Made by a program: the position numbers and the translations under genes | Part shown: positions 1 to 64,000 of the stretch, one piece after another | Layout: each line of letters opens with the position of its first letter | Numbering within the stretch: the stretch's first letter is position 1 | The notes under the pieces: generated by a model | The model's input: only the letters and a program-made list of their open reading frames with translations | Database searches by the model: none | What the model was told of the DNA's origin: nothing | NCBI RefSeq assembly: GCF_004358345.1 | Contig: NZ_CP037952.1 | Span: 3,348,001 to 3,412,000, forward strand | Direction of reading: 5' to 3' | DNA: 64,000 bases | Source of the DNA: Parashewanella spongiae | GTDB lineage: Bacteria; Pseudomonadota; Gammaproteobacteria; Enterobacterales; Shewanellaceae

Positions 1-1512
1 AATAGTCGATTGTGACTTAAATATTTGTTGATACTTTAATGATTCTTCCCGCTCTGGATTAATGCGTTTATCAATATTCATCATCGATTTTCTCGCGTCA
101 TATACATCATCATAAATGCCAGATGCTGTAGCGGCACACATGGCAGCACCTAAAGCTGATGCTTCAGCAATATCAATAACTTCAACGGGTTTGTTTAATA
201 TATTTGCTGCCATTTTGAGCACTTGTTCACTTTGACTACCACCGCCACTGATTCTGACTATTTTAACAGGGTAATTATGTTTTTTTTCAAGCCGTAATAA
301 GGCGGATTTAAGAGTAAACAAAACACCTTCTATTGCAGCACGATACAAATGGAAACGTGTGTGTTTAGGAGTAAAGCCCACAATACTACCTCTAGCTTCT
401 GGACCTGGATAGATCACACCTTGAGACCACGTCGGGCACAGCAATAAACCATCAGAACCTGGGGCAATGTCGATAATCTTCTCGCAAATATAAGCCTCGA
501 CAGTCTTACGTTGCTCTGCGGCGGTTAACTTATCTTCCTGACCAAACTCATCAATGAGCCAGCTAAGCAGCCAAAAACCACGCTCTAACTGAATTTCATT
601 CATGAATTGGTTTTCAGCTATTGAAGGAAATGGCGGCATATACCGATAAGACTCTTGGTAACGCTTTAAACCTATACTAATACAAGCTGCACTACCCAAA
701 CTGATATTAGCAATACCAACCTCACCAGAGCCTGTCGCAAACATCTCACAGGCTTTATCACCACCTGCAGTAGCAACGACTATTTCAGCATTAAGGCCTG
801 TATCTTCACAAAACTTTTTATCAATTTTACCGATAATTTTTGCTGCAGGTATTAAGTTCATCATTTGTTCTTGTGAGCATGCTAAAGCCTGCCAACGCCA
901 ACTATTGCCTTTTGCCCATGTCAGGTTTTTGTAATCAAATGGTAGATAAGCAACTTGGCTCGCAACACTATCAACAGCCACACCTGTCATTTTATGGATT
1001 AAATAACCACTAAATAGTGCAACTTTATCCGCGTTTTTTATTAAATTTGGTTGCGTTTGCTCAATAAAATTTACTTTTGCTGATCGCCTTAAAAAACCAA
1101 TTCGTTTGTCCATGCCAACAATTTTAAACGCTGCTCGAAAATACCAGCTCATTGGACTTAAGCGGTTCGAGTCCGCTAAGCGGGTATCGGACCACATGAA
1201 TATCGGTGAAATTGGTTTAAATTTATCGTCTGTGAGAATGATGCAAGCTCTCTGAGTCGTTATTGACAGGCTACCGATCAAACTCGTATCAATTTGATTC
1301 ACCGTGATAAGCTGTTTTACGACTTGAACAAGTTGAGCATAACAGTATTCAGGATGTTGCTCAGCAGAGCCTGATTGGCTTTCTTTCTGAGACTTAATAA
1401 AGGGATCAACTGAAATTTGAGCCTTATGGATTAAAGCACCTTGGGTATCAAACAAAATCGCTCGAACACTTTGAGTACCGTAATCTAGAGCTAATAGGTA
1501 AGGTTTATCCAT
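1..1512 (-). CDS. FGGY-family carbohydrate kinase (C-terminus beyond window)
   Basis: Phosphorylates a sugar or polyol with ATP in the cytoplasm; the substrate cannot be read from the sequence. Translating the minus strand from the ATG at 1512 gives MDKPYLLALDYGTQSVRAILFD, the N-terminal phosphate-binding DYGTQSVR segment of the FGGY/xylulokinase fold. Near residues 420-445 there is the family signature VRISGGGSQSEQ, followed by ASALGAAMCAA. No in-frame stop occurs before base 1, so 504 residues are visible and the true C-terminus lies outside the window. FGGY kinases usually have about 490-550 residues, so little is missing. The gene resembles the YgcE-like branch more than a clear xylulokinase, but this is a weak impression. 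The ribosome-binding site is poor (AGTCTAAATATTT before ATG). Confidence 0.85.
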   Translation of the reverse strand, partial: MDKPYLLALDYGTQSVRAILFDTQGALIHKAQISVDPFIKSQKESQSGSAEQHPEYCYAQLVQVVKQLITVNQIDTSLIGSLSITTQRACIILTDDKFKPISPIFMWSDTRLADSNRLSPMSWYFRAAFKIVGMDKRIGFLRRSAKVNFIEQTQPNLIKNADKVALFSGYLIHKMTGVAVDSVASQVAYLPFDYKNLTWAKGNSWRWQALACSQEQMMNLIPAAKIIGKIDKKFCEDTGLNAEIVVATAGGDKACEMFATGSGEVGIANISLGSAACISIGLKRYQESYRYMPPFPSIAENQFMNEIQLERGFWLLSWLIDEFGQEDKLTAAEQRKTVEAYICEKIIDIAPGSDGLLLCPTWSQGVIYPGPEARGSIVGFTPKHTRFHLYRAAIEGVLFTLKSALLRLEKKHNYPVKIVRISGGGSQSEQVLKMAANILNKPVEVIDIAEASALGAAMCAATASGIYDDVYDARKSMMNIDKRINPEREESLKYQQIFKSQSTI

Positions 1513-1651
1513 AAATATTTAGACTTTATTATTATTAAATTTCGTAACGACTACTAACAAGTTAATAATGAGTTACAAATTAGTTGTTTTGTTGAGTCTA
1601 TCACTAGTTAGCTTATATCAAATAACAAAATACTCTATAAGCACAATTCAA

Positions 1652-1999
1652 CCTAAATAGATCGGTTGGGAGCGTTCAACCGATTTATTACCGTGAAAAT
1701 TAATAGTATTAGACGCAACATAGTCTTCCCGCAATTATTGAAGGGATAAAAATAAGTCTGGCTGTCTGTTAAGCTTTTTGCTTATTTATACCATATTGTA
1801 TTTAACCATCATTTGAAGCCATCGGGGACTATTTCTCCTGACCATTAACTCCTCGTAGTTAATATCTGGGTCAAAATAGGCTTAGGTTGGAAATAATCTT
1901 CAAATCTCAGCGAATACAATTTTCATGGTGTAGGTTGATAGAAAAATAGTAGTCAAAGTAAACGCATATGACATCTATGCCTATCATGAACGTTTAGGT
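1652..1999. mobile_element. CCTA-type miniature element, copy 1 (348 bp, TSD TTCAA)
   Basis: Begins CCTAAATAGATCGG and ends CATGAACGTTTAGG. It is flanked on both sides by TTCAA (1647-1651 and 2000-2004), a 5-bp target-site duplication. The left end contains a strong hairpin, AATCGGTTG/CAACCGATT-like, around GGAGCGTT. The right ~115 bp recur in inverse orientation at 46156-46275. No transposase is encoded, so it is a non-autonomous element. The rest of the 1513-2292 gap shows nothing else firm apart from the open-frame remnant listed next. Confidence 0.7.
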
Positions 2000-2218
2000 T
2001 CAAATATATTCCTTGCTCGGTCACAGTCGAGCCATCACACAATAAAGCTTGAGAAGAATATTGATTGTTTATATGAACCTAATCCTGAAGGGCTTTGCGA
2101 GGTCGGATTCTATTCACGCTGTAAAATCCTCTTTTTTGTCAATATCAACGGAGAAAAGAAGCTAACAAGGTTTGTGCATCACATAAAATCAATTTTCCAC
2201 GTCATCGGGCGGGATTAA
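1934..2218 (+). pseudogene. open reading-frame remnant without start codon
   Basis: A 94-codon frame is open from just after a TAG at 1931-1933 to a TAA at 2216-2218. It would read ...KVNAYDIYAYHERLGS..., then LEKNIDCLYEPNPEGLCEV and GFYSRCKILFFVNINGEK. The composition looks protein-like, but the frame has no ATG, GTG or TTG start. Its first 22 codons lie inside the miniature element and are repeated near 46160-46225, where the same frame is conserved (DRKIV.KVNAYDIYAYHERLGS). It could be a decayed gene end disrupted by the element, or chance. I do not recognise the family. Confidence 0.25.
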
Positions 2219-2292
2219 TTTTTGGCTGTTATTTTGGCTCTACCACTTGCTATTGCACTCCCAAGGACTAGAAGTGCAACGAATTAAAGTAG

Positions 2293-2775
2293 TTATGCTT
2301 CATGCACATAAGATTCCATTTCTTCGCCAATTTTTTTACGCATTTCCATTAAGCGAATTGCCGACTCTCGAAGCTTAATGTCTTCTTCTGTTTGAGGCTC
2401 CCATTGCGGTATTGGGGTTGATTTACCATTAGCATCTACAGCTACCATAATCACTAAACAATGAGTTTTTAAATAACGTTCAGTTTCTTTAGGGTCGCCT
2501 GCTCTTACTTCGATACCAATATGCATTGAAGTACGGCCTGTATATAAGACTTTTGCTTTTACTTCGATCATATTGCCAACGTAAATGGGCTCTACAAAAC
2601 GAATACCGCCCGCGTAAGCGGTGATGCAGTATTTACCGCTCCATTGGGCTCCGCATGCGTAGGCAGCCAAGTCGATCCACTTCATTACCGCCCCACCATG
2701 AACTTTACCGCCAAAATTAACATCAGCAGGCTCTGCTAAGAAGCGTAACGTTGTTTGTCTTTCATTGCCTTCCAT
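2293..2775 (-). CDS. acyl-CoA thioesterase (YciA-like hotdog fold)
   Basis: Hydrolyses acyl-CoA thioesters in the cytoplasm. The 160-residue protein is a single hotdog domain with the family core NFGGKVHGGAVMKWIDLAAY at residues 20-39. Its N, HGG and WID residues line the active site in YciA/BFIT-type enzymes. Length fits the family (about 130-170). A long charged helix (residues 129-156) closes the C-terminus. The start is supported by GAGGTG a few bases upstream of the ATG. The acyl-chain preference is unknown. The gene stands alone, downstream of the pgm terminator and reading the same way. Confidence 0.85.
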   Translation of the reverse strand: MEGNERQTTLRFLAEPADVNFGGKVHGGAVMKWIDLAAYACGAQWSGKYCITAYAGGIRFVEPIYVGNMIEVKAKVLYTGRTSMHIGIEVRAGDPKETERYLKTHCLVIMVAVDANGKSTPIPQWEPQTEEDIKLRESAIRLMEMRKKIGEEMESYVHEA

Positions 2776-2833
2776 GTATCACCTCGAATGGGTTAGTGAA
2801 AATATTAATCTATATTGAGTGTAGGCGAAAATG

Positions 2834-2870
2834 AAAAACACTCATTGAGTTTAAATAATGAGTGTTTTTT
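2834..2870. terminator. bidirectional hairpin terminator downstream of pgm
   Basis: AAAACACTCATT pairs with AATGAGTGTTTT around a short AT loop. The stem is flanked by A-tract and T-tract, so it can act on both strands. It lies 34 bp past the pgm stop, so it mainly ends the minus-strand seqA-pgm transcript. Confidence 0.8.
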
Positions 2871-2903
2871 CTAGAGGGCGTAAATGTTCTCTAGTTCTTA
2901 TCG

Positions 2904-4562
2904 CTAGCCATTTAAAAGAGCTACCTCGATCATTTGGTTGGCTTCTGAAATAACTTGCTGCAAATGCGACTCTGATATAAAACTTTCAGCATACAACTTA
3001 AATAAAGCTTCTGTGCCAGATGGCCTTGCTGCAAACCACGCGTTTTCAGTAATTATCTTAATTCCGCCGATTGCAGCACCATTACCTGAAGCATGTGTCA
3101 GTACATCAATAATTTGTTCACCTGCTAATTCATCAGCGCTAAACTTCTCAGTAGATAATGTCGCAAACTTGGCCTTTTTTTCAAGATCAATTGGACTGTC
3201 TACTCGTTGATAAAAGCTCTGACCAAATTGCTGCTCCAATTCTTGGTATCTTTGTGCGGGTGTTTTGCCAGTAATCGCATAAATTTCTGCAGCAAGTAAA
3301 CCTAAAATAAAGCCATCTTTATCTGTACACCAAGTTGTACCGTCATGACGTAAAAAAGCCGCGCCAGCACTTTCTTCACCACCAAATGCAATGGTGCTAT
3401 TTGACAAACCTTCTACAAACCATTTAAAACCCACAGGCACTTCAAGTAAATGACTCTGGTTATGTTTGCAAATTCGGTCAATCATCGCACTGGAAACCAG
3501 CGTCTTACCTATAGACAGGCTTTTTGCCCATTTTATTCTATGATTTAATAAATAATCGATGGCAACAGCTAAATAATGGTTCGGATTCATTAAACCAAAG
3601 CTAGGACAAACAATACCATGACGATCAAAGTCAGGATCGTTGCCAATGCAAATATCGAAATTTTCTTGATGGGACAATAACCCTTTCATTGAAAATGGAG
3701 ATGAACAATCCATACGGATTTTCCCATCTTTATCAAGTGTCATAAAACCAAAGGCAGGATCGACTTTGTCGTTGACTAACGCAATATCAAGGTCATATTT
3801 CTTGGCGATGGGCTCCCAATAATAAATACCAGAACCACCAAGCGGATCTACACCAATCCTCACTTTTTTATCTGCAATCGCTTTCATATCAATGACATTT
3901 TCAAGATCCTCGACATAAGGGTTGATCAAGTCACGCCATTCTACATACTGCGTTGATAACGCACTGGCATATTCAGTGATCTTGATGCCGTCTAAATTCG
4001 ATTTTAGATAATCGTTTGCTCGCTGCTCAATCCAACTTGTAATATCAGAACCTGCTGGGCCGCCATGAGGTGGATTGTATTTGATGCCGCCATCTTGTGG
4101 TGGATTATGGGAAGGTGTGATGATTAGTCCATCAGCACATAACTTTGAATTTTCCGCTTCAAATTGTTTATTTGCCGACAAAATAGCATGAGAAACTACA
4201 GGAGTAGGAGTGTAGCTTTCATCTTTTTGGGCAATCACATTTACTTGATTCGCAACCAGTACTTCCATTGCGGAAATGAATGCAGGATGAGACAGTGCAT
4301 GCGTATCCATTCCAAGAAATATCGGCCCAGTAATGCCATTTAAATACCTGTAATCAACAACAGCTTGAACAATAGCCCAAATATGATGTTGATTAAAACT
4401 TGCTAAAAGTGATGTACCTCTATGCCCTGATGTACCAAAGCTTACTTTTTGCTCAGAGTAAACCACATCTGGATTAATTCTATAATAATGACTAATTAAT
4501 CTTGGGATGTTTACTAAATCCTTTTGCTGTGCAACCAATCCTGCACGTTTATTTATTGACAC
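2904..4562 (-). CDS. pgm: phosphoglucomutase (alpha-D-glucose phosphate specific)
   Basis: Interconverts glucose 1-phosphate and glucose 6-phosphate in the cytoplasm, linking glycogen and maltodextrin breakdown to glycolysis. The 552-residue length matches E. coli Pgm (546). The N-terminus carries SFGTSGHRGT. The phosphoserine loop is ITPSHNPPQDGG with catalytic Ser at about 151, the metal-binding loop is GNDPDFDRHG, the sugar-binding loop is FGGEESAGA, and the phosphate-binding C-terminal loop is ARPSGTEALFKLY. It lies 45 bp downstream of seqA on the same strand, the same seqA-pgm arrangement as in E. coli and Vibrio, so co-transcription is likely. Confidence 0.96.
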   Translation of the reverse strand: MSINKRAGLVAQQKDLVNIPRLISHYYRINPDVVYSEQKVSFGTSGHRGTSLLASFNQHHIWAIVQAVVDYRYLNGITGPIFLGMDTHALSHPAFISAMEVLVANQVNVIAQKDESYTPTPVVSHAILSANKQFEAENSKLCADGLIITPSHNPPQDGGIKYNPPHGGPAGSDITSWIEQRANDYLKSNLDGIKITEYASALSTQYVEWRDLINPYVEDLENVIDMKAIADKKVRIGVDPLGGSGIYYWEPIAKKYDLDIALVNDKVDPAFGFMTLDKDGKIRMDCSSPFSMKGLLSHQENFDICIGNDPDFDRHGIVCPSFGLMNPNHYLAVAIDYLLNHRIKWAKSLSIGKTLVSSAMIDRICKHNQSHLLEVPVGFKWFVEGLSNSTIAFGGEESAGAAFLRHDGTTWCTDKDGFILGLLAAEIYAITGKTPAQRYQELEQQFGQSFYQRVDSPIDLEKKAKFATLSTEKFSADELAGEQIIDVLTHASGNGAAIGGIKIITENAWFAARPSGTEALFKLYAESFISESHLQQVISEANQMIEVALLNG

Positions 4563-4607
4563 TCATTACCTCTGTGCGCTTAGTTAAACTAGTTCGAAGC
4601 TCAATTG

Positions 4608-5150
4608 TTAAATATTTTCAGCAAGGGATTCAGCCTGCTCACTTTCACAGCCAAGTAAGACTAATGCTTCTACAAATATCGCTCGTTTTTTTGCGGTATT
4701 GTTGTTTGTTATAACCCAATAATCGCTATCCGCTATTTGTTTAGGGTTTGCAGATTTACTGGCTTCTAATAACGCTTCTTTTGTGGTTGCAAAGTAAAGT
4801 CGTCCACGCCCCTGTATTTTTAGCACTTGTTCAAATTGGCTCGGCAAAGTCTGTTGAAGGCATGAAAGCACATGCAAAAATCGGCCAACTGCACCTTTTT
4901 GCTTCTTAATTTCAGGCTTACTAAATAAAGCCAGAAAGTTAATAGGTTCTGGTTTTGCTCGACTAACTACTTCAGCTTTTTGCTCAGAATCTAAACTAGG
5001 TTTATATACCGCTTGAGGTCTCTCAGTTGCATTGGTCTGTATCTTCAAACCAAGTAAACGTCGTAAAATGTCAGATGCACTCTCACCTATACTTTCTGTT
5101 TTACTCGCAATATAGCGATAGAGTTCCTCATCTACCTCGATATATTTCAT
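4608..5150 (-). CDS. seqA: SeqA, negative modulator of replication initiation
   Basis: Binds hemimethylated GATC sites behind the replication fork and sequesters oriC from DnaA. The 180-residue protein has the typical N-terminal oligomerisation region (MKYIEVDEELYRYIASKTES, then GESASDILRRLLGL), a linker of about 50 residues, and a C-terminal DNA-binding domain with GRFLHVLSCLQ and the GRGRLYFA turn. Length agrees with E. coli SeqA (181). It is divergent from ybfF, as in enterobacteria, and upstream of pgm. The ATG at 5150 gives the conserved N-terminus, so the start is secure. Its presence implies Dam methylation in this organism. Confidence 0.95.
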   Translation of the reverse strand: MKYIEVDEELYRYIASKTESIGESASDILRRLLGLKIQTNATERPQAVYKPSLDSEQKAEVVSRAKPEPINFLALFSKPEIKKQKGAVGRFLHVLSCLQQTLPSQFEQVLKIQGRGRLYFATTKEALLEASKSANPKQIADSDYWVITNNNTAKKRAIFVEALVLLGCESEQAESLAENI

Positions 5151-5176
5151 GAATTCAAATTCCTTTCATCATTTAC

Positions 5177-5199
5177 GATCGGGATCCACACAATGGATC
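5177..5199. promoter_or_regulatory. cluster of three GATC sites upstream of seqA
   Basis: GATC occurs at 5177-5180, 5183-5186 and 5196-5199, about 30-50 bp before the seqA start. SeqA binds pairs of GATC sites, so autoregulation is plausible but is only an inference from spacing. Confidence 0.35.
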
Positions 5200-5413
5200 A
5201 ATTGCTGTTAAAGATACCGACTTTATGACTGTTCGTCATCTGTTCCTCTAGCAAATATTCACGAAATCTGTCGTTATTCTCGTTGCTATGTGAAAACTTA
5301 CTGAATATCGCTGATTTATTGACCTAAGTCACAATAATTAGCCAAGTAAACTTGTCATAATTCACTCTTTTAAAGCACAATCACTACCAAGAATTATTAA
5401 CTGAACGTTTTTT

Positions 5414-6211
5414 ATGAATTATGTCGTATCCGGCCAAGGAACTGCTGTAATTTTATTGCATGGACTCTTCGGCAATCTAGATAATTTAAAAACCTTATCC
5501 AATGAGCTTGATACACATTATCAAGTGATCCGTGTTGATTTACCTAATCACGGCAAGAGTATGCACACCGATGAGCTTACTTTTGACGATATAACCCACG
5601 AATTATCAGGAATATTCAAAAAATTAAATCTAACAAAAGCACACATTGTGGGTCATTCAATGGGAGGAAAAGCTGCACTTGCTTTTGCACTTTCTCATCC
5701 TGATATGTGCTTAAGCATTACAGCTGCTGATATTGCGCCCTCCGCTTACCCAAGACGTCATGACAATGTATTTTCGGGTTTAATGTCATTGCCACTTGAG
5801 AGTATTACCGATAGAAAGTCAGCTCTAGTACATTTGATGCAATCAGGAATTGATAACCCTACGGCTCAATTTTTGCTGAAAAACCTTCAGCGCGATGAAG
5901 CAGGTTTCAGCTGGAAAATGAACCTCGACGGCTTATTTGACAGTTATGAAAACTTAATCAATTGGCCTTATCAAAATATGCAGTATTCTGGTCCATGTTT
6001 ATTTATTCGCGGTGGTGATTCAAATTATGTGACCGAGGTTCACAGAAAAGACATTTTAAGCCAGTTTCCAAATACTCAAGCTAAAACAATCGCAGGTACT
6101 GGTCATTGGCTTCACGCACAAAAGCCAGCCATTTTTAATCGAATCGTCAAGGAATTTATCGACACTAGCAATACAGATCCGTTGAGCATTTCATCTGATT
6201 ACCACTTATGA
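5414..6211 (+). CDS. ybfF: alpha/beta-hydrolase, YbfF-type esterase
   Basis: A cytoplasmic acyl-esterase of the alpha/beta-hydrolase fold; E. coli YbfF acts on short acyl-CoA and p-nitrophenyl esters. The 265-residue protein shows the oxyanion region LLHGLFGNLDNL (residues 14-25), the nucleophile elbow GHSMGG with Ser82, and a late GTGHWLHAQKP that supplies the catalytic His. It is divergent from seqA and heads the ybfF-DUF2788-ybfE-fldA set. The ATG at 5414 gives the expected short N-terminus. The physiological substrate is not known. Confidence 0.9.
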   Translation: MNYVVSGQGTAVILLHGLFGNLDNLKTLSNELDTHYQVIRVDLPNHGKSMHTDELTFDDITHELSGIFKKLNLTKAHIVGHSMGGKAALAFALSHPDMCLSITAADIAPSAYPRRHDNVFSGLMSLPLESITDRKSALVHLMQSGIDNPTAQFLLKNLQRDEAGFSWKMNLDGLFDSYENLINWPYQNMQYSGPCLFIRGGDSNYVTEVHRKDILSQFPNTQAKTIAGTGHWLHAQKPAIFNRIVKEFIDTSNTDPLSISSDYHL

Positions 6212-6259
6212 TATATTCGCGCCTCATTTAACCCGTGAGATTGCAAGAGAGCATTAAAG

Positions 6260-6481
6260 ATGTTGGCTCAAAACATGGAACAACTTGAAGCTGTCGGGCT
6301 TAACTTGTTTTTTGCTGCGATTTTTTTCTTTATCGGCATGGCCATTCATGATGTCCTAAAGCAAGGTAAAGTACCTAAATATGGTCGCTATATTGTGTGG
6401 CTGGTACTGTTTTTAGGCTGTACAGGGTTTATTGCTAAAGGCATGATTCAATTCTTTTGGGAATCATCAGGAATTGGTTGA
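6260..6481 (+). CDS. small membrane protein, DUF2788 family
   Basis: A 73-residue protein with two hydrophobic segments: residues 13-30 (LNLFFAAIFFFIGMAIHDV) and 46-66 (IVWLVLFLGCTGFIAKGMI). A charged turn, KQGKVPKYGR, separates them, so two membrane passes are likely. The sequence matches my memory of the DUF2788 family that sits between ybfF and ybfE in marine gammaproteobacteria. No function is established. It lies 48 bp after ybfF and 2 bp before ybfE. Confidence 0.75.
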   Translation: MLAQNMEQLEAVGLNLFFAAIFFFIGMAIHDVLKQGKVPKYGRYIVWLVLFLGCTGFIAKGMIQFFWESSGIG

Positions 6482-6483
6482 TA

Positions 6484-6756
6484 ATGGCTAAAGAACAAGC
6501 AGACAGAACAACAATTGACCTTTTCGCCACTGAAAAACGTAGAGGAAGACCAAGGTCTAATCCTCTTTCACGTGATGAACAATTAAGGGTTAATAAGAGG
6601 AATCAAATCCTCCGAGACAAAGCAAACGGCTTAAAGAGAGTTGAGCTAAAGGTGTCTCAGAATTTATATGATGCGCTAACAGAACAAGCATCAGCGAATA
6701 AAATCAGTCGCAGTCAACTTATCGAGTCAATGCTCCTAGCGCATTTCGAAAGTTAA
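6484..6756 (+). CDS. ybfE: YbfE family protein
   Basis: A 90-residue basic protein beginning MAKEQADRTTIDLFATEKRRGRPRSNPLS (positions of note: RGRP AT-hook-like motif near residue 20). It ends with a ribbon-helix-helix-like segment, VELKVSQNLYDALTEQASANKISRSQLIESML, so DNA binding is likely. In E. coli ybfE is described as LexA-regulated, but I see no convincing LexA box here. An in-frame ATG at 6457 would add nine residues and overlap the previous gene. The ATG at 6484 gives the conserved N-terminus and is preferred. It lies upstream of fldA, as in enterobacteria. Confidence 0.85.
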   Translation: MAKEQADRTTIDLFATEKRRGRPRSNPLSRDEQLRVNKRNQILRDKANGLKRVELKVSQNLYDALTEQASANKISRSQLIESMLLAHFES

Positions 6757-6818
6757 TCTCGACAAAATTTATCCGTTTATTAGAACGATTATTTACGAAT
6801 ACATACAAAGGAAAGATG

Positions 6819-7346
6819 ATGGCAACTGTAGGTCTATTTTTCGGCAGTGATACAGGCAATACTGAAGCGATAGCCAAGATGATCCAAAAGAAGCTTGGTA
6901 AGCAAATGGTTGAAGTTAAAGATATCGCCAAGAGCACCAAAGAACAAATTGCTGATTACGATCTTCTGCTTTTCGGTATCCCAACATGGTATTACGGCGA
7001 GGCTCAATGTGATTGGGACGATTTTTTCCCAGAACTTGAACAAATAGACTTTGAAGATAAACTTGTTGCAATCTTTGGTTGCGGTGATCAAGAAGACTAT
7101 GCTGAATATTTCCTTGATGCGATGGGTATGGTTGGAGATATTGTGTCAGAGCGTGGTGGTATTATTGTCGGTCACTGGCCAACTGAAGGTTATGATTTCG
7201 AAGCCTCTAAAGGTCTTGTTGATGACAATCATTTCATTGGTTTGGGTATTGATGAAGATCGTCAACCAGAGCTTACAGAAGAACGTGTCGATGCTTGGGT
7301 TAAACAGATCCATGAAGAAATGTGTTTAGCTGAGCTAGCTGATTAA
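6819..7346 (+). CDS. fldA: flavodoxin I
   Basis: An FMN electron carrier in the cytoplasm. The 175-residue protein starts MATVGLFFGSDTGNTEAIAK, with the phosphate-binding GSDTGNTE loop. Tyr/Trp residues that stack on FMN are in PTWYYGEAQCDWDDFFP and GCGDQEDYAEYF. This is the long-chain type, with the extra loop GHWPTEGYDFEASKGL. Two adjacent ATGs exist (6816 and 6819). AAGGA at 6808-6812 is better spaced for 6819. It is followed by a clear terminator. The fur gene, which often follows fldA in related genomes, is absent from this position. Confidence 0.94.
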   Translation: MATVGLFFGSDTGNTEAIAKMIQKKLGKQMVEVKDIAKSTKEQIADYDLLLFGIPTWYYGEAQCDWDDFFPELEQIDFEDKLVAIFGCGDQEDYAEYFLDAMGMVGDIVSERGGIIVGHWPTEGYDFEASKGLVDDNHFIGLGIDEDRQPELTEERVDAWVKQIHEEMCLAELAD

Positions 7347-7373
7347 TTTTTGCGCTCAACATATCAGTTGATT

Positions 7374-7398
7374 AAAGCGGCCTGTGTGCCGCTTTTTT
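7374..7398 (+). terminator. Rho-independent terminator of fldA
   Basis: AAAGCGGC, a six-base loop, GCCGCTTT and then a T run form a compact GC-rich hairpin 28 bp after the fldA stop. Confidence 0.9.
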
Positions 7399-7414
7399 AT
7401 TAGGTGATTATGAA

Positions 7415-7666
7415 CCTAAATAAATAGGTTGAATGCACAATTTATTGAAGTTAAATACAAAATTAAACAACCCGAGTTCCCCCACCTGGTGAGTACTGAA
7501 CATTCATATACTTGCCAAAATCACCGCTAGTTGCGTTATAAATTTTGCAAGTAGAAACGAAGTAACGACAGTTTTGTATGTTGATAACCACTACTTGCTG
7601 CTATTCATGCCTTGCTATCAATAATTTTTTCTGCGTATATGAACGCTCCCAACCGATTTATTTAGG
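7415..7666. mobile_element. CCTA-type miniature element, copy 2 (252 bp, TSD ATGAA)
   Basis: Begins CCTAAATAAATAGG and ends CCGATTTATTTAGG, which are inverted repeats of each other. Exact 5-bp duplications ATGAA flank it at 7410-7414 and 7667-7671. Its interior carries the CGACAGTTTTGTATGTTG cassette (7566-7583) placed between GCAAGTAG and CTACTTGC arms. The right end abuts earP and supplies AGG of its Shine-Dalgarno sequence. It encodes no protein. Confidence 0.8.
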
Positions 7667-7675
7667 ATGAACAAC

Positions 7676-8842
7676 ATGAAAAACGATAAAAGTGATCATT
7701 GGGATATTTTTTGCACTGTCATAGATAACTACGGTGATATCGGTGTTACTTGGCGTTTAGCAAAGCAACTTCACAAGGAATTTAATAAAAATATTCACCT
7801 TTGGGTAGATGACCTTACGAGTTTTGGTCATATTTTGCCATTACTCGATAGAAGCCTTCCTCACCAAATATGCTCAGGCATTCACATACATAAGTGGAAT
7901 GATCAAACAACACAGCAATGGGTTGCAGGCGAAGTAATCATCGAAGGTTTTGCTTGTGAGTTGCCAATGATTATCATCAGCGAAATGGCTAAACAGACTC
8001 AACAATCTCCACTATGGTTAAATTTAGAATATTTAACAGCAGAAGAATGGGTCGATAACTGCCATGCCCTACCTTCTACTCATCATTTAGGTGTAAATAA
8101 GCACTTCTATTTCCCCGGTTTTAGTCCAAAAACTGGCGGTCTAATTTGTGAGAAAAATTTACTGACTGAACGAGCTTTATGGCAACAAGACAAATCTGCA
8201 CAACAACAATTTCTTGATGAATTGAACATAAAGATTGATATCAACAGCAACACACAATTGATCAGTATTTTTAGTTACGAAAGCCCCGCCCTCACAGCCC
8301 TTTGTGAGCGATGGGTATCAGGTAAGAAACAAACTCACGCACTTGTACCTATGGGAAAAAGCTTGCTCAGTATTTTGCCTGTCTTTTCGACCGACATTGA
8401 TACCATTACTGCTGGAATGTCGTTAGAAAAAGGAAACTTAACCCTCCACACTCTCCCTATGACAGACCAAAAAGGATATGACAAACTACTTTGGACTTGC
8501 GACATAAATATTGTTCGTGGTGAGGACTCTTTCTTACGTGCACAATGGGCAGCAAAACCATTTATTTGGCATATTTACCCACAAGATGAAAACGTTCACA
8601 TTAAAAAGCTTAATGCATTTACTGATCGTTATTGTGAAGATTTAGATGAAGAGTATGCAGTAACTATCCGTAAACTGAATCTTTCATTTAATCAAGATAA
8701 TGCTGATCTAACAGCTGAAAATTGGGATAAGCTCCAAAAACAGCAGCCCCATGTATTAGAGCATGCGAAGAAGTGGCCTAAAAAAGCGCTAAATGGCTCA
8801 GATTTAGCGACACGACTAGTGAATTTTGCCAAAAACCGCTAA
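7676..8842 (+). CDS. earP: EF-P arginine rhamnosyltransferase EarP
   Basis: Transfers rhamnose from dTDP-L-rhamnose to Arg32 of elongation factor P, which activates EF-P for rescue of polyproline-stalled ribosomes. The 388-residue protein opens WDIFCTVIDNYGDIGVTWRLAKQL (residues about 8-31), the EarP hallmark with the DNYGDIG acceptor-binding loop. Near the C-terminus are RGEDSFLRAQWAAKPFIWHIYPQ and QDENVHIKKLNAF, the nucleotide-sugar-binding part of this GT-B enzyme. It sits 45 bp upstream of efp. An in-frame ATG at 7667 lies within the target duplication of the adjacent element and has no ribosome site. The ATG at 7676 has AGGA (7664-7667) 8 bp upstream and is preferred. Confidence 0.95.
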   Translation: MKNDKSDHWDIFCTVIDNYGDIGVTWRLAKQLHKEFNKNIHLWVDDLTSFGHILPLLDRSLPHQICSGIHIHKWNDQTTQQWVAGEVIIEGFACELPMIIISEMAKQTQQSPLWLNLEYLTAEEWVDNCHALPSTHHLGVNKHFYFPGFSPKTGGLICEKNLLTERALWQQDKSAQQQFLDELNIKIDINSNTQLISIFSYESPALTALCERWVSGKKQTHALVPMGKSLLSILPVFSTDIDTITAGMSLEKGNLTLHTLPMTDQKGYDKLLWTCDINIVRGEDSFLRAQWAAKPFIWHIYPQDENVHIKKLNAFTDRYCEDLDEEYAVTIRKLNLSFNQDNADLTAENWDKLQKQQPHVLEHAKKWPKKALNGSDLATRLVNFAKNR

Positions 8843-8887
8843 GATCGAATCTTAATTAGAAATACCTAAAAAATAGGAACTGACAAA

Positions 8888-9448
8888 ATGAAAACAGCTC
8901 AGGAAATTCGTACCGGTAACGTAATCATGGTAGACAACCAGCCAATGGTTGTTCTAAAGACTGATACTCACCGTTCAGGGCGCGGTGCAGCAGTGGTTAA
9001 GATGAAGCTTAAGAACTTGCTACAAGGTACCGGTACTGAAACTGCGTTTAAAGCTGAAGATAAAGTAGAAGACATCATCTTAGATCGTCTAGATTGTACT
9101 TATTCTTATTTCGCAGATCCTATGTATGTGTTCATGGACGAAGAGTTCAACCAATATGACGTAGAAGCAGAAAACTTAGGTGATGCGTCACCATATATCG
9201 TCGACGGTATGGAAGAAGTTTGCCAAGTTACTTTCTACGAAGGTAAAGCTATTTCTGTTGAATTGCCAAACACTGTCGTTCGTAAAGTAACGTACACTGA
9301 GCCAGCGGCTCGTGGCGATACATCAGGTAAAGTAATGAAACCTGCTACTATTGTTGGTGGTGCGACTATCACTGTTGCTGAATTCGTTAAAAATGGCGAC
9401 TTTATTGAAATTGACCCACGTACTGGTGAATTTAAAAAACGTGTTTAA
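8888..9448 (+). CDS. efp: translation elongation factor P
   Basis: Enters the ribosomal E site and promotes peptide bond formation at consecutive prolines. The 186-residue protein has the three beta-barrel domains of EF-P. The acceptor loop of domain I reads HRSGRGAAV with Arg at position 32, the residue that EarP rhamnosylates, rather than the lysine modified by EpmA. This fits the earP gene directly upstream. The C-terminal signature [13 protein letters not shown] is present. AGGAA precedes the ATG at proper distance. Confidence 0.97.
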
Positions 9449-9464
9449 CTGCTGCTAGTTATAG

Positions 9465-9498
9465 TGCCAACATTGTTTTGACTTTGTTGGCAATTTTA
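9465..9498 (+). terminator. probable efp terminator
   Basis: TGCCAACA pairs with TGTTGGCA around a 12-base loop and is followed by ATTTTAG. The stem is clear and the T-tract short. Confidence 0.6.
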
Positions 9499-9650
9499 GT
9501 GTTAATTAAATTTTGTTTATCTTGCCTGAATTACTATCAATCTGCCATATAATCATCCCACACAAATTTTACATATCTACACTTAAAGATGCATAAAATC
9601 AAAGAACTTAAACTTCTCCACATTTTTAATGATGGTTACAATGGTGGATT

Positions 9651-9815
9651 CTAAGGAAAGTTGCGGGAGAAAGTATATCGATGAGTTCTCGTCACTCCAG
9701 CGCAGGCTGGAAACGAAGTAACGACAGTTTTGTATGTCGGTAGTCAAGTGTCTTTGCTTTTTCTATAAAAAGTCACTGGATACCAGCCTTCGCTGGTATG
9801 ACAAAGATTGGTACT
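9651..9815. repeat. RPT-C dispersed repeat, copy 1 (~165 bp)
   Basis: Contains CACTCCAGCGCAGGCTGG, then the hairpin cassette CGACAGTTTTGTATGTCG (9722-9739), then GGATACCAGCCTTCGCTGG and TATGACAAAGATTGGTA. The same order recurs inverted at 42938-43100 and 45826-46729. The CCAGCG..CTGG pairs make it an imperfect palindrome. The only other content of the 9449-9905 gap is the efp terminator. Confidence 0.75.
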
Positions 9816-9905
9816 TTCTAAGTCCCTAGATCTCTAAGTAAGTTCTCCAGATATGTATTTTCAAGTGGTATGGAGTGATTTAATTTCTTAGAATAAAGGT
9901 ATCGT

Positions 9906-10739
9906 ATGAGTGCAAGTATACAAGCTACTAAAACTGAAGATGTTGACTTTTCGCCAAGTGAGCAAGTTATCCCAGATTTAATGAGTCAATACAACTCGTC
10001 TGACTTTTTTCAGGAGGAACTGGGTGAAGTTGAACAAAGTGCTGTGAATGTAGTCATGGCTGATGTATCTATAAATCAGGAAGCGAAAATAGATGGCGTT
10101 GCTGACGACATTGCAAGATCCAAATTAGTATGTTCACAAGCGACTACTGAAGCTTTTTTAGTTCAGTTACCTGCAGATTCAGTGGTGAAACTTGTCCATA
10201 CAGCTGTACCCTCAACTCCTTGTTGTTATCAGCAACTTGTTTCTTCTGAAGAAGCACAACTATCGATACATCAAGATCGGAAAAGCTCCCCTCAAGTATC
10301 TAGAACCGTCCAGTTACGCATGCCGTTAGTGCATTCATTAGCGCGAAACACATCAGCAGACAATCCTTATTATGTCATTTACGCTAAAACTCGTACACAA
10401 CAATTTAATGACCAGAAAACCACAGGCTCAATAGAGGACATGGAAACTTTAGATAGAAATTATCAGGCTAATTTATCGAACACAAATTTAAACTTTAAAG
10501 ACGTAAAAGTTGACGCCGTAAGCCAAGAGCAGTCTGGAGCAAGTTATTTTTATAAACTATCGCCTAAAGAGCCATGGCGCTATTTCGGGGTTCACGCATA
10601 TCAAGCTAATGTGCGTGCAAGTACTGTAGTTGATTGGAGAGTCTGGGACTGTGAACTGAACAGTCAATTGGGTCAAGAAAAAATAAAGATAATTAGAAAT
10701 CTCGTTCCGGAAGAGGTGTTAAGAAAGTTAGGCCAATAG
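9906..10739 (+). CDS. hypothetical protein, 277 aa, no recognised family
   Basis: I do not recognise this protein. It has no signal peptide and no membrane segment. Residues 1-75 are acidic and probably disordered. The middle contains a short CCYQQL motif (residues about 101-106). The C-terminal 60 residues are better ordered and rich in aromatic residues (YFYKLSPKEPWRYFGVHAY, then VDWRVWDCELNSQLGQEK). GGTATCGT precedes the ATG and a purine-rich AATAAAGG lies 9 bp upstream, a fair ribosome site. It is a single gene between efp and the convergent fabF, and its stop codon lies inside the shared terminator hairpin. Confidence 0.6.
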   Translation: MSASIQATKTEDVDFSPSEQVIPDLMSQYNSSDFFQEELGEVEQSAVNVVMADVSINQEAKIDGVADDIARSKLVCSQATTEAFLVQLPADSVVKLVHTAVPSTPCCYQQLVSSEEAQLSIHQDRKSSPQVSRTVQLRMPLVHSLARNTSADNPYYVIYAKTRTQQFNDQKTTGSIEDMETLDRNYQANLSNTNLNFKDVKVDAVSQEQSGASYFYKLSPKEPWRYFGVHAYQANVRASTVVDWRVWDCELNSQLGQEKIKIIRNLVPEEVLRKLGQ

Positions 10740-10749
10740 GCCTAACTTT
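10724..10749. terminator. bidirectional terminator between the orphan gene and fabF
   Basis: AAAGTTAGGCC, loop AATA, GGCCTAACTTT form a perfect 11-bp stem. It overlaps the stop codon of the plus-strand gene and lies 15 bp past the fabF stop, serving both convergent transcripts. Confidence 0.85.
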
Positions 10750-10763
10750 CATGTTCAAACTAC

Positions 10764-12002
10764 TTAACTCTTTTTAAACAATAGTGAACCGTTAGTACCA
10801 CCAAAACCAAATGAGTTACACAAAGCGAATTCTAGCTTAGCATCACGCGCCGTGTGAGGCACAAAATCAAGATCGCAACCTTCATCTGGGCTTTCTAAAT
10901 TAATGGTTGGCGGAACAGCTTGATCGCGTAATGCGAGCAATGTAAAGATAGCTTCAATGGCACCAGCTGCCCCAAGTAGATGCCCTGTCATTGATTTTGT
11001 CGAACTCACCATTAAGTTATAAGCTTGCTCACCAAATACAGATTTCACAGCAGCAGCTTCAGCTTTATCACCTGCTGGAGTAGACGTACCATGTGCATTA
11101 ATATAACCAATGCTGTCTAATGATATTTGTGCATCATTAATGGCATTAGCCATTGCAAAAGCGGCGCCTTCACCATCAGCTGGAGGTGAAGTCATGTGGA
11201 AGGCATCTCCACTCATACCAAAACCAACTAATTCACCGTAGATCTTCGCACCACGAGCTTTAGCATGTTCATATTCTTCCATCACGATCATGCCTGCACC
11301 ATCACCAATGACAAATCCATCTCTGTCTTTATCCCATGGGCGGCTTGCTGCTGTTGGGTCATCATTACGTGTGGAAAGTGCTTTTGCTGCTGCGAAACCG
11401 CCAACGCCCATTGGTGAAGTGACGTCTTCTGCACCGCCGGCGATCATCACATCTGCATCACCGTATGCAATGGTACGTGCTGCAAAACCAATGTTATGAA
11501 CACCTGTCGTACAAGCTGTCGTTACTGCAAAGTTAGGACCTTTCATGCCATATTTAATTGAAACATGCCCAGAGATCATATTTATAATCGTACTAGGAAC
11601 GAAAAACGGTGATATTTTACGAGGGCCACCTTTCAGCATTGCACTATGATTATGTTCAATAAGTGGTAATCCACCCATACCCGCACCGATGGCCGTACCC
11701 ACTCTACTAAGGTTTTCTTGACTCATATTAAGCCCAGAATCTTCAACAGCTTGTATGCTTGCAGCCATGCCGTACTGGATAAATTTATCCATTTTACGAG
11801 CATCTTTCTTTGAAATATATTTCTCTACATCAAAGTTTTTGATAGAGCCACTAAAACGAGTACTTAACTCACTTGCATCAAAAGATGTAATTGGAGCAAT
11901 ACCGCTTTTTCCAGAAAGTAATGCTTCCCAAGTACTATCGACATCATTTCCCATTGGAGTAACGAGACCTAACCCAGTAACTACTACGCGACGTTTAGAC
12001 AC
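10764..12002 (-). CDS. fabF: beta-ketoacyl-ACP synthase II
   Basis: Condenses malonyl-ACP with acyl-ACP in fatty acid elongation, including the temperature-dependent C16:1 to C18:1 step in enterobacteria. The 412-residue protein has the thiolase fold with catalytic Cys164 in [12 protein letters not shown], first His in [11 protein letters not shown] and second His in [10 protein letters not shown]. It ends [14 protein letters not shown], as expected. It is the last gene of the yceD-rpmF-plsX-fabHDG-acpP-fabF cluster and is separated from acpP by a terminator-like hairpin, so it may be expressed at a lower level than acpP. Confidence 0.96.
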
Positions 12003-12110
12003 ATTATTTACCTTATAAACAATATTGAAAATACTGCCAGCAAATCCATGAATATGAAGAAATATAAAAAGAGATAATAATAACTATCAGATGCGGCAGG
12101 CTTAAAACAA

Positions 12111-12143
12111 AAACAGGCGGCATAAATGCCGCCTGTTTTCTAA
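12111..12143 (-). terminator. intercistronic terminator between acpP and fabF
   Basis: AAACAGGCGGCAT and ATGCCGCCTGTTT form a perfect 13-bp stem with a 2-base loop. On the minus strand it is followed by a T-rich stretch. It lies 10 bp past the acpP stop and would let acpP be transcribed in excess over fabF. Confidence 0.88.
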
Positions 12144-12152
12144 AATTCTTGA

Positions 12153-12386
12153 TTACTGATTGTTAGAAACGTAATCGATCGCTGACTGAACAGTAGTGAT
12201 CTTTTCAGCTTCTTCATCAGGGATCTCAGTATCGAACTCTTCTTCTAGAGCCATTACCAACTCAACAGTGTCCAGAGAATCTGCACCCAAATCGTCAACA
12301 AAAGATGCTGCTGGTTTAACGTCTTCTTCTTTAACGCCCAGCTGCTCGATAATGATTTTCTTTACACGTTCTTCGATGTTGCTCAT
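12153..12386 (-). CDS. acpP: acyl carrier protein
   Basis: Carries growing acyl chains on 4'-phosphopantetheine. The 77-residue acidic protein has the attachment motif [15 protein letters not shown] with Ser37. The four-helix pattern and length match E. coli AcpP (78). It lies 162 bp downstream of fabG, a gap large enough for its own promoter, and is followed at once by a strong hairpin, an arrangement that favours abundant short acpP transcripts. Confidence 0.97.
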
Positions 12387-12548
12387 TAGTTTTCTTTCCT
12401 ATTCAAATTACGCACTTGCGTAAGATTGAGAGTAGTTTATTCGATTCAGCTGACATTGCAACCCCAGATTTTGTGGTCTAACCACGAAATTCTGTAATTT
12501 GTCCAATGAATCATCACTCAGTTATCGCAGTTCCCTGCCAAGGCTCTG

Positions 12549-13295
12549 TTATACCATAACCATTCCACCATTTACATGCAGAGTTTCCCCTGTAATGTAA
12601 GCAGCTGAATCAGAAGCTAAAAACAGAACTGCATTCGCAATTTCTTGTGCTTGTCCTAAACGCTCCATTGGAACTTGGGACATAATAGCTTTTTGTTGCT
12701 CTTCAGTCAGCTCATCCGTCATATCCGTTTGAATAAATCCGGGAGCGATCGCATTTACAGTAATTTGGCGAGAACCAACTTCTTTAGCCAATGACTTAGT
12801 AAATCCGAGTAAACCAGCTTTCGCAGCACAATAATTTGACTGCCCTGGATTGCCCATTGTACCAACAACTGACCCAATATTGATAATGCGCCCAGCACGT
12901 TTTTTCATCATACTGCGTAAAACAGGTTTCGATAAACGAAACAATGACGTGAGATTTGTATCAATAATGTCATTCCATTCGTTATCTTTCATTCTCATCA
13001 ACAAGTTATCTTTTGTGATCCCTGCATTATTTACAAGAATATCAATGTCACCTGTCTTTTCTTTGATCTCAGAGAATAAAGCAGCAACTGATTCTCCATC
13101 AGTTACATTTAATACCATACCAAAACCTGCATCTCCAAGATAATCTTGAATAGCAGCAGCTCCACGTTCACTGGTGGCAGTACCAATCACTTTCGCTCCA
13201 GCTTCAACTAAAGTGTTGGCTATCGCTTTACCTATACCACGGCTTGCACCAGTAACCAGCGCAACTTTACCAGTCAAATCAAGGCGTACACCCAT
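12549..13295 (-). CDS. fabG: 3-oxoacyl-ACP reductase
   Basis: NADPH-dependent reduction of 3-oxoacyl-ACP. The 248-residue short-chain dehydrogenase shows the cofactor loop TGASRGIGKAI (residues 16-26), NNAG at 89-92, and the catalytic set Ser142, Tyr155, Lys159 in GSVVGTMGNPGQSNYCAAKAG. The C-terminus GETLHVNGGMVMV is typical of FabG. It lies 10 bp after fabD and is probably co-transcribed with it. Confidence 0.96.
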   Translation of the reverse strand: MGVRLDLTGKVALVTGASRGIGKAIANTLVEAGAKVIGTATSERGAAAIQDYLGDAGFGMVLNVTDGESVAALFSEIKEKTGDIDILVNNAGITKDNLLMRMKDNEWNDIIDTNLTSLFRLSKPVLRSMMKKRAGRIINIGSVVGTMGNPGQSNYCAAKAGLLGFTKSLAKEVGSRQITVNAIAPGFIQTDMTDELTEEQQKAIMSQVPMERLGQAQEIANAVLFLASDSAAYITGETLHVNGGMVMV

Positions 13296-13305
13296 TTAAA
13301 ACTCC

Positions 13306-14232
13306 TTACTCAGTCAATGTTGCCAATGAAGCAGAGTTATTAACAGCCTTCGCTGACAATGATTTATTAATTCGTTTCGCGAGTCCAGTTAATACTTTTC
13401 CTGGACCAAATTCGTATAATTCAGAAATACCCATTTCAGCCATAGTGTTTACTGTTTCACTCCACCTCACAGGGCAATATAACTGACGAACTAATGCATC
13501 TTTAATGTCTTCAGCATTTGTTACAGCAGCCACATCAACATTGTTAATTAATGTGATCGAAGGCGTGTTAAAGTTAATTGAAGTAAGGGCTTCGGCTAGT
13601 TTATCCGCTGCAGGCTTCATTAATGCACAATGTGATGGAACACTTACAGGTAAAGCAACAGCCATTTTAGCCCCAGCTTCTTTACACGCAGTAGCTGCAC
13701 GCTCGACCGCATGCTTTTCACCAGCAATAACCACTTGACCTGGACTATTAAAATTAACTGGGCTAACAACGTCACCTTGTGAAGCTTCAACACAAGCTGA
13801 CTCAATTGCATCATCAGCTAAACCAATAATTGCATACATAGCACCTGTACCAGCTGGTACGGCTTGTTGCATTAATTGACCACGTAGCTCAACAAGTTTA
13901 ATCGCATCACAAAAGTCAATCACTCCAGCACAAACCAAGGCTGAATATTCACCTAGGCTATGACCAGCAACGACGTTTGGAAGTTCCTTGCCTGAGGCTT
14001 TATAACTACGCCACAATGCTACACTTGCCGCCAAAAGGGCTGGTTGTGTTTTATCCGTTTGATTTAAATCTTCTACTGGTCCATCTTGTACCAAACGCCA
14101 TAAATCGTAGCCAAGCACTTCACTTGCTTGATTGAATGTATCAATAACTACGGGGTGATTTTCTGCAAGATCTGCCAACATTCCTACAGCTTGAGAACCC
14201 TGACCAGGAAAAACGAATGCCATTTTAGACAT
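13306..14232 (-). CDS. fabD: malonyl-CoA:ACP transacylase
   Basis: Loads malonate from CoA onto ACP. The 308-residue protein begins AFVFPGQGSQAVGM. The nucleophile is Ser92 in GHSLGEYSA and the partner His is His201 in VPSHCALM, with GQVVIAG between. Length equals that of E. coli FabD (309). A 255-bp gap, holding a short repeat, separates it from fabH upstream. Confidence 0.96.
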   Translation of the reverse strand: MSKMAFVFPGQGSQAVGMLADLAENHPVVIDTFNQASEVLGYDLWRLVQDGPVEDLNQTDKTQPALLAASVALWRSYKASGKELPNVVAGHSLGEYSALVCAGVIDFCDAIKLVELRGQLMQQAVPAGTGAMYAIIGLADDAIESACVEASQGDVVSPVNFNSPGQVVIAGEKHAVERAATACKEAGAKMAVALPVSVPSHCALMKPAADKLAEALTSINFNTPSITLINNVDVAAVTNAEDIKDALVRQLYCPVRWSETVNTMAEMGISELYEFGPGKVLTGLAKRINKSLSAKAVNNSASLATLTE

Positions 14233-14305
14233 AATAAAAATCCCTATAAATATTTCTGAATAAAAATGAATGTGTGATTTTTATAGCTCATTGAATTTAC
14301 TTGTT

Positions 14306-14395
14306 TCGTCATTGCTGCGAAAGCAGGAAGCCAGCGGCTTTTTTTAGAGCAAAAAGGCATTGGATTCCCGCTTACAATATGCGGAAATGACCGTT
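14306..14395. repeat. diverged GCGAAAGC/CCCGCTT-type dispersed repeat
   Basis: Between fabD and fabH there is TCATTGCTGCGAAAGCAGG, later GGATTCCCGCTTAC and GCGGAAATGAC. This is the style of the common bacterial palindromic repeat that begins GTCATTCC and is read as GCGAAAGC. It resembles the outer part of RPT-C but lacks the cassette. The copy is degraded. Confidence 0.4.
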
Positions 14396-14487
14396 CTTTA
14401 AGGATTCAGCAGCGTAATTAGCCTACTAACATACCCTCAAACATTACATCTCTGCCAAAAAATAAATCACACATTAAGTTAGTAAAA

Positions 14488-15447
14488 CTAAAAGCGAACT
14501 AGTGCGCTACCCCAAGCGAAACCGGCACCAAATGCTTCTAGCAATAACATTTGTCCACGTTGGATACGACCGTCACGCACAGCTTCATCCAACGCAATCG
14601 GTACTGAAGCTGCTGAAGTATTGCCATGTTTTGCGAGCGTGAGTACCACTTTATCTAAACTCATACCCAATTTCTTAGCTGTCGCATTGATAATTCGGAA
14701 ATTTGCTTGATGAGGAACTAACCAGTCAATGTCAGTTTTTTTAATGTTGTTGAGGCGTAAAGTCTCTTCGACCACATGAGAAAGCTTGGTTACAGCTACT
14801 TTAAATACATCGTTTCCCTTCATCGTCATGTAACCCATGACATCTGAAGTTTGGTTTGCTCGTGCTGGGAAGGCACATTTAAGCAAATCACCCTGTCGGC
14901 CATCAGCGTAAATATGTGTTGCAATAACGCCCTGCTCTTCTGACGAACCAACAACTGCAGCACCGGCTCCATCGCCAAAGAGAATAATGGTTGATCTGTC
15001 TTCTGGCTCACAAAAACGAGAGAGTACGTCGGCACCAATAACAAGTATCTTTTTATTTGCGCCCGTTTTAATAAATTGATCAGCAATTGATAGCGCGTAA
15101 ACGAAACCCGAACATGCGGCTGCCACATCAAAAGCAGGAATGGTATGCAAGCCCAGTAAAGCCTGAATTTCGCATGCTGAAGCTGGAAACGCATGATCGG
15201 CACTCGTAGTACCGCAAATGATCATATCCAATTCATCAGCTTGTATACCAGCCATTTCAAGTGCGTTAAGTGCCGCTTGATACCCCATCGTCGCCACAGA
15301 CTCATCTTTATCGGCTATGCGTCTTTCAGATATACCTGTACGTTCAACAATCCATTGATCAGATGTTTCAACCATTTTCTCAAGATCTTGATTGCTACGT
15401 ACCTGTACGGGTAGATAGCTACCTGTACCAAGAATTTTTGTATGCAT
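14488..15447 (-). CDS. fabH: beta-ketoacyl-ACP synthase III
   Basis: Starts fatty acid synthesis by condensing acetyl-CoA with malonyl-ACP. From the ATG at 15447 the protein is 319 residues and begins [19 protein letters not shown], the expected FabH N-terminus. A GTG at 15483 would add 12 unconserved residues, so the ATG is preferred. Catalytic Cys112 lies in [11 protein letters not shown]. His is in [11 protein letters not shown] and Asn in [14 protein letters not shown]. It is downstream of plsX with a gap of about 285 bp in which I see no gene or clear signal, so an internal promoter may lie there. Confidence 0.95.
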
Positions 15448-15732
15448 AAAATGAAATCTTTTAGTAAAGGATCTTTCGACCACTCTTGCTTAGTATTACA
15501 GCTACACGGTATTCAATTAATCGATTCGATTTAAGTAAAAAAATCATAGAGTCATCGATTAAATATTATCTTAACTTATGTGGTTGCTGCCCATTTAAAT
15601 CAACTATGAAAATGCTATTTTCTTTATTGTTCGTCAATCATATTGAGTAATAATTTTACGTTTTCACGAATTATTCATAACATTTAATTGTTTGAATTAC
15701 AGAAATTCATGAGATTAGATTTAATTGCAGAA

Positions 15733-16743
15733 TTATAAAATTGACTTCAATCGTTCTGAAATTAACTCAGGTAACCGGCGCTGCGCCTCTGTAACTGCAA
15801 GGTTAATAGCATTTGTAAACGCTACTTTATCCGCATTTCCATGGCTTTTTACCACAACGCCACGCAATCCTACCAGACTGGCACCATTATAGTGGTCGGG
15901 GTTCATCTGATTAAATACAGATTCAATATGAGGAGTAACAAGCTTTGATAAGAAACGAACAATAATCCCTTTTGTGAACCCCTTCTTCAAGCGAGCAATA
16001 AGGAACTTAGCGATGCCTTCTGAAGTTTTTAAGGTGATATTACCTACAAAGCCGTCACAAACAATCACGTCAGAGCTACCAGAATAAATTTCATGACCTT
16101 CAATGAAACCAGAATAATTTATTTGAGGAGATTCTTGCAGTAATAACCCAGCTTGCTGAACTTGATCGTTACCTTTAATTTCTTCGATTCCAACATTAAG
16201 TAGTGAAACTGTAGGACTTTTATTTTGTTCAACAACTTCACAAACTACAGAACCCATTACTGCAAATTGGAACAAAGTTTCGGAATCACAACTAACATTA
16301 GCACCAAGATCAAGGACATACACAGGTTTATTACTCGACGTAGGTAAGCGACCAATAAGCGCTGGCCTATCTATACCGGGTAGTGTTTTCAGCAAAACCT
16401 TTGAAATTGCCATTAACGCACCAGTATTCCCTGCACTTAAACAAGCATCTGCACCACCATCTCTAACCAATTCTATAACTTTTCGCATCGAACTGTTTTT
16501 TCGATTACGTAGAGCTTGTGCAGGACGGTCTGTCATAGTGACGACTTCATCAGTGTGAATGACTGTAAATCTAGATTGAATATCTTTAGTATCAGTAAGG
16601 TAGGGAGAAATTTTGGTTTGATCACCAACTAAAATTATTTTCAGGTTAGGATTAAACCTAAGCGCCTGCAAAGATGCAGGCACTGAGACTTGGGGGCCAT
16701 TATCGCCGCCCATCGCATCTAACGCTAACGTCAGATTCGTCAT
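15733..16743 (-). CDS. plsX: phosphate acyltransferase PlsX
   Basis: Converts acyl-ACP to acyl-phosphate for phospholipid synthesis at the membrane surface. The 336-residue protein begins [14 protein letters not shown], the family signature, and carries [45 protein letters not shown] and [15 protein letters not shown], all typical. It begins 14 bp after rpmF, consistent with the rpmF-plsX-fab transcript of enterobacteria. Confidence 0.95.
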
Positions 16744-16757
16744 AAGCTATTCTACAA

Positions 16758-16928
16758 TTACTTGTTAATAACTTTTTTACCACGATAAAAGCCATCTGCT
16801 GTCACATTGTGACGCAAATGTAATTCACCACTTGTAGCATCAACTGACAACTGTGGTGTAGTCAATGAATCGTGTGAACGGCGCATTCCGCGCTTTGAAC
16901 GTGATTTTTTACTCTTTTGTACAGCCAT
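16758..16928 (-). CDS. rpmF: 50S ribosomal protein L32
   Basis: Small ribosomal protein of 56 residues, [20 protein letters not shown] at the start and [15 protein letters not shown] near the end. These match L32, including the [11 protein letters not shown] block. It has no zinc-binding cysteines, so it is the Zn-independent type. It lies 16 bp after yceD and 14 bp before plsX. The region is too short for many ORF filters but the match is unambiguous. Confidence 0.96.
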
Positions 16929-16944
16929 TGGCCTGTCTCCTAGA

Positions 16945-17469
16945 TTACTTGCTCTTCAGTTTTTCTAACACCGCAAATGGATTTGGACGATCCTCTTGAA
17001 CGGGTTCAATCTCGCCTACAGTCACATCTTTAGAACCCTGATGACATGATGATTCATCATGCATTGGGATTAAAGGCACAACCATTATCAATTCGTCTTC
17101 TACCAATTGATGTAAACGTATCTCGCCAATTTCATCGCATTCTATAGGATCATACGCTTCCGGGAGCTCATCGATTTCGGCTTGGCTTTTACAAAGGCCA
17201 AAGCTGAAGTCGACCGTAACCTCTGTATTAAATTGTGTCATGCAGCGTTGACATATCAGAGTGAGCTCCGTCACAGCCTTCCCTTTCAGGTAGACTATCC
17301 CCTGTAAATCCTCACCACATTCCAATGACACTGATACATTGGAACAGTCGCCGGCACATACTTCATTCATCCGTTTTAGTTGTTTGCCTGGAACCGTGCC
17401 TCGAATATCGAGGCGAGCCTGGGCAGAACGTATCGGATCAATTGAAACCGGTATTTTTACTGTTTGCAT
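16945..17469 (-). CDS. yceD: YceD family (DUF177) protein
   Basis: E. coli YceD is linked to normal 23S rRNA accumulation; the molecular role is not settled. The 174-residue protein has the DUF177 pattern: a CxxC-like pair in [10 protein letters not shown] (residues 92-101), an acidic middle with [10 protein letters not shown], then [20 protein letters not shown]. It ends [14 protein letters not shown], the usual DUF177 C-terminus. It is the first gene of the rpmF-plsX-fab operon and divergent from maf. Confidence 0.9.
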
Positions 17470-17737
17470 AAGGCGCGCATATTATAGTTTGAAAACGCTT
17501 GAGTCAAAGAAAATTTACTATGCGTATCACAAAGCGATACGATACTTTTCAAATATCGCGCATCGAAATTAACGGAAGCAGAATTTTACCTAAGCAATCG
17601 CAGCGAAACAAGCAAACAACGCTTAAATAAATTGCAATTAACAATTTTATTAGACTATTGCATTATTTATCAGGCTTGAAAGCTTATTATTAGTCAGACA
17701 AAATTACCTGAACCTCCATAGCCTTTAGATTTCAGCA

Positions 17738-18322
17738 ATGAAAAAACTAGTATTAGCCTCCTGTTCACCATTCAGACAAGAGCTTTTAAAAAAGCTCCAA
17801 ATTCCCTTTGATAGTGTTTCACCAAAACTTGATGAATCTCCAAACAAAAATGAAACAGCAATTGAATTAGTTGAAAGACTCGCCATACAAAAAGCGAAAG
17901 CTGGCGCCGCTCACATAAAAGACTCAGAAATTTTAATCATTGGTTCTGATCAAGTCGCAGTAATAGACGGTAAAATTATCGGCAAGCCGTTGACCGAAGA
18001 AAAAGCTGTTATGCAATTAAAGTCGGCCTCAGGAAAAAGTATCACCTTTTATACGGGTCTGTGCGTACTCGACAAGAAAACATTCAAAATAACCTCGAGT
18101 GTAGAGCCATTTACTGTGCATTTTCGGGTTCTAAATGATCACCAGATAAAGAGTTATGTGGAAAAAGAGCAGCCATTATGGTGCGCTGGTAGCTTTAAAT
18201 GTGAAGGATTAGGAATTGCATTATTCGAAAAACTAGAAGGTAACGACCCTAATACATTAATTGGTCTTCCCTTAATAAGATTAGTCGACATGCTTAAACA
18301 GCATGGTTTGGATATTTTATAA
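17738..18322 (+). CDS. yceF: Maf/YceF-type nucleotide pyrophosphatase
   Basis: Hydrolyses non-canonical or modified nucleoside triphosphates; YceF homologues prefer m7GTP. The 194-residue protein starts [18 protein letters not shown], has the acidic catalytic region [24 protein letters not shown] and [10 protein letters not shown], and the late [22 protein letters not shown]. Location beside yceD/rpmF supports YceF rather than YhdE. The stop codon is one base upstream of the target duplication of a miniature element, so the native 3' region has been displaced by about 240 bp. Confidence 0.9.
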
Positions 18323-18327
18323 ATGAA

Positions 18328-18561
18328 CCTAAAAACATCAGTTGAACGCTGAGTATATGAGTAACTGTTTGAGTCAATAAGATGACTTTATCATCATGGC
18401 TTTCACCCAATGAGTGAAGTGCTCTACGCTCACAAACTTGCTAAAATGACTGCTATCTGCGTTGTAACTTTTGCAAGTAGAATAACTACTTGCTGCAAGC
18501 TACGCCTTACTATCAGCCATTTTTTCTATGCTTGAGAACGCAGTCAACTGATGTTTCTAGG
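18328..18561. mobile_element. CCTA-type miniature element, copy 3 (234 bp, TSD ATGAA)
   Basis: Begins CCTAAAAACATCAGTTGA and ends TCAACTGATGTTTCTAGG, near-perfect terminal inverted repeats of about 18 bp. ATGAA flanks it at 18323-18327 and 18562-18566. Its centre has the palindrome GCAAGTAG-AATAA-CTACTTGC. It shares length and internal sequence with copies at 37867 and 39232. Confidence 0.85.
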
Positions 18562-18584
18562 ATGAATGAATCACCCGCCCCAGA

Positions 18585-18716
18585 GGAGAGAGGTATCGTT
18601 TATCTAGCGAAGACTAGAAACGAAGTAACGACAGTTTTGTTGTCGGTAGTCTAGCCTCTTTTTCTTGTTTAGTGAAAGTCACTGGATACCCGCATACGCA
18701 GTTATGACAAAACTCA
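18585..18716. repeat. RPT-C dispersed repeat, diverged copy
   Basis: Carries AGAAACGAAGTAACGACAG, a one-base-shorter cassette (CGACAGTTTTGTTGTCG, 18629-18645), then GTCACTGGATACCCGCATAC and a final TATGACAAAAC. Order and orientation match the copy at 9651 but the outer palindrome has decayed. Confidence 0.6.
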
Positions 18717-18766
18717 AATGCATTAGAGCGCCTGAATTCTAATGCACTTATTTTAGAATGTATAAA

Positions 18767-19729
18767 TTAAACTTTCTTCAAAGCATTCAATAAATTGACC
18801 AGTTCTTCATCAGGCTCTGAACGAACAGTCATTCTTTCTTCAGTATCTGGGTGAGTAAATTGAAGTTGTTCTGCATGAAGAAACAGCCTCCTTAATCCCT
18901 GAGCTCGCATCGAATCATCAAATTTTTGCTCACTGTATTTTTCATCACAAGCTATAGGATGCCCAGCATGCTGACAGTGGACTCGTATTTGATGTGTACG
19001 ACCTGTTAACGGACTCGCCTTGACTAAAGTCGCACCTTGAAATTTTTGAACAATTTTAAATCGAGTTTGTGATGCTTTTCCTTCAGCGTTGACTCGAACA
19101 ATTCGTTCACCAGATTTGAGCGTCATCTTTAATAAAGGCGCATTGACTTGTTTCACATTTTTTTGCCACTCACCGCGCACTAATGCTAAATAGTCTTTTT
19201 GCATTTTCTTATAACGAAGCTGATCATGTAAATTTTTTAACGCACTACGTTTTTTAGCAATGAGTAAAATTCCCGATGTTTCTTTATCGAGTCGATGCAC
19301 TAACTCAAGAAACTTTTGCTGCGGCCGTAAACTTCGCATGGCTTCTATCACACCATAATCAACTCCGCTTCCACCATGGACGGCTATTCCAGAAGGCTTA
19401 TTAAGTGCAATAAGGTGCTTATCTTCATAAACAATACGATTTTCAAGCTGAGAAACTCTTGATAATTTAGGAGACGGAGCGCGATCATCACTCGCCTCTG
19501 ACACTCGCACAGGCGGAATGCGAACAATATCGCCAATTTGGAGCTTATATTCAGGTTTTATTCGCTTTTTATTTACTCTAACCTCACCCTTTCGCACAAT
19601 TCGATAAATCATGCTTTTGGGTACACCTTTTAATTTGGTCATCAAAAAGTTATCAATGCGTTGGCTAAGGTTATCTTCGTCGATTTCGACTAACTGCACT
19701 TTAACGGCTAATTCTTGTTTACTCATCAT
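18767..19729 (-). CDS. rluC: 23S rRNA pseudouridine synthase RluC
   Basis: Makes pseudouridine in 23S rRNA (positions 955, 2504 and 2580 in E. coli). The 320-residue protein has an N-terminal S4 RNA-binding domain (RIDNFLMTKLKGVPKSMIYRIVRKGEVRVNKKR in pieces at residues 20-55). It also has the RluA-type catalytic loop LVHRLDKETSGILLIAK with the essential Asp, and the later TGRTHQIRVHCQHAGHP. Length and divergent placement against rne match E. coli rluC-rne. Two adjacent ATGs allow a start at 19729 or 19726. Confidence 0.95.
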   Translation of the reverse strand: MMSKQELAVKVQLVEIDEDNLSQRIDNFLMTKLKGVPKSMIYRIVRKGEVRVNKKRIKPEYKLQIGDIVRIPPVRVSEASDDRAPSPKLSRVSQLENRIVYEDKHLIALNKPSGIAVHGGSGVDYGVIEAMRSLRPQQKFLELVHRLDKETSGILLIAKKRSALKNLHDQLRYKKMQKDYLALVRGEWQKNVKQVNAPLLKMTLKSGERIVRVNAEGKASQTRFKIVQKFQGATLVKASPLTGRTHQIRVHCQHAGHPIACDEKYSEQKFDDSMRAQGLRRLFLHAEQLQFTHPDTEERMTVRSEPDEELVNLLNALKKV

Positions 19730-20318
19730 TTAACTACTCAATTTTCATGCTGCCATGATACATCAATTAATTTGTTTTCGCCTTTACGTTGCTGAATTTT
19801 TCGATTATTGCTATATTTCACCATTGGATAGCAATATTTATTGTTTATAAACAAATTTACTTGCTTTGCCATCACTGGTTTTCAGAGAATTAAAGTCATT
19901 CAACATGGTTGTAACCCATTGAGTTACAAGCTGAGTTTAAATCAAACTTTAAGAAAAATTGATTTTCAGCCAAACCTGAGACAGACACCACAAATTAATG
20001 GTTTCTACTGAATTAACCAAACGAATATGAACATTATTTTAACTGGTTATCAGACAGTTGTGTTCGATTTGGCATTATTGGAATTTTATACAGAATTTAT
20101 GAAATTAATCGATATTTACAACATAAAGCGAATTGTATACATCGAAAAGAGACATAAATAGGCGGCTACACGCAGTGAATGCGTTTAACAAAGCTAAAAA
20201 CTTGAGCGCCTCAGATTGCCTAATTTCCGACCGTGAGGTTCGTGCTTATACTTTAGGCCCATAATGTAATCAGCTGCACAGTCTGGTGATCCATCATTTT
20301 AAGAAGAATGAAATCATC
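19730..20318 (+). promoter_or_regulatory. long rluC-rne intergenic region, likely rne 5' leader
   Basis: This gap of about 590 bp contains no plausible gene. In enterobacteria rne has a long structured leader that RNase E cleaves to control its own level. The stretch 20225-20260 (TTTCCGACCGTGAGG, then TTCGTGCTTATACTTTAGG) is the most leader-like part and can form local stems. Assigning it to the known rne leader family is from memory and uncertain. Confidence 0.35.
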
Positions 20319-23300
20319 ATGAAACGTATGTTAATTAATGCAACTCAATCTGAAGAGTTGCGCGTTGCTCTAGTTGATGGGCAACAACTCTATGATCTAG
20401 ATATTGAAAGCCCAGGACACGAGCAGAAAAAAGCCAATATATACAAAGGAAAAATCACTCGAGTAGAGCCCTCCCTAGAAGCGGCTTTCGTCGATTATGG
20501 CGCTGAACGTCACGGCTTTTTACCACTTAAAGAAATTGCCCGCGAATATTTCCCTAAAGGATATTCTTTCCAAGGTCGCCCTAGCATCAAAGAGGTTGTT
20601 AAGGAAGGCCAAGAAGTTATCGTTCAGATAGATAAAGAGGAACGAGGCAACAAAGGTGCGGCGTTAACTACTTTCATTAGCCTTGCTGGCTCTTATCTTG
20701 TTCTTATGCCAAATAATCCTCGAGCTGGCGGCATTTCTCGCCGTATTGAAGGTGATGAGCGCACAGAATTAAAAGCAGCTATGTCACAGCTTGAAATGCC
20801 TGCTGGTATGGGACTTATTGTTCGTACAGCGGGTGTAGGTAAAGCTGCTGAAGAACTCAAGTGGGACTTACAAGTATTACAGCATCATTGGGCAGCTATT
20901 CAAGAATCAGCTGAATCAGGCAGTGCTCCTTTCTTAATTCATCAGGAAAGCAACGTTATTGTGCGTGCAATTCGTGATTATTTGCGCCGCGATGTTGGTG
21001 AAATCTTAATTGACCACCAAAAAGTTTATGATAATGCCAAACAACACATATCCCTAGTTCGCCCTGACTTTGCAGATAGAGTAAAACTTTATAAGTCTGA
21101 AGTACCTTTATTTACTCATTTCCAAATAGAGTCTCAAATTGAATCGGCATTTCAACGTGAAGTAAGATTGCCTTCAGGTGGTTCAATCGTCATTGATCCA
21201 ACCGAAGCATTAACCTCAATCGATATTAACTCTTCACGCGCTACAAAAGGTGGCGACATTGAGGAAACCGCTTTAAATACTAACCTTGAAGCGTCAGACG
21301 AAATTGCTCGCCAACTTCGTTTACGTGACTTGGGTGGTTTGGTTGTTATCGATTACATTGACATGACACCGGCTCGTCATCAACGTGAAGTTGAAAACCG
21401 TCTTCGTGATGCCGTACATCATGATAGAGCACGTGTACAGTTAGGGAGAATATCCCGTTTTGGTTTAATGGAGATGTCTCGTCAGCGTTTACGCCCTTCA
21501 CTTGAAGAGTCAGCAGCGAACCTTTGCCCTCGCTGTCATGGGCAAGGAACCGTTCGAGGAACTGAGTCATTAGCGCTGTCTATTCTTCGATTAATGGAAG
21601 AAGAATCTATCAAGGAAAATACTTCTCAAATTGAAGCAATTGTTCCTGTAGATGTTGCAGCCTTTTTATTAAATGAAAAGCGAAAAGCAATACGTATTAC
21701 TGAAGAACGCCATGGGGTTGAAGTTTATATTATCCCTGATGCACATATGACAACGCCCGATTATCGAGTTGTTCGTCATCGTAATGATGAAGATGCTATT
21801 GAGTCTAGTTTTAATCGCACAGAAAAGCCTGAAACAAAGCTTTATGAACCACGTAAGCTTGAGCGAGCTGCAAGCTCAGAGCCTACTCTAAAAGGGTTTT
21901 CTTCCCCTAAAAAAGCGATATCTCCTGCTAAGTCATCCGCTAAACCCGTTGCTAAAAAATCTTCTGATTCTCAAGGGTTATTCTCTCGGATATTTTCTGC
22001 AATTGCTGGTTTATTTAAAACGGAAGAAGCCCCGAAAACAAGCTCGAAATCATCTAATAAAAAGTCATCGGAAAACACTCAACGCAGAAACTCTCGTCGG
22101 AATAACGACAATCGTAGTTCACGTAATACGAAAGATTCTTCTAAACGAGATGGTACGGACAACCAAGAACGTAAGCCTCGCAATGCAAAAGCTAACAATA
22201 AAACAGATACAAGGCCTACTCGCCAAGCGAAACCTGATGCTTCAGAGCCAAAACAGGAAGCTGCTCGTGAACGTCGCCAAAGACGGAACATGAGACGCAA
22301 GGTGCGGATCGAGCAAGAGCAACAAGTAGAAGAAGTCGTAAATGTTGAATTACAAAACAATCAACCTGTAGAAACGCCTACTTCAGCAGAAGTTGCAACA
22401 AAAGCTGAGTCTCCAGTAAAAGAGACTAAGCCTCGTCAGCCACGTAGAAAACCAAAGCCGAAAACGGTTGCAACAGACACTGTGACCACAGAAGAAACCT
22501 CGACCAAGTCCAATGATACGGCAGTGGCTGTACAACAATCACCTAAAAAGGCCGTAAAAAAAGTCAAAGCTGAAACTGTGACCATAGAAGATGCTGTTAA
22601 ATTACCTGCGGAATCTGTAGAAAATGCTGATACAGAGAGTTCTCTTGAAAGTAACTCAGCTGACAGCGCTAAAGAAGAAGTTAAAGAAACAACACGACGA
22701 AGCCGCCGTAGCCCTCGTCACTTGAGAGCTGCAGGGCAACGTCGTCGTAAAGATGAAAAAGACGGACAAGTTTCAGATCCTGTATTCGAATCTCACGAAG
22801 AACAGCCTGTTAGTTTTGACTTTGAAAGCAGTAACACTGAAAGTGCGCCTGTAGAAACTTCTGAACAAGCCCATGTTGAGCCTGTTCCTGAAGTGGCCGA
22901 TACTCCGGCTGCGGAGATAGAAACTAAAGTAGCTAAAGCTGACTCAACAGCTTCTGAAGCCCCTGTTGAAGTTGAAGTTGAAGTTGAAGCAAAAGCGAAA
23001 ACAAAATCAAAAGCTAAGAAAACATCTGCAGCAGAGAAAAAAGTAAAAACTTCTGCCAAAGCTAAAGTAACCTCCCCTTCGGCTAAAAAATCTAAAGATG
23101 ATGAGGCTGTTAAAGTTGAAGAAACTGCTCCACCAGCTCAAACTGAGCCTACATCTGCATCAAACGTTGAACTTCAAGTTGAGAGCGTCCCAGTTGAAAG
23201 TGAGCCAAAAGTCAAAGCTTCTGCTCCAAAAGCTAAAGTTAAGACCAAAATTGATGCGGAACGTACCTCAGCTGCGGCTCCTATGGCTAAGCCAACTCCA

Positions 23301-23618
23301 GTAAAAAGGCAAACTAAAAAGGCAACAGTGAAAACTAAAGTCGATGAAGCTGTAAATTCCACTGTTACGCCAAAAGAAAGCCTAGAAGATGCTTCTGATG
23401 TTGTTGTAGACGCAACTGTTGCTACTACAACAGTGAAGCCAAAGACTTCAAATAGTCGCTTCGGCTCTATGGTAAGTTCACAAATGTCTAAGCCTAAACT
23501 TGAGCAAAGAGTAAAAGTAGAAACACCGAAAGGACACGATTACTCTGATGAAGCGCCTGTTAAAACAGTCAAATCAAAAGCAACTAATAGCGCAGGATCA
23601 GAGATGGCTAGACCGTAA
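20319..23618 (+). CDS. rne: ribonuclease E
   Basis: Main endoribonuclease for mRNA decay and rRNA/tRNA maturation and scaffold of the degradosome. From the ATG at 20319 the protein has 1,099 residues and begins [21 protein letters not shown]; a GTG at 20286 would add 11 unconserved residues. Residues 35-120 are the S1 domain ([18 protein letters not shown]), followed by the catalytic DNase I-like part with [14 protein letters not shown] and VIDYIDM, then the zinc link CPRCHGQGT. Beyond about residue 510 the tail is low complexity, alternating Arg-rich ([11 protein letters not shown]) and Ala/Lys/Glu/Val-rich stretches ([18 protein letters not shown]), and ends [10 protein letters not shown]. 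The tail length is usual for the group. Autoregulation through its leader is expected. Confidence 0.95.
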
Positions 23619-23639
23619 CTATCTAAATAACTTTTCATT

Positions 23640-23672
23640 AAAAAGAAGTCATCATTTGATGGCTTCTTTTTT
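23640..23672 (+). terminator. Rho-independent terminator of rne
   Basis: AAAAGAAGTCATCA, loop TT, TGATGGCTTCTTTTTT form a long stem with a T run, 21 bp after the rne stop. Confidence 0.9.
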
Positions 23673-23750
23673 GAGTTATTGATGGTTATTTCTGCTAAAA
23701 TCGCCGCCTGAAATTTAAGCCATTTTATTATAAATTTATATTGAGGTCAG

Positions 23751-25310
23751 ATGTTCGATCTAATTCGTCATAAAACTGCGAGTTCAAAAGCTGATTTACT
23801 CTCTGGTATTACAGTCGCTCTCGCATTGGTACCAGAAGCTGTAGCATTTGCATTTGTTGCAGGTGTTGAACCCATGGTAGGTTTGTATGCTGCTTTCATA
23901 ATGGGACTGATTACTGCTTTAATAGGCGGTAGACCAGGTATGATATCTGGAGCAACGGGCGCTATGGCCGTTGTCATGGTTGCGTTAGTCGCTGAGCATG
24001 GTGTGCAATACCTTTTTGCAGCCGTTGTTTTAGCAGGATTAATTCAAGTTTTAGCTGGTGTATTTAAGCTCGGCAAATTTATCCGAATCGTGCCGTACCC
24101 TGTAATGATAGGCTTTGTGAATGGTCTAGCAATTGTTATTTTCCTCGCTCAATTAGGCCAATTTAAAGCCCCTGATGCGAATGGTGTATTGCAATGGCTA
24201 CAAGGTAACCAAATGTACCTAATGTTAGGGCTCGTCGCTCTAACGATGTTTATCATTCATTTTTTACCTAAGCTGACCAGCGCGATTCCATCTTCTTTAG
24301 CCGCGATATTAACAGTTACAGCTATAGTTGTTGGTTTTGACTTAGACACTCGCACTGTTTTAGATTTCCTAAAGTCGATGAGTGGTGATGAAACAGCAAC
24401 GATTGCTGGTAATCTACCAACATTCAATATTCCAAGTGTACCGTTCAACCTTGAAACTTTGATGATTATTGCACCTTATTCGGCAATCCTTGCCGCAGTT
24501 GGTTTGATTGAATCACTTCTGACGTTAACTGTTATTGATGAAATGACAGAGTCTCGAGGAAAAGGCAACAAAGAATGCGTTGGTCAAGGTGTTGCAAACA
24601 TTACCAGTGGCTTTTTTGGCGCTATGGGTGGCTGCGCGATGATCGGTCAATCTATGATCAACATTAACTCAGGTGGCCGTGGCCGATTATCTGGCATCAC
24701 CGCTGCATTGGCATTACTAGCATTTATTCTGTTTGGTTCTAGTTTCATTGAAATGATCCCACTTGCAGCACTAGTTGGCGTTATGTTCATGGTCGTGCTG
24801 GGCACATTTGAATGGGCTAGCTTCAAGGTAATGCGTAAAGTACCGTTACATGACGCGTTTGTGATTATTTTGGTAACTACTGTTACCGTATTTACAGATC
24901 TAGCGTTTGCCGTTTTTGTTGGCGTAATCGTTTCTGCATTAGTTTTTGCATGGGAACATGCAAAACATATTAATGTGCAAATAGAAGAAGATGCAAATGG
25001 ATGGAAAGTTTATAAACTAAACGGCCCGCTGTTTTTTGGTTCCGTTTCAAACTTCTTAGAGTTATTTGATGCTAAAAAAGACTCTGCAGATGTTATTGTC
25101 GACTTTCAAAATTCTCGAGTTGCAGATCACTCAGCATTAGAAGCTATCGATACGTTAGCTGAGCGTTATGTTTCTACAGGAAAGCGCCTACATTTAAGAC
25201 ACTTAAGTGGCGACTGTAAACAATTATTAAACAAAGCTGGTGATTTAGTGGAAGTAAATTTAATAGAAGATCCACACTATCATATTGCTGATGACAAGTT
25301 AGATTCTTAA
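23751..25310 (+). CDS. SulP-family inorganic anion transporter with STAS domain
   Basis: Inner-membrane anion carrier of the SLC26/SulP family. The 519-residue protein has about 12-14 hydrophobic segments from residue 18 to 400. The SulP signature region is [25 protein letters not shown], and [14 protein letters not shown] follows. Residues about 415-510 form a cytoplasmic STAS domain ([35 protein letters not shown]). The short form without long loops resembles BicA-type bicarbonate carriers, but sulfate or other anions are equally possible. It is a single gene between the rne terminator and the group II intron. Confidence 0.9.
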
Positions 25311-25340
25311 CTCTAGCTTGCTATCTTGACCTCTGAGAAT

Positions 25341-25365
25341 GGGTAGTGAGCCAACCTCACTACTC
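25341..25365. terminator. hairpin after sulP, abutting the intron 3' end
   Basis: GGGTAGTGAG, CCAA, CCTCACTACTC form a stem of about 9 bp, 30 bp after the transporter stop and 6 bp from the predicted intron border. The T-tract (GTTTAAG) is weak. Confidence 0.6.
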
Positions 25366-25420
25366 GTTTAAGTAGAGTAGGCTACTGGCTTCGCTATCGC
25401 TTATCCAGCAGCCCCTCTTC

Positions 25421-25454
25421 GATTCCGTGCATGAGGTTTTCCCTCACACGGCTC
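25421..25454 (-). ncRNA. group II intron domain V
   Basis: The minus strand reads GAGCCGTGTGAGG, GAAAA, CCTCATGCACGGAATC. This 34-nt hairpin has the AGC catalytic triad, the GNRA-like tip and the two-base bulge of domain V, the most conserved part of these ribozymes. Confidence 0.85.
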
Positions 25455-25491
25455 TGTTGTTACACTTCTCTCAGCCCCTTCACTTTGCTTA

Positions 25492-26772
25492 TCATCTTGT
25501 CGTGGGTAAATACTCAAGACCAGCTTGGCGTAATTTTTCGTAAGCACCTCGTGATAGATACTTGCTTCGACGTTGACTTAAGCGACGATGCCATCGATAG
25601 AATCGGTTTACTACAAATCCATTTATTCTGAAAAATACTCCTCTGGGATATCCTATCCCACCAAAATAGTGTTTCCATCCCCTCAGAACTTGATTAACTT
25701 TATTTATCAGTACGCCAAGTGTATTTGAGGTTCGATGCTTCACTATGTCTCTGAGTTTATTTTTCAGCTTTGTTTGGCTCTTCTTAGACGCCTGTATCTT
25801 AATGTAACTGGTGCCTTTGATGAAGCCTGTGATCCGTTGAAAGTTAAAACCGAGGAAATCAAACTCATTCATCAGCTTTCCCATATCCACACAGTGGGTT
25901 TTACTTTGATTTAGCTTCAGACCTTCATCACTTAATTGCTGTGCTATCCAGTCCAGTTGCTCTTGTGTGTAGGTTTGCTTATGAAGTACAACAAAATCAT
26001 CTGCATAGGTAACGATTTTACACGGTGTTTTTTCGTGTATTTTCAAACAGAAATCGTTGAGATAGATGTTAGCCAGTAGTGGAGAGATAACTCCGCCTTG
26101 CGGAGTGCCACATCGGCTTGCTTCTATTCGCCATTTTCTGTTGACCGTCTCTACGCTGATGGGCGCTTTGATAAAGCTTTTCAGCAAACTCAGAAAGCTG
26201 CTGTCGCTTATTCGCCTTTCTACTTTTGCCATCAACTTAGCGTGCGGGATGGTATCGAAATAGGCGCTCAAGTCAGCATCAAGTACGTGCTGATAGCCTT
26301 GTTTTAGGCTCATTTCAATGACTTTTACCGCTTGCTGGGCGCTTCGACATGGACGATAACCATAACTGTGTTCATGTAAATGAGGTTCGTAGACGGGTTG
26401 CATCACTATTGTCATCGCCATTTGCACAATTCTGTCACTGATTATCGGGATCCCAAGTTTCCGCGTTTTGCCGTTGTCTTTGAGTATTTCTACTCGTTTG
26501 ACTGGGCTAGGTCGATAGTTTTTCTGTTGTAATTGAGTTTGAATTTCTTTTAACAGCGCAACGACTTTCTTTTGCTGCTCTAGACAACTGAATGTGATGC
26601 CATCAATTCCTGCTCCGCCTTTATTGGCTTTGCATCGTCGATAGGCTTCTTCGAGTATATCTAGGCGACTGAGTTTATCGTACAAGCTGTAAAATCGTAG
26701 CTCCGAGTTAAGCTTTGAGCGTAAGTAAAGTTTTCGCTGTAATATTCTGATATTTACTGGAGTGTTAGCCAT
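25492..26772 (-). CDS. ltrA: group II intron reverse transcriptase/maturase
   Basis: Assists intron splicing and copies the intron RNA into DNA at a new site. The 426-residue protein has the RT palm with LDADLSAYFDTIPH (residues 164-177), GTPQGGVISPLLANIYL and the active-site YADD at 256-259. The maturase X domain follows (LRGWKHYFGGIGYP, RINGFVVNRFYRWHRRLS). There is no C-terminal HNH endonuclease domain, so target cleavage would need another route. All RT motifs look intact and there is no frameshift. It lies inside its intron. Confidence 0.93.
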   Translation of the reverse strand: MANTPVNIRILQRKLYLRSKLNSELRFYSLYDKLSRLDILEEAYRRCKANKGGAGIDGITFSCLEQQKKVVALLKEIQTQLQQKNYRPSPVKRVEILKDNGKTRKLGIPIISDRIVQMAMTIVMQPVYEPHLHEHSYGYRPCRSAQQAVKVIEMSLKQGYQHVLDADLSAYFDTIPHAKLMAKVERRISDSSFLSLLKSFIKAPISVETVNRKWRIEASRCGTPQGGVISPLLANIYLNDFCLKIHEKTPCKIVTYADDFVVLHKQTYTQEQLDWIAQQLSDEGLKLNQSKTHCVDMGKLMNEFDFLGFNFQRITGFIKGTSYIKIQASKKSQTKLKNKLRDIVKHRTSNTLGVLINKVNQVLRGWKHYFGGIGYPRGVFFRINGFVVNRFYRWHRRLSQRRSKYLSRGAYEKLRQAGLEYLPTTR

Positions 26773-27382
26773 ATGGCAATTTCACCTCAAAAGTTACGTT
26801 AAAAAACGGGTGTAACACTGAGCCCCTTCCCTGATGTGAAGTTATGTTGTCTTCACGGTTAACGGTACTATGGGCTCATCCGACTGCCTGAGCGCCCTAT
26901 CTGAAATTTCGGTTTACCTTATATTCGGATAGTGGAAGTCACTACCTTCCAACACTCAGGCTCTCCCACGTTCACTTTATTTCCTTCAATACATGCCACT
27001 TCATATTACGCCGGAAGATCAAACAGATGCATTTACCAGTTGCTTCTCTGTTTGTGTCAGGGTTCGTCAACTAGGAAAGACTCCCCATCTTCATTTTTTG
27101 ATTTACGACGCTTAACTGAATTCGCTTGATGCTGCGGCCTACATTGCATCTCAACCTTTATTCAAGGCCTTTGTCACAGGGCTTCATGTCATAGCGGTTA
27201 CCCATTATGCATGCCCGTCAGATTTCGGGATGAACTGGTAATTATCCCGTCAGGTACGTTTCAACCTGATGGACTTATTATAAATAATAACGTTGCTGTC
27301 TCTGGTTTATGGCCATGTAATCGCTTGGCTGCGTATACGTTGAGACAAATCCCGCAACAGAATAAAGCGCTTCGTGGCGCTC

Positions 27383-27599
27383 CCTAGAAACATCTGTTAA
27401 CTACGTTCTGAAGCGTAGAAAAAATGGCTGATAGTAAGGCGTAGCTTGCAGCAAGTACTCTACTTGCAAAAGTTACAACGCAGATAACAGTCATTTTAGC
27501 AAGCTTGTGAGCGTAGAGCACTTCACTCATTGGCTGAAAGCCATGATGATAAAATCATCGTATTTCTCATATACTCAACGTTCAACTGATGTTTTTAGA
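27383..27599. mobile_element. CCTA-type miniature element, copy 4 (inverted, diverged)
   Basis: The reverse of the 18328/39232 type: CCTAGAAACATCTGTT at the left, the GCAAGTA/CTACTTGC centre, and CAACTGATGTTTTTAG at the right. No clean 5-bp duplication remains (GCGCTC to the left, ATTTAA to the right). The right end forms the last codons and stop of msrBA. The 125 bp between it and the intron (27258-27382) show nothing recognisable. Confidence 0.75.
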
Positions 27600-28493
27600 T
27601 TTAATTCGATCAGAAAATACCTTTCGAATCTTATCCACTTTAGGTTTTATCACAATCTGACAATATGGCTGATGGCCATGAAGCTCATAATAATCATTAT
27701 GATAATTTTCAGCGGGGTAAAAGCTTTCAAGCATGGTCAGCTCTGTCACAATAGGCGCTTGAAAAACACAAGACAGTTCTAAATGCTTTATAAACTCTGA
27801 AGCTTTTTCTGCTTGAAGCGAGTTATGAGCAAAAATAACACTTCGATATTGAGGGCCAATATCATTACCTTGCTGATTATATGTAGTCGGATCATGTGCC
27901 TCAAAAAAAACCAGCATCAATGTTTCATAATCAATCACATCTGGATCAAACTCTATTTGTACGACTTCAGCATGGCCGGTAGAACCAGAACATACCGCTT
28001 TATAGTTTGCTTCTGTTGCAAGACCACCTGAATACCCTGAAGTTACATTTAATACTCCATTCAATTCCGAAAAAACAGCTTCGATACACCAAAAGCAACC
28101 ACCACCGAACGTAGCTAAAAATTTTGTTTTTTTTACCTCTTCGGTTGCTTCAAATATCATAGAAACAGAATTCACACAATGTCTGACATTTTTTTCTGTC
28201 AAATATTCACCTTCAAATACATGACCTAAATGCCCGCCACATTTACTACAAACAATCTCAGTTCGTTTTCCATCGGCATCCATATGGCGAGTCACAGCAC
28301 CTTGAATTTCATCATCAAATGAAGGCCACCCACAATGAGAAATGAATTTATGCTCTGAACGATACAGCGGTGCCCTACACTTTTTACATAGGTAAATACC
28401 TTCACTATCTAAATTTGTATATTCACCACTAAAAGGAGCCTCAGTGCCTTTTTGTTCAATCACATACTTTTCAAAATCAGTTAATTTACTCAT
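27582..28493 (-). CDS. bifunctional methionine sulfoxide reductase, MsrB-MsrA fusion
   Basis: Reduces R- and S-methionine sulfoxides in oxidised proteins. From the ATG at 28493 the protein has 303 residues. The MsrB part (1-120) has zinc Cys pairs C36-C39 and C82-C85, HCGWPSF, and catalytic C106 in RHCVNS. The MsrA part (125-290) has GCFWC with catalytic C133, GYSGG, and EAHDPTTYNQQGNDIGPQYRS. MsrB precedes MsrA, the reverse of PilB-like fusions. The last residues (KNIS) and the TGA stop lie inside a miniature element, so the native C-terminus was probably altered. An upstream ATG at 28505 lacks a ribosome site. No export signal is seen, so it is cytoplasmic. Confidence 0.92.
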   Translation of the reverse strand: MSKLTDFEKYVIEQKGTEAPFSGEYTNLDSEGIYLCKKCRAPLYRSEHKFISHCGWPSFDDEIQGAVTRHMDADGKRTEIVCSKCGGHLGHVFEGEYLTEKNVRHCVNSVSMIFEATEEVKKTKFLATFGGGCFWCIEAVFSELNGVLNVTSGYSGGLATEANYKAVCSGSTGHAEVVQIEFDPDVIDYETLMLVFFEAHDPTTYNQQGNDIGPQYRSVIFAHNSLQAEKASEFIKHLELSCVFQAPIVTELTMLESFYPAENYHNDYYELHGHQPYCQIVIKPKVDKIRKVFSDRIKSKNIS

Positions 28494-28535
28494 GGTAGTT
28501 CTCATTATGTTATAAATACTCGGGTATATGTACTA

Positions 28536-28849
28536 GGGGCTGTTTATCTTTCAGGATTAAATTCTGTACTATTTGAGCGTTTATCTGTTCAAGGCGTAAG
28601 CAGTGAAGCTTAGTCATCTAAGTAAACGGGTTACAACACAGAACAGTGAACGCTCAAAAGCATCGAAAAAAGAGAGAGCGTAAATTGGTCGCTCTTTCTA
28701 AATAAAAGGTACTGCGTTATCGCTTGCTTATTTGGAAACGAAGTAACGACAGTTTTGTATGTCGATAATAACCAAACCGCACAAACTCTGTTTTGTATAA
28801 AACGATCAATTTATCGCTGCAAAAATAATCACGAAAGATAAATAGCCCC
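28536..28849. mobile_element. TA-type miniature element, copy A (314 bp)
   Basis: Terminal inverted repeats GGGGCTGTTTATCTTTC and GAAAGATAAATAGCCCC, 17 bp and perfect, with TA on each side (28534-28535 and 28850-28851). It carries the hairpin cassette at 28747-28764 and no ORF. Related copies lie at 37550 and 45894. The ends and the TA duplication fit mobilisation by an IS5- or IS630-like transposase, which is not in this window. Confidence 0.85.
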
Positions 28850-28851
28850 TA

Positions 28852-29125
28852 ATACCAATTACAGTAATTAATTTCTCATTCAGCAAGTAAAAAAGGTTTG
28901 CAGTACAAGGCGCATGTTCGAAGTACTATATTCCCTACGGCCGCCATATAAAGCTCGCGTTCAATGCACTTCGTGCTTTTGTCGGGATAAGTCAAAAACG
29001 TGCAACGTAGCAATGTAATAACGACAGTTTTGTATGTCGGTAATAACTATGTTTTCACCAATTTCGTTTGTACTTTGTTCGCATACATAGCTCTCAGTTG
29101 AGCATTTAATTACTGTAATTGGTAT
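28852..29125. mobile_element. ATACCAATTACAG-type miniature element (274 bp)
   Basis: Perfect 20-bp terminal inverted repeats: ATACCAATTACAGTAATTAA at 28852-28871 and its complement at 29106-29125. The interior has the hairpin cassette CGACAGTTTTGTATGTCG at 29022-29039. It abuts the preceding TA-type element. A short fragment of the same end occurs at 45712. Together the two elements fill almost all of the 28506-29232 gap. Confidence 0.8.
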
Positions 29126-29232
29126 AAACTCGATTATTCTTTTACTTTTCAAAATATGAAACACAGCTTTTGCAGTTAACCTTATGTAAAGGTAAAATGC
29201 ACGCGGGGTTAACTCACTTAAGAATATAACAA

Positions 29233-30072
29233 ATGAAATTAGACACAATTGATTATCTTGCAAAGGACGCATCCAAGCAATTTGTAGAATCACTACACCA
29301 AACCGGTTTTAGTGTGTTAAGAAATCATCCAATAAGCCAAGAGCTTGTTGAAACAATCTATTCAGAGTGGCAAGAATTTTTCAATTCTGAAGAAAAACAT
29401 GATTTCAAATTTAATGTTTCAACACAAGATGGTTTTTTTCCTGCCAGTGTTTCAGAGACAGCAAAAGGCAATTCAGTTAAAGATATAAAAGAATATTATC
29501 ACTACTATCCTTGGGGTCAGATCCCTAAATCTTTAGAAGAAAATATTGTAAAATACTACCAATTAGCGAACTCTTTTGCATCTGAGTTACTTTGCTGGAT
29601 TGAAGAACACTCACCTGCTGAAGTTGCCGCTCACTACTCCATCGCTTTATCCGAAATGATAAAAGACAGTGACAGCACTTTATTAAGAATATTACATTAT
29701 CCTCCAATGACTGGTAATGAAGAGTCAGGAGCTATTCGGGCTGCCGCACATGAAGATATCAACTTGATTACTGTGCTTCCTGCTGCAAACGAACCAGGTT
29801 TACAAGTTAAAGATAAAGACGGTACTTGGTTAGATGTCCCAAGTGACTTTGGTAACATTATCATCAATATCGGTGATATGCTGCAAGAGACAACAAACGG
29901 ATACTTCCCTTCAACGTCTCATCGCGTTATTAACCCTGAAGGAATGGATAAAACAAAAGCTCGTATTTCATTACCGCTTTTTTTACACCCAAAACCTGAT
30001 GTTGTCCTTTCTGAACGTTACACTGCTCATGAATACTTACAGGAACGATTAAAAGAACTTGGCGTCATTTAA
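29233..30072 (+). CDS. 2-oxoglutarate/Fe(II)-dependent oxygenase (isopenicillin N synthase-like)
   Basis: Non-haem iron oxygenase of unknown substrate. The 279-residue protein has an N-terminal helical region (FVESLHQTGFSVLRNHPIS) and a C-terminal jelly roll. The iron ligands are His173 and Asp175 in AAHEDINLITVLP and His230 in STSHRVINP. The 2-oxoglutarate anchor Arg244 with Ser246 is in KARISLPLFLHP. All ligands are intact. It is a single gene after two miniature elements and ends in a strong terminator. A role in antibiotic synthesis is not implied, as such proteins are widespread in marine bacteria. Confidence 0.85.
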   Translation: MKLDTIDYLAKDASKQFVESLHQTGFSVLRNHPISQELVETIYSEWQEFFNSEEKHDFKFNVSTQDGFFPASVSETAKGNSVKDIKEYYHYYPWGQIPKSLEENIVKYYQLANSFASELLCWIEEHSPAEVAAHYSIALSEMIKDSDSTLLRILHYPPMTGNEESGAIRAAAHEDINLITVLPAANEPGLQVKDKDGTWLDVPSDFGNIIINIGDMLQETTNGYFPSTSHRVINPEGMDKTKARISLPLFLHPKPDVVLSERYTAHEYLQERLKELGVI

Positions 30073-30078
30073 TCCCGT

Positions 30079-30104
30079 AAAGAGCGCTTATTAGCGCTTT
30101 TTTT
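30079..30104 (+). terminator. Rho-independent terminator of the oxygenase gene
   Basis: AAAGAGCGC, TTATTA, GCGCTTTTTTT directly after the stop codon form a short GC-rich stem followed by a T run. Confidence 0.9.
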
Positions 30105-30170
30105 ATGACATTTTATTATGATTAAGTAAAATATCCAACTTTAGACGTTATATAAATACAAGGCATCATC

Positions 30171-31106
30171 ATGGCGATACAGTGGTACCCAGGGCATATG
30201 CATAAAGCCCAAAAAGAAATCGAAAAAGTTATGCCGCAAGTTGATCTTGTTATTGAGGTTTTAGATGCCCGTATCCCTTACAGCAGTGAAAACCCGATGG
30301 TCGCCTCGCTGCGCGGAGATAAGCCTTGTATCAAGTTGCTCAATAAAAGTGATCTTGCCGATCCAGAAGTAACAGCACAATGGATTGATTATTTAGAGCG
30401 AGAGCAAGGGGTTAAAGCCAGTGCCATTACTACATTACAAGCAGCCATGATCAAAAAAATCCCTGATCTTTGTCGTAAATTCGTTCCTTCCCGAGATAAA
30501 ACCGAAAAAGACATTCGTACCATGATTATGGGTATACCGAATGTGGGTAAGTCGACAATTATTAATACTCTGGCTGGTCGTGTTATTGCGAAAACAGGTA
30601 ATGAACCCGCGGTAACTAAAACCCAACAACGTATCAATTTAAGAAATGGTATTGTTCTTTCTGACACTCCGGGAATTTTATGGCCGAAAGTCGATAATGA
30701 AGCCAGCAGTTACAGATTAGCAGTAACAGGTGCAATTAAAGATACCGCAATGGATTACGATGACGTAGCTTTATTTGCTTGTGAATTTTTCTTAAACGCC
30801 TATCCAAAAGAAATTTGTGAGCGCTATAAAATTAAAGAAATACCAAAAGATGATATTGGATTATTAGAAGAAATAGGCCGAAAACGCGGCGCGTTACGCC
30901 CTGGAGGCCACATTAATTTTCATAAAGCCTCAGAAGTATTACTGCATGATTTCCGAAGTGGAAAAATCGGTCAACTTACACTCGAAACACCTGAAATGGC
31001 TGAAGTTGAAAAACAAAAAGTATCAGAAATGCTAGCAGCCAAAGAAGAAGAGCACTTGCGCCAACAAGAGGAAAAAAAGAAAAAGCATTCAGGTAAACGT
31101 TATTAA
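30171..31106 (+). CDS. YlqF/RbgA-like circularly permuted GTPase
   Basis: Likely ribosome-assembly GTPase. The 311-residue protein begins AIQWYPGHMHKAQKEIEKVM, the RbgA/YlqF signature. Its GTPase motifs are permuted: G4 LLNKSDL (residues 56-62) comes before G1 GIPNVGKST (121-129), and G3 DTPGI is at 165-169. The C-terminus ends in a charged coiled stretch (KQKVSEMLAAKEEEHLRQQEEKKKKHSGKRY in pieces). In Bacillus RbgA matures the 50S subunit, but the role in gammaproteobacteria is less clear. It is a single gene. Confidence 0.88.
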   Translation: MAIQWYPGHMHKAQKEIEKVMPQVDLVIEVLDARIPYSSENPMVASLRGDKPCIKLLNKSDLADPEVTAQWIDYLEREQGVKASAITTLQAAMIKKIPDLCRKFVPSRDKTEKDIRTMIMGIPNVGKSTIINTLAGRVIAKTGNEPAVTKTQQRINLRNGIVLSDTPGILWPKVDNEASSYRLAVTGAIKDTAMDYDDVALFACEFFLNAYPKEICERYKIKEIPKDDIGLLEEIGRKRGALRPGGHINFHKASEVLLHDFRSGKIGQLTLETPEMAEVEKQKVSEMLAAKEEEHLRQQEEKKKKHSGKRY

Positions 31107-31119
31107 CTCCCAGTGCCAA

Positions 31120-31149
31120 GGCGAGAGCATGAATGTTCATTCTTTCGCC
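31120..31149 (+). terminator. hairpin after the YlqF-like gene
   Basis: GGCGAGAGCATGAA pairs with TTCATTCTTTCGCC with two mismatches. No T-tract follows, so termination strength is doubtful. Confidence 0.45.
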
Positions 31150-31222
31150 CTGATGTCGCCACAGCCTTTTTTCAGTAGCTATAGTTTGCAATGAAAAGCT
31201 CGAACTGTAACTGGTATTAATA

Positions 31223-31357
31223 ATGGAAATATCTACTAATGCTAAATTAAACTGGCTTTTTATTCTGATATTTGTTATTGAAGGCGCTGTTTTTTCTACC
31301 ACAATTTCGATACTTACACTTACATTCAATGTAGTAGTTTTGTTTAAAACAAGTTAA
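31223..31357 (+). CDS. possible 44-aa small membrane protein
   Basis: The frame from the ATG at 31223 reads MEISTNAKLNWLFILIFVIE and continues hydrophobic to a TAA at 31355-31357, giving one or two membrane segments. No good ribosome site is visible (CTGGTATTAATA), and no homologue is recognised. It may be chance. Apart from it and the hairpin at 31120, the 31107-31590 gap is AT-rich and otherwise empty. Confidence 0.22.
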   Translation: MEISTNAKLNWLFILIFVIEGAVFSTTISILTLTFNVVVLFKTS

Positions 31358-31590
31358 AAAATTCAACTTAAATTTCAAAGGCTTATTCATTAAACGTTTC
31401 GACAAAAATCACCACTCTTTCAACTAACTATTATTAAATATCCTTTTTTATTAGTAAGATAAGAAATATCTATAATAACTGTCTATATGCCATTTCAGTT
31501 AACTCTAACAACTCACATTAAAATTCAATTACTCTGAGTATATCCCTTCCCCTCCATTTAGTGTTCGATTCTATTTCTGGGAGTATTATA

Positions 31591-34575
31591 ATGAAAAGAT
31601 CACCAAGATTCATTTCTTTAGCAATATGCGCTTTTTTGTTGCTATCTAAACAAGGTTTCGCCTTACCCGATCTGTTAACACCAACAGATATTACTTCAGG
31701 TATACAAAGAGGTAATGCGTTATTTATTTATATCGTTAACCAAGGGGACAATTGTCTTTATGGGGGTAATAGTATTATGCAATGTATATTAGTCGATAAT
31801 AAACTACAAAATTGTACTACTCATTATGTTCAGGCTTTTAGCGGCCCATATAAAATCATTGCAAGAAACACCAATAGAAATGCAACCCAGCTCTTTATAA
31901 ATCCAAAAAACTCTAATAACTTTTACATGGTACAGACTAATAGAGCTGGTCGAATATCAGATAACGCCCATTATACATTTTCAGGAAGCGCTATGGGCGG
32001 TTCAATTATTAACATGATGTATAACAGCTTTAACGATAAACTTTATATCACTCAAGATCAAAGTAATCACTGGGGTAACTTGGTGGTATGCGGTTTTTCA
32101 AGTGATACAAACTCGATCTCATCATGCAGTGATGCGGGTAGAATCAATACCCCAAGTTTTACTTTCGATAATACGAAAAGTCATATTTTCGGATGGGGAA
32201 ATCAAGCTCGGTTAAGTAAAACCGATATAAAATACCCTCTCAAAGCAAATATCAACCCAGATGGTCACATAAGCTCTATAAATCAAGGAGATGAAGTATC
32301 TATTCCTGCGGAGATGACTCCCGCAAGTATTGCCACTTTAAATAACAAATGGTGGGGGTCTTTTATCGAAAGTCTTCGTGTTAATAAGTGGACTGATTTC
32401 CCACCTACTACCAACTATGATCTTCAACAATTCAACTCGCCTCTTGCCTCAAATATTGTTTTAAAAACGATTAGAAATAGAGTGTTTTCTGTTTTCCCTG
32501 ACGATAATAAAATTGAGATATGTACCTCTATGAGTGATTTATCTTGCACAGATGCATTTCGATATCTCACAATTATAAACTCTGAAACTGGTCTACCTGT
32601 TACATCTCTTAGTGTCACCCACGATTCATCCGGTACACTTATTTTTCGTAATGTAAATAATAGCTTTATTGAACATGAAAACTTAACCATAACAGGTATT
32701 CCAGACGAGTTAAGAGCAGCTTTCAGTGGTTCCTGTATAGGAAAGACATCTTTTGACTCACCCAGATCGAGCTCTGGGCGTTGTAGTTTAAGTTATAATT
32801 TTGCAAGGTTACAAAACGAATACCAAGGCTCATTCAATTACAACTTTAGTGTTAAATCAAACTCTGGTGTTTCAACTTATGGAGTTCAATTTGATATCGA
32901 CAACCATTTACCACCACAACCAAAACTTGAACTTCTCACACCTGATTTAGTTCAACAAATAAACTCACTTGACTTAACTGGCGCATCTAGCGGCACAGTA
33001 TTAATTTATAATGTTTCAGAACCAATGGCAGTAGCACATAATATTAATGTACGGATACCTGAGCAAATCAGTAACTATTTTTCTTCAACATCGTCAACCT
33101 GCCTTGTACAAACGCCTTTAACTTTACCCGGAGGAGAAAGCTGCACACTTAATTATATTATTCCAACCAGCCCCGAATCAGACTCGCAAGGAACACATGT
33201 TATTCAAGTGAACTCAGATGAAACATCAATTCCAGTCACTTTAAGTGTAGATATTGCCTCTGGACCCAATTTGGTATTGCGAGCACAAGATGACATTCAA
33301 GATTTAACTAGATTAACTCTGTCACCGGGAAGCGTGGGTGATTTAAGTGTACTTAATACTGGAGGTACAGCAGTTCAAAACGTACAAATCAGATTACCTA
33401 GTTCACTTTCAGGGCTTTTCAGTGGAACCTGCATTACCCCAAGTACTCTAGTCGCTCAAACGGGCACATGTTCCTTGCATTACGAAATACCACTTACCAC
33501 CTTACTAGATGGAACATACAACATGAGTATCAATAGCGAAAATTTTGAGCAGAACTTTATTCCTATTGTTATCTCTCCTCCTCAAATTGATCCAAACTCA
33601 AGAATAGGTATTACTGACGATGAAACTGTTTCCGCGCTCACTAGTAGAAAAGACTTGTTTACATACACTACTGGCAGCTTTACTGTTTCAAATCAAACTG
33701 ACGAGGATATTATGGATTTCTCGACTAGAATCTCTAATCTCGGCTTACATTCCAGTGGATATATTGATGGTAGTTGTTTTACTACTTCTGTATTCGAAGC
33801 CAGAAGTACTTGCAATGTTACATACCGAATTACTGATAATATTACACCAGCGAGAGCAAATATCATTTTTGGAGAAGGCACTAACGAAATTGCCGTTCTC
33901 CCAATCGATATAACTGGAGATCCTGCCATTGAAGTAAGCGCAAACGAAAACGAAATTGACTTATCAGGCATAAGCATGGATGCGTCAAATCCAAGCATGA
34001 CTTTCACTTTTATGAACCGAACGTTATCAACAATCACTCACTTTAACCTTGTTGCATCAGGTGATGCCAGCCAAACGATATCAACCAACAATTGCCCAAT
34101 AAATCTCCCAGCCAGTCAAAGTTGTGAAATTAGCATTCATTTAAGTGATCAGTTTCCAGCCATTGGTAGACATAGCCTTAACATACGTGGAAGTGGCTTA
34201 ATTAACAGAAATATCCCTTTCACCATTAACAAAGCAGATCCTGATATTGTAACAATTGACAATCGAGGTGGATACACCATGTATGTTCAATCTACTGAAT
34301 ATCATGGTGTCGGAAGTGAATCCTGCTCAGAAGGCACAGACTGCTATACCACAACGAACTCAGGAAGGTTTACTAACCCGCACTCAAAAACCATAGAATC
34401 GGTGCATAATAGACTTATTTATTTCAAAATCATTGCAGGAAAAACTCGTTCACTAAGCTCTTGTGACGGAGGTAAAATAAGATGTTCCAGAGCAACATTG
34501 AATCCTAATTGTTATTATTATGATGATGGTTCCAATAGTATAAATGCTCAAAATAGCTGTGCTGCGAATTACTAA
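31591..34575 (+). CDS. large secreted Cys-repeat protein, function unknown
   Basis: From the ATG at 31591 (GGGAG 9 bp upstream) the protein has 994 residues; a GTG at 31561 would add ten unlikely ones. Residues 1-24 (MKRSPRFISLAICAFLLLSK, QGFA) are a signal peptide. Residues about 30-380 look like a beta-propeller or adhesin-like head. From about 385 on, five tandem beta-sandwich units of roughly 110 residues each carry a Cys pair of the form C-x(8-12)-C-x-[LIVS]-x-[YI] (for example TGTCSLHYEI, GESCTLNYII, RSTCNVTYRI). The last 90 residues hold eight more cysteines and end NSCAANY. There is no LPXTG or PEP-CTERM tail. An extracytoplasmic disulfide-bonded surface or secreted protein is likely. 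Confidence 0.7.
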   Translation: MKRSPRFISLAICAFLLLSKQGFALPDLLTPTDITSGIQRGNALFIYIVNQGDNCLYGGNSIMQCILVDNKLQNCTTHYVQAFSGPYKIIARNTNRNATQLFINPKNSNNFYMVQTNRAGRISDNAHYTFSGSAMGGSIINMMYNSFNDKLYITQDQSNHWGNLVVCGFSSDTNSISSCSDAGRINTPSFTFDNTKSHIFGWGNQARLSKTDIKYPLKANINPDGHISSINQGDEVSIPAEMTPASIATLNNKWWGSFIESLRVNKWTDFPPTTNYDLQQFNSPLASNIVLKTIRNRVFSVFPDDNKIEICTSMSDLSCTDAFRYLTIINSETGLPVTSLSVTHDSSGTLIFRNVNNSFIEHENLTITGIPDELRAAFSGSCIGKTSFDSPRSSSGRCSLSYNFARLQNEYQGSFNYNFSVKSNSGVSTYGVQFDIDNHLPPQPKLELLTPDLVQQINSLDLTGASSGTVLIYNVSEPMAVAHNINVRIPEQISNYFSSTSSTCLVQTPLTLPGGESCTLNYIIPTSPESDSQGTHVIQVNSDETSIPVTLSVDIASGPNLVLRAQDDIQDLTRLTLSPGSVGDLSVLNTGGTAVQNVQIRLPSSLSGLFSGTCITPSTLVAQTGTCSLHYEIPLTTLLDGTYNMSINSENFEQNFIPIVISPPQIDPNSRIGITDDETVSALTSRKDLFTYTTGSFTVSNQTDEDIMDFSTRISNLGLHSSGYIDGSCFTTSVFEARSTCNVTYRITDNITPARANIIFGEGTNEIAVLPIDITGDPAIEVSANENEIDLSGISMDASNPSMTFTFMNRTLSTITHFNLVASGDASQTISTNNCPINLPASQSCEISIHLSDQFPAIGRHSLNIRGSGLINRNIPFTINKADPDIVTIDNRGGYTMYVQSTEYHGVGSESCSEGTDCYTTTNSGRFTNPHSKTIESVHNRLIYFKIIAGKTRSLSSCDGGKIRCSRATLNPNCYYYDDGSNSINAQNSCAANY

Positions 34576-34624
34576 TTTTTATGTTCTTACAAGTCAGTTT
34601 TCGATGTTAAAATATATTAGCAAG

Positions 34625-34654
34625 AATCAGCCCTAACTCTTATTAGGGCTGATT
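34625..34654. terminator. bidirectional terminator between the secreted protein and yeaC
   Basis: AATCAGCCCTAA and TTAGGGCTGATT form a perfect 12-bp stem with a 6-base loop between convergent genes. Confidence 0.8.
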
Positions 34655-34672
34655 AAAGAGTTAATGACAAGA

Positions 34673-34951
34673 TTACAGATCTTCTTGTTTGAACTCAGCA
34701 ATAGTCTCACCTCTAAACTCTCTTTTAAGTTGAGCTTTCGTGAGTTCGTTTATCTGACCGCCACTAGCAATGGTGAAATGATCTTTCTGTTGAAGCCTTC
34801 TAGCTTGATACAACATAACCACTTGTAAGGTATGTTCTTTTTGCTCATCAGACAACGCGGTGCCATCTTCCCATTTACCAATTTCTGCTGCCAATAACAT
34901 TTTTTGATAAACGTCTTCAGACATCTCATCAATGACTTTATTAATGTCCAT
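34673..34951 (-). CDS. yeaC: YeaC family (DUF1315) protein
   Basis: A 92-residue cytoplasmic protein of the DUF1315 family, function unknown. It begins MDINKVIDEMSEDVYQKMLL and carries AAEIGKWEDGTALSDEQKE and VVMLYQARRLQ, which match E. coli YeaC (about 90 residues). A longer frame from 35026 would add 25 residues overlapping the upstream gene and is rejected. Its ATG overlaps the upstream stop as TAATG, so it is probably translationally coupled and is the last gene of a three-gene operon. Confidence 0.85.
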   Translation of the reverse strand: MDINKVIDEMSEDVYQKMLLAAEIGKWEDGTALSDEQKEHTLQVVMLYQARRLQQKDHFTIASGGQINELTKAQLKREFRGETIAEFKQEDL

Positions 34952-35268
34952 TATACTTTTCCACGTCGATTCAAAATAATTCGTATTCGGGTAATTAAAT
35001 AACCGATAAAGCCAAACACAAAACATGCACCACCGATATATAATCGAGTACCTTCAGCAGCTTCACCACCCCAAAACCAAATCATCACTCCAGCAATAAA
35101 CAAGGTAAGTGCAATAAAGCTGTGAGTTTGTAATTGACTTGCACGATTAATCTGGCGAATCTTCTGAGTTCCCTCTGATTCTTCACCTTGCGAAACGCCA
35201 CAGAATTGACAAGATTTAGCGAGACTTGAGATTCGCTTTTTGCATGCTGAGCATTCTATTAACGCCAT
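34951..35268 (-). CDS. zinc-ribbon membrane protein, 105 aa
   Basis: The N-terminus holds a four-Cys zinc ribbon: ECSACKKRISSLAKSCQFCG (C6, C9, C20, C23). Two hydrophobic segments follow at residues 50-66 (FIALTLFIAGVMIWFW) and 76-94 (YIGGACFVFGFIGYLITRI). The arrangement suggests a cytoplasmic ribbon tethered to the inner membrane. No specific function is known. It starts 3 bp after the peptidase gene and overlaps yeaC, so the three are one operon. Confidence 0.75.
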   Translation of the reverse strand: MALIECSACKKRISSLAKSCQFCGVSQGEESEGTQKIRQINRASQLQTHSFIALTLFIAGVMIWFWGGEAAEGTRLYIGGACFVFGFIGYLITRIRIILNRRGKV

Positions 35269-35271
35269 TAT

Positions 35272-36399
35272 TTACCTCAAATTATCAACAACAGCTAACA
35301 TCGCAACTAAAGATGCTTCACCAATATAGATGCTGCGTTCTGGTGACCAGCCAACAAAAGGATCCGGTAAGTTATCATTATCTTTAAATGGCATTTCTAA
35401 GGTATTAGCTAAACATTCAAATGTATTCGCAACCCAATTACAGGCTACCGTTAAATTTGCTTTACCTGGCTCGTCTTTGTCATAGCCATACTCAGTTTGA
35501 AAGTCAGCGGTTGAAAGTTGCAATGCTGAAACAAATTCATCTTGAAGGTTTTTCAAACGTTCACTATAGTTCGGAATTCCTTCAGCCCCAGCTAAGAAAA
35601 CATAAGGCAATGCTTCGTCGCCATGCATATCATAGAATAAATCAACACCTGTCTCCTTCATTTTATTAACGACGTAATAAACTTCAGGGCTTCTTTCTAG
35701 CGTTGGGGATTGCCACTCACGGTTTAAGTTTGCACCAACGGCATTCGTTCTCAGATGACCACGTACACTGCCATCAGGATTCATGTTAGGAACGATATAA
35801 ATATTGGCCTTATCAAGTAGAGATTTTGAAATAGGGCAATCTTGATCTAATAGACGATGTAGCAAACCTTCTACTGCCCATTCTGCCATTGTTTCGCCTG
35901 GGTGCTGACGGGCTGTAATCCATATATTTTTCTTAGATATGTCACCATCACCAACTTTTACCAGTGTTAAATCACGACCGTCGATTGTTAAGCCAAGCTG
36001 CTCCAAAGACACTTGTGGGTGTAGCTGAACAGAACTAATAAGATCAAGATGACGCTCGTAACTATATGGTGCAAAATAAGCTATTTGAACAGTCTCGCAC
36101 TGTAATTCGATTTGAATTTTAAGCTGGCCATCAACGTACTCGGTAGGTACACGAAACCAGTGTTCACGGTCATAACTTGCAACAGCTTGATAATCTTCCC
36201 AGCCCTTTGTGTAAGAAGATTGTCCTGCATTCAAAATATTAAACGTGTATTGGCAACCTGCTTCACCGCTGAAACGGTAATTAAACCACTGAAAAAAATC
36301 TCCGCCTTCATCAGGACGAATTTCAAGTTGCAGATCATCTTTATTCTCTAAATTAATTACCTGAATATTTCCGCCATCAAAGCTATCACTGACTCTCAT
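35272..36399 (-). CDS. M14-family zinc carboxypeptidase (cytosolic, Nna1-like)
   Basis: Metallocarboxypeptidase of the M14D/AGBL branch. The 375-residue protein has an N-terminal beta domain (residues 1-115) and a carboxypeptidase domain. Zinc ligands are His166 and Glu169 in RQHPGETMAEW and His259 in YDMHGDE. The substrate-binding NPDGSVRGHLRTNAVGANLNREW and the catalytic Glu335 in TLEMPFKD are also present. No signal peptide is seen, so it is cytoplasmic. Bacterial members are proposed to trim C-terminal residues from proteins or peptides, and the natural substrate is unknown. It is the first gene of the operon with the zinc-ribbon protein and yeaC. Confidence 0.88.
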   Translation of the reverse strand: MRVSDSFDGGNIQVINLENKDDLQLEIRPDEGGDFFQWFNYRFSGEAGCQYTFNILNAGQSSYTKGWEDYQAVASYDREHWFRVPTEYVDGQLKIQIELQCETVQIAYFAPYSYERHLDLISSVQLHPQVSLEQLGLTIDGRDLTLVKVGDGDISKKNIWITARQHPGETMAEWAVEGLLHRLLDQDCPISKSLLDKANIYIVPNMNPDGSVRGHLRTNAVGANLNREWQSPTLERSPEVYYVVNKMKETGVDLFYDMHGDEALPYVFLAGAEGIPNYSERLKNLQDEFVSALQLSTADFQTEYGYDKDEPGKANLTVACNWVANTFECLANTLEMPFKDNDNLPDPFVGWSPERSIYIGEASLVAMLAVVDNLR

Positions 36400-36550
36400 T
36401 ATCGTTTCTGCCCATTAATATATTTTTATTCATCCACATTGTACCCGAACCATTGCTGCTTTCAAAAGTATCGTTTGGACATGCTTCAATTAAAAATTGC
36501 GATGAGAAATTCTGATTTTCTTTTAAACTACGAAAACTATAGGGCGTTAA

Positions 36551-36697
36551 TTAATAAAATTTATTTGAAACTAGGGGCTGTTCATCTTTCGTGATTGTTT
36601 TTGCGTCAGTCAAGAACATAATTATCATTAGAAATAACACATATCCCAACCCAATAAGGCCTAGAAATAGGCACATTCCTTTTACATCGTTATTCAT
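36551..36697 (-). CDS. 48-aa single-pass membrane protein coupled to the methyltransferase
   Basis: The minus-strand ATG at 36697 overlaps the methyltransferase stop as ATGA, which supports translational coupling. The frame reads MNNDVKGMCLFLGLIGLGYV, then a continuing hydrophobic stretch to about residue 30, then DAKTITKDEQPLVSNKFY and a TAA at 36551-36553. The last third (from about KTITKDEQP) is encoded by the end of a TA-type miniature element. It is not a known family and is too short for routine annotation. Confidence 0.4.
   Translation of the reverse strand: MNNDVKGMCLFLGLIGLGYVLFLMIIMFLTDAKTITKDEQPLVSNKFY
36574..36604. repeat. solo end of a TA-type miniature element
   Basis: TA followed by GGGGCTGTTCATCTTTCGTG and ATTGTTTTTGC matches one terminus of the TA-type elements; the rest is missing. 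The 36400-36693 gap otherwise contains only the small coupled ORF. Confidence 0.65.
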
Positions 36698-37494
36698 GAT
36701 CCTTCCTTTTTCACCAAACCTTTCTTTCCTTTGCGCCCAGTAATTGAATAGACTAATGGAATTTGTTGACCTTTATGCTGTGCTACATAGCCTTTCCCAT
36801 CAACATGCTGTAGCCCTTCAAAACAATTGTATGGACTATATGGGTATTCTTGTAAGCTCTCTATCGAAATACCAGCGCCTATTAATGCATTTATAATTTC
36901 ACTCAATGAGTGTGGCCATGTAATTACAGTAGACTCCTCACCAGAGCAATTTTCGGTATAGGTACCTTCTGATTCGATATCAGGGGTTTCTTTCTTGAAG
37001 TACGAATACCCTGAAAGCACATCATGAAAAGCATGGAATTCAACAAGGTTAAATTGTCCACCTTGCTTCAAAGACTTAGCGATGGTTTGCGCCCATAAAT
37101 CTAGATCTGGCAACCAACAAAGTACACCATAAGAAGTGAAAACAATATCAAACTTTTTTTCATTCACTTCACCAAAATGGTAGATATCATCGCAAATAAA
37201 CTCAGCATTGAGATTAAGTTCTTCTGATAACTTTTGTGCTTGTGTTATGGCTTGTGAAGATAAATCTACCCCAGTAACTTTTGCGCCCCGCCTTGCCCAA
37301 GAAAGGGTGTCTTGACCAAAGTGACATTGTAAATGTAATAACTCTTTACCACTTACACAGCCTACTTGCTCTAGCTCTATAGGGTTGAGCGAGCACTTAC
37401 CGTTTAAAAAGCCTTCTACGTCATAAAATTTCGAGTCAACATGAACCCTTGTGCGCTTATTCCATGCATCTTTGTTTATTTCTAAATATTCCAT
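36694..37494 (-). CDS. class I SAM-dependent methyltransferase
   Basis: A 266-residue cytoplasmic Rossmann-type methyltransferase. The SAM-binding motif I region is GKELLHLQCHFGQDTLSWARRGAKVTGVD in pieces (residues 48-76), with the acidic residue in VTGVDLSS. Motif II is FDIVFTSYGVLCWLPD, and motif III KQGGQFNLVEFH. The substrate is not evident. The HLQCHFGQD variant is common in a large uncharacterised family found in many bacteria. It is followed by the coupled small membrane protein and preceded by miniature elements. Confidence 0.85.
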   Translation of the reverse strand: MEYLEINKDAWNKRTRVHVDSKFYDVEGFLNGKCSLNPIELEQVGCVSGKELLHLQCHFGQDTLSWARRGAKVTGVDLSSQAITQAQKLSEELNLNAEFICDDIYHFGEVNEKKFDIVFTSYGVLCWLPDLDLWAQTIAKSLKQGGQFNLVEFHAFHDVLSGYSYFKKETPDIESEGTYTENCSGEESTVITWPHSLSEIINALIGAGISIESLQEYPYSPYNCFEGLQHVDGKGYVAQHKGQQIPLVYSITGRKGKKGLVKKEGS

Positions 37495-37549
37495 TACTTT
37501 TCCAGATTTCTATCGGCATTCAATGTTCTGATCAAAAAATCAATGACTA

Positions 37550-37843
37550 GAGTCTGTTGATCTTTCAGGATTAAATTTTGTGCTATTTGAGCATTTATCT
37601 GTTCAAGGCGTGAGCAGTGATGCTTAGCCATCTATGTGAGCTGGTCACAACACAGAGCTGTGAATGATCAAAAGCATCGAAGACAGCGTAAATTGGTCAT
37701 TTCTGCTACGTTATCGCTTGCTTATTTGGAAACGAAGTAACGACAGTTTTGTATGTCGATAATAACCAAACCTCACAAACTCTGCCTTGCATAAAATAAC
37801 CAATTTATCGCTGCAAAAACAATCACGAAAGATCAACAGACCC
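37550..37843. mobile_element. TA-type miniature element, copy B (294 bp)
   Basis: Ends GAGTCTGTTGATCTTTC and GAAAGATCAACAGACCC with TA at 37548-37549 and 37844-37845. The interior is collinear with copy A, with about 20 bp missing near the AGAGAGCG segment. It carries the cassette at 37741-37758. Confidence 0.85.
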
Positions 37844-37866
37844 TAAGCCTTTATTACTTTGATTAT

Positions 37867-38099
37867 CCTAAAAACATCAGTTGAACGCTGAGCATTCGAG
37901 TAACTGTTTGAGCAATATAATGATTTTATCATCATGGCTTTCACCCAATGAATGAAGTGCTCTACGCTCACAAGCTTGCTAAAATGACTGCTATCTGCGT
38001 TGTAACTTTTGCATGTAGAATAACTATTTGCTGCTAGCTACGCCTTATTATCAGCCATTTTTTCTACGCTTGGGAACGCAGTCAACTGATGTCTCTAGG
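37867..38099. mobile_element. CCTA-type miniature element, copy 5 (233 bp, TSD ATTAT)
   Basis: Starts CCTAAAAACATCAGTTGA, ends TCAACTGATGTCTCTAGG, and is flanked by ATTAT at 37862-37866 and 38100-38104. It lies 24 bp from the TA-type copy B and directly upstream of lacI. It has the same orientation as the copy after lacI. Confidence 0.85.
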
Positions 38100-38200
38100 A
38101 TTATAAATTAACACATATATGCCAGCTGACACAAAACCATGTGCTCGGCAGCATAGATTTGCTATATTACGATTGCGTTACAACATTGGATAAAATAATT

Positions 38201-39220
38201 ATGAAAGGGAAAGCTACGTCGATAGACATTGCTCATCTTGCTGGAGTATCTCAGTCAACGGTTTCTCGAGCATTACGAAACAGCCCTTTGGTTAATAAAG
38301 AAACAACCGAAAAAGTTAAACAGATAGCCAAAGAATTAAATTATAAAGTCGACAAACATGCGAGCAGTTTACGAACTCAGCAAAGCAATACATTAGCTCT
38401 GTTGATTTTTGCCGATCCGACTTCTGATAATTCGCTCATTAATCCATTTTTTTTGTCGATGCTAGGCTCTATCACCCAAGCCTCAGCAAAGCATGATTAT
38501 GATTTATTACTATCATTCCAACAATCTTCTGATGATTGGCATGCTGATTTTGAAGATAGTCAAAAGGCCGATGGGATTATTTTACTTGGTTATGGTGATG
38601 CTGTTGATTTCGCGCCTAAATTAAAACAATTAGATGAACAAGGGACGCATTATGTTCGTTGGGGCCCTCCAGCAAACAACTTACCTTCTATTTGTTGTGA
38701 TAATAAGAGCGGTGGCTACCAAGCTACTCAACATTTACTTTCAGAAAATCATAGTAGAATTGCATTTATTGGTGATGCTTCTGTGCATTGTCCTGAGTTT
38801 TTTGAACGATATCAGGGATACGCTGAAGCCTTAATAAAAGCGGGGCATCCTATTGAACCGAAGCTTCAAACTGACTCGATTTCGACTGAACAATCGGGTT
38901 ATGAGGCAACAATGAAATTGCTGAAAGCAGATCAAAATTTTACTGCTATTTTTGCTGCGAGTGATTTAATTGCTATCGGTGCAATAAAAGCAATAAAAGA
39001 AAGTGGTAAACATATACCGACTGATTTCAGTATCGTAGGATTTGATGATATTCAAATTGCACGCTTTATGAACCCACCTTTAACAACAATCAGGCAAGAC
39101 ACCAGTACAGCTGGAGAAGCATTAGTCGAAACTTTACTCGACAATATTAAAGGTAACCTACAACAACAAATCTTATTAAATCCTGAGTTAATTGTAAGAA
39201 ATTCAAGTCGAACAGTTTAG
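38201..39220 (+). CDS. LacI-family transcriptional regulator of the maltodextrin locus
   Basis: DNA-binding repressor with a periplasmic-binding-protein-like sensor domain. From the ATG at 38201 the protein has 339 residues and begins MKGKATSIDIAHLAGVSQST. The LacI helix-turn-helix is at residues 7-26 (VSQSTVSRALRNSP) with the hinge LNYKVDKHASSLRTQ after it. An upstream ATG at 38141 would add 20 unconserved residues. The sensor part contains DGIILLGYGD, AFIGDASVHCPEFFERYQGY, AIFAASDLIAIGAIKA and FSIVGFDDIQIARFMNPPLTTIRQ. Placement beside an MFS carrier and GH13 enzymes suggests a MalR-like role. Three palindromes in the locus are candidate operators. The gene is bracketed by two miniature elements. 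Confidence 0.88.
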   Translation: MKGKATSIDIAHLAGVSQSTVSRALRNSPLVNKETTEKVKQIAKELNYKVDKHASSLRTQQSNTLALLIFADPTSDNSLINPFFLSMLGSITQASAKHDYDLLLSFQQSSDDWHADFEDSQKADGIILLGYGDAVDFAPKLKQLDEQGTHYVRWGPPANNLPSICCDNKSGGYQATQHLLSENHSRIAFIGDASVHCPEFFERYQGYAEALIKAGHPIEPKLQTDSISTEQSGYEATMKLLKADQNFTAIFAASDLIAIGAIKAIKESGKHIPTDFSIVGFDDIQIARFMNPPLTTIRQDTSTAGEALVETLLDNIKGNLQQQILLNPELIVRNSSRTV

Positions 39221-39231
39221 TTCGACTTGAA
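39202..39231 (+). terminator. hairpin at the lacI stop codon
   Basis: TTCAAGTCGAAC, AGTTTA, GTTCGACTTGAA form a perfect 12-bp stem overlapping the TAG stop. The last five bases TTGAA are the target duplication of the next element, which begins at 39232, exactly at the foot of the hairpin. No T-tract follows. Confidence 0.65.
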
Positions 39232-39464
39232 CCTAAAATCATCAGTTGAACGCTGAGTATATGAGTAACTGTTTGAGCAATACGATGATTTTATCATCAT
39301 GGCTTTCACACAATGAGTGAAGTGCTCTACGCTCACAAGCTTGCTAAAATGGCTGCTATCTGCGTTGTAACTTTTGCAAGTAGAATAACTACTTGCTGCA
39401 AGCTACGCCTTACTATCAGCCATTTTTTCTACGCTTGAGAACGCAGTCAACTGATGTTTCTAGG
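39232..39464. mobile_element. CCTA-type miniature element, copy 6 (233 bp, TSD TTGAA)
   Basis: Starts CCTAAAATCATCAGTTGA and ends TCAACTGATGTTTCTAGG. TTGAA duplications flank it at 39227-39231 and 39465-39469. It is nearly identical in sequence, length and orientation to copies at 18328 and 37867. Confidence 0.87.
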
Positions 39465-39486
39465 TTGAACCACTCTATCAAAGAAT

Positions 39487-41133
39487 TTATTTCAAACCCC
39501 CTAATCGATGCTCCATTGCATGTTTCAGCTTTTGTAAAAGCATATGGTTAGTCAATTTATCACTAATAGTAAATACTTTTACATCATGCGCGTTAACCCG
39601 CACCTTTTTGCCTGAAGTGAACGGCAATTCATTCTTAGTAATAACATCGAACCACTTCCCATCTTGAATATCGCTAGGAATGGTAAACTCAAGTGAACTA
39701 TCGCTTTTATTTAAGAAAACTAACGCAGTTTGATATAGGCCATCATGTTGAAAAACACGATAAAATGCGGCTCTATCTCCTTTCATTTCAATCGGTATTT
39801 GTATGCCACGTTGCAAGGCAATGTTATTTAGCCGTATTTTAGCAATTCTAGTCAGATTTTTAGCAATTACATGATTTTTAGCTTTCTCGATGTTTTCAAC
39901 ACCAAAATAATTGCGGTTTCCAAAATGTTCCGGTTTTCCGCGGTTAAAACCTATTTCACTTCCATAATACAAAACGGGTATACCACGTGCCGTAAAGAGC
40001 CAATTATGTGCGTCAATAAAGCCATTATCTGTTGCGTTAATGCGCGCCATGTCGTGATTATCATAAAAGGTCGTTAACTCATACGGGTTAGCGTAAGGGC
40101 CATCTTCTAAATACAATGCTGCGGCTAACGTTTCAAAGCCCTTTTGTTGTGCAAAAACATCATCCATAGCTTGCTTTAGTGGAAAATCTAATACACTCAT
40201 CGCGCCATATTTAGGGTAAGTGTACTTGGCGATTTCTTTAGCATTGTATGAATACACTTCTCCAAACATGAATAAGTCTGGATAATGCTTGCGAATACGT
40301 TTACTAAACTCTCCCCAAACATGAGCAGGGATATGCTTTACCGTATCTAAACGTAAAGCACTTGCTCCCTGCCCTAGCCATTGGATATAAGCTTCAACAA
40401 AATAATCCATGACTTTTGGGTTTTCGATATTAATGTCTGATAGCTGGGCAAGATCTGGCTTTTGATTAAAAAATTCGTGCAAAGGCTCGATTTTAGGCTT
40501 AAGTGATTGAGGAGACAAATTCATATGATCGGCTACAAGATTGCCATTCTTATCAAAAAGCTGCCCAAATAACGGTTGCTGTTTCTCCATAGTATAAGAA
40601 GGTGAACCATGATTTAGCACGACGTCGAGTACTGTTTTTAAGCCTTTCTCAGTTAGTTTATGGTTTAACTGCTGGAAATCTAAATTTTTGGAAGGTAGAT
40701 GTTTATCTAATTTATAAAAATTTACGCCCCAATAACCATGATAACCCGATTTTCCTTTATCCATAGCAAAACCAGTGGGTTTAATTTCATGGCCACCTGT
40801 AAATGCTTCTGCTGGGTTTTGAAAAATTGGTGTAGTCCAAACAGATGAGAAACCAAGATCCTTAATATAATCAGCTTGGTTCAGTAACCCTTTAAAATCC
40901 CCTCCTAAAAAGCCAACATTTCCTTTCTCACCTGTCGGCCATTCCAAAGGGCGATCAAAACCAGAGTCATTTTCGTAGTTATTTGACTTATCACCATCTA
41001 CAAATCGATCAGTGATCACAAAGTAGATGTTTTCACTCGCATAAGGATGCAATGTGCCATAGAACTCAGTAGTTTCTGCGACTGTCGTGAATGACACCGC
41101 AGCAAATAAACCTAGGGTTAATTTATTCAACAT
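39487..41133 (-). CDS. GH13 alpha-amylase-family enzyme, exported
   Basis: Hydrolyses alpha-glucans or maltodextrins, probably in the periplasm. The 548-residue protein has a signal peptide (MLNKLTLGLFAAVSFTTVAE) and a GH13 barrel. Conserved regions are DVVLNH (residues 170-175), LRLDTVKH with nucleophile Asp263, MFGEVYS with acid/base Glu292, and FYDNHDMARI with the third Asp. C-terminal beta domain C runs from about residue 440 (RIQNIALQ.. to VFTISD). The ENIYFVITDRFVDGD start resembles secreted cyclomaltodextrinase/alpha-amylase subfamilies. It is 5 bp downstream of the MFS carrier gene and shares its operon. Confidence 0.88.
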   Translation of the reverse strand: MLNKLTLGLFAAVSFTTVAETTEFYGTLHPYASENIYFVITDRFVDGDKSNNYENDSGFDRPLEWPTGEKGNVGFLGGDFKGLLNQADYIKDLGFSSVWTTPIFQNPAEAFTGGHEIKPTGFAMDKGKSGYHGYWGVNFYKLDKHLPSKNLDFQQLNHKLTEKGLKTVLDVVLNHGSPSYTMEKQQPLFGQLFDKNGNLVADHMNLSPQSLKPKIEPLHEFFNQKPDLAQLSDINIENPKVMDYFVEAYIQWLGQGASALRLDTVKHIPAHVWGEFSKRIRKHYPDLFMFGEVYSYNAKEIAKYTYPKYGAMSVLDFPLKQAMDDVFAQQKGFETLAAALYLEDGPYANPYELTTFYDNHDMARINATDNGFIDAHNWLFTARGIPVLYYGSEIGFNRGKPEHFGNRNYFGVENIEKAKNHVIAKNLTRIAKIRLNNIALQRGIQIPIEMKGDRAAFYRVFQHDGLYQTALVFLNKSDSSLEFTIPSDIQDGKWFDVITKNELPFTSGKKVRVNAHDVKVFTISDKLTNHMLLQKLKHAMEHRLGGLK

Positions 41134-41138
41134 AATTA

Positions 41139-42650
41139 TTAAACTCTTTGTTCATCACTAGCCGTTTCATGAGACACATTTAATGAAAATAAACCTGCAA
41201 TGACTAGACTTATTGCGCCTACCAACAAAGCATAAATAGGTTGATTATCAAAAACGAGTTTTAAAATGACACCTAAAATACTGGCTGCGAGCAATTGCGG
41301 AATAACAATAAAGAAATTAAAGATCCCCATGTAAACACCCATTTTATTCGATGGTAAAGCGCCCGCTAACATGGCATATGGGAGTGATAAAATTGATGCC
41401 CAAGCAAATCCAACACCTACCATTGCAATTAGTAAATAATCTGGATTATCAATTACCAAGAATAACGCCAAACCGCCCGCACCAAGAAATAAATTCACTA
41501 AATGGGCTTTACGTAAGCCAATGGATTTCACCATAAATGGAATAGCAAGAGCAGCAAGTGCAGAGAAACCGTTATAGGTGGCAAATAAAACCCCTACCCA
41601 ATTAGCACCGTCATTAAACTCAACGGTTGAGGCATCAGAAGAGCCAAAGTGTACTGAGGTAACAGCTGCTGTGGTATAAATCCACATTGCAAATAAAGCA
41701 AACCAAGAGAAAAATTGAACCACTGCCAATTGTTTCATCACTTTTGGCATTGTCATTAAATCTTGAAAAACAGAATCGAACCCTGTCATTGGTTTGTTCT
41801 TTTTATGTCGACCACCTACGATTAACATTAAAAATCCAAATACCCAAATACTGCCAGAGAGAACATAAAGCTGTTTGTCTAGATCTAAGCTTAAAATCAA
41901 AAATGTCGAAAACAAACCAAGGGCCGACCAAATAACACCAAGTTTTACGAATCTCGCCGGATCAAATACGGCTTTTAAAGGTTGTTTATTGTCACTTTGG
42001 TTTTCATCAAAAGAAGCTAATTCTTGAGGAGAATATTCTTTCGTCGAAAAAACCGTCCAACAAATAGTGGCAAGAAGCACTACTGCACCAGCATAAAACG
42101 CATATTTTACGGTATCAGGAAGTTGCCCTTCAACGGCTTGATTATCAACACCAAATTCAGCTAACACCCAAGGTAGCATTGAAGCAACAACAGCACCTAT
42201 ACCGATAAAGAAACTCTGCATAGAGTAACCTCTAGCCTGTTGTTTTTTAGGCATGTTATCGGCTACAAAAGCGCGGAATGGCTCCATTGACACATTAATA
42301 GATGCATCTAATATCCAAAGTAAACCCGCTGCCATCCATAAATAACTCGCATTAGGCATTAAAACAAGGGCCAAACTGGTGACAATTGCACCGTAAAGAA
42401 AGTAAGGACGACGGCGCCCTAAATGCGTCCATGTTTTATCGCTTAAATGACCGATGATTGGCTGTACAATTAACCCAGTTACAGGGCCAGCAATCCAAAG
42501 AATAGGAATTGTATCCATTTCAGCGCCAAGAGTTTGAAAAATTCGACTCATGTTTGCGTTTTGTAAAGCAAAGCCAAATTGCAGGCCTAAAAATCCGAAG
42601 CACATGTTCCAAATTTGCCAAAAGCTTAGATGTGGCTTGTCATTCGCCAT
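41139..42650 (-). CDS. MFS sugar carrier, SLC45/MalT-like
   Basis: Inner-membrane proton-coupled sugar carrier, probably for maltose or maltodextrins. The 503-residue protein has 12 predicted membrane segments. The loop-2 motif is SDKTWTHLGRRRPYFLYGA. The start SFWQIWNMCFGFLGLQFGFALQNANMSRIF and DASINVSMEPFRAFVADNMP are typical of the glycoside/SLC45 group seen in alteromonad maltose loci. It heads an operon with the GH13 enzyme. A LacI-type palindrome lies 109 bp upstream of its start (42759-42774). Confidence 0.88.
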   Translation of the reverse strand: MANDKPHLSFWQIWNMCFGFLGLQFGFALQNANMSRIFQTLGAEMDTIPILWIAGPVTGLIVQPIIGHLSDKTWTHLGRRRPYFLYGAIVTSLALVLMPNASYLWMAAGLLWILDASINVSMEPFRAFVADNMPKKQQARGYSMQSFFIGIGAVVASMLPWVLAEFGVDNQAVEGQLPDTVKYAFYAGAVVLLATICWTVFSTKEYSPQELASFDENQSDNKQPLKAVFDPARFVKLGVIWSALGLFSTFLILSLDLDKQLYVLSGSIWVFGFLMLIVGGRHKKNKPMTGFDSVFQDLMTMPKVMKQLAVVQFFSWFALFAMWIYTTAAVTSVHFGSSDASTVEFNDGANWVGVLFATYNGFSALAALAIPFMVKSIGLRKAHLVNLFLGAGGLALFLVIDNPDYLLIAMVGVGFAWASILSLPYAMLAGALPSNKMGVYMGIFNFFIVIPQLLAASILGVILKLVFDNQPIYALLVGAISLVIAGLFSLNVSHETASDEQRV

Positions 42651-42758
42651 TCCAGTTTCCTTTTATAATTATTATGTCCGTTAATTTTAACGTCACTTAA
42701 TATTATTCACACAAGTAGCTGAACATAGTAACGAGCTTACTAGATCTGCAACAGGCCG

Positions 42759-42774
42759 TTACATACGTATTCAT
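42759..42774. promoter_or_regulatory. candidate LacI/MalR operator upstream of the MFS carrier
   Basis: TTACATACGTATTCAT, a palindrome centred on CG of TACGTA, the usual shape of LacI-family operators. Similar sites lie at 58672 and 59037 in the same locus. Confidence 0.6.
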
Positions 42775-42937
42775 AGAATCAAAAGTTATTAAATAGGCGG
42801 TGAAGTGAAATAGCACAGAGAATAGAAACAAACTCTACGATGAAATTTTAATCTAAGTTCAAGGTATGTATTAACTTGTAATAGATATGATTAAATCAAC
42901 ACTCTAGAAATATTAAGGGATCTAACGATTTAGAAAT

Positions 42938-43100
42938 TACCAATCTTTGTCATGCCAGCGAAGACTGGTATCCAGTGACTTTTATAGAAAAAAGCAAAGG
43001 CGCTAGACTATCGACATACAAAACTGTCGCTACTTCGTTTCCAGCCTGCGCTGGGGTGACGAGAACTCATCGGTATACTTTCTTCCGCAACTTTGCTAAG
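42938..43100. repeat. RPT-C dispersed repeat, intact inverted copy (163 bp)
   Basis: Reads TACCAATCTTTGTCATGCC, a CCAGCGAAGACTGG palindrome, the cassette in reverse (CGACATACAAAACTGTCG, 43013-43030), then CAGCCTGCGCTGG. It is uninterrupted and serves as the empty-site reference for the copy at 45826-46729. With the operator it accounts for most of the 42651-43233 gap. Confidence 0.8.
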
Positions 43101-43233
43101 CTAAACGGAGAATTTGCGACATGATTTATATTCCATAAAATACACCATGGTTATTAAGTTAAACATTCCTACTGACTATTCTCACTTAGCAAAAAGCATT
43201 AAAATAAATACTAGATTGTGAATCGAGGTAAGT

Positions 43234-43623
43234 ATGTTTAAAGTTATTTCAAAACTGCTGATTCTAGTGTTAGTACTAGTGACCTTTTTGGCGCAAGTAA
43301 TGGCTTACAATACTTCCTTTTATTGCGAAACGTCTTCACAACATGCCCACGATGATTCTGTGTCGCTGAAAGAGTCCCCTAGCTCATTCTCTAAAGTTTC
43401 AGAAGCAACTATAGATTGCTGTAGTACTGAATGTTGTGACTTAAATTGCATATGCATTGCCAATGCTTGTTCCTATTTTGTTTATTTACCCTTCGAAGTT
43501 GGTTCCAGCAAAGTCGTTATTGTCAGCGAAGCTATCTCTACACAAAAGTTTGAACCGATTAGCCTAGCATTTACTTTACCCTATCGCCCTCCTATTTATT
43601 TTACGCAACCACTGTATACATAA
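43234..43623 (+). CDS. exported Cys-rich protein, CopL-like, upstream of a TonB receptor
   Basis: A 129-residue protein with a signal peptide (MFKVISKLLILVLVLVTFLA, QVMA). A His patch, SQHAHDD, follows, and a dense Cys block CCSTECCDLNCICIANACS lies at about residues 63-81. The tail ends PYRPPIYFTQPLYT. The block resembles the Cys signature of CopL-type metal-responsive leader proteins of copper operons, but the match is by pattern only. GAGGTAAGT precedes the ATG. It lies 77 bp upstream of a His-rich TonB receptor. The gap contains a TCAGCAT/ATGCTGA hairpin (43656-43673). Metal binding in the periplasm, perhaps regulatory, is a reasonable inference. Confidence 0.6.
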   Translation: MFKVISKLLILVLVLVTFLAQVMAYNTSFYCETSSQHAHDDSVSLKESPSSFSKVSEATIDCCSTECCDLNCICIANACSYFVYLPFEVGSSKVVIVSEAISTQKFEPISLAFTLPYRPPIYFTQPLYT

Positions 43624-43700
43624 CATAATCAACAGCTTAACTATTTAAGATTAAGTCAGCATTACCATGCTGAATGTTCACCGAGTTTCCAGAGGTAAAA

Positions 43701-45707
43701 ATGTTTAATAAAGTTTTAAACACAGCTATAGCAATCATGTTGCTTCCAGTATTAGCTAACGCAAATGAAGATCACAACAATAGTCATAATGAGCATGATG
43801 ATCACATAGAAAAACATCATGACCATAGCGAAGAAAAAATTGAAAGAATTCAAGTAAAAGCCTCTCGTTTAGGCCGCATCGTAACCGAGTCAGCTACGAG
43901 AACCGAAATAATAAACGGCGAAGAAGTGCAAGAAAAAGCACTCATGCGACCGGGGAATATCTCAATGTTAGTGGCTGAAACTGGCGGAGTTAGAGTGCAA
44001 AATACTTCGCCTTCATTGGGTAGCGCCAATATTAGGTTACAAGGGCTTTTTGGCCGTTACACACAGCTTTTAAGTGATGGTTTGCCTTTGTACGGTGGAC
44101 AAACAGCTTCCATTGGGTTGTTACAAATTCCGCCAACCGACTTAGCCAGTGTCGAAATAATTAAAGGCTCCGCTTCATCATTGTATGGGGGCTCTGCGCT
44201 CGGCGGAGTAATAAACTTAATTTCCCGAACACCTTCTGATGAATTCGAAGGAGAAGTGTTAGTTAACGCAACATCTAGAAATGGACAAGATATCACTTCG
44301 TACTTTGCGACACCGTTCACAAATGATTTAAGCGCTTCATTAACCGCTGGTGTGCATCATCAAAAAACACAAGACTTAGATGACGATGGCTGGATTGATA
44401 TCGCCGGATATGAAAGAGGTAGTGTTCGTCCTCGCCTTTATTGGCAAGGTGACAATGGCGCTAACCTTTACGTTACTTTTGGCGCAACCAAGGAACAAAG
44501 AGAGGCTGGTACGTTAGGTAATGCTACAGTACCTGACGGCAACAGATTTGCTATCACACAAGACACATTGAGAACAGATGTCGGCTTTATATATGATCAA
44601 CCTATTGGAGAAGTCACGAGCATTAACGTGCGTGGCTCAGCGATGAACCAAGACCACGAACATTTATATGGTGCAGTGTTTGAGGATGATAAACACGAAA
44701 GTTATCTTATCGAATCAAGTTTAACTGGGTATTCTGACGAATCTGCATGGTTAGTTGGCGTCGCATTGCAATCTGAAAAGTTTAATTCTAAGGCGTTTCC
44801 TGAGTTCAATTACTCTTATCAAGTGCCAGGACTGTTTTCACAGTTGGATTATGACATCAGTGACGAAACATCCTTGTCTTTCAGTGCACGTACAGATTGG
44901 CACAGTGAATATGGTACTCAAGTAAGCCCTCGTGTTTCGTTGTTATACAGCCCTGACAATTGGACCATTAGAGGCGCATATGGAAAAGGATACTTTGCTC
45001 CAACTCCATTTATCGAAGATCTTGATGAAGTTGGGTTATCTCGCCTTGCCCCGTTTGAGAATATTGATGAAGAGAGAGCATCTACAGCCTCAATAGATAT
45101 GAGCTATTTAATAGGCCCTCTTGAGACTAGCGTGACATTGTTTTCATCAAACATTGATAACGTGACAGAATTACAAACCATTAATGGAACTAATGAGTTT
45201 CCCGGGAAAAACGTTCAAATAGTCAATGCTATTGGTGAAAGTAAAATTAGTGGTGCTGAATTATTACTGCGCTATCGCTGGAAAGATATTAAATTTACTG
45301 GTAGCTACTTATACACAGACGCCACAAAAGAAAGTGACTCAGGTGTTGGCCGAGCACCTTTAGTTTTAACACCTAAACATTCTGCTGGCTTGGTAGTTAT
45401 GTGGGAAGAACATGGCAGTCATTTACTTGGGTTTGAAGCTTATTATACAGGAACGCAGCACCTCGAGAATAACCCGTACCGTGAGCGAAGCGATGCTTAT
45501 TGGCACTTAGGCTTATTGGGCCAGATTAGTGTCGGCAAAGTAAGCTTTTTTATCAATGCTGAAAACTTATTAAATGTACGCCAAACAAGAGAAGAATCAT
45601 TGTTATTGCCTTCTCAAGATCCTAGTGGAAGATGGACAACAGACATTTGGTCTAGAAATGATGGCTTTACCGTAAATGCGGGTGTGCGTTTTAAATTTGG
45701 CAGTTAG
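43701..45707 (+). CDS. TonB-dependent receptor, His-rich, probable Zn/Cu type
   Basis: Outer-membrane beta-barrel that imports a ligand with TonB energy. From the ATG at 43701 (GAGGT 6 bp upstream) the protein has 668 residues; an upstream start at 43674 is rejected. After the signal peptide (MFNKVLNTAIAIMLLPVLAN) comes a His/Asp/Glu-rich stretch, HNNSHNEHDDHIEKHHDHSE, typical of ZnuD-like metal receptors. The TonB box region is EKIERIQVKAS. The plug follows (NIRLQGLFGRYTQLLSDGLP, KGSASSLYGGSALGGVINLI), then the barrel with the final aromatic-containing strand GVRFKFGS. The Cys-rich gene upstream supports a metal role. A terminator follows at 45754. Confidence 0.85.
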   Translation: MFNKVLNTAIAIMLLPVLANANEDHNNSHNEHDDHIEKHHDHSEEKIERIQVKASRLGRIVTESATRTEIINGEEVQEKALMRPGNISMLVAETGGVRVQNTSPSLGSANIRLQGLFGRYTQLLSDGLPLYGGQTASIGLLQIPPTDLASVEIIKGSASSLYGGSALGGVINLISRTPSDEFEGEVLVNATSRNGQDITSYFATPFTNDLSASLTAGVHHQKTQDLDDDGWIDIAGYERGSVRPRLYWQGDNGANLYVTFGATKEQREAGTLGNATVPDGNRFAITQDTLRTDVGFIYDQPIGEVTSINVRGSAMNQDHEHLYGAVFEDDKHESYLIESSLTGYSDESAWLVGVALQSEKFNSKAFPEFNYSYQVPGLFSQLDYDISDETSLSFSARTDWHSEYGTQVSPRVSLLYSPDNWTIRGAYGKGYFAPTPFIEDLDEVGLSRLAPFENIDEERASTASIDMSYLIGPLETSVTLFSSNIDNVTELQTINGTNEFPGKNVQIVNAIGESKISGAELLLRYRWKDIKFTGSYLYTDATKESDSGVGRAPLVLTPKHSAGLVVMWEEHGSHLLGFEAYYTGTQHLENNPYRERSDAYWHLGLLGQISVGKVSFFINAENLLNVRQTREESLLLPSQDPSGRWTTDIWSRNDGFTVNAGVRFKFGS

Positions 45708-45711
45708 CGTT

Positions 45712-45726
45712 TTAATACCAATTACA
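45712..45726. repeat. fragment of the ATACCAATTACAG element end
   Basis: AATACCAATTACAG matches one terminus of the element at 28852. The remainder is absent. Confidence 0.5.
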
Positions 45727-45753
45727 GCGAGAATCGCTAATTTAATGTAATAT

Positions 45754-45786
45754 AAAACAGGCTGATTTATGCTCAGCCTGTTTTTT
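45754..45786 (+). terminator. Rho-independent terminator of the TonB receptor gene
   Basis: AAAACAGGCTGA, a short loop, TCAGCCTGTTTTTT, 46 bp after the stop codon. Confidence 0.9.
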
Positions 45787-45893
45787 GAAGTGATTCATTT
45801 AAGCTCTAAAGCAGAACCATTAAAGTACCAATCTTTGTCATACCAGCGAAGGCTGGTATCCAGTGACTTTTATAGAAAAAAGTAAAGACACTA

Positions 45894-46632
45894 GGGTCTG
45901 TTGATCTTTCGTGATTGTTTTTGCAGCGATAAATTGGTTATTTTATGCAAGGCAGAGTTTGTGAGGTTTGGTTATTATCGACATACAAAACTGTCGTTAC
46001 TTCGTTTCCAAATAAGAAAACGATAACGCAGCACCTTTTATTTAGAAAGAGCGACCAATTTACGCTCTCTCTTTTTTCGATGCTTTTGAGCATTCACTGT
46101 TCTGTGTTGTGACCAGCTCACTTCGATGGCTAAGCATCACTGTTCACGCCTTGAACCTAAACGTTCATGATAGGCATAGATGTCATATGCGTTTACTTTG
46201 GCTACTATTTTTCTATCACCCTACACCAGGAAAATTGTATTCGCTGAGATTTGAAGATTATTTCCAACCTAAGCTAAAGGCGAAGTGATTTTTAGCTTTT
46301 ATGCTTTCACTAACAGGCTTGGGAATAGGTGTTAGCGGCTATTTTCACGGTAAAAACATCAGTTGAACGCTGAGCATATGAGTAACTGTTTGAGTCAATA
46401 AGGTGACTTTATCATCATCCTAAATAAATCGGTTGGGAGCGTTCATATACGCAGAAAAAATTATTGATAGCAAGGCATGAATAGCAGCAAGTAGTGGTTC
46501 TACTTGCTGCAAGCTACGCCTTACTATCAGCCATTTTTTCTATGCTTGAGAGCGCAGTCAACTGATATTTCTAGGTTGAACAGATAAATGCTCAAATAGC
46601 ACAAAATTTAATCCTGAAAGATCAACAGACCC
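45894..46632. mobile_element. TA-type miniature element, copy C, interrupted (739 bp)
   Basis: Ends GGGTCTGTTGATCTTTC and GAAAGATCAACAGACCC, with TA at 45892-45893 and 46633-46634. It is inverted relative to copies A and B and carries the cassette at 45979-45996. Removing the nested element (420 bp) and one 5-bp duplication leaves 314 bp, exactly the length of copy A. Confidence 0.87.
46156..46575. mobile_element. CCTA-type miniature element, copy 7, composite (420 bp, TSD TTGAA)
   Basis: Starts CCTAAACGTTCATG and ends CTGATATTTCTAGG, flanked by TTGAA at 46151-46155 and 46576-46580. Inside it are, in order, the arm shared with the element at 1652, the start of an AAACATCAGTTGAACGC-type element, the CCTAAATAAATCGG end of the 7415 type, and a CTACTTGC...TTTCTAGG end. 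It looks like a mosaic of at least three members. Confidence 0.75.
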
Positions 46633-46737
46633 TAGACTACCGACATACAAAACTGTCGTTACTTCGTTTCTAGCCAGCGCTGGAGTGACGAGAACTCATC
46701 GGTATACTTTCTTCCTCAACTTTCCTAAGGTCGTGCA

Positions 46738-49158
46738 TTACCAAATAATATCAACTTGAGATTCGTCTTCCCATGTACTTAATAGTGTTAATGTTTTTCT
46801 ATCTTTTTTAAATCTAAAAACACCTTCTATTCCATTATAAAGTACCCTTTTAGGGGCTTTAGATACATTATGAATATTAATTCGGGCTACTCTTGCTTTT
46901 AACCAATTTTTAGATTTATTTAGTTCACGCTTTAAGGTGATCTTTAGCTTGTCTTTTGAAAACTTCGCTTCAAATTTACCTAGCTCATACTCTTGGGTCG
47001 TAATGCTATTTGGGTTGACACCATCATCCTCAAACATTTGCCCAGTGGAATGAGATACACTTTCATCGTGGTAATAATGTAAATTTAGAACCCTTGTTGA
47101 GTAATCTTTAGTTGACTGCACAGGCTCAACCATAGGCACAAAGCTACCTGCTTTTACTAATACCGGAAGCGTATCTTTTCGAGTTGCCAGCTTAATACTT
47201 TTACCACCTTGATAAACACTCTCGTCAAAAAAGTCTATCCAAACGCCGTTTGGTAAATCAATATCAACAGACTTAACATTAGGATCGACCACTGGTGTTA
47301 CAAGAAATGCATCACCCCAAAAATAACTGCTCGCATTATCAAAAGCCTTTGATGTATCGTTTGCAAACATCATCGGACGCATTAACGGCATACCAGTCAT
47401 TGAGTTTTCATATGCCAAGGTGTAGTTATAAGGCAATAATGCATATCTCAACTTGATAAATTTACGGACAATATCTTTGGTTTTTTCATCATGAAACACA
47501 GGTTCTGGAGCGATGTTATCCTGAGCGTGTGGACGATATACAGGTTGAAAAGCGCCATATTGTAGCCAACGGGTGTAAAGTTCAGCATCAAACTTTTCGC
47601 CACCAGCAAAACCACCTAAATCAGAGTGAGTATAACCAAGTCCTAACAGCCCCATTTGTAACCCCAATTCAACTTGAGGCTTTAACCCACCCCAGCTTCG
47701 GCTAACATCACCAGTCCATGGGATCATGCCGTATCGTTGTGATCCCACAAAACCAGATCGCATCATGATCATGGGTCTTTGATTTGGTTGTGCTTGATTA
47801 AGTTTTTCAAATAAGTTTTTTGCCCACTGATGACCATAAACATTATGAATTTCATCAGCCGTAGCTTGCGGTGCACCATTCATCGCATCAATAGTGTGAA
47901 GCGTATCACTTGGATGCACTTCTGGCTCGCCTAAATCACCCCACCAACCTGCAACGCCTTGGTTGAGTAATGGTTGATATTTGCTCCAAAACCAATCTTG
48001 TCCTTTATTTGAAAAGACATCGACTAATCCAGTGTTTCCAAAGTAAAAATCAAATGTTTTAACTTTACCATCTAATCCTTTTGCAAGCGCATCCGCATTG
48101 TTGGCTTCAACCCAGCGGTTTGACGTCGATAAGATAAAAGGTTCGGTGATTAAGATTGTGTTAACGCCCTTTTTCTTAAAGTCCGCAATCATTTTTTCAG
48201 GCGTTGGAAAACTGTCTTTCTCCCATGCTAGATTTCCCATAGTGCCTTTCATCTCTTTACCAAACCAAAAAAGGTCCAGTACAACAGCATCAAGCGGAAT
48301 GTCTTGCTCAATAAATGCGTTTACCGTGTCCTCTGTTTGTTGCTGTGTTTTATAACCAAAACGAGAAGCAAAATTTCCCAGAGCCCAACGTGGAGGTAAA
48401 GGCTGACGACCAGTTGCAGCGGTTAAGTTTTCAATTAATTCTTGATAACTTTCACCTGCAGCAACGATATAAGCAGTACGACCACCGACAGCTTCAAATT
48501 GCATGATATCTGATTCAGTTTTGCCTAAATCCATCCAACCATTAGCTGAGTTATCAAATACCAAAGCATACTTCTTGTTCGACATAACCGCTGGCAAGCC
48601 GTAATACATCTGCTCGGCATGGGTCGTGTAGCCATAGGAAGCTTTATTATAAAGTGGCATGCGTTGCCCACGACGATCCATACCAAGAACTCGCTGACCA
48701 CCCCCAATCAACTTTTCATCTTTGCTTAGTTCAAACCGAAAACCACGCATGTGGTGTTTTTCAGATGACTCTTTGCTTACAAAGCCTTCTTCTTCGGAAA
48801 GTATCTCTTTTCCACCATGAAAATAGCTGAGTTTAAAGGGGCTTTTTTGAATAACCACATTCAGATCATCAAGTTTATATTGATAGCCTTTTTGGGTTTT
48901 GACTAACTCACCAATCGAATATTCGGCATTCTCAGCAAGAGCAAATGAAGGCAATTGCTTCATACCATCTACTTGGTAATGCACGCTAACTGCACCGTCA
49001 CCAATGGCGGATAACACAACTTTATGTTCATCGGTATTCAAAACCAATTGCTTACCCGATAATCGAGCCGACTGTAATTCAGCGGCTTCAGTAAAGGGAA
49101 CAAAACCCACAGTGCAACTTAATACTAATGCGATTGAAGCTGATAGTTTTTTAATCAT
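46738..49158 (-). CDS. GH31 alpha-glucosidase, exported
   Basis: Releases glucose from non-reducing ends of alpha-glucans or maltodextrins. The 806-residue protein has a signal peptide (MIKKLSASIALVLSCTVGFV, PFTEAA), an N-terminal beta-sandwich (30-250), the GH31 barrel and C-terminal beta domains. The nucleophile is Asp408 in WWGDLGEPEVHP and the acid/base Asp484 in WTGDVSRSWGG; HSDLGGF follows. It is 11 bp downstream of the amylase lipoprotein gene and forms an operon with it. It is probably periplasmic. GH31 also includes transglycosylases and xylosidases, but the WGDLGEPE context and the locus favour alpha-glucosidase. Confidence 0.88.
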   Translation of the reverse strand: MIKKLSASIALVLSCTVGFVPFTEAAELQSARLSGKQLVLNTDEHKVVLSAIGDGAVSVHYQVDGMKQLPSFALAENAEYSIGELVKTQKGYQYKLDDLNVVIQKSPFKLSYFHGGKEILSEEEGFVSKESSEKHHMRGFRFELSKDEKLIGGGQRVLGMDRRGQRMPLYNKASYGYTTHAEQMYYGLPAVMSNKKYALVFDNSANGWMDLGKTESDIMQFEAVGGRTAYIVAAGESYQELIENLTAATGRQPLPPRWALGNFASRFGYKTQQQTEDTVNAFIEQDIPLDAVVLDLFWFGKEMKGTMGNLAWEKDSFPTPEKMIADFKKKGVNTILITEPFILSTSNRWVEANNADALAKGLDGKVKTFDFYFGNTGLVDVFSNKGQDWFWSKYQPLLNQGVAGWWGDLGEPEVHPSDTLHTIDAMNGAPQATADEIHNVYGHQWAKNLFEKLNQAQPNQRPMIMMRSGFVGSQRYGMIPWTGDVSRSWGGLKPQVELGLQMGLLGLGYTHSDLGGFAGGEKFDAELYTRWLQYGAFQPVYRPHAQDNIAPEPVFHDEKTKDIVRKFIKLRYALLPYNYTLAYENSMTGMPLMRPMMFANDTSKAFDNASSYFWGDAFLVTPVVDPNVKSVDIDLPNGVWIDFFDESVYQGGKSIKLATRKDTLPVLVKAGSFVPMVEPVQSTKDYSTRVLNLHYYHDESVSHSTGQMFEDDGVNPNSITTQEYELGKFEAKFSKDKLKITLKRELNKSKNWLKARVARINIHNVSKAPKRVLYNGIEGVFRFKKDRKTLTLLSTWEDESQVDIIW

Positions 49159-49169
49159 TATTATTGACC

Positions 49170-51098
49170 TTACGTTTTAGCTTTCAGTTCGAGAATACGA
49201 GACATAAGCGGTGCCATTGTCAACGTTACTGTCGCTTCACCCTTCACAACTGTTAATTGGTATTCAGCCTCATTAAGCCTATCAACAAATTGATAATTAC
49301 CATCTGTTAACTGCCAGGTTTTAATGAGTTCACTGGGTATTTGATATTCAAACGTGGCACTGTTTTGCTCTGAAAAATTAGCTAAAACTAACAGTTTTTG
49401 TTTGTCGTCAAAACGCGCATAGCTGTATATATCTTCAGAATATCCAGCTTGTTCCTTATTAACCTTGTGAGTGTTTACCCACTCGCCTGTTAATGCGCTA
49501 GCGTTTCGAGTGAAATTCAATAATTTACTGTAATAAGCTTGCAGCTGTTTTTGTTTATTAGACAATTTAGCGCCGTCAAACTTACCATCGTTCATCCATT
49601 GCTGATGCGCTGGCACACCCCAATAATCAAATAGACTTGTACGACTTGACTTACCAAAGCCTGCATCACCTTCGCCTTTCTCACCCACGGTCTGGCCGAA
49701 ATAGATCATGGTTGGCCCTTTGCCTAAAGTAGCTGAGACGACCATTGCAGGTAACGCTTTTTCTGGGTTTCCTGCAAATTCATGACTAGCAATGCGCTGC
49801 TCGTCGTGATTTTCTAAGAAATGTAATAAATGCTCATCGATTTCTGTATATTTAACCGCTACGTCATCCAACACATCTGTGTTTCGCTTATTTTGAATGA
49901 CTTCTTTTAAGCGGTCATACAAATCAACTTTGTCATATAAGTAATCCATTTTCCCGAGTTTGATGAAATCATTATAAATTTCAGGTTGATATATTTCAGC
50001 CAGCAAAAATGCATCAGGATTTTGCATTTTGATGTGGCTGTTCATATAACTCCAAAACTCAACAGGCACCATTTCAGCCATATCATAGCGGAATCCATCG
50101 ACACCTTTTGCCGTCCAATAGAGGGCGATATCTTTAAATTTCACCCACGAATTTGGTACATCTTTACCTTTCCAAAACTCAAAATGTTCAGAAATTCCTT
50201 TTTCAGCGTATTCGGCAGGTAAACGAGGAAAGTCAAAACTACCATCAGGACGAACACCATAGTTTACTTTTACCGTTTCGTACCAATCATAAAAATGCGG
50301 TTGTGCTTTACGTGACCCATTACCCGTCCATTTAGCAGGGCTTTCGACAAATTCACCATCTATTAATGGATGCTTTTCACCGCCTAAGACTTGATAACCC
50401 TCTAACCATTCAGGTAAGACAAAATCTTGGCCTTCAACATAATAAAAATTATTATCGCGATGGTATCCAAGTTCTGGCTTATCGTTAGCGCCAAAATCTT
50501 CAACGCCTGCAGGTTTTGAAATGGATTGATAGTTGCGGGCAATATGATTAGGCACAATATCAATTACGGCTTTTAAGCCATATTTATGTGTGCGTTGGAT
50601 GAGCGCTTCAAATTCTTGCAGACGATTAGCAGGATTAACGGCCATATCTGGGTTGACGTTGTAGTAATCTTTAACCGCATATGGCGAGCCAGCGCGGCCT
50701 TTTATAACTTCAGGGTCGTCATTGCTGATACCAATATCAGTGTAATCACGCACTAAGTCATGATGCAGAACACCTGTATACCATACATAGTTTGCCCCTA
50801 AGCCTTTAATAGCTTTTAACGCATTGTCATTAATGTCATTAAATTTACCAACGCCGTTTTCCTCTAACGTCCCCCAAGGTTTGTTGGTCGTATTTTTATT
50901 GCCAAACAAACGAGTGAACATTTGGTACAGGACTATTTTGCCTTGTTCATCCGATACCTTGGATTCATTACTTTTTGTATTCTCTGGTATCGATTGTTGT
51001 GCACTGAAAGTATTTTGATCACTACATGCTGATAAGCCTAAACCTGTAGTGATACACAAAGAAATAGCGGAAAGAAGAAATTTTTTTGTCGTTTTCAT
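49170..51098 (-). CDS. GH13 alpha-amylase lipoprotein
   Basis: Membrane-anchored alpha-amylase-family enzyme. From the ATG at 51098 the protein has 642 residues; a GTG at 51113 adds five and is less likely. The signal peptide ends in a lipobox, GLGLSAC with Cys25. Asp is absent at +2 (C-S-D), which favours outer-membrane sorting. Barrel motifs include DIVPNHIARN, KGVDGFRYDMAEM with the nucleophile Asp, FLLAEIYQPE with the acid/base Glu, and LHFLENHDEQRIAS. Domain C ends MSRILELKAK. It precedes the GH31 gene in the same operon and is separated from the pullulanase gene by a terminator. Confidence 0.87.
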   Translation of the reverse strand: MKTTKKFLLSAISLCITTGLGLSACSDQNTFSAQQSIPENTKSNESKVSDEQGKIVLYQMFTRLFGNKNTTNKPWGTLEENGVGKFNDINDNALKAIKGLGANYVWYTGVLHHDLVRDYTDIGISNDDPEVIKGRAGSPYAVKDYYNVNPDMAVNPANRLQEFEALIQRTHKYGLKAVIDIVPNHIARNYQSISKPAGVEDFGANDKPELGYHRDNNFYYVEGQDFVLPEWLEGYQVLGGEKHPLIDGEFVESPAKWTGNGSRKAQPHFYDWYETVKVNYGVRPDGSFDFPRLPAEYAEKGISEHFEFWKGKDVPNSWVKFKDIALYWTAKGVDGFRYDMAEMVPVEFWSYMNSHIKMQNPDAFLLAEIYQPEIYNDFIKLGKMDYLYDKVDLYDRLKEVIQNKRNTDVLDDVAVKYTEIDEHLLHFLENHDEQRIASHEFAGNPEKALPAMVVSATLGKGPTMIYFGQTVGEKGEGDAGFGKSSRTSLFDYWGVPAHQQWMNDGKFDGAKLSNKQKQLQAYYSKLLNFTRNASALTGEWVNTHKVNKEQAGYSEDIYSYARFDDKQKLLVLANFSEQNSATFEYQIPSELIKTWQLTDGNYQFVDRLNEAEYQLTVVKGEATVTLTMAPLMSRILELKAKT

Positions 51099-51142
51099 TT
51101 TATTACAATTCACTTTTTTATTTACAGTCGACCAACTTTCAT

Positions 51143-51159
51143 TTGAGCAGTTTACTCAA
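51143..51159. promoter_or_regulatory. inverted repeat upstream of the amylase-GH31 operon
   Basis: TTGAGCAGTTTACTCAA, with 5-bp arms TTGAG/CTCAA, 45 bp upstream of the amylase start. It could be an operator, but it does not match the TACGTA sites of the locus. Confidence 0.3.
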
Positions 51160-51210
51160 CAACACAAATGAAAAACGGAAAATTTTAAGGGAAAGTTTGT
51201 TTTAAAATAG

Positions 51211-51245
51211 ATAAAACTCACCCGCACATAAAACGCGGGTGAGTT
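51211..51245 (-). terminator. terminator of the pullulanase gene
   Basis: AACTCACCCGC and GCGGGTGAGTT make an 11-bp stem 13 bp past the pullulanase stop. On the minus strand TTTTATC follows. Confidence 0.85.
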
Positions 51246-51257
51246 GAGATTGTTACC

Positions 51258-54200
51258 TTAATTAACTCTGGTAACTAGGATCTTAAGATTGTTAATATCT
51301 GGGCCAATTACAGTGAATTGGTAATTTCCAGATTCCGCAATTGATAGTTGAATGTTGGCACCTTTTGAGGCCATTGCAGATACTTCGTCAAGTTCTACAC
51401 TTTCTTCACCAGTAAAAGCTCCAAAGTCAACAGTACTCCAATCTTCGGTAGCAATTTTAAACTCATAATCGCCAGCATCGATAGACTTAGTAAAACTGTA
51501 TGTCCCATCGTTTTGATAGACCAACTCATCATCGGTACCCCAACCATTCAAGCTTCCTCGAATGAAGACTGAGTTTCCAGCAAACATTTCTGTTTTTAAC
51601 ACTGTCAATACAGGTAACGATTTATCTGTTGCATTAAGAATGAAGCTATAAGCTGTTTCTTCAGGGAAGTCTAAGCTAATGTTACCGCCGTTAGCGGCCA
51701 AAAGTAACTCATCGGCCAACTCGATATCACCACCAGCACTTCCGAGATTAACCGAAGCCCAATCTGCATCACCAAGTTTAAACTCAGTCACACCCGCAGC
51801 AACTTGAACATCAATACGGTAAAGGCCTTCACCTAAGTACTCAAGTTGATCATCAGTACCCCAACCATTCATACCGCCACGCAAATAAACAGCCGTTCCA
51901 AAATACGGCTCTTCAAACGTTACCGTTAATACTGGAGATTCAGTGTTCGCAGCATTCAATGTGAAGTGGTAAACCGTATCATGAGCAGGTGTAAATTTCA
52001 GGTTCGCACCACCAACCGATAAAGATTCATTGAGTTCTCTTTCAACGATTGCTTCAACATCAGATACGCCACCTAAATTAACTACAGCCCAATCTGCATC
52101 TGCAAGTTTAAACTCATACTCTGTTCCAGCAGTTAAACTTACAGCAACTTGATAAGACCCAGCACCGATGTACGTTAACTCGTCATCTGTACTCCATCCA
52201 TTCATCGAACCACGCAAGTAAACCGAGGTGCTTCCATAAGGAACAACGTCAGGAGCGCCAACTGTTGCAATTGCTGATAAACCTACGCCTTGTGTATCAC
52301 CTTGAGCTTTTACAAATACGGCCGTTGTATAGGCTGGAACAGTGAATCGCCCTGCGATTTCATCATCCGTCGAAGCATCAGCAAAGCTTGCACTTCGCAC
52401 TTGCGGATCGGAAGATTCAACAAGTACAGGGTGTAAGCTAAATCCAGTTGCAGTAGGAATTGTATGCGACTGTTCTTCGTTCGAAGCGTTCACAACCACA
52501 ACCATCGCATCAATAGCTGGATCTAAATCAGCTAAGCCGCTACCATCATCAAGGCTCATAACAATCAAGCCTTGTGTCTGGTTTCGTCCAACATTATGGA
52601 AACCAAGACGAGAGATAATATCTGACTCAGAATTTAATCGAAGCAATTTGCTTTGGCTTCTTATCTTCAAAAATTCATGAAATATATTAGAAGCAAATTC
52701 AATATCTGACATACTAGCTTCAGCATTTGGGTTAGCCGAAATACCAGAAATTTCATCCCATTTTTGACCATTATCTTGCTGGCGAGGTAGCCCTACGTTC
52801 CAGTTATTAGTTTCTTTAGTAAAGTCAACTAAATTAAACCAGTCACCTGAGTCATAACTATTACGATCCATTGATTTCGAACGTAATAGATCCCCTCCCA
52901 TTTGGAAGAAAGGAATTCCTTGGCTTAATAATGGAATCGTTGCAGCAATATTCTGGATTCGAACGCGGCTTTCAATATCTAGACCAACGTCATTTGAATA
53001 TTGCAGTTGATCCCATAATGTTTCGTTATCATGCTTTGAAACATAGTTAATCGAATCAGCAGGATCTAAAGCATAAGCTGTTGGCTGACTGTTCCAAGTG
53101 AAGCTATTGCCAGCAGCACTTCGTCCATTAAAATCTTTAAGGACGTAGTTTTGAAGGTTGCCAGCTAAAGATAAACGAAGCGTATCTTGTTCGCGAAGTG
53201 TTCCATCATCGGCTACTGTTTTAAAAATTGCCCCACTGCGCACACTTTCACGGATTCGGTCATTAAAAGTACCAACTTCCGTTCCAGCCATATTAGCTTG
53301 AGTCGCTTGAGTGAATAAGCGATTATCAGCCACTTCACCAAAGTTCCACCCTTCACCATAGAAGTAGTTATCCGCATCAACGGCCTGAACAGCTTCACGA
53401 GCGGCAAGAATACTTGATTTAGGCATGTGCCCCATCACGTCAAAACGGAAACCATCGTAGCCGTATTCTTTAGCTAAAATGACTAGTGAATCACTCACAA
53501 ACTTATCCATCATGACATGTTCTGTTGCTGTATTTTCACAACATGTTGAACGCTCTACATTACCTGTTTCTTCGTTATATCGATGAAAGTATCCTGGCAC
53601 AAGTTTATCGAAAACTGAGTTGTCAAATACGCCTGATGAACTTGTGTGGTTATACACAACATCAAGTACAACACGTAGACCCATATCATGCAGTGATTTA
53701 TTCATTGCACGAAGTTCAATAACTCTGGCTACACCTTCAGATTCAGATGCATAACTTCCTTCAGGAGCAATAAAATGATGAGGATCATAACCCCAATTAA
53801 AGCTATCCATGCTTCGCATAGCTTCTACAAGTGCTTGTGCATCTCCTGAACCTGATAAACTGCCTTCAAGTAAGTCGATTATGGTCGATGTGTGCGACTC
53901 TGTTTTACACGCATTCGCATTATTATCAATAATGTCACACAATTCACCCAGAGTATCATTTATATCAATACGCTCTGAAACATCTTCATTTATTGAAGCG
54001 ATATCTGTAACAGGTAATACATGGAAATGTGTCAAGCCATTTTCAACCAATGCTTTTAAGTGGTTAACTGGCGCTGAACTTTCCTCTGTAAAAGCAAGAT
54101 ATTTGCCACGATTTTCTGCCGCTGTACTTTCATCTCTTGCACTAAAATCACGTACATGACCTTCATAGATAATGGCATCTTCAGGATCTGAAATTGTCGC

Positions 54201-55589
54201 TACAGTTTGTTCATCCCAACCTTCCGGCTTTAGATCTGCATCGTTTAAATTTACAAATTGGCTGAATCGGCCATTCATTGAAACATTAAGCGAATATGGA
54301 TCAGTACTCTCAACGGTTTCTATTTGCTTAGTAGCTGGGTGATACACAGTTACTTCAAAGCGATAAAATTTTCGGTCTAAATTTGAGCCTGTAAAACTCC
54401 ATACACCTGATGTTTCATTGAAGCTCATATCATGAGAATTAGTCAGGTTTTTATCTGCATCATAAACTTGTAATTTCAAGTTTTGAGCTGTTGGAGCCCA
54501 TGCAGCAACTGTGACTTCATCACCATTATAAGTTGTACCTAATACAGCTTCATTAGCATCGTCTTCTCCCTTAGTATAAAGATCATCTAAAACCTTAGCT
54601 GCTTGAACATAAGTCGCGGCTAAAGGCTTATCTTCACTTGAGTATGACGCCATAACCAGTTGTGATTTAACTAACTGCTTTGCTTCTACTTTATTTACAT
54701 CTAGTGAATAAGCTGCCCAATCAGCAAGGTGTGGAACTAAAGCTCTTTGTGCATCGCTTAATTCAACTTCTGAAAGCTCGTAAGAAGAACCACTAACCCC
54801 TGTTTCATCTATAGTTAATGTAGCTTGAGGTGAATGATGAAGTTTAACAACAGCGTCATTATCACTGGCTTGATTCCACAGTAAAGTTTCTGAATCAATC
54901 CAATGAGCAGACATGCCATTAATTGTGGCAGGTCTTTCACCCAAGTTTAAAATTGGGTATTCAAAAACCGAAGGCTCACCGTGAAGGGTAAAGTTCATGC
55001 GGACAAATGTTTCATCGTCTTGCATTAACGGCATTTTTAAATCAACGTCGCCCAATGCTTTGCCTGAACCTTCAGTACCAATATGAATGATAAAATTACC
55101 ACACTCACCATAGCCCTCTTTTAGGTTAATGATCCAATAGGCGCCATAATTAGGATCAACACCATCATGAATATGCCCATTAGCCCAATCTGTAGTATCA
55201 AATGGCTCAGCGTATGCGTCACATGTGCCATCATTCCATGAATGCAAACGGTACCCTTCATAAGTAGCATCATTGGGTGTGTTTTCCGCAACTCCCGGAT
55301 TGTTATAATACAAAACGGTTTGATTTGGACCAGGTACTACCGTTGGTGCAGGCAATGTAGGATCAGCACCTACGACACATTGCTCATTTTTTTCATCTGG
55401 TACAGTTGGTGCTGCACATTGTATTGGTGGAGGCGCTATACACGATGTTCCAGCAGCATCTGGGATCATCGGTGCAGGACAACTCAACAACTCTTTCCCT
55501 GGCTCTGCTGAATCGCCACCACATCCCCAAAGAAGGGATAGGCTAATCGCAATGCCTGATAATTTAACAGTGTTAGAGATACTCATCAT
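51258..55589 (-). CDS. pullulanase lipoprotein with three C-terminal NGW repeats
   Basis: Debranches alpha-1,6 links of pullulan, amylopectin or branched dextrins. The 1,443-residue protein starts with a signal peptide and lipobox SLLWGC (Cys23), then a short Cys-Pro linker with two C-APxxPD units. A pullulanase-associated domain (TVLYYNNPG... YEGYRLHSWNDGTC) follows, then further beta domains. The GH13 pullulanase core has SFNWGYDPHHF, VLDVVYNHTS, GFRFDVMGHMP (nucleophile Asp), YFYGEGWNFGE (acid/base Glu) and VSKHDNETLWD. After about residue 1115 come three tandem units of about 105 residues, each starting [TS]VYLRG-MNGW-TDDEL and containing EFKLADADW; these are likely starch-binding. AGGAG precedes the ATG. 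It lies 39 bp after the TonB receptor gene, probably in one operon. Confidence 0.9.
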   Translation of the reverse strand: MMSISNTVKLSGIAISLSLLWGCGGDSAEPGKELLSCPAPMIPDAAGTSCIAPPPIQCAAPTVPDEKNEQCVVGADPTLPAPTVVPGPNQTVLYYNNPGVAENTPNDATYEGYRLHSWNDGTCDAYAEPFDTTDWANGHIHDGVDPNYGAYWIINLKEGYGECGNFIIHIGTEGSGKALGDVDLKMPLMQDDETFVRMNFTLHGEPSVFEYPILNLGERPATINGMSAHWIDSETLLWNQASDNDAVVKLHHSPQATLTIDETGVSGSSYELSEVELSDAQRALVPHLADWAAYSLDVNKVEAKQLVKSQLVMASYSSEDKPLAATYVQAAKVLDDLYTKGEDDANEAVLGTTYNGDEVTVAAWAPTAQNLKLQVYDADKNLTNSHDMSFNETSGVWSFTGSNLDRKFYRFEVTVYHPATKQIETVESTDPYSLNVSMNGRFSQFVNLNDADLKPEGWDEQTVATISDPEDAIIYEGHVRDFSARDESTAAENRGKYLAFTEESSAPVNHLKALVENGLTHFHVLPVTDIASINEDVSERIDINDTLGELCDIIDNNANACKTESHTSTIIDLLEGSLSGSGDAQALVEAMRSMDSFNWGYDPHHFIAPEGSYASESEGVARVIELRAMNKSLHDMGLRVVLDVVYNHTSSSGVFDNSVFDKLVPGYFHRYNEETGNVERSTCCENTATEHVMMDKFVSDSLVILAKEYGYDGFRFDVMGHMPKSSILAAREAVQAVDADNYFYGEGWNFGEVADNRLFTQATQANMAGTEVGTFNDRIRESVRSGAIFKTVADDGTLREQDTLRLSLAGNLQNYVLKDFNGRSAAGNSFTWNSQPTAYALDPADSINYVSKHDNETLWDQLQYSNDVGLDIESRVRIQNIAATIPLLSQGIPFFQMGGDLLRSKSMDRNSYDSGDWFNLVDFTKETNNWNVGLPRQQDNGQKWDEISGISANPNAEASMSDIEFASNIFHEFLKIRSQSKLLRLNSESDIISRLGFHNVGRNQTQGLIVMSLDDGSGLADLDPAIDAMVVVVNASNEEQSHTIPTATGFSLHPVLVESSDPQVRSASFADASTDDEIAGRFTVPAYTTAVFVKAQGDTQGVGLSAIATVGAPDVVPYGSTSVYLRGSMNGWSTDDELTYIGAGSYQVAVSLTAGTEYEFKLADADWAVVNLGGVSDVEAIVERELNESLSVGGANLKFTPAHDTVYHFTLNAANTESPVLTVTFEEPYFGTAVYLRGGMNGWGTDDQLEYLGEGLYRIDVQVAAGVTEFKLGDADWASVNLGSAGGDIELADELLLAANGGNISLDFPEETAYSFILNATDKSLPVLTVLKTEMFAGNSVFIRGSLNGWGTDDELVYQNDGTYSFTKSIDAGDYEFKIATEDWSTVDFGAFTGEESVELDEVSAMASKGANIQLSIAESGNYQFTVIGPDINNLKILVTRVN

Positions 55590-55628
55590 GAGTCATGTCT
55601 CCTTGTTTTAGTTTTTATTAACACCTGA

Positions 55629-58562
55629 TTAGAGTGCATAATTAAAGCCCATGTAGAACTCACGGCCAAAGTATTGAATAGTTCCTGTGTTGGCTTGCTT
55701 GCCAAAGTAACTTTTCGTCGGCTCATCTGTGAAGTTATTGACTTGGAACAGCACGCTAAAATCATCGTTAAAGGCGTATGAAGCTTGATAATCTAATACC
55801 AATTCATCATCAAAGTTCACAACTTGATTATCTAAAGCCACTTGTTCTGAAACAAACTCATCTCGGTAACGAACATTCATACGAGTTTCAAAACCTTCGT
55901 AACCATAAAAGAAAGTTGCACTGGCAACCTGCTTTGACAGTCCAGGTAAGCTTTGTTTTACAGACTCACCACCTAGATTTGTTAAACGGCTAACTTCACT
56001 TTCGGTATATGAGTAGCTCAAGTTGAAGCCAAGTCCTGACCATGCATCTGGTAACCAGTCGAAAACATGTGAATAGGCAAGCTCAATACCGCGAATATAT
56101 CCGCCTTCTGCATTATTAACAGCTGTGGTGTATGTGCCATTTACCGTTTCGATCTGCTCTCCAGAAAGTGGATCAATAATGAAATCAGGAACATTGAATC
56201 CGTTTCCTTTAAAGTCGAACTCTGGAATTGGTACTGTTTGTATGAATGATTTAATATCTTTATAAAATAGCGCAGCTACGTAGCTGGTATTTTCCGAGTA
56301 AGACTCAAAAGACAAATCATACTGGTTTGCATAGAATGGTTTTAAGAATGGGTTATTATTACTCGAACCCGTAATTCTACCATCGTTATCCGCTTGGGCA
56401 CTGATATCACCAGCTAATCGACTAATCGGTGAACGAGACATTACTTTTGCTGCAGCAAAGCGAATATATTGACCATCTTCATCAATATTAAAGCTTAAAT
56501 TCAGCGATGGAAGGTAATCAGTGTATTCGATACCTTTCAATGTTGGAGCATATTGATTGTTAACAATACCTTGCTCATCAACTATGTATTGAGCGCCTAA
56601 CTCTGGGTTATCACCAACAAACTCAAGAATGGTTGCTTTTTGATCTGTATCTACAGCACGAATGCCAATGTTACCCGATACAGGAATAGAGGCGATTTCC
56701 GCATCGATATTAACCATTGCGTAGGCTGACAATACTTTCTCGAACACGTCACCACTTTGAAGCACTGTCCATGAATAATTTGTTGTATATCCTTTAGGAT
56801 CAATTACTCCCCCAGCATTTCCCCAAGTTTGTACTGGTTGTGGTATACCTGCTGGGAACCATGCATTTAAAGCTTGATTAACATCGATAGCTAAATAAGA
56901 TGGGAAATAACTGAAATCGCCTTCCCAGTCAACAACATCGACCATATCTTCAGTTAAACGTAACGGCGGTTCTTTTTTAGAGAAAGCGCCATCATTACCG
57001 TATTCGAAAACGGCACGATCTTTTGAATAATGACGATCTGAGTATCTAACACCAAATTGAACTGAAGAAAAGATTTCACTATCAAGGCTGTAATCAAAAT
57101 CTAATCGATATGCAGTAATACTGTCATCATTTAAAAACGGATAGATACCGTATTTGCTCACTACAACTCTATTTATATCTGAAAATGCGTCAGCCTGATT
57201 AAACCCAACATCAGGTAAATCCAATCCATTTAGTTGATAGTTAATTGATACATTTTCATCAAAAATAGGTGTTTCGGCATTAGCATCAACAGCTACGTTT
57301 GACCATAACAGACCATTACGGAAGTTACTTTTTGAACCCGAGTATGAAACATCAAAATCAACAGCAAGATCATCTGTTACTTGCCAAGCAGCATTCACAC
57401 CAAAGCTATTAACTTCATCTGTATCACGGTTATTATCATTTACAATTTCGACACGTGTATAGCTATTAGATGTACGGTTAACATTACCACCAGTAACAAC
57501 ATTTCCATCTAAATTTGCGTTGTTCCATGCGGCATTTGGCCCGCCAAACTTAACTCGCATTCCTCTTGCGAAAGCATCTTTGTCAAAACGTGATACAAAT
57601 GCATCAGCTTTAAAATTGAAGCTTTCAACAGGTGCCCATTCGATGGTAGCCATGTATGCATTACGAGTTTCAACGCCACCTACGTGTTGAAGCTCGAAAC
57701 CTTCACTAATATATTCATTAGCAGGGTTACTTTCTGGGCCATTTGTGTCATCAGCAAGGTGATCGACATCAGTACTATCATTGACTGCAAAGCCAATAAA
57801 CTGAGTGGCAACACTAGGTTGTTGAAGCCTTGCATAACCCACTGCTACGCCGACAGTTTCATCTAGATACTTATCTAAATATGAAACGGTGAATCTATGA
57901 CCATAATCTTGAGAACCATATACTTCACCCGCGCGATCATTATGCATGCCTCGCAGATTCACTTTAAACTTTTTAGCATCATCTGCATCTAAGGGGCTAA
58001 TAGTTTCTAGCTCGACGGTACCGGCGATACCGCCTTCAATTAATGAAGCTTTAGATGATTTATATACCGCAGCAGAGTTAATTAGCTCAGATGGATATTG
58101 ATCGAATTGAATAGACCGTTCACCATTGGTTGAAACTTGTTCGCGTCCGTTAAGTGTTGACGCCACAAAGCCGCCCGACATACCACGGATATTGATCTCT
58201 GCAGCTTGTCCACTAGTACGAACAGCTGAAATACCCGGAAGTCGAGTTAAAGCATCAGCCATTGACACGTCAGGCAATGAACCTAAATCATCCGCTGACA
58301 ACTGTTCAGAAACAGTATCGGCGAAACGTTTTGCATTTAGTGAGTCAATCAAACTACGGCGAAAACCCGTAATCTGAATTCGTTCAATTTTTTCTTCTTT
58401 TACATCACTACTAGGCTGTCTCGAATTTTTTTCAGTGTTGACGACAGTCCCACTTCCAGTTTCATTTTCATCGGCAGCTTGAGCGAGTGGTGTGCAAAAA
58501 AAGTAACTCAACCCCGCAGTAGCCAGTGCGATTGTCAATACACTTGGTTTAAAGTTAATCAT
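55629..58562 (-). CDS. TonB-dependent receptor, probable maltodextrin type
   Basis: Outer-membrane receptor likely importing maltodextrins. The 977-residue protein has a signal peptide (MINFKPSVLTIALATAGLSY, ending LAQA) and a TonB-box-like EEKIERIQITGFRRSL. The plug has LTRLPGISAVRTSGQAAEIN, IRGMSGGFVASTLNGR and LIEGGIAGTVELET, and a long barrel ends in an aromatic strand, FYMGFNYAL. This is the large type seen in alteromonad polysaccharide loci. The pullulanase gene follows. A TACGTA palindrome lies 110 bp upstream of the start and favours LacI control. Confidence 0.9.
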   Translation of the reverse strand: MINFKPSVLTIALATAGLSYFFCTPLAQAADENETGSGTVVNTEKNSRQPSSDVKEEKIERIQITGFRRSLIDSLNAKRFADTVSEQLSADDLGSLPDVSMADALTRLPGISAVRTSGQAAEINIRGMSGGFVASTLNGREQVSTNGERSIQFDQYPSELINSAAVYKSSKASLIEGGIAGTVELETISPLDADDAKKFKVNLRGMHNDRAGEVYGSQDYGHRFTVSYLDKYLDETVGVAVGYARLQQPSVATQFIGFAVNDSTDVDHLADDTNGPESNPANEYISEGFELQHVGGVETRNAYMATIEWAPVESFNFKADAFVSRFDKDAFARGMRVKFGGPNAAWNNANLDGNVVTGGNVNRTSNSYTRVEIVNDNNRDTDEVNSFGVNAAWQVTDDLAVDFDVSYSGSKSNFRNGLLWSNVAVDANAETPIFDENVSINYQLNGLDLPDVGFNQADAFSDINRVVVSKYGIYPFLNDDSITAYRLDFDYSLDSEIFSSVQFGVRYSDRHYSKDRAVFEYGNDGAFSKKEPPLRLTEDMVDVVDWEGDFSYFPSYLAIDVNQALNAWFPAGIPQPVQTWGNAGGVIDPKGYTTNYSWTVLQSGDVFEKVLSAYAMVNIDAEIASIPVSGNIGIRAVDTDQKATILEFVGDNPELGAQYIVDEQGIVNNQYAPTLKGIEYTDYLPSLNLSFNIDEDGQYIRFAAAKVMSRSPISRLAGDISAQADNDGRITGSSNNNPFLKPFYANQYDLSFESYSENTSYVAALFYKDIKSFIQTVPIPEFDFKGNGFNVPDFIIDPLSGEQIETVNGTYTTAVNNAEGGYIRGIELAYSHVFDWLPDAWSGLGFNLSYSYTESEVSRLTNLGGESVKQSLPGLSKQVASATFFYGYEGFETRMNVRYRDEFVSEQVALDNQVVNFDDELVLDYQASYAFNDDFSVLFQVNNFTDEPTKSYFGKQANTGTIQYFGREFYMGFNYAL

Positions 58563-58671
58563 TCATTTTCCTTGGCCAAATCTGGCTGTTGGTACAACCT
58601 TTGTTATAAATTTGTTTAATCAGGCGCTTGCCGCGACATACTATCTCTTGAATATTTGCAACAACAACTTG

Positions 58672-58687
58672 CTGCATACGTATTCAA
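58672..58687. promoter_or_regulatory. candidate LacI/MalR operator upstream of the TonB receptor
   Basis: CTGCATACGTATTCAA, centred on TACGTA, 110 bp before the receptor start. The right half TACGTATTCA is identical to the 42759 site. Confidence 0.65.
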
Positions 58688-59036
58688 CATATAGCTATCA
58701 AGTTTCTACCGACATTGAGAATTGTAAAAACAGATAGAAATCATCCGTTAAAAAACATAACACACTGAAATTTAATGAAATAAATTAAATCATCAGTTAG
58801 AAGCTATCGATTTTTTTATTGATTGGCACTTCGTATTATCCATATTTTTCTTCGTTTATTTAGAATATTTGTTACCGTTTTTTTACTAATTAATTTCTTT
58901 TTTCAACGAAAATTACTAAATCGTTACTTTTTTTCACACGAAAAATTTAGTAGTGCTTTTCGATCCATTTTTTAAGCAAAACCACAGCAAAATAAGTGTT
59001 AAACCCGCAATAAAATACATTTATGTAATTTTATTA

Positions 59037-59052
59037 CTGAATTCGTATGCAT
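59037..59052. promoter_or_regulatory. candidate LacI/MalR operator upstream of the GH13 alpha-glucosidase
   Basis: CTGAATTCGTATGCAT, the reverse-oriented form of the same palindrome with one core mismatch, 119 bp before the start codon. Confidence 0.55.
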
Positions 59053-59170
59053 CATGACTGACGTCATTAGTTTGTTTATTATCAGCAGCATTCACTGTGT
59101 TTCCTTTATTTAAGTAATTACCCAAAACACAGCTACACAACGATTAAACAATAATAATTGAGCATTAAGC

Positions 59171-60787
59171 ATGACAAATACTGAAATCAAGTGGTGGCAA
59201 GGTGCCATGATTTATCAAGTGTACCCACGTAGCTTTGCTGACAGTAACGCTGACGGTATTGGTGATTTACAAGGTATCACCAGTAAACTTGAGTACATTG
59301 CTGGACTAGGCGTTGATGCAATTTGGATTTCACCTTTCTTCAAATCACCCATGAAAGATTTTGGTTATGACATCAGCGATTATCGCGATATTGACCCTTT
59401 ATTTGGTAATATGGATGATTTTGATGAGCTGCTCGAAAAAGCGCATAATCTTGGTCTGAAAATCATGATCGATCAAGTCTTGAGCCACACGTCTAATGAA
59501 CATGTTTGGTTTAAAGAAAGTCGCCAGTCACGAGATAATGACAAATCTGATTGGTATGTATGGGCCGATGCCAACGAAGACGGCACACCGCCAAATAACT
59601 GGATTTCAATTTTTGGTGGCGTTGCATGGCAATGGGAACCTCGTCGTCAACAATATTACCTGCATAACTTCTTAAGTAGCCAGCCGGACTTGAATTTTCA
59701 TAATCCTGATGTTCAACAAGCCGTTCTTGATAATGTTGAGTTTTGGTTGAAAAAAGGTGTTGATGGCTTACGTCTAGATGCCATAAATTTTTGTTTCCAT
59801 GACAAACAGCTAAGAGACAACCCCGCAAAGCCTGTTGACAAACGACAAGGCCGAGGTTTTTCAGAAGATAACCCATACGCTTTCCAATATCACTATTTCA
59901 ATAATACTCAGCCCGAGAACTTATCTTTTTTAGAAAAATTAAGAAGCATGATGGACAAGTATCCAAATACTGCTGCTTTAGGTGAAATATCTTCTGAAAA
60001 TTCATTAGCAACCATGGCTGAATACACTGAAGAAGGCCGTATTCACATGGGTTACAGCTTTGAGCTTCTTACCGAAGACTATAGTGCTAAGTACATTCGA
60101 GAAACGGTACAAACTTTAGAAGCTAAAGTCACTGATGGTTGGCCATCATGGTCAGTAAGTAATCATGATGTGACACGTGTTGCAAGTCGTTGGGCTAATA
60201 GTGAGTCGAACCCTGAGCAATGTAAAATGATTACCGCCTTGGTCGCGAGCTTACGCGGCAGCATATGTTTCTATCAAGGCGAAGAGTTAGGTTTACCTGA
60301 ATCTCATATTCCTTTCGATCAGCTACAAGATCCTTATGGCATAACTTTTTGGCCAACATTCAAAGGTCGAGATGGTTGCCGTACTCCAATGCCGTGGAAT
60401 CACAAGGAAGCATTTGCAGGATTTGGGGAAAGCACACCGTGGTTACCTATCTCTGACGAACATAAAGCGCTTGCTGTTGATATACAAGATACTGATAACA
60501 GCTCGATACTCAATAGCTTTCGCTCTTTCATGGCTTGGCGTAAAACTCAATTACCTCTTATATGTGGGGATATTGAGTTCATCGAAACACCGGAGCCAAT
60601 ATTGATATTTAAGCGTCATTTAAATGGTGAGACTGTTATATGTGGATTCAACTTATCTGCAGAAACTGTGAAACTTGATGTCGAAATGCACCTTGCGCTA
60701 TTAACACATCCTTTTAAAAATGCTGCATCCTTAAATGAGAAAACAATTACTTTCCCACCTTACTCTGTTTATTTCGGTTCAGTTTAA
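59171..60787 (+). CDS. cytoplasmic GH13 alpha-glucosidase
   Basis: Cuts maltose and maltodextrins to glucose inside the cell. The 538-residue protein lacks a signal peptide and begins WWQGAMIYQVYPRSFADSN, DGIGDLQGI, typical of GH13 subfamily 23 / oligo-1,6-glucosidase-like enzymes. The catalytic set is Asp203 in GLRLDAINF, Glu272 in ALGEISSEN and Asp333 in SVSNHDVTR. QVLSHTS (102-108) is region I. The C-terminal beta domain ends TFPPYSVYFGS. It is transcribed alone, divergently from the receptor operon. Alpha-1,4 preference is inferred from the locus. Confidence 0.9.
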   Translation: MTNTEIKWWQGAMIYQVYPRSFADSNADGIGDLQGITSKLEYIAGLGVDAIWISPFFKSPMKDFGYDISDYRDIDPLFGNMDDFDELLEKAHNLGLKIMIDQVLSHTSNEHVWFKESRQSRDNDKSDWYVWADANEDGTPPNNWISIFGGVAWQWEPRRQQYYLHNFLSSQPDLNFHNPDVQQAVLDNVEFWLKKGVDGLRLDAINFCFHDKQLRDNPAKPVDKRQGRGFSEDNPYAFQYHYFNNTQPENLSFLEKLRSMMDKYPNTAALGEISSENSLATMAEYTEEGRIHMGYSFELLTEDYSAKYIRETVQTLEAKVTDGWPSWSVSNHDVTRVASRWANSESNPEQCKMITALVASLRGSICFYQGEELGLPESHIPFDQLQDPYGITFWPTFKGRDGCRTPMPWNHKEAFAGFGESTPWLPISDEHKALAVDIQDTDNSSILNSFRSFMAWRKTQLPLICGDIEFIETPEPILIFKRHLNGETVICGFNLSAETVKLDVEMHLALLTHPFKNAASLNEKTITFPPYSVYFGSV

Positions 60788-60804
60788 GATGTGAGCTATG
60801 AACA

Positions 60805-60849
60805 CCAATTAGCAATGGATTTAAATCGTTAATATCTGTTGCTAATTGG
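60805..60849. terminator. long-loop hairpin between convergent genes
   Basis: CCAATTAGCAA pairs perfectly with TTGCTAATTGG across a 23-base loop, 18 bp after the glucosidase stop. T-tracts are weak. Confidence 0.5.
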
Positions 60850-60864
60850 AATAATCTAAGAAGT

Positions 60865-61461
60865 TTATCGAAGATTAATTTCATACGAACTTCCCCTCAG
60901 AGTTTTTTGTTCCACTTTTTGATTGTCTAATGTCATTGAATTTCGATAATTATCCAACAAATATTTAATTTTTTCAGGAAGATACTCTCTAATACTCTCT
61001 GAGTTACTTATATCAACTTTCTTACGTTCCCTTTTTACGTCATTTTTCTGGTCACTAGTTTGCTGGCCGCCGAAACAAACACAGCACGAACGAAAAAATG
61101 TACAGTGTTTAGCTGATCGATGTTGTTCATCTTTAGACACAGAGTAAGTATCGCCAATTTTTTCATTTAACTGAATGGGTTTTGACAAATCAGCCTGTTT
61201 GTTTCTTACGTGAAACTTGGCGCAGTGATTCACAACACCGATTCTTTTTATTTCTACTACATATTTTATTGATTCCGAAATCCTTGTTGTCGGATTTTTT
61301 ACCTCTACTGAAAACTCTACGTCTTTCCAAAATTCCGAAGATTCTGTACGAATATTAATAATGTCATTTGACTTAATATATGGATATGGATCTCTGCCGC
61401 TATTTTCACTTGTCAGCCAGACAATAGGGATCAGTTGACTATCTGCGGAAGCTGTTGCCAT
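60865..61461 (-). CDS. hypothetical protein, 198 aa, with a Cys cluster
   Basis: Not recognised. There is no signal peptide or membrane segment. Residues 25-85 look like a beta-sandwich (EFWKDVEFSVEVKNPT, YVVEIKRIGVVNHCAKFHVR). A cluster HCTFFRSCCVCFGG at about residues 118-131 could bind metal. The C-terminal 65 residues are charged and helical. AGGTGAG lies just upstream of the ATG. A perfect TTTCCTA/TAGGAAA inverted repeat at 61476-61497 sits just upstream and may be an operator. It is a single gene, convergent with the glucosidase. Confidence 0.6.
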   Translation of the reverse strand: MATASADSQLIPIVWLTSENSGRDPYPYIKSNDIINIRTESSEFWKDVEFSVEVKNPTTRISESIKYVVEIKRIGVVNHCAKFHVRNKQADLSKPIQLNEKIGDTYSVSKDEQHRSAKHCTFFRSCCVCFGGQQTSDQKNDVKRERKKVDISNSESIREYLPEKIKYLLDNYRNSMTLDNQKVEQKTLRGSSYEINLR

Positions 61462-61708
61462 TTACTCACCTAATGTTTCCTAGTGCAGCATAGGAAATCA
61501 CTTTCATATTTGTTAAATTTTTCGATTGTCTTGCCATACGCTTGATCGAGTTTATGTCAAATAATGCATTTTAACTTTCTTATTCTAGAAATCAGACAGG
61601 TGCATGACAGTTTCGTTTTTCACTTGTGACAATCTTGTTATAAATAAAGGATAAAGCAGTGAACTCTCCCTGTCAGACTCATCATTAATTACTGACACGG
61701 AGATCAAC

Positions 61709-62413
61709 ATGAAATTGTCCAACCTATGCAAATCAATCGCTTTAACTGGTTTAATTGCATTACCAGTAACTGCAGCAGACCTAGAAGTTAAAGTTATCAA
61801 CTTAACACATGGTAACCACTTCACTCCTGTTTTAGCTGCTGCGCACGATTCTGAATTACACTTATTTCAAGCTGGTACAAAGGCATCAGAAGCTTTACAA
61901 AAAATGGCTGAAGGTGGTGCTGTTGGCGATTTAGATACTTTAGCAACGGCTGCTGGTGCTGTTGTTGTCGCAAACCCATTTGAAGGTCTTCTTGCTCCAA
62001 GCACGGCTTCAGCAAAATTCGAACTGGACTCTGGTGAAATGACGCACCTTTCGCTAGTAGCAATGATCCTTCCAACCAATGATGCGTTTATTGGTCTTGA
62101 TGCTTGGAAAATTCCAACGGAAGCTGGCACTTACACGATAAACCTCAACGCTTATGATGCAGGAACTGAGGCCAATAATGAATTGGTAGTCGAAGGAAGT
62201 GGCGCTCTAGGTGTATTGGGGATCCCTGTAGCTCCAGGTGGCGATGCCGGAACTGGCGGCACAGGTCTTACAGATGACTCAACCAATGAAAATGTTCATA
62301 TTCACCCTGGTGTATTAGGTGATACCGATTTAAGTGGCGGAAAAAGCGATCTAGATAGTCGTAATCATCGCTGGTTAAACCCTGTTGCTCGCGTTGTTGT
62401 TACTGTTAAATAA
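61709..62413 (+). CDS. secreted spondin-domain protein
   Basis: A 234-residue exported protein with signal peptide MKLSNLCKSIALTGLIALPV, TAA. The rest is one spondin_N-type beta domain: LEVKVINLTHGNHFTPVLAAAHD, FQAGTKASEALQKMAEGG, then TNDAFIGLDAW, NAYDAGTEANNE and NVHIHPGV. Bacterial members are poorly characterised, while in eukaryotes the domain is a metal-binding extracellular module. ACACGGAGAT precedes the ATG with a GGAG ribosome site. It lies 16 bp before a paralogous lipoprotein, so the two form an operon. Confidence 0.85.
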   Translation: MKLSNLCKSIALTGLIALPVTAADLEVKVINLTHGNHFTPVLAAAHDSELHLFQAGTKASEALQKMAEGGAVGDLDTLATAAGAVVVANPFEGLLAPSTASAKFELDSGEMTHLSLVAMILPTNDAFIGLDAWKIPTEAGTYTINLNAYDAGTEANNELVVEGSGALGVLGIPVAPGGDAGTGGTGLTDDSTNENVHIHPGVLGDTDLSGGKSDLDSRNHRWLNPVARVVVTVK

Positions 62414-62429
62414 CAAAGGGAGATAACAA

Positions 62430-63158
62430 ATGAATCGACTCAATTTTAAAAAGTCAGCCATTGTTCTCGGGATGTGTAGTCTAGCAGTACTTGGCGGTTG
62501 TTCAGACAATGACAGTTTGCCACCAGTAGAGACTACTCCGACACCTCCAGCAGTAGTTACTCAAGATTACACGGTAACGGTGACTAATTTAACTCCTAGT
62601 CAACCTCTATCTCCTATAGCAGTAGTTGCTCATAATGCTGATAACCCAATATTTTCAGCTGGAACTGAAGCATCAGTAGCATTAGAAAACCTTGCTGAAG
62701 CTGGTGATAATTCAGATCTAGAGTCAGAAGACGGCGTTTCTCAGCTCGTTAGTGGCGCAGGCATACTAGCAGCTGGTTCATCAGAATCTTTGACTGTCAC
62801 ATTTAACCAAGATGAAATAGAGAACTTATCTATTTTGACTATGTTGGTTAATACCAATGATGCATTTACAGGCGTCAGCAACTTTGACCCATCTTCTTTA
62901 GAAGTTGGCGACAAGATGACTTTTAGAGCCAATGTATATGACTCTGGAACTGAAGCAAATAGCGAAGCTAAAGGCACGATTCCAGGGCCGGCCGATAGTG
63001 GTGAAGGCTTTAACCCAAGTCGTGAAGGTGACGTGAATAAGGTACATATTCATCCAGGTGTAATTACACAAGACGATGGATTAGCAGATTCTGTGTTAAA
63101 AGCATCAGATCGCTTTGATAATCCTGCAATGAAAGTTGTTATTGAACGTACAAAGTAA
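62430..63158 (+). CDS. spondin-domain lipoprotein
   Basis: A 242-residue paralogue of the preceding protein. The signal peptide ends in lipobox LAVLGGC (Cys24), then a Pro/Thr linker (LPPVETTPTPPAVVTQ). The spondin domain is YTVTVTNLTPSQPLSPIAVV, FSAGTEASVALENLAEAGD, TNDAFTGVSNF, NVYDSGTEANSE and KVHIHPGV. It shares the same blocks as its neighbour at moderate identity, so an old duplication is likely. Ser follows the lipidated Cys, which predicts outer-membrane anchoring. AAGGGAG is the ribosome site. A response regulator gene follows. Confidence 0.85.
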   Translation: MNRLNFKKSAIVLGMCSLAVLGGCSDNDSLPPVETTPTPPAVVTQDYTVTVTNLTPSQPLSPIAVVAHNADNPIFSAGTEASVALENLAEAGDNSDLESEDGVSQLVSGAGILAAGSSESLTVTFNQDEIENLSILTMLVNTNDAFTGVSNFDPSSLEVGDKMTFRANVYDSGTEANSEAKGTIPGPADSGEGFNPSREGDVNKVHIHPGVITQDDGLADSVLKASDRFDNPAMKVVIERTK

Positions 63159-63279
63159 TTTTTGGAAGGCATCACTTTCTAAAAATTAGATGAGTGATGT
63201 CTTAAATTTCGACCTAACCGAAATTGTTTAAGCTAATGTCAGGTCTCTTGATTAATATGATCATCAGAGGCGCTAAAAA

Positions 63280-64000
63280 ATGAATGGAAATCACACGTTT
63301 TCTCAGCCACAAAAAAACGCACAAATTTTATTAGTAGAAGATGAAGAAGATCTTGCTACTCTGATAAAGCTCAATTTGAATGTATTAAAGCTCGATGTCA
63401 CTCATTGCTCAACCCTCACTGAGGCTCACCACCACATTAACGATAACAATTATGATTTGATCCTCATGGATCGCATGTTACCGGATGGTGATGGGCTTAC
63501 TCTATGTTTACTGCTTGAAGAACAGAATGTTGACGTCCCAATTATGATGCTCACAGCAAAAGATACTGAAGCTGATGTAGTATTGGGTTTAGAGTCTGGT
63601 GCCGATGACTACTTAATTAAACCATTTAGCGTATTAGAGCTTAGAGCCCGAGTTAAAGCCCTCTTACGCCGCTCGAATAAGCACGCAAGTCAGTCTCAAA
63701 AATCGAATAAAATCAATTTCAATGAAATGATTATTAATACTGATACCAGACAAGTCTTAGCTGGAGATGATTCTATTGAATTGACAGCCACTGAGTTTGA
63801 TCTATTGCATTATCTAGCGAAACACCCGCAACAAGTATTTAGCCGAATTCAGTTATTAGAAGCTGTTTGGGGCTATAGCTATTCTGGGTATGAGCATACG
63901 GTTAATAGTCATATTAACCGCTTACGATCAAAACTTGCCCATAGATTTGATGCTGATGAAGTCGTAAAAACGGTTTGGGGTGTTGGATATAAATTCTCCC
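63280..64000 (+). CDS. OmpR/PhoB-type response regulator (3' end beyond window)
   Basis: Two-component regulator. The ATG at 63280 has AGAGG 9 bp upstream. The receiver domain starts QILLVEDEEDLATLI, with phospho-acceptor Asp in LILMDRMLPDGDG, the switch Thr in MMLTAKD and Lys in YLIKPFS. A winged-helix output domain follows (ELTATEFDLLHYLAKHPQQV, VNSHINRLRSKL, VWGVGYKF). 240 codons are visible with no stop, so only the last few residues are missing. A sensor kinase is probably next. The link to the spondin pair is positional only. Confidence 0.92.
   Translation, partial: MNGNHTFSQPQKNAQILLVEDEEDLATLIKLNLNVLKLDVTHCSTLTEAHHHINDNNYDLILMDRMLPDGDGLTLCLLLEEQNVDVPIMMLTAKDTEADVVLGLESGADDYLIKPFSVLELRARVKALLRRSNKHASQSQKSNKINFNEMIINTDTRQVLAGDDSIELTATEFDLLHYLAKHPQQVFSRIQLLEAVWGYSYSGYEHTVNSHINRLRSKLAHRFDADEVVKTVWGVGYKFS

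Follow-up and report, generated by a model that had tools for sequence, protein, structure and literature searches.

How does one short hairpin come to lie in the middle of several unrelated repeat families? The question is raised by the window, a stretch of 64,000 nucleotides of the Parashewanella spongiae genome (contig NZ_CP037952.1, positions 3,348,001 to 3,412,000), for which the original prediction listed nine copies of a hairpin cassette spread over four types of repeat. The recurrence is real: eight of the nine sites match the cassette within one mismatch and the ninth, at 18629, has lost one nucleotide of its core, which there reads CGACAGTTTTGTTGTCG. Position 43013 should read 43012 and lies on the minus strand. 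Searching the window with the 18-mer core at up to three mismatches returned eight matches, seven exact and one (7566) with a single mismatch, against a mean of 0.01 and a maximum of one match in 100 shuffles. Genome-wide, the 18-mer has 352 exact copies (578 at up to two mismatches) and its reversed control none, so that chance is ruled out as the source of the copies. The 12-mer said usually to precede the core does so, with at most one mismatch, at eight of the nine sites; at 29022 its place is taken by CAATGTAATAA, and an extra match at 13367 has no adjoining core.

The recurring unit, hereafter the module, is 31 nt long and consists of an 11-nt 5′ part (AAACGAAGTAA in version v1, CAATGTAATAA in v2), a CGACA/TGTCG hairpin with a 5-bp stem and an 8-nt loop, and a final GT. 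Its ends, AAACG and CGGT, are not inverted repeats, and the module folded alone is not unusually stable (z about −1). In the window, v1 occupies host A at 9711–9741 (plus strand, between CTGG and AGTC), 18618–18647 (plus, 30 nt owing to the deletion) and 43010–43040 (minus), and host B at 28736–28766 (plus, between TTTGG and AATAACCAAA), 37730–37760 (plus) and 45977–46007 (minus). A further v1 copy at 46639–46669 (minus) sits in the left half of host A and has a B-type end (CTAGGGTCTGTTGATC) to its right, and the copy at 7555–7585 (plus), whose core has one mismatch (TGTTG), fills a host C element with 17-nt inverted arms (7415–7666, plus). Version v2, here running from CAATGTAATAA to GGT, is found at 29011–29041 (plus) in host D, a ATACCAATTACAG-type element; the same D/E element, delimited at 28860–29117 (plus) by the inner part of its inverted arms, also contains an E-type relative of the core (CGCGAGCTTTATATGGCG) at 28942–28959 (minus). 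The adjacent host B element spans 28530–28855 (plus), with 30-nt inverted arms as bounds. As predicted, the hosts end differently, the inverted arms of 28530–28855, of 28860–29117 and of the C-type elements being unlike one another. Immediately left of the module stands CTGG in A, TTGG in B, GTAG in both C and D, and ATAG in H, a host described below; to its right stands GGTAA, GATAA or GGTAG. Host A carries CGTCACTCCAGCG, which by eye resembles a CGTC REP.

The original prediction had not included the length of the unit, its exact empty counterparts or the four empty C-type sites within the window. The latter are found at 18473–18493 (plus; GCAAGTAG, loop AATAA, CTACTTGC), inside a host with 18-nt inverted arms (18328–18561, plus), at 38011–38031 (plus, variant arms), at 39376–39396 (plus) and at 46487–46507 (minus; loop AACCA as reverse complement).

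Among related genomes, the module is present in all five of Parashewanella and in none of 147 others of the family; the five were recognised by a 22-mer, and a second collection names three organisms, so the two do not contain or display the same set of genomes. In the relatives it also occupies hosts absent from the window. An exact 30-mer had no match among viral contigs, nor did the host B element among plasmids, and a literature search judged by titles found nothing on Parashewanella repeats.

Each of families A–D was found both filled and empty. Of 226 anchored copies, 209 fall by centre length into two classes exactly 31 nt apart, namely 142 filled copies and 67 empty ones of the same family or subfamily, and 17 have other lengths; these copies come from a 949-kb sample (17%) of the genome, made up of stretches that were picked with module sites in view or that surround modules or Y1 genes, and the counts are therefore not genome frequencies. 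Empty loops read AGTC or AGCC in A, AATAA or AATA in B, AATAA, AACCA or AACAA in C, and AATAA, AACAA, AACGA or AGCAA in D. The loop of an empty copy thus has the letters typical of its family, and a filled copy shortened by 31 nt equals an empty one without any duplicated base; the five D empties with the loop ATAA miss one further base.

On the host tree of family D, 11 empties require 10 changes, of which at least 4 are forced by well supported branches, and this scatter suggests precise loss, which in host D we consider probable. Slippage between direct repeats is possible in B and C, where both ends carry AA, but not as the sole cause of loss, because the ends in D have no matching bases. 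In family C, most rows counted as empty (41 of 47) group in a clade of their own, and this may be an old difference. Well supported branches alone force two changes each in B and C and one in H; most branches are weakly supported, and exchange between copies could mimic repeated gain or loss. In this scoring, one C row whose centre measured 20 nt was taken as empty, and D match 4584353, which arose by chance, as filled.

A fifth host, H, was found in the relatives, with 173 whole and partial matches. It was judged on the 32 full-length copies among the loci analysed, which comprise 25 empty, four filled in the forward and three in the reverse orientation. Empty copies measure 195 nt and filled ones 226 nt, or 229 and 240 nt where the host itself is longer. 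The reverse insertions lie about 10 nt from the forward point, between CCGCAGA and CATAG, and two orientations at two points imply that the insertions were independent. Both v1 and v2 occur at one point of H (copies L213 and L217), and the host tree needs four changes between filled and empty. Filled L213, once its 31 nt are removed, matches empty L207 at all but 2 of 195 positions. One of these differences, shared by filled L214, is situated 6 nt to the left of the insertion; a further difference of L214 is found 6 nt to the right, so short flanks may have been copied together with the module.

That the module is a discrete unit with independent insertions is very probably correct, and the suggestion in the original prediction of a mobile mini-module is supported by the 31-nt filled and empty pairs in A–D and H and by the independence of the insertions in H. 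The sequence comparisons show exact pairs in unrelated hosts, a recent gain in H as well as two insertion points of opposite orientation there, and an exchange of host halves at the module. The explanation that we favour as a whole, with somewhat better than even confidence, is that the module is a discrete, non-autonomous 31-nt mobile unit of Parashewanella. It would enter short hairpin loops at their 5′ edge, typically after the G of G-AAYNN-C at the top of MITE- or REP-like host arms, without target duplication and with exact loss possible, and its copy number would grow mainly through multiplication of its hosts. A putative enzyme acting in trans would cut and rejoin folded single strands in a manner like that of IS200/IS605, of which it need not be a member; of this part we are less sure, and we rate it slightly below even. 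Elements of the IS200/IS605 group work on folded single strands; their insertion duplicates no target bases, and their excision is exact. Genes of this type are present in all five genomes of the genus, and four whole Y1 proteins of P. spongiae score as IS200/IS605; the module has no constant place beside such genes in this genome, where six of 18 Y1-match loci, three of the six overlapping, have a core with up to three mismatches within about 1.5 kb. Movement of the IS200/IS605 type is also accompanied by a strand bias of insertion with replication. Module strand shows no bias with respect to GC skew among 185 copies (60 plus and 68 minus in positive-skew bins, 30 and 27 in negative-skew bins), although host movement would hide one. 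An apparent replichore polarity, with plus copies lacking across 1.6–3.0 Mb, was rejected when plus copies were found there.

The main rival, possible though in our view doubtful, dispenses with a dedicated mover: replication would stall at hairpin tips, switch to the filled tip of another family, copy the module and return, using a few shared bases (TAG before and AAYAAC after), and losses would be the reverse event. Some copies are indeed chimeric, a left half from one family meeting a right half from another at the module (in the left/right assignment, six of 185 copies belong to no class on either side), and some of these joins, as at 968987, 814404 and 4218011, fall at 5–6 shared bases. 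The suggestion in the original prediction that the cassette spread by recombination between elements is thus partly supported. Template switching is also favoured by the similar loop and closing letters of B, C, D and H, which have several target bases in common, by the occurrence of v2 in Parashewanella curva both in H copy L217 and in a D-like host (L167), and by the shared difference of L213 and L214 from L207, 6 nt left of the module. Against it, the reverse insertions in H have few bases in common with the other listed module flanks, and we judge the 31-nt precision of the 209 copies to be better than loose switching would give.

An improbable alternative makes the module a signal, acting as RNA or as a protein-binding site, that selection maintains across many repeat families, its presence and absence reflecting selection and deletion rather than mobility. 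In filled copies of A–D the module has a mean identity to consensus of 97.3–99.8%, compared with 70–96% for 40-nt flanks outside the stretches by which copies were recognised (the comparison was restricted to copies whose centre is full-length and whose flanks are long), which agrees with the claim that the cassette is more conserved than its surroundings. The E relative retains the stem through paired changes (CGCCA/TGGCG for CGACA/TGTCG); such changes in the core are confined to this relative, which itself has no clear empty form. In a 72-row alignment, the outer arms around the module pair in 96% of cells and change on both sides in three of five pairs, which speaks for the mobile unit; admission of relatives only where at least three of four inner arm pairs could form favours this outer stem. 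Against the mobile unit, the core stem has no change on both sides in this alignment, and two of five covariation measures (pairs with both-sided change and further pair types) did not exceed shuffles. The alignment holds 72 of 74 prepared rows; L152 and L117 of the relatives were left out, as they are not 5-nt-loop hosts. No Rfam family matches the module at gathering score, the only matches in the window being two of group II introns, and a search of 28700–29100 gave one chance-level match. Selection also leaves unexplained why near-identical H copies differ by exactly 31 nt and why the module occurs in two orientations, and many host copies do without the module.

Still less credible is movement of the module, as a REP, by a RAYT. 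The module is a short hairpin in many copies, and REPs within small palindromes have been described for T. roseum and others (PMC3733652). None of the five Parashewanella genomes has a RAYT over the NF047646 cut-off, compared with one of 14 control genomes, and the cores near Y1 matches lie at differing distances. Neither REP type fits: a GTAG end is not constant, GTAG standing left of the module only in C and D among A–D and H, and CGTC REPs, as outlined in the same source, have a CGTC tag, a stem of 8–9 bp, a loop of 4–5 nt and a CCA tail (PMC3733652), whereas the module has a 5-bp stem, an 8-nt loop and no such tag. Finally, descent of all hosts from one diverged element, with the core as its surviving part, is hardly tenable: the hosts examined form palindromes around the module, with similar loop letters, but their terminal arms, stems and lengths differ, each of A–D has exact empties, and the opposite orientations refute it for H. 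The hosts are thus most unlikely to be truncated versions of one ancestor, in agreement with the original proposal that their common descent is not the cause.

If the mobile-unit reading is right, the module is among the smallest mobile DNA units with clear filled and empty sites, and what it targets appears to be a structure. As far as sequence can tell, a 31-nt hairpin that sits precisely in the loops of unrelated repeats in one genus of marine bacteria, and is missing from other copies of these repeats, behaves like exceptionally small mobile DNA. Hundreds of natural replicates in one genome would make the movement of tiny hairpin repeats (SDRs, GC clusters, single REPs) directly testable in a bacterium. 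It would also show how unrelated repeat families can come to have one part in common, which misleads repeat classification. Tentatively, the module may represent a class of mobile DNA in which the unit is a single 31-nt hairpin, aimed at target shape rather than sequence, excised exactly, inserted without duplication by a putative trans-acting enzyme and parasitic on MITEs and REPs.

Among known systems, bacterial MITEs resemble the hosts in their inverted ends and many copies; the module itself is far shorter, lacks terminal inverted repeats and, filled minus 31 nt being equal to empty, leaves no target duplication, and it was rejected as a MITE. Precise presence and absence inside other repeats, as in SDRs, is seen in A–D and H. 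SDR-type repeats are described as some 20 bp long and possibly mobile, and cyanobacterial SDR5 (Elhai et al. 2008) inserts precisely between nucleotides 3 and 4 of HIP1 (PMC4390886, PMC2884548). SDR5, from a different phylum, is thus likewise a repeat unit placed precisely inside another repeat; compared by description, its target is a fixed 8-mer, whereas that of the module is a hairpin-loop edge in several unrelated hosts. Yeast mitochondrial GC clusters and double-hairpin elements are also very short palindromes with presence and absence at homologous sites, merging and shuffling, and a mover that is not settled; the GC clusters are organellar and GC-rich and are flanked by direct repeats (AG or ACT for GC42 and others; PMC4478555), in contrast to the module, which has no target duplication. 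In T. roseum, GTAG-23 elements lie within small palindromes with hundreds of target copies in the genome (PMC3733652), again a short hairpin within a palindromic target; the module differs in carrying neither a GTAG nor a CGTC tag, in its 5-bp stem and 8-nt loop, in its several unrelated hosts and exact 31-nt difference between filled and empty copies, and in that no RAYT passes the cut-off. The nearest known kinds to the module are SDR5, mitochondrial GC clusters and REPs inside palindromes.

The 18-nt core with CGACA/TGTCG hairpin arms, which the original prediction placed nine times in four unrelated repeat families, was found in the window as described, with two small corrections: the listed sites are real, but the copy at 18629 carries a 1-nt deletion and the one assigned to 43013 lies at 43012 on the minus strand. 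The count in shuffled window sequence is near zero. Genome-wide (a single contig of 5,468,749 bases, with the window at 3,348,001-3,412,000), there are 352 exact copies of the core and 578 with up to two mismatches; the reversed core, used as a control in the same genome, has no matches. With up to two mismatches allowed, the 22-mer is present in all five Parashewanella genomes (514, 55, 22, 15 and 11 copies), its copy number being far higher in P. spongiae (514) than in the relatives (11-55), and is absent from 147 other genomes of Shewanellaceae, the family to which the genus belongs. An exact scan across the genomes of 84,980 species, from which the P. spongiae genome itself was possibly missing, retrieved only Parashewanella curva, P. 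hymeniacidonis and Shewanella sp. OPT22 (29 stretches). In the relatives, further hosts also carry the module, with 34 contexts listed.

The core is part of a 31-nt module. We located host families A-D in a 949-kb sample of the P. spongiae genome (chosen stretches, loci and the window) via anchors adjoining the module, which itself did not serve as a query. Host centres fall into two length classes, 31 nt apart. Among the 226 anchored copies (A, 27; B, 52; C, 73; D, 74), 142 filled (with module) and 67 empty copies differ by exactly 31 nt, copies of the AATA-loop subfamily of B (3 filled, 10 empty) being compared among themselves. The 17 off-length copies comprise five D empties one base shorter, two C empties one base longer, two A copies with 30 additional nt and a remaining eight, which include a match of the D anchors by chance (4584353). 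Among the five empties of A, that at 1050990, with loop AATC, may belong to another REP pair. The module reads AAACGAAGTAA-CGACAGTTTTGTATGTCG-GT in A, B and C, with GAT instead of GT in most of B; the 60 D copies that are filled and full-length have CAATGTAATAA-CGACAGTTTTGTATGTCG-GT or point variants of it. Empty copies retain the loop of their own family, here set between slashes: CTGG/AGTC/TAG in A, TTTGG/AATAA/CCAAA in B, GCAAGTAG/AACCA or AATAA/CTACTTGC in C, and ACGTAG/AATAA, AACAA, AACGA or AGCAA/CTATG in D. In the host hairpin, the module is therefore placed at the 5' loop edge. Four empty C-type sites lie inside the window itself.

Gain of the module can be followed in H, a 195-nt host of the relatives that is mostly empty. 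It has 173 whole or partial matches across the five genomes; among the loci examined, 32 copies are full-length, 25 of them empty, four filled in forward and three in reverse orientation. Forward insertions are flanked on the left by AATAG (AATAA in L217) and on the right by AATAR, and carry module version v1 in three copies and v2, which differs in the 11-nt 5' part, in one (L217); reverse insertions lie about 10 nt away. After removal of 31 nt, the central host letters of L137, L152 and L153 align without gaps, and L122 has an additional 14-nt difference elsewhere in the host. Without their modules, filled copies L213 and L214 differ from the empty L207 by two of 195 positions and by four, respectively, and one difference of the former and two of the latter lie 6 nt from the insertion. 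In the H tree this filled pair falls together with two empties, L207 and L208, within a larger empty group (SH-aLRT 87-94). The three states require four changes, only one of which is forced by well-supported branches alone. As orientation, position and module version each occur in two forms, the simplest account of these sequences is separate insertions into H.

In D, the 74 rows comprise 63 scored as filled and 11 scored as empty. On the flank tree, the empty rows require 10 changes, about equal to the mean for shuffled labels (10.4), and at least four are forced by well-supported branches. All 60 full-length filled D copies carry v2 or a point variant of it, and the simplest reading of the D sequences is one gain followed by several exact losses. 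The filled/empty label clusters in both B and C, and thus far fewer events are required (four and seven changes, respectively, at least two forced in each); 41 of the 47 C rows scored empty form one clade.

Pairing was assessed in an alignment of 72 distinct 48-nt rows. The outer arms are paired in 96% of cells, a result toward which the pre-selection of the relatives' rows for pairing biases, and both partners vary in three of the five outer pairs. Their covariation score and paired cells were reached by none of 500 shuffles, slid controls being far lower; the numbers of both-side changes and of pair types in these rows did not exceed shuffles. The core stem is paired in 98% of cells, with no both-side change in the 72 rows. 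Folding energies are modest. Since the outer pairing is a property of the host, present also without the module, it describes the target and does not prove function. A relative of the core, CGCCAGYTTTGTATGGCG, found at 28942-28959 (-) and genome-wide within ATACCAATTACAG-type elements, has the stem CGCCA..TGGCG, which fits retention of a stem. Ten exact copies occur among the close hits and more among anchored copies; a clear empty form was not found. It is usually preceded by GTGCGTTGAA and is inverted to the D module, 80 nt apart in the window and 155 nt at several other loci.

The constant loop-edge position, the lack of target duplication and the exact loss fit a mechanism in which the module would insert into a folded single strand, directed by shape, a reading we put forward tentatively. 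Somewhat doubtful, and the less probable of the two, is template switching between hairpin tips, which would not require an enzyme. It would fit the exchanged host halves, the letters that several of the targets have in common and the positions near the module at which L213 and L214 differ, and is favoured by the absence of an identified enzyme. Shape-directed insertion is favoured by the precision and by the reverse-orientation copies of H. As to the halves, most of 185 copies classed with up to three edits have both from the same family, and 11 join halves of two families at the module. Nine are direct joins (A-B, two; A-D, two; B-D, one; C-A, one; D-A, three, two of these classed by eye), in which the 5' part of the module remains with the left half; the other two pair a C right half with a right half of A in reverse. 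One further copy joins B interior to an A side at the common AAGTAA. Five A-'Btir' sequences are not counted as exchanges but read as a B-type end nested at CTAG. In some A-left copies, as at 46580-46669 (-), a terminal repeat of B type (TAGGGTCTGTTGATC) comes next at CTAG, an apparent nested insertion with one preferred point.

IS200/IS605 enzymes acting in trans are candidate movers. Transposases of the Y1 class have 18 matches in P. spongiae, several of them broken; four whole proteins score as IS200/IS605, well under the cut-off for REP-associated transposases (RAYT). Y1 matches occur in all five genus genomes, the sole one of G003 having an internal stop. The core (up to three mismatches) is present at six of the 18 loci (L013, L014, L019, L023, L024 and L025, with overlap in L014, L019 and L024), and because its distance to the gene varies, no constant link was seen across these 18. 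No strand bias of the module relative to GC skew was found, although movement of the hosts would mask one. RAYT was rejected as mover, none of the five genus genomes exceeding its cut-off versus one of 14 controls. L224 and similar ORFs (332-359 aa) of the four relatives G001-G004 encode longer proteins with a weak match to the RAYT model in its C-terminal part; no core was found within L222-L226.

Elsewhere in the window, a group II intron (25372-27271, -) is delimited by two Rfam matches (25372-25456 and 27127-27271), with a reverse transcriptase/maturase ORF (25492-26772) between them, and direct repeats about 321-333 nt apart occupy 51421-52233 within a 1443-aa ORF (51258-55589).

No description of the module repeat was found in the open-access literature searched. 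Named precedents are SDR5, which is inserted between bases 3 and 4 of HIP1 (PMC4390886), GC42 (PMC4478555), and REPs within palindromes, where T. roseum has many copies of the target (PMC3733652). CGTC-type REP dimers are described as lacking a dedicated transposase (PMC3733652), and it is these that host A (9711, 18618, 43010 and 46639), with CGTCACTCCAGCG..GCTGG and an inverted partner, resembles.
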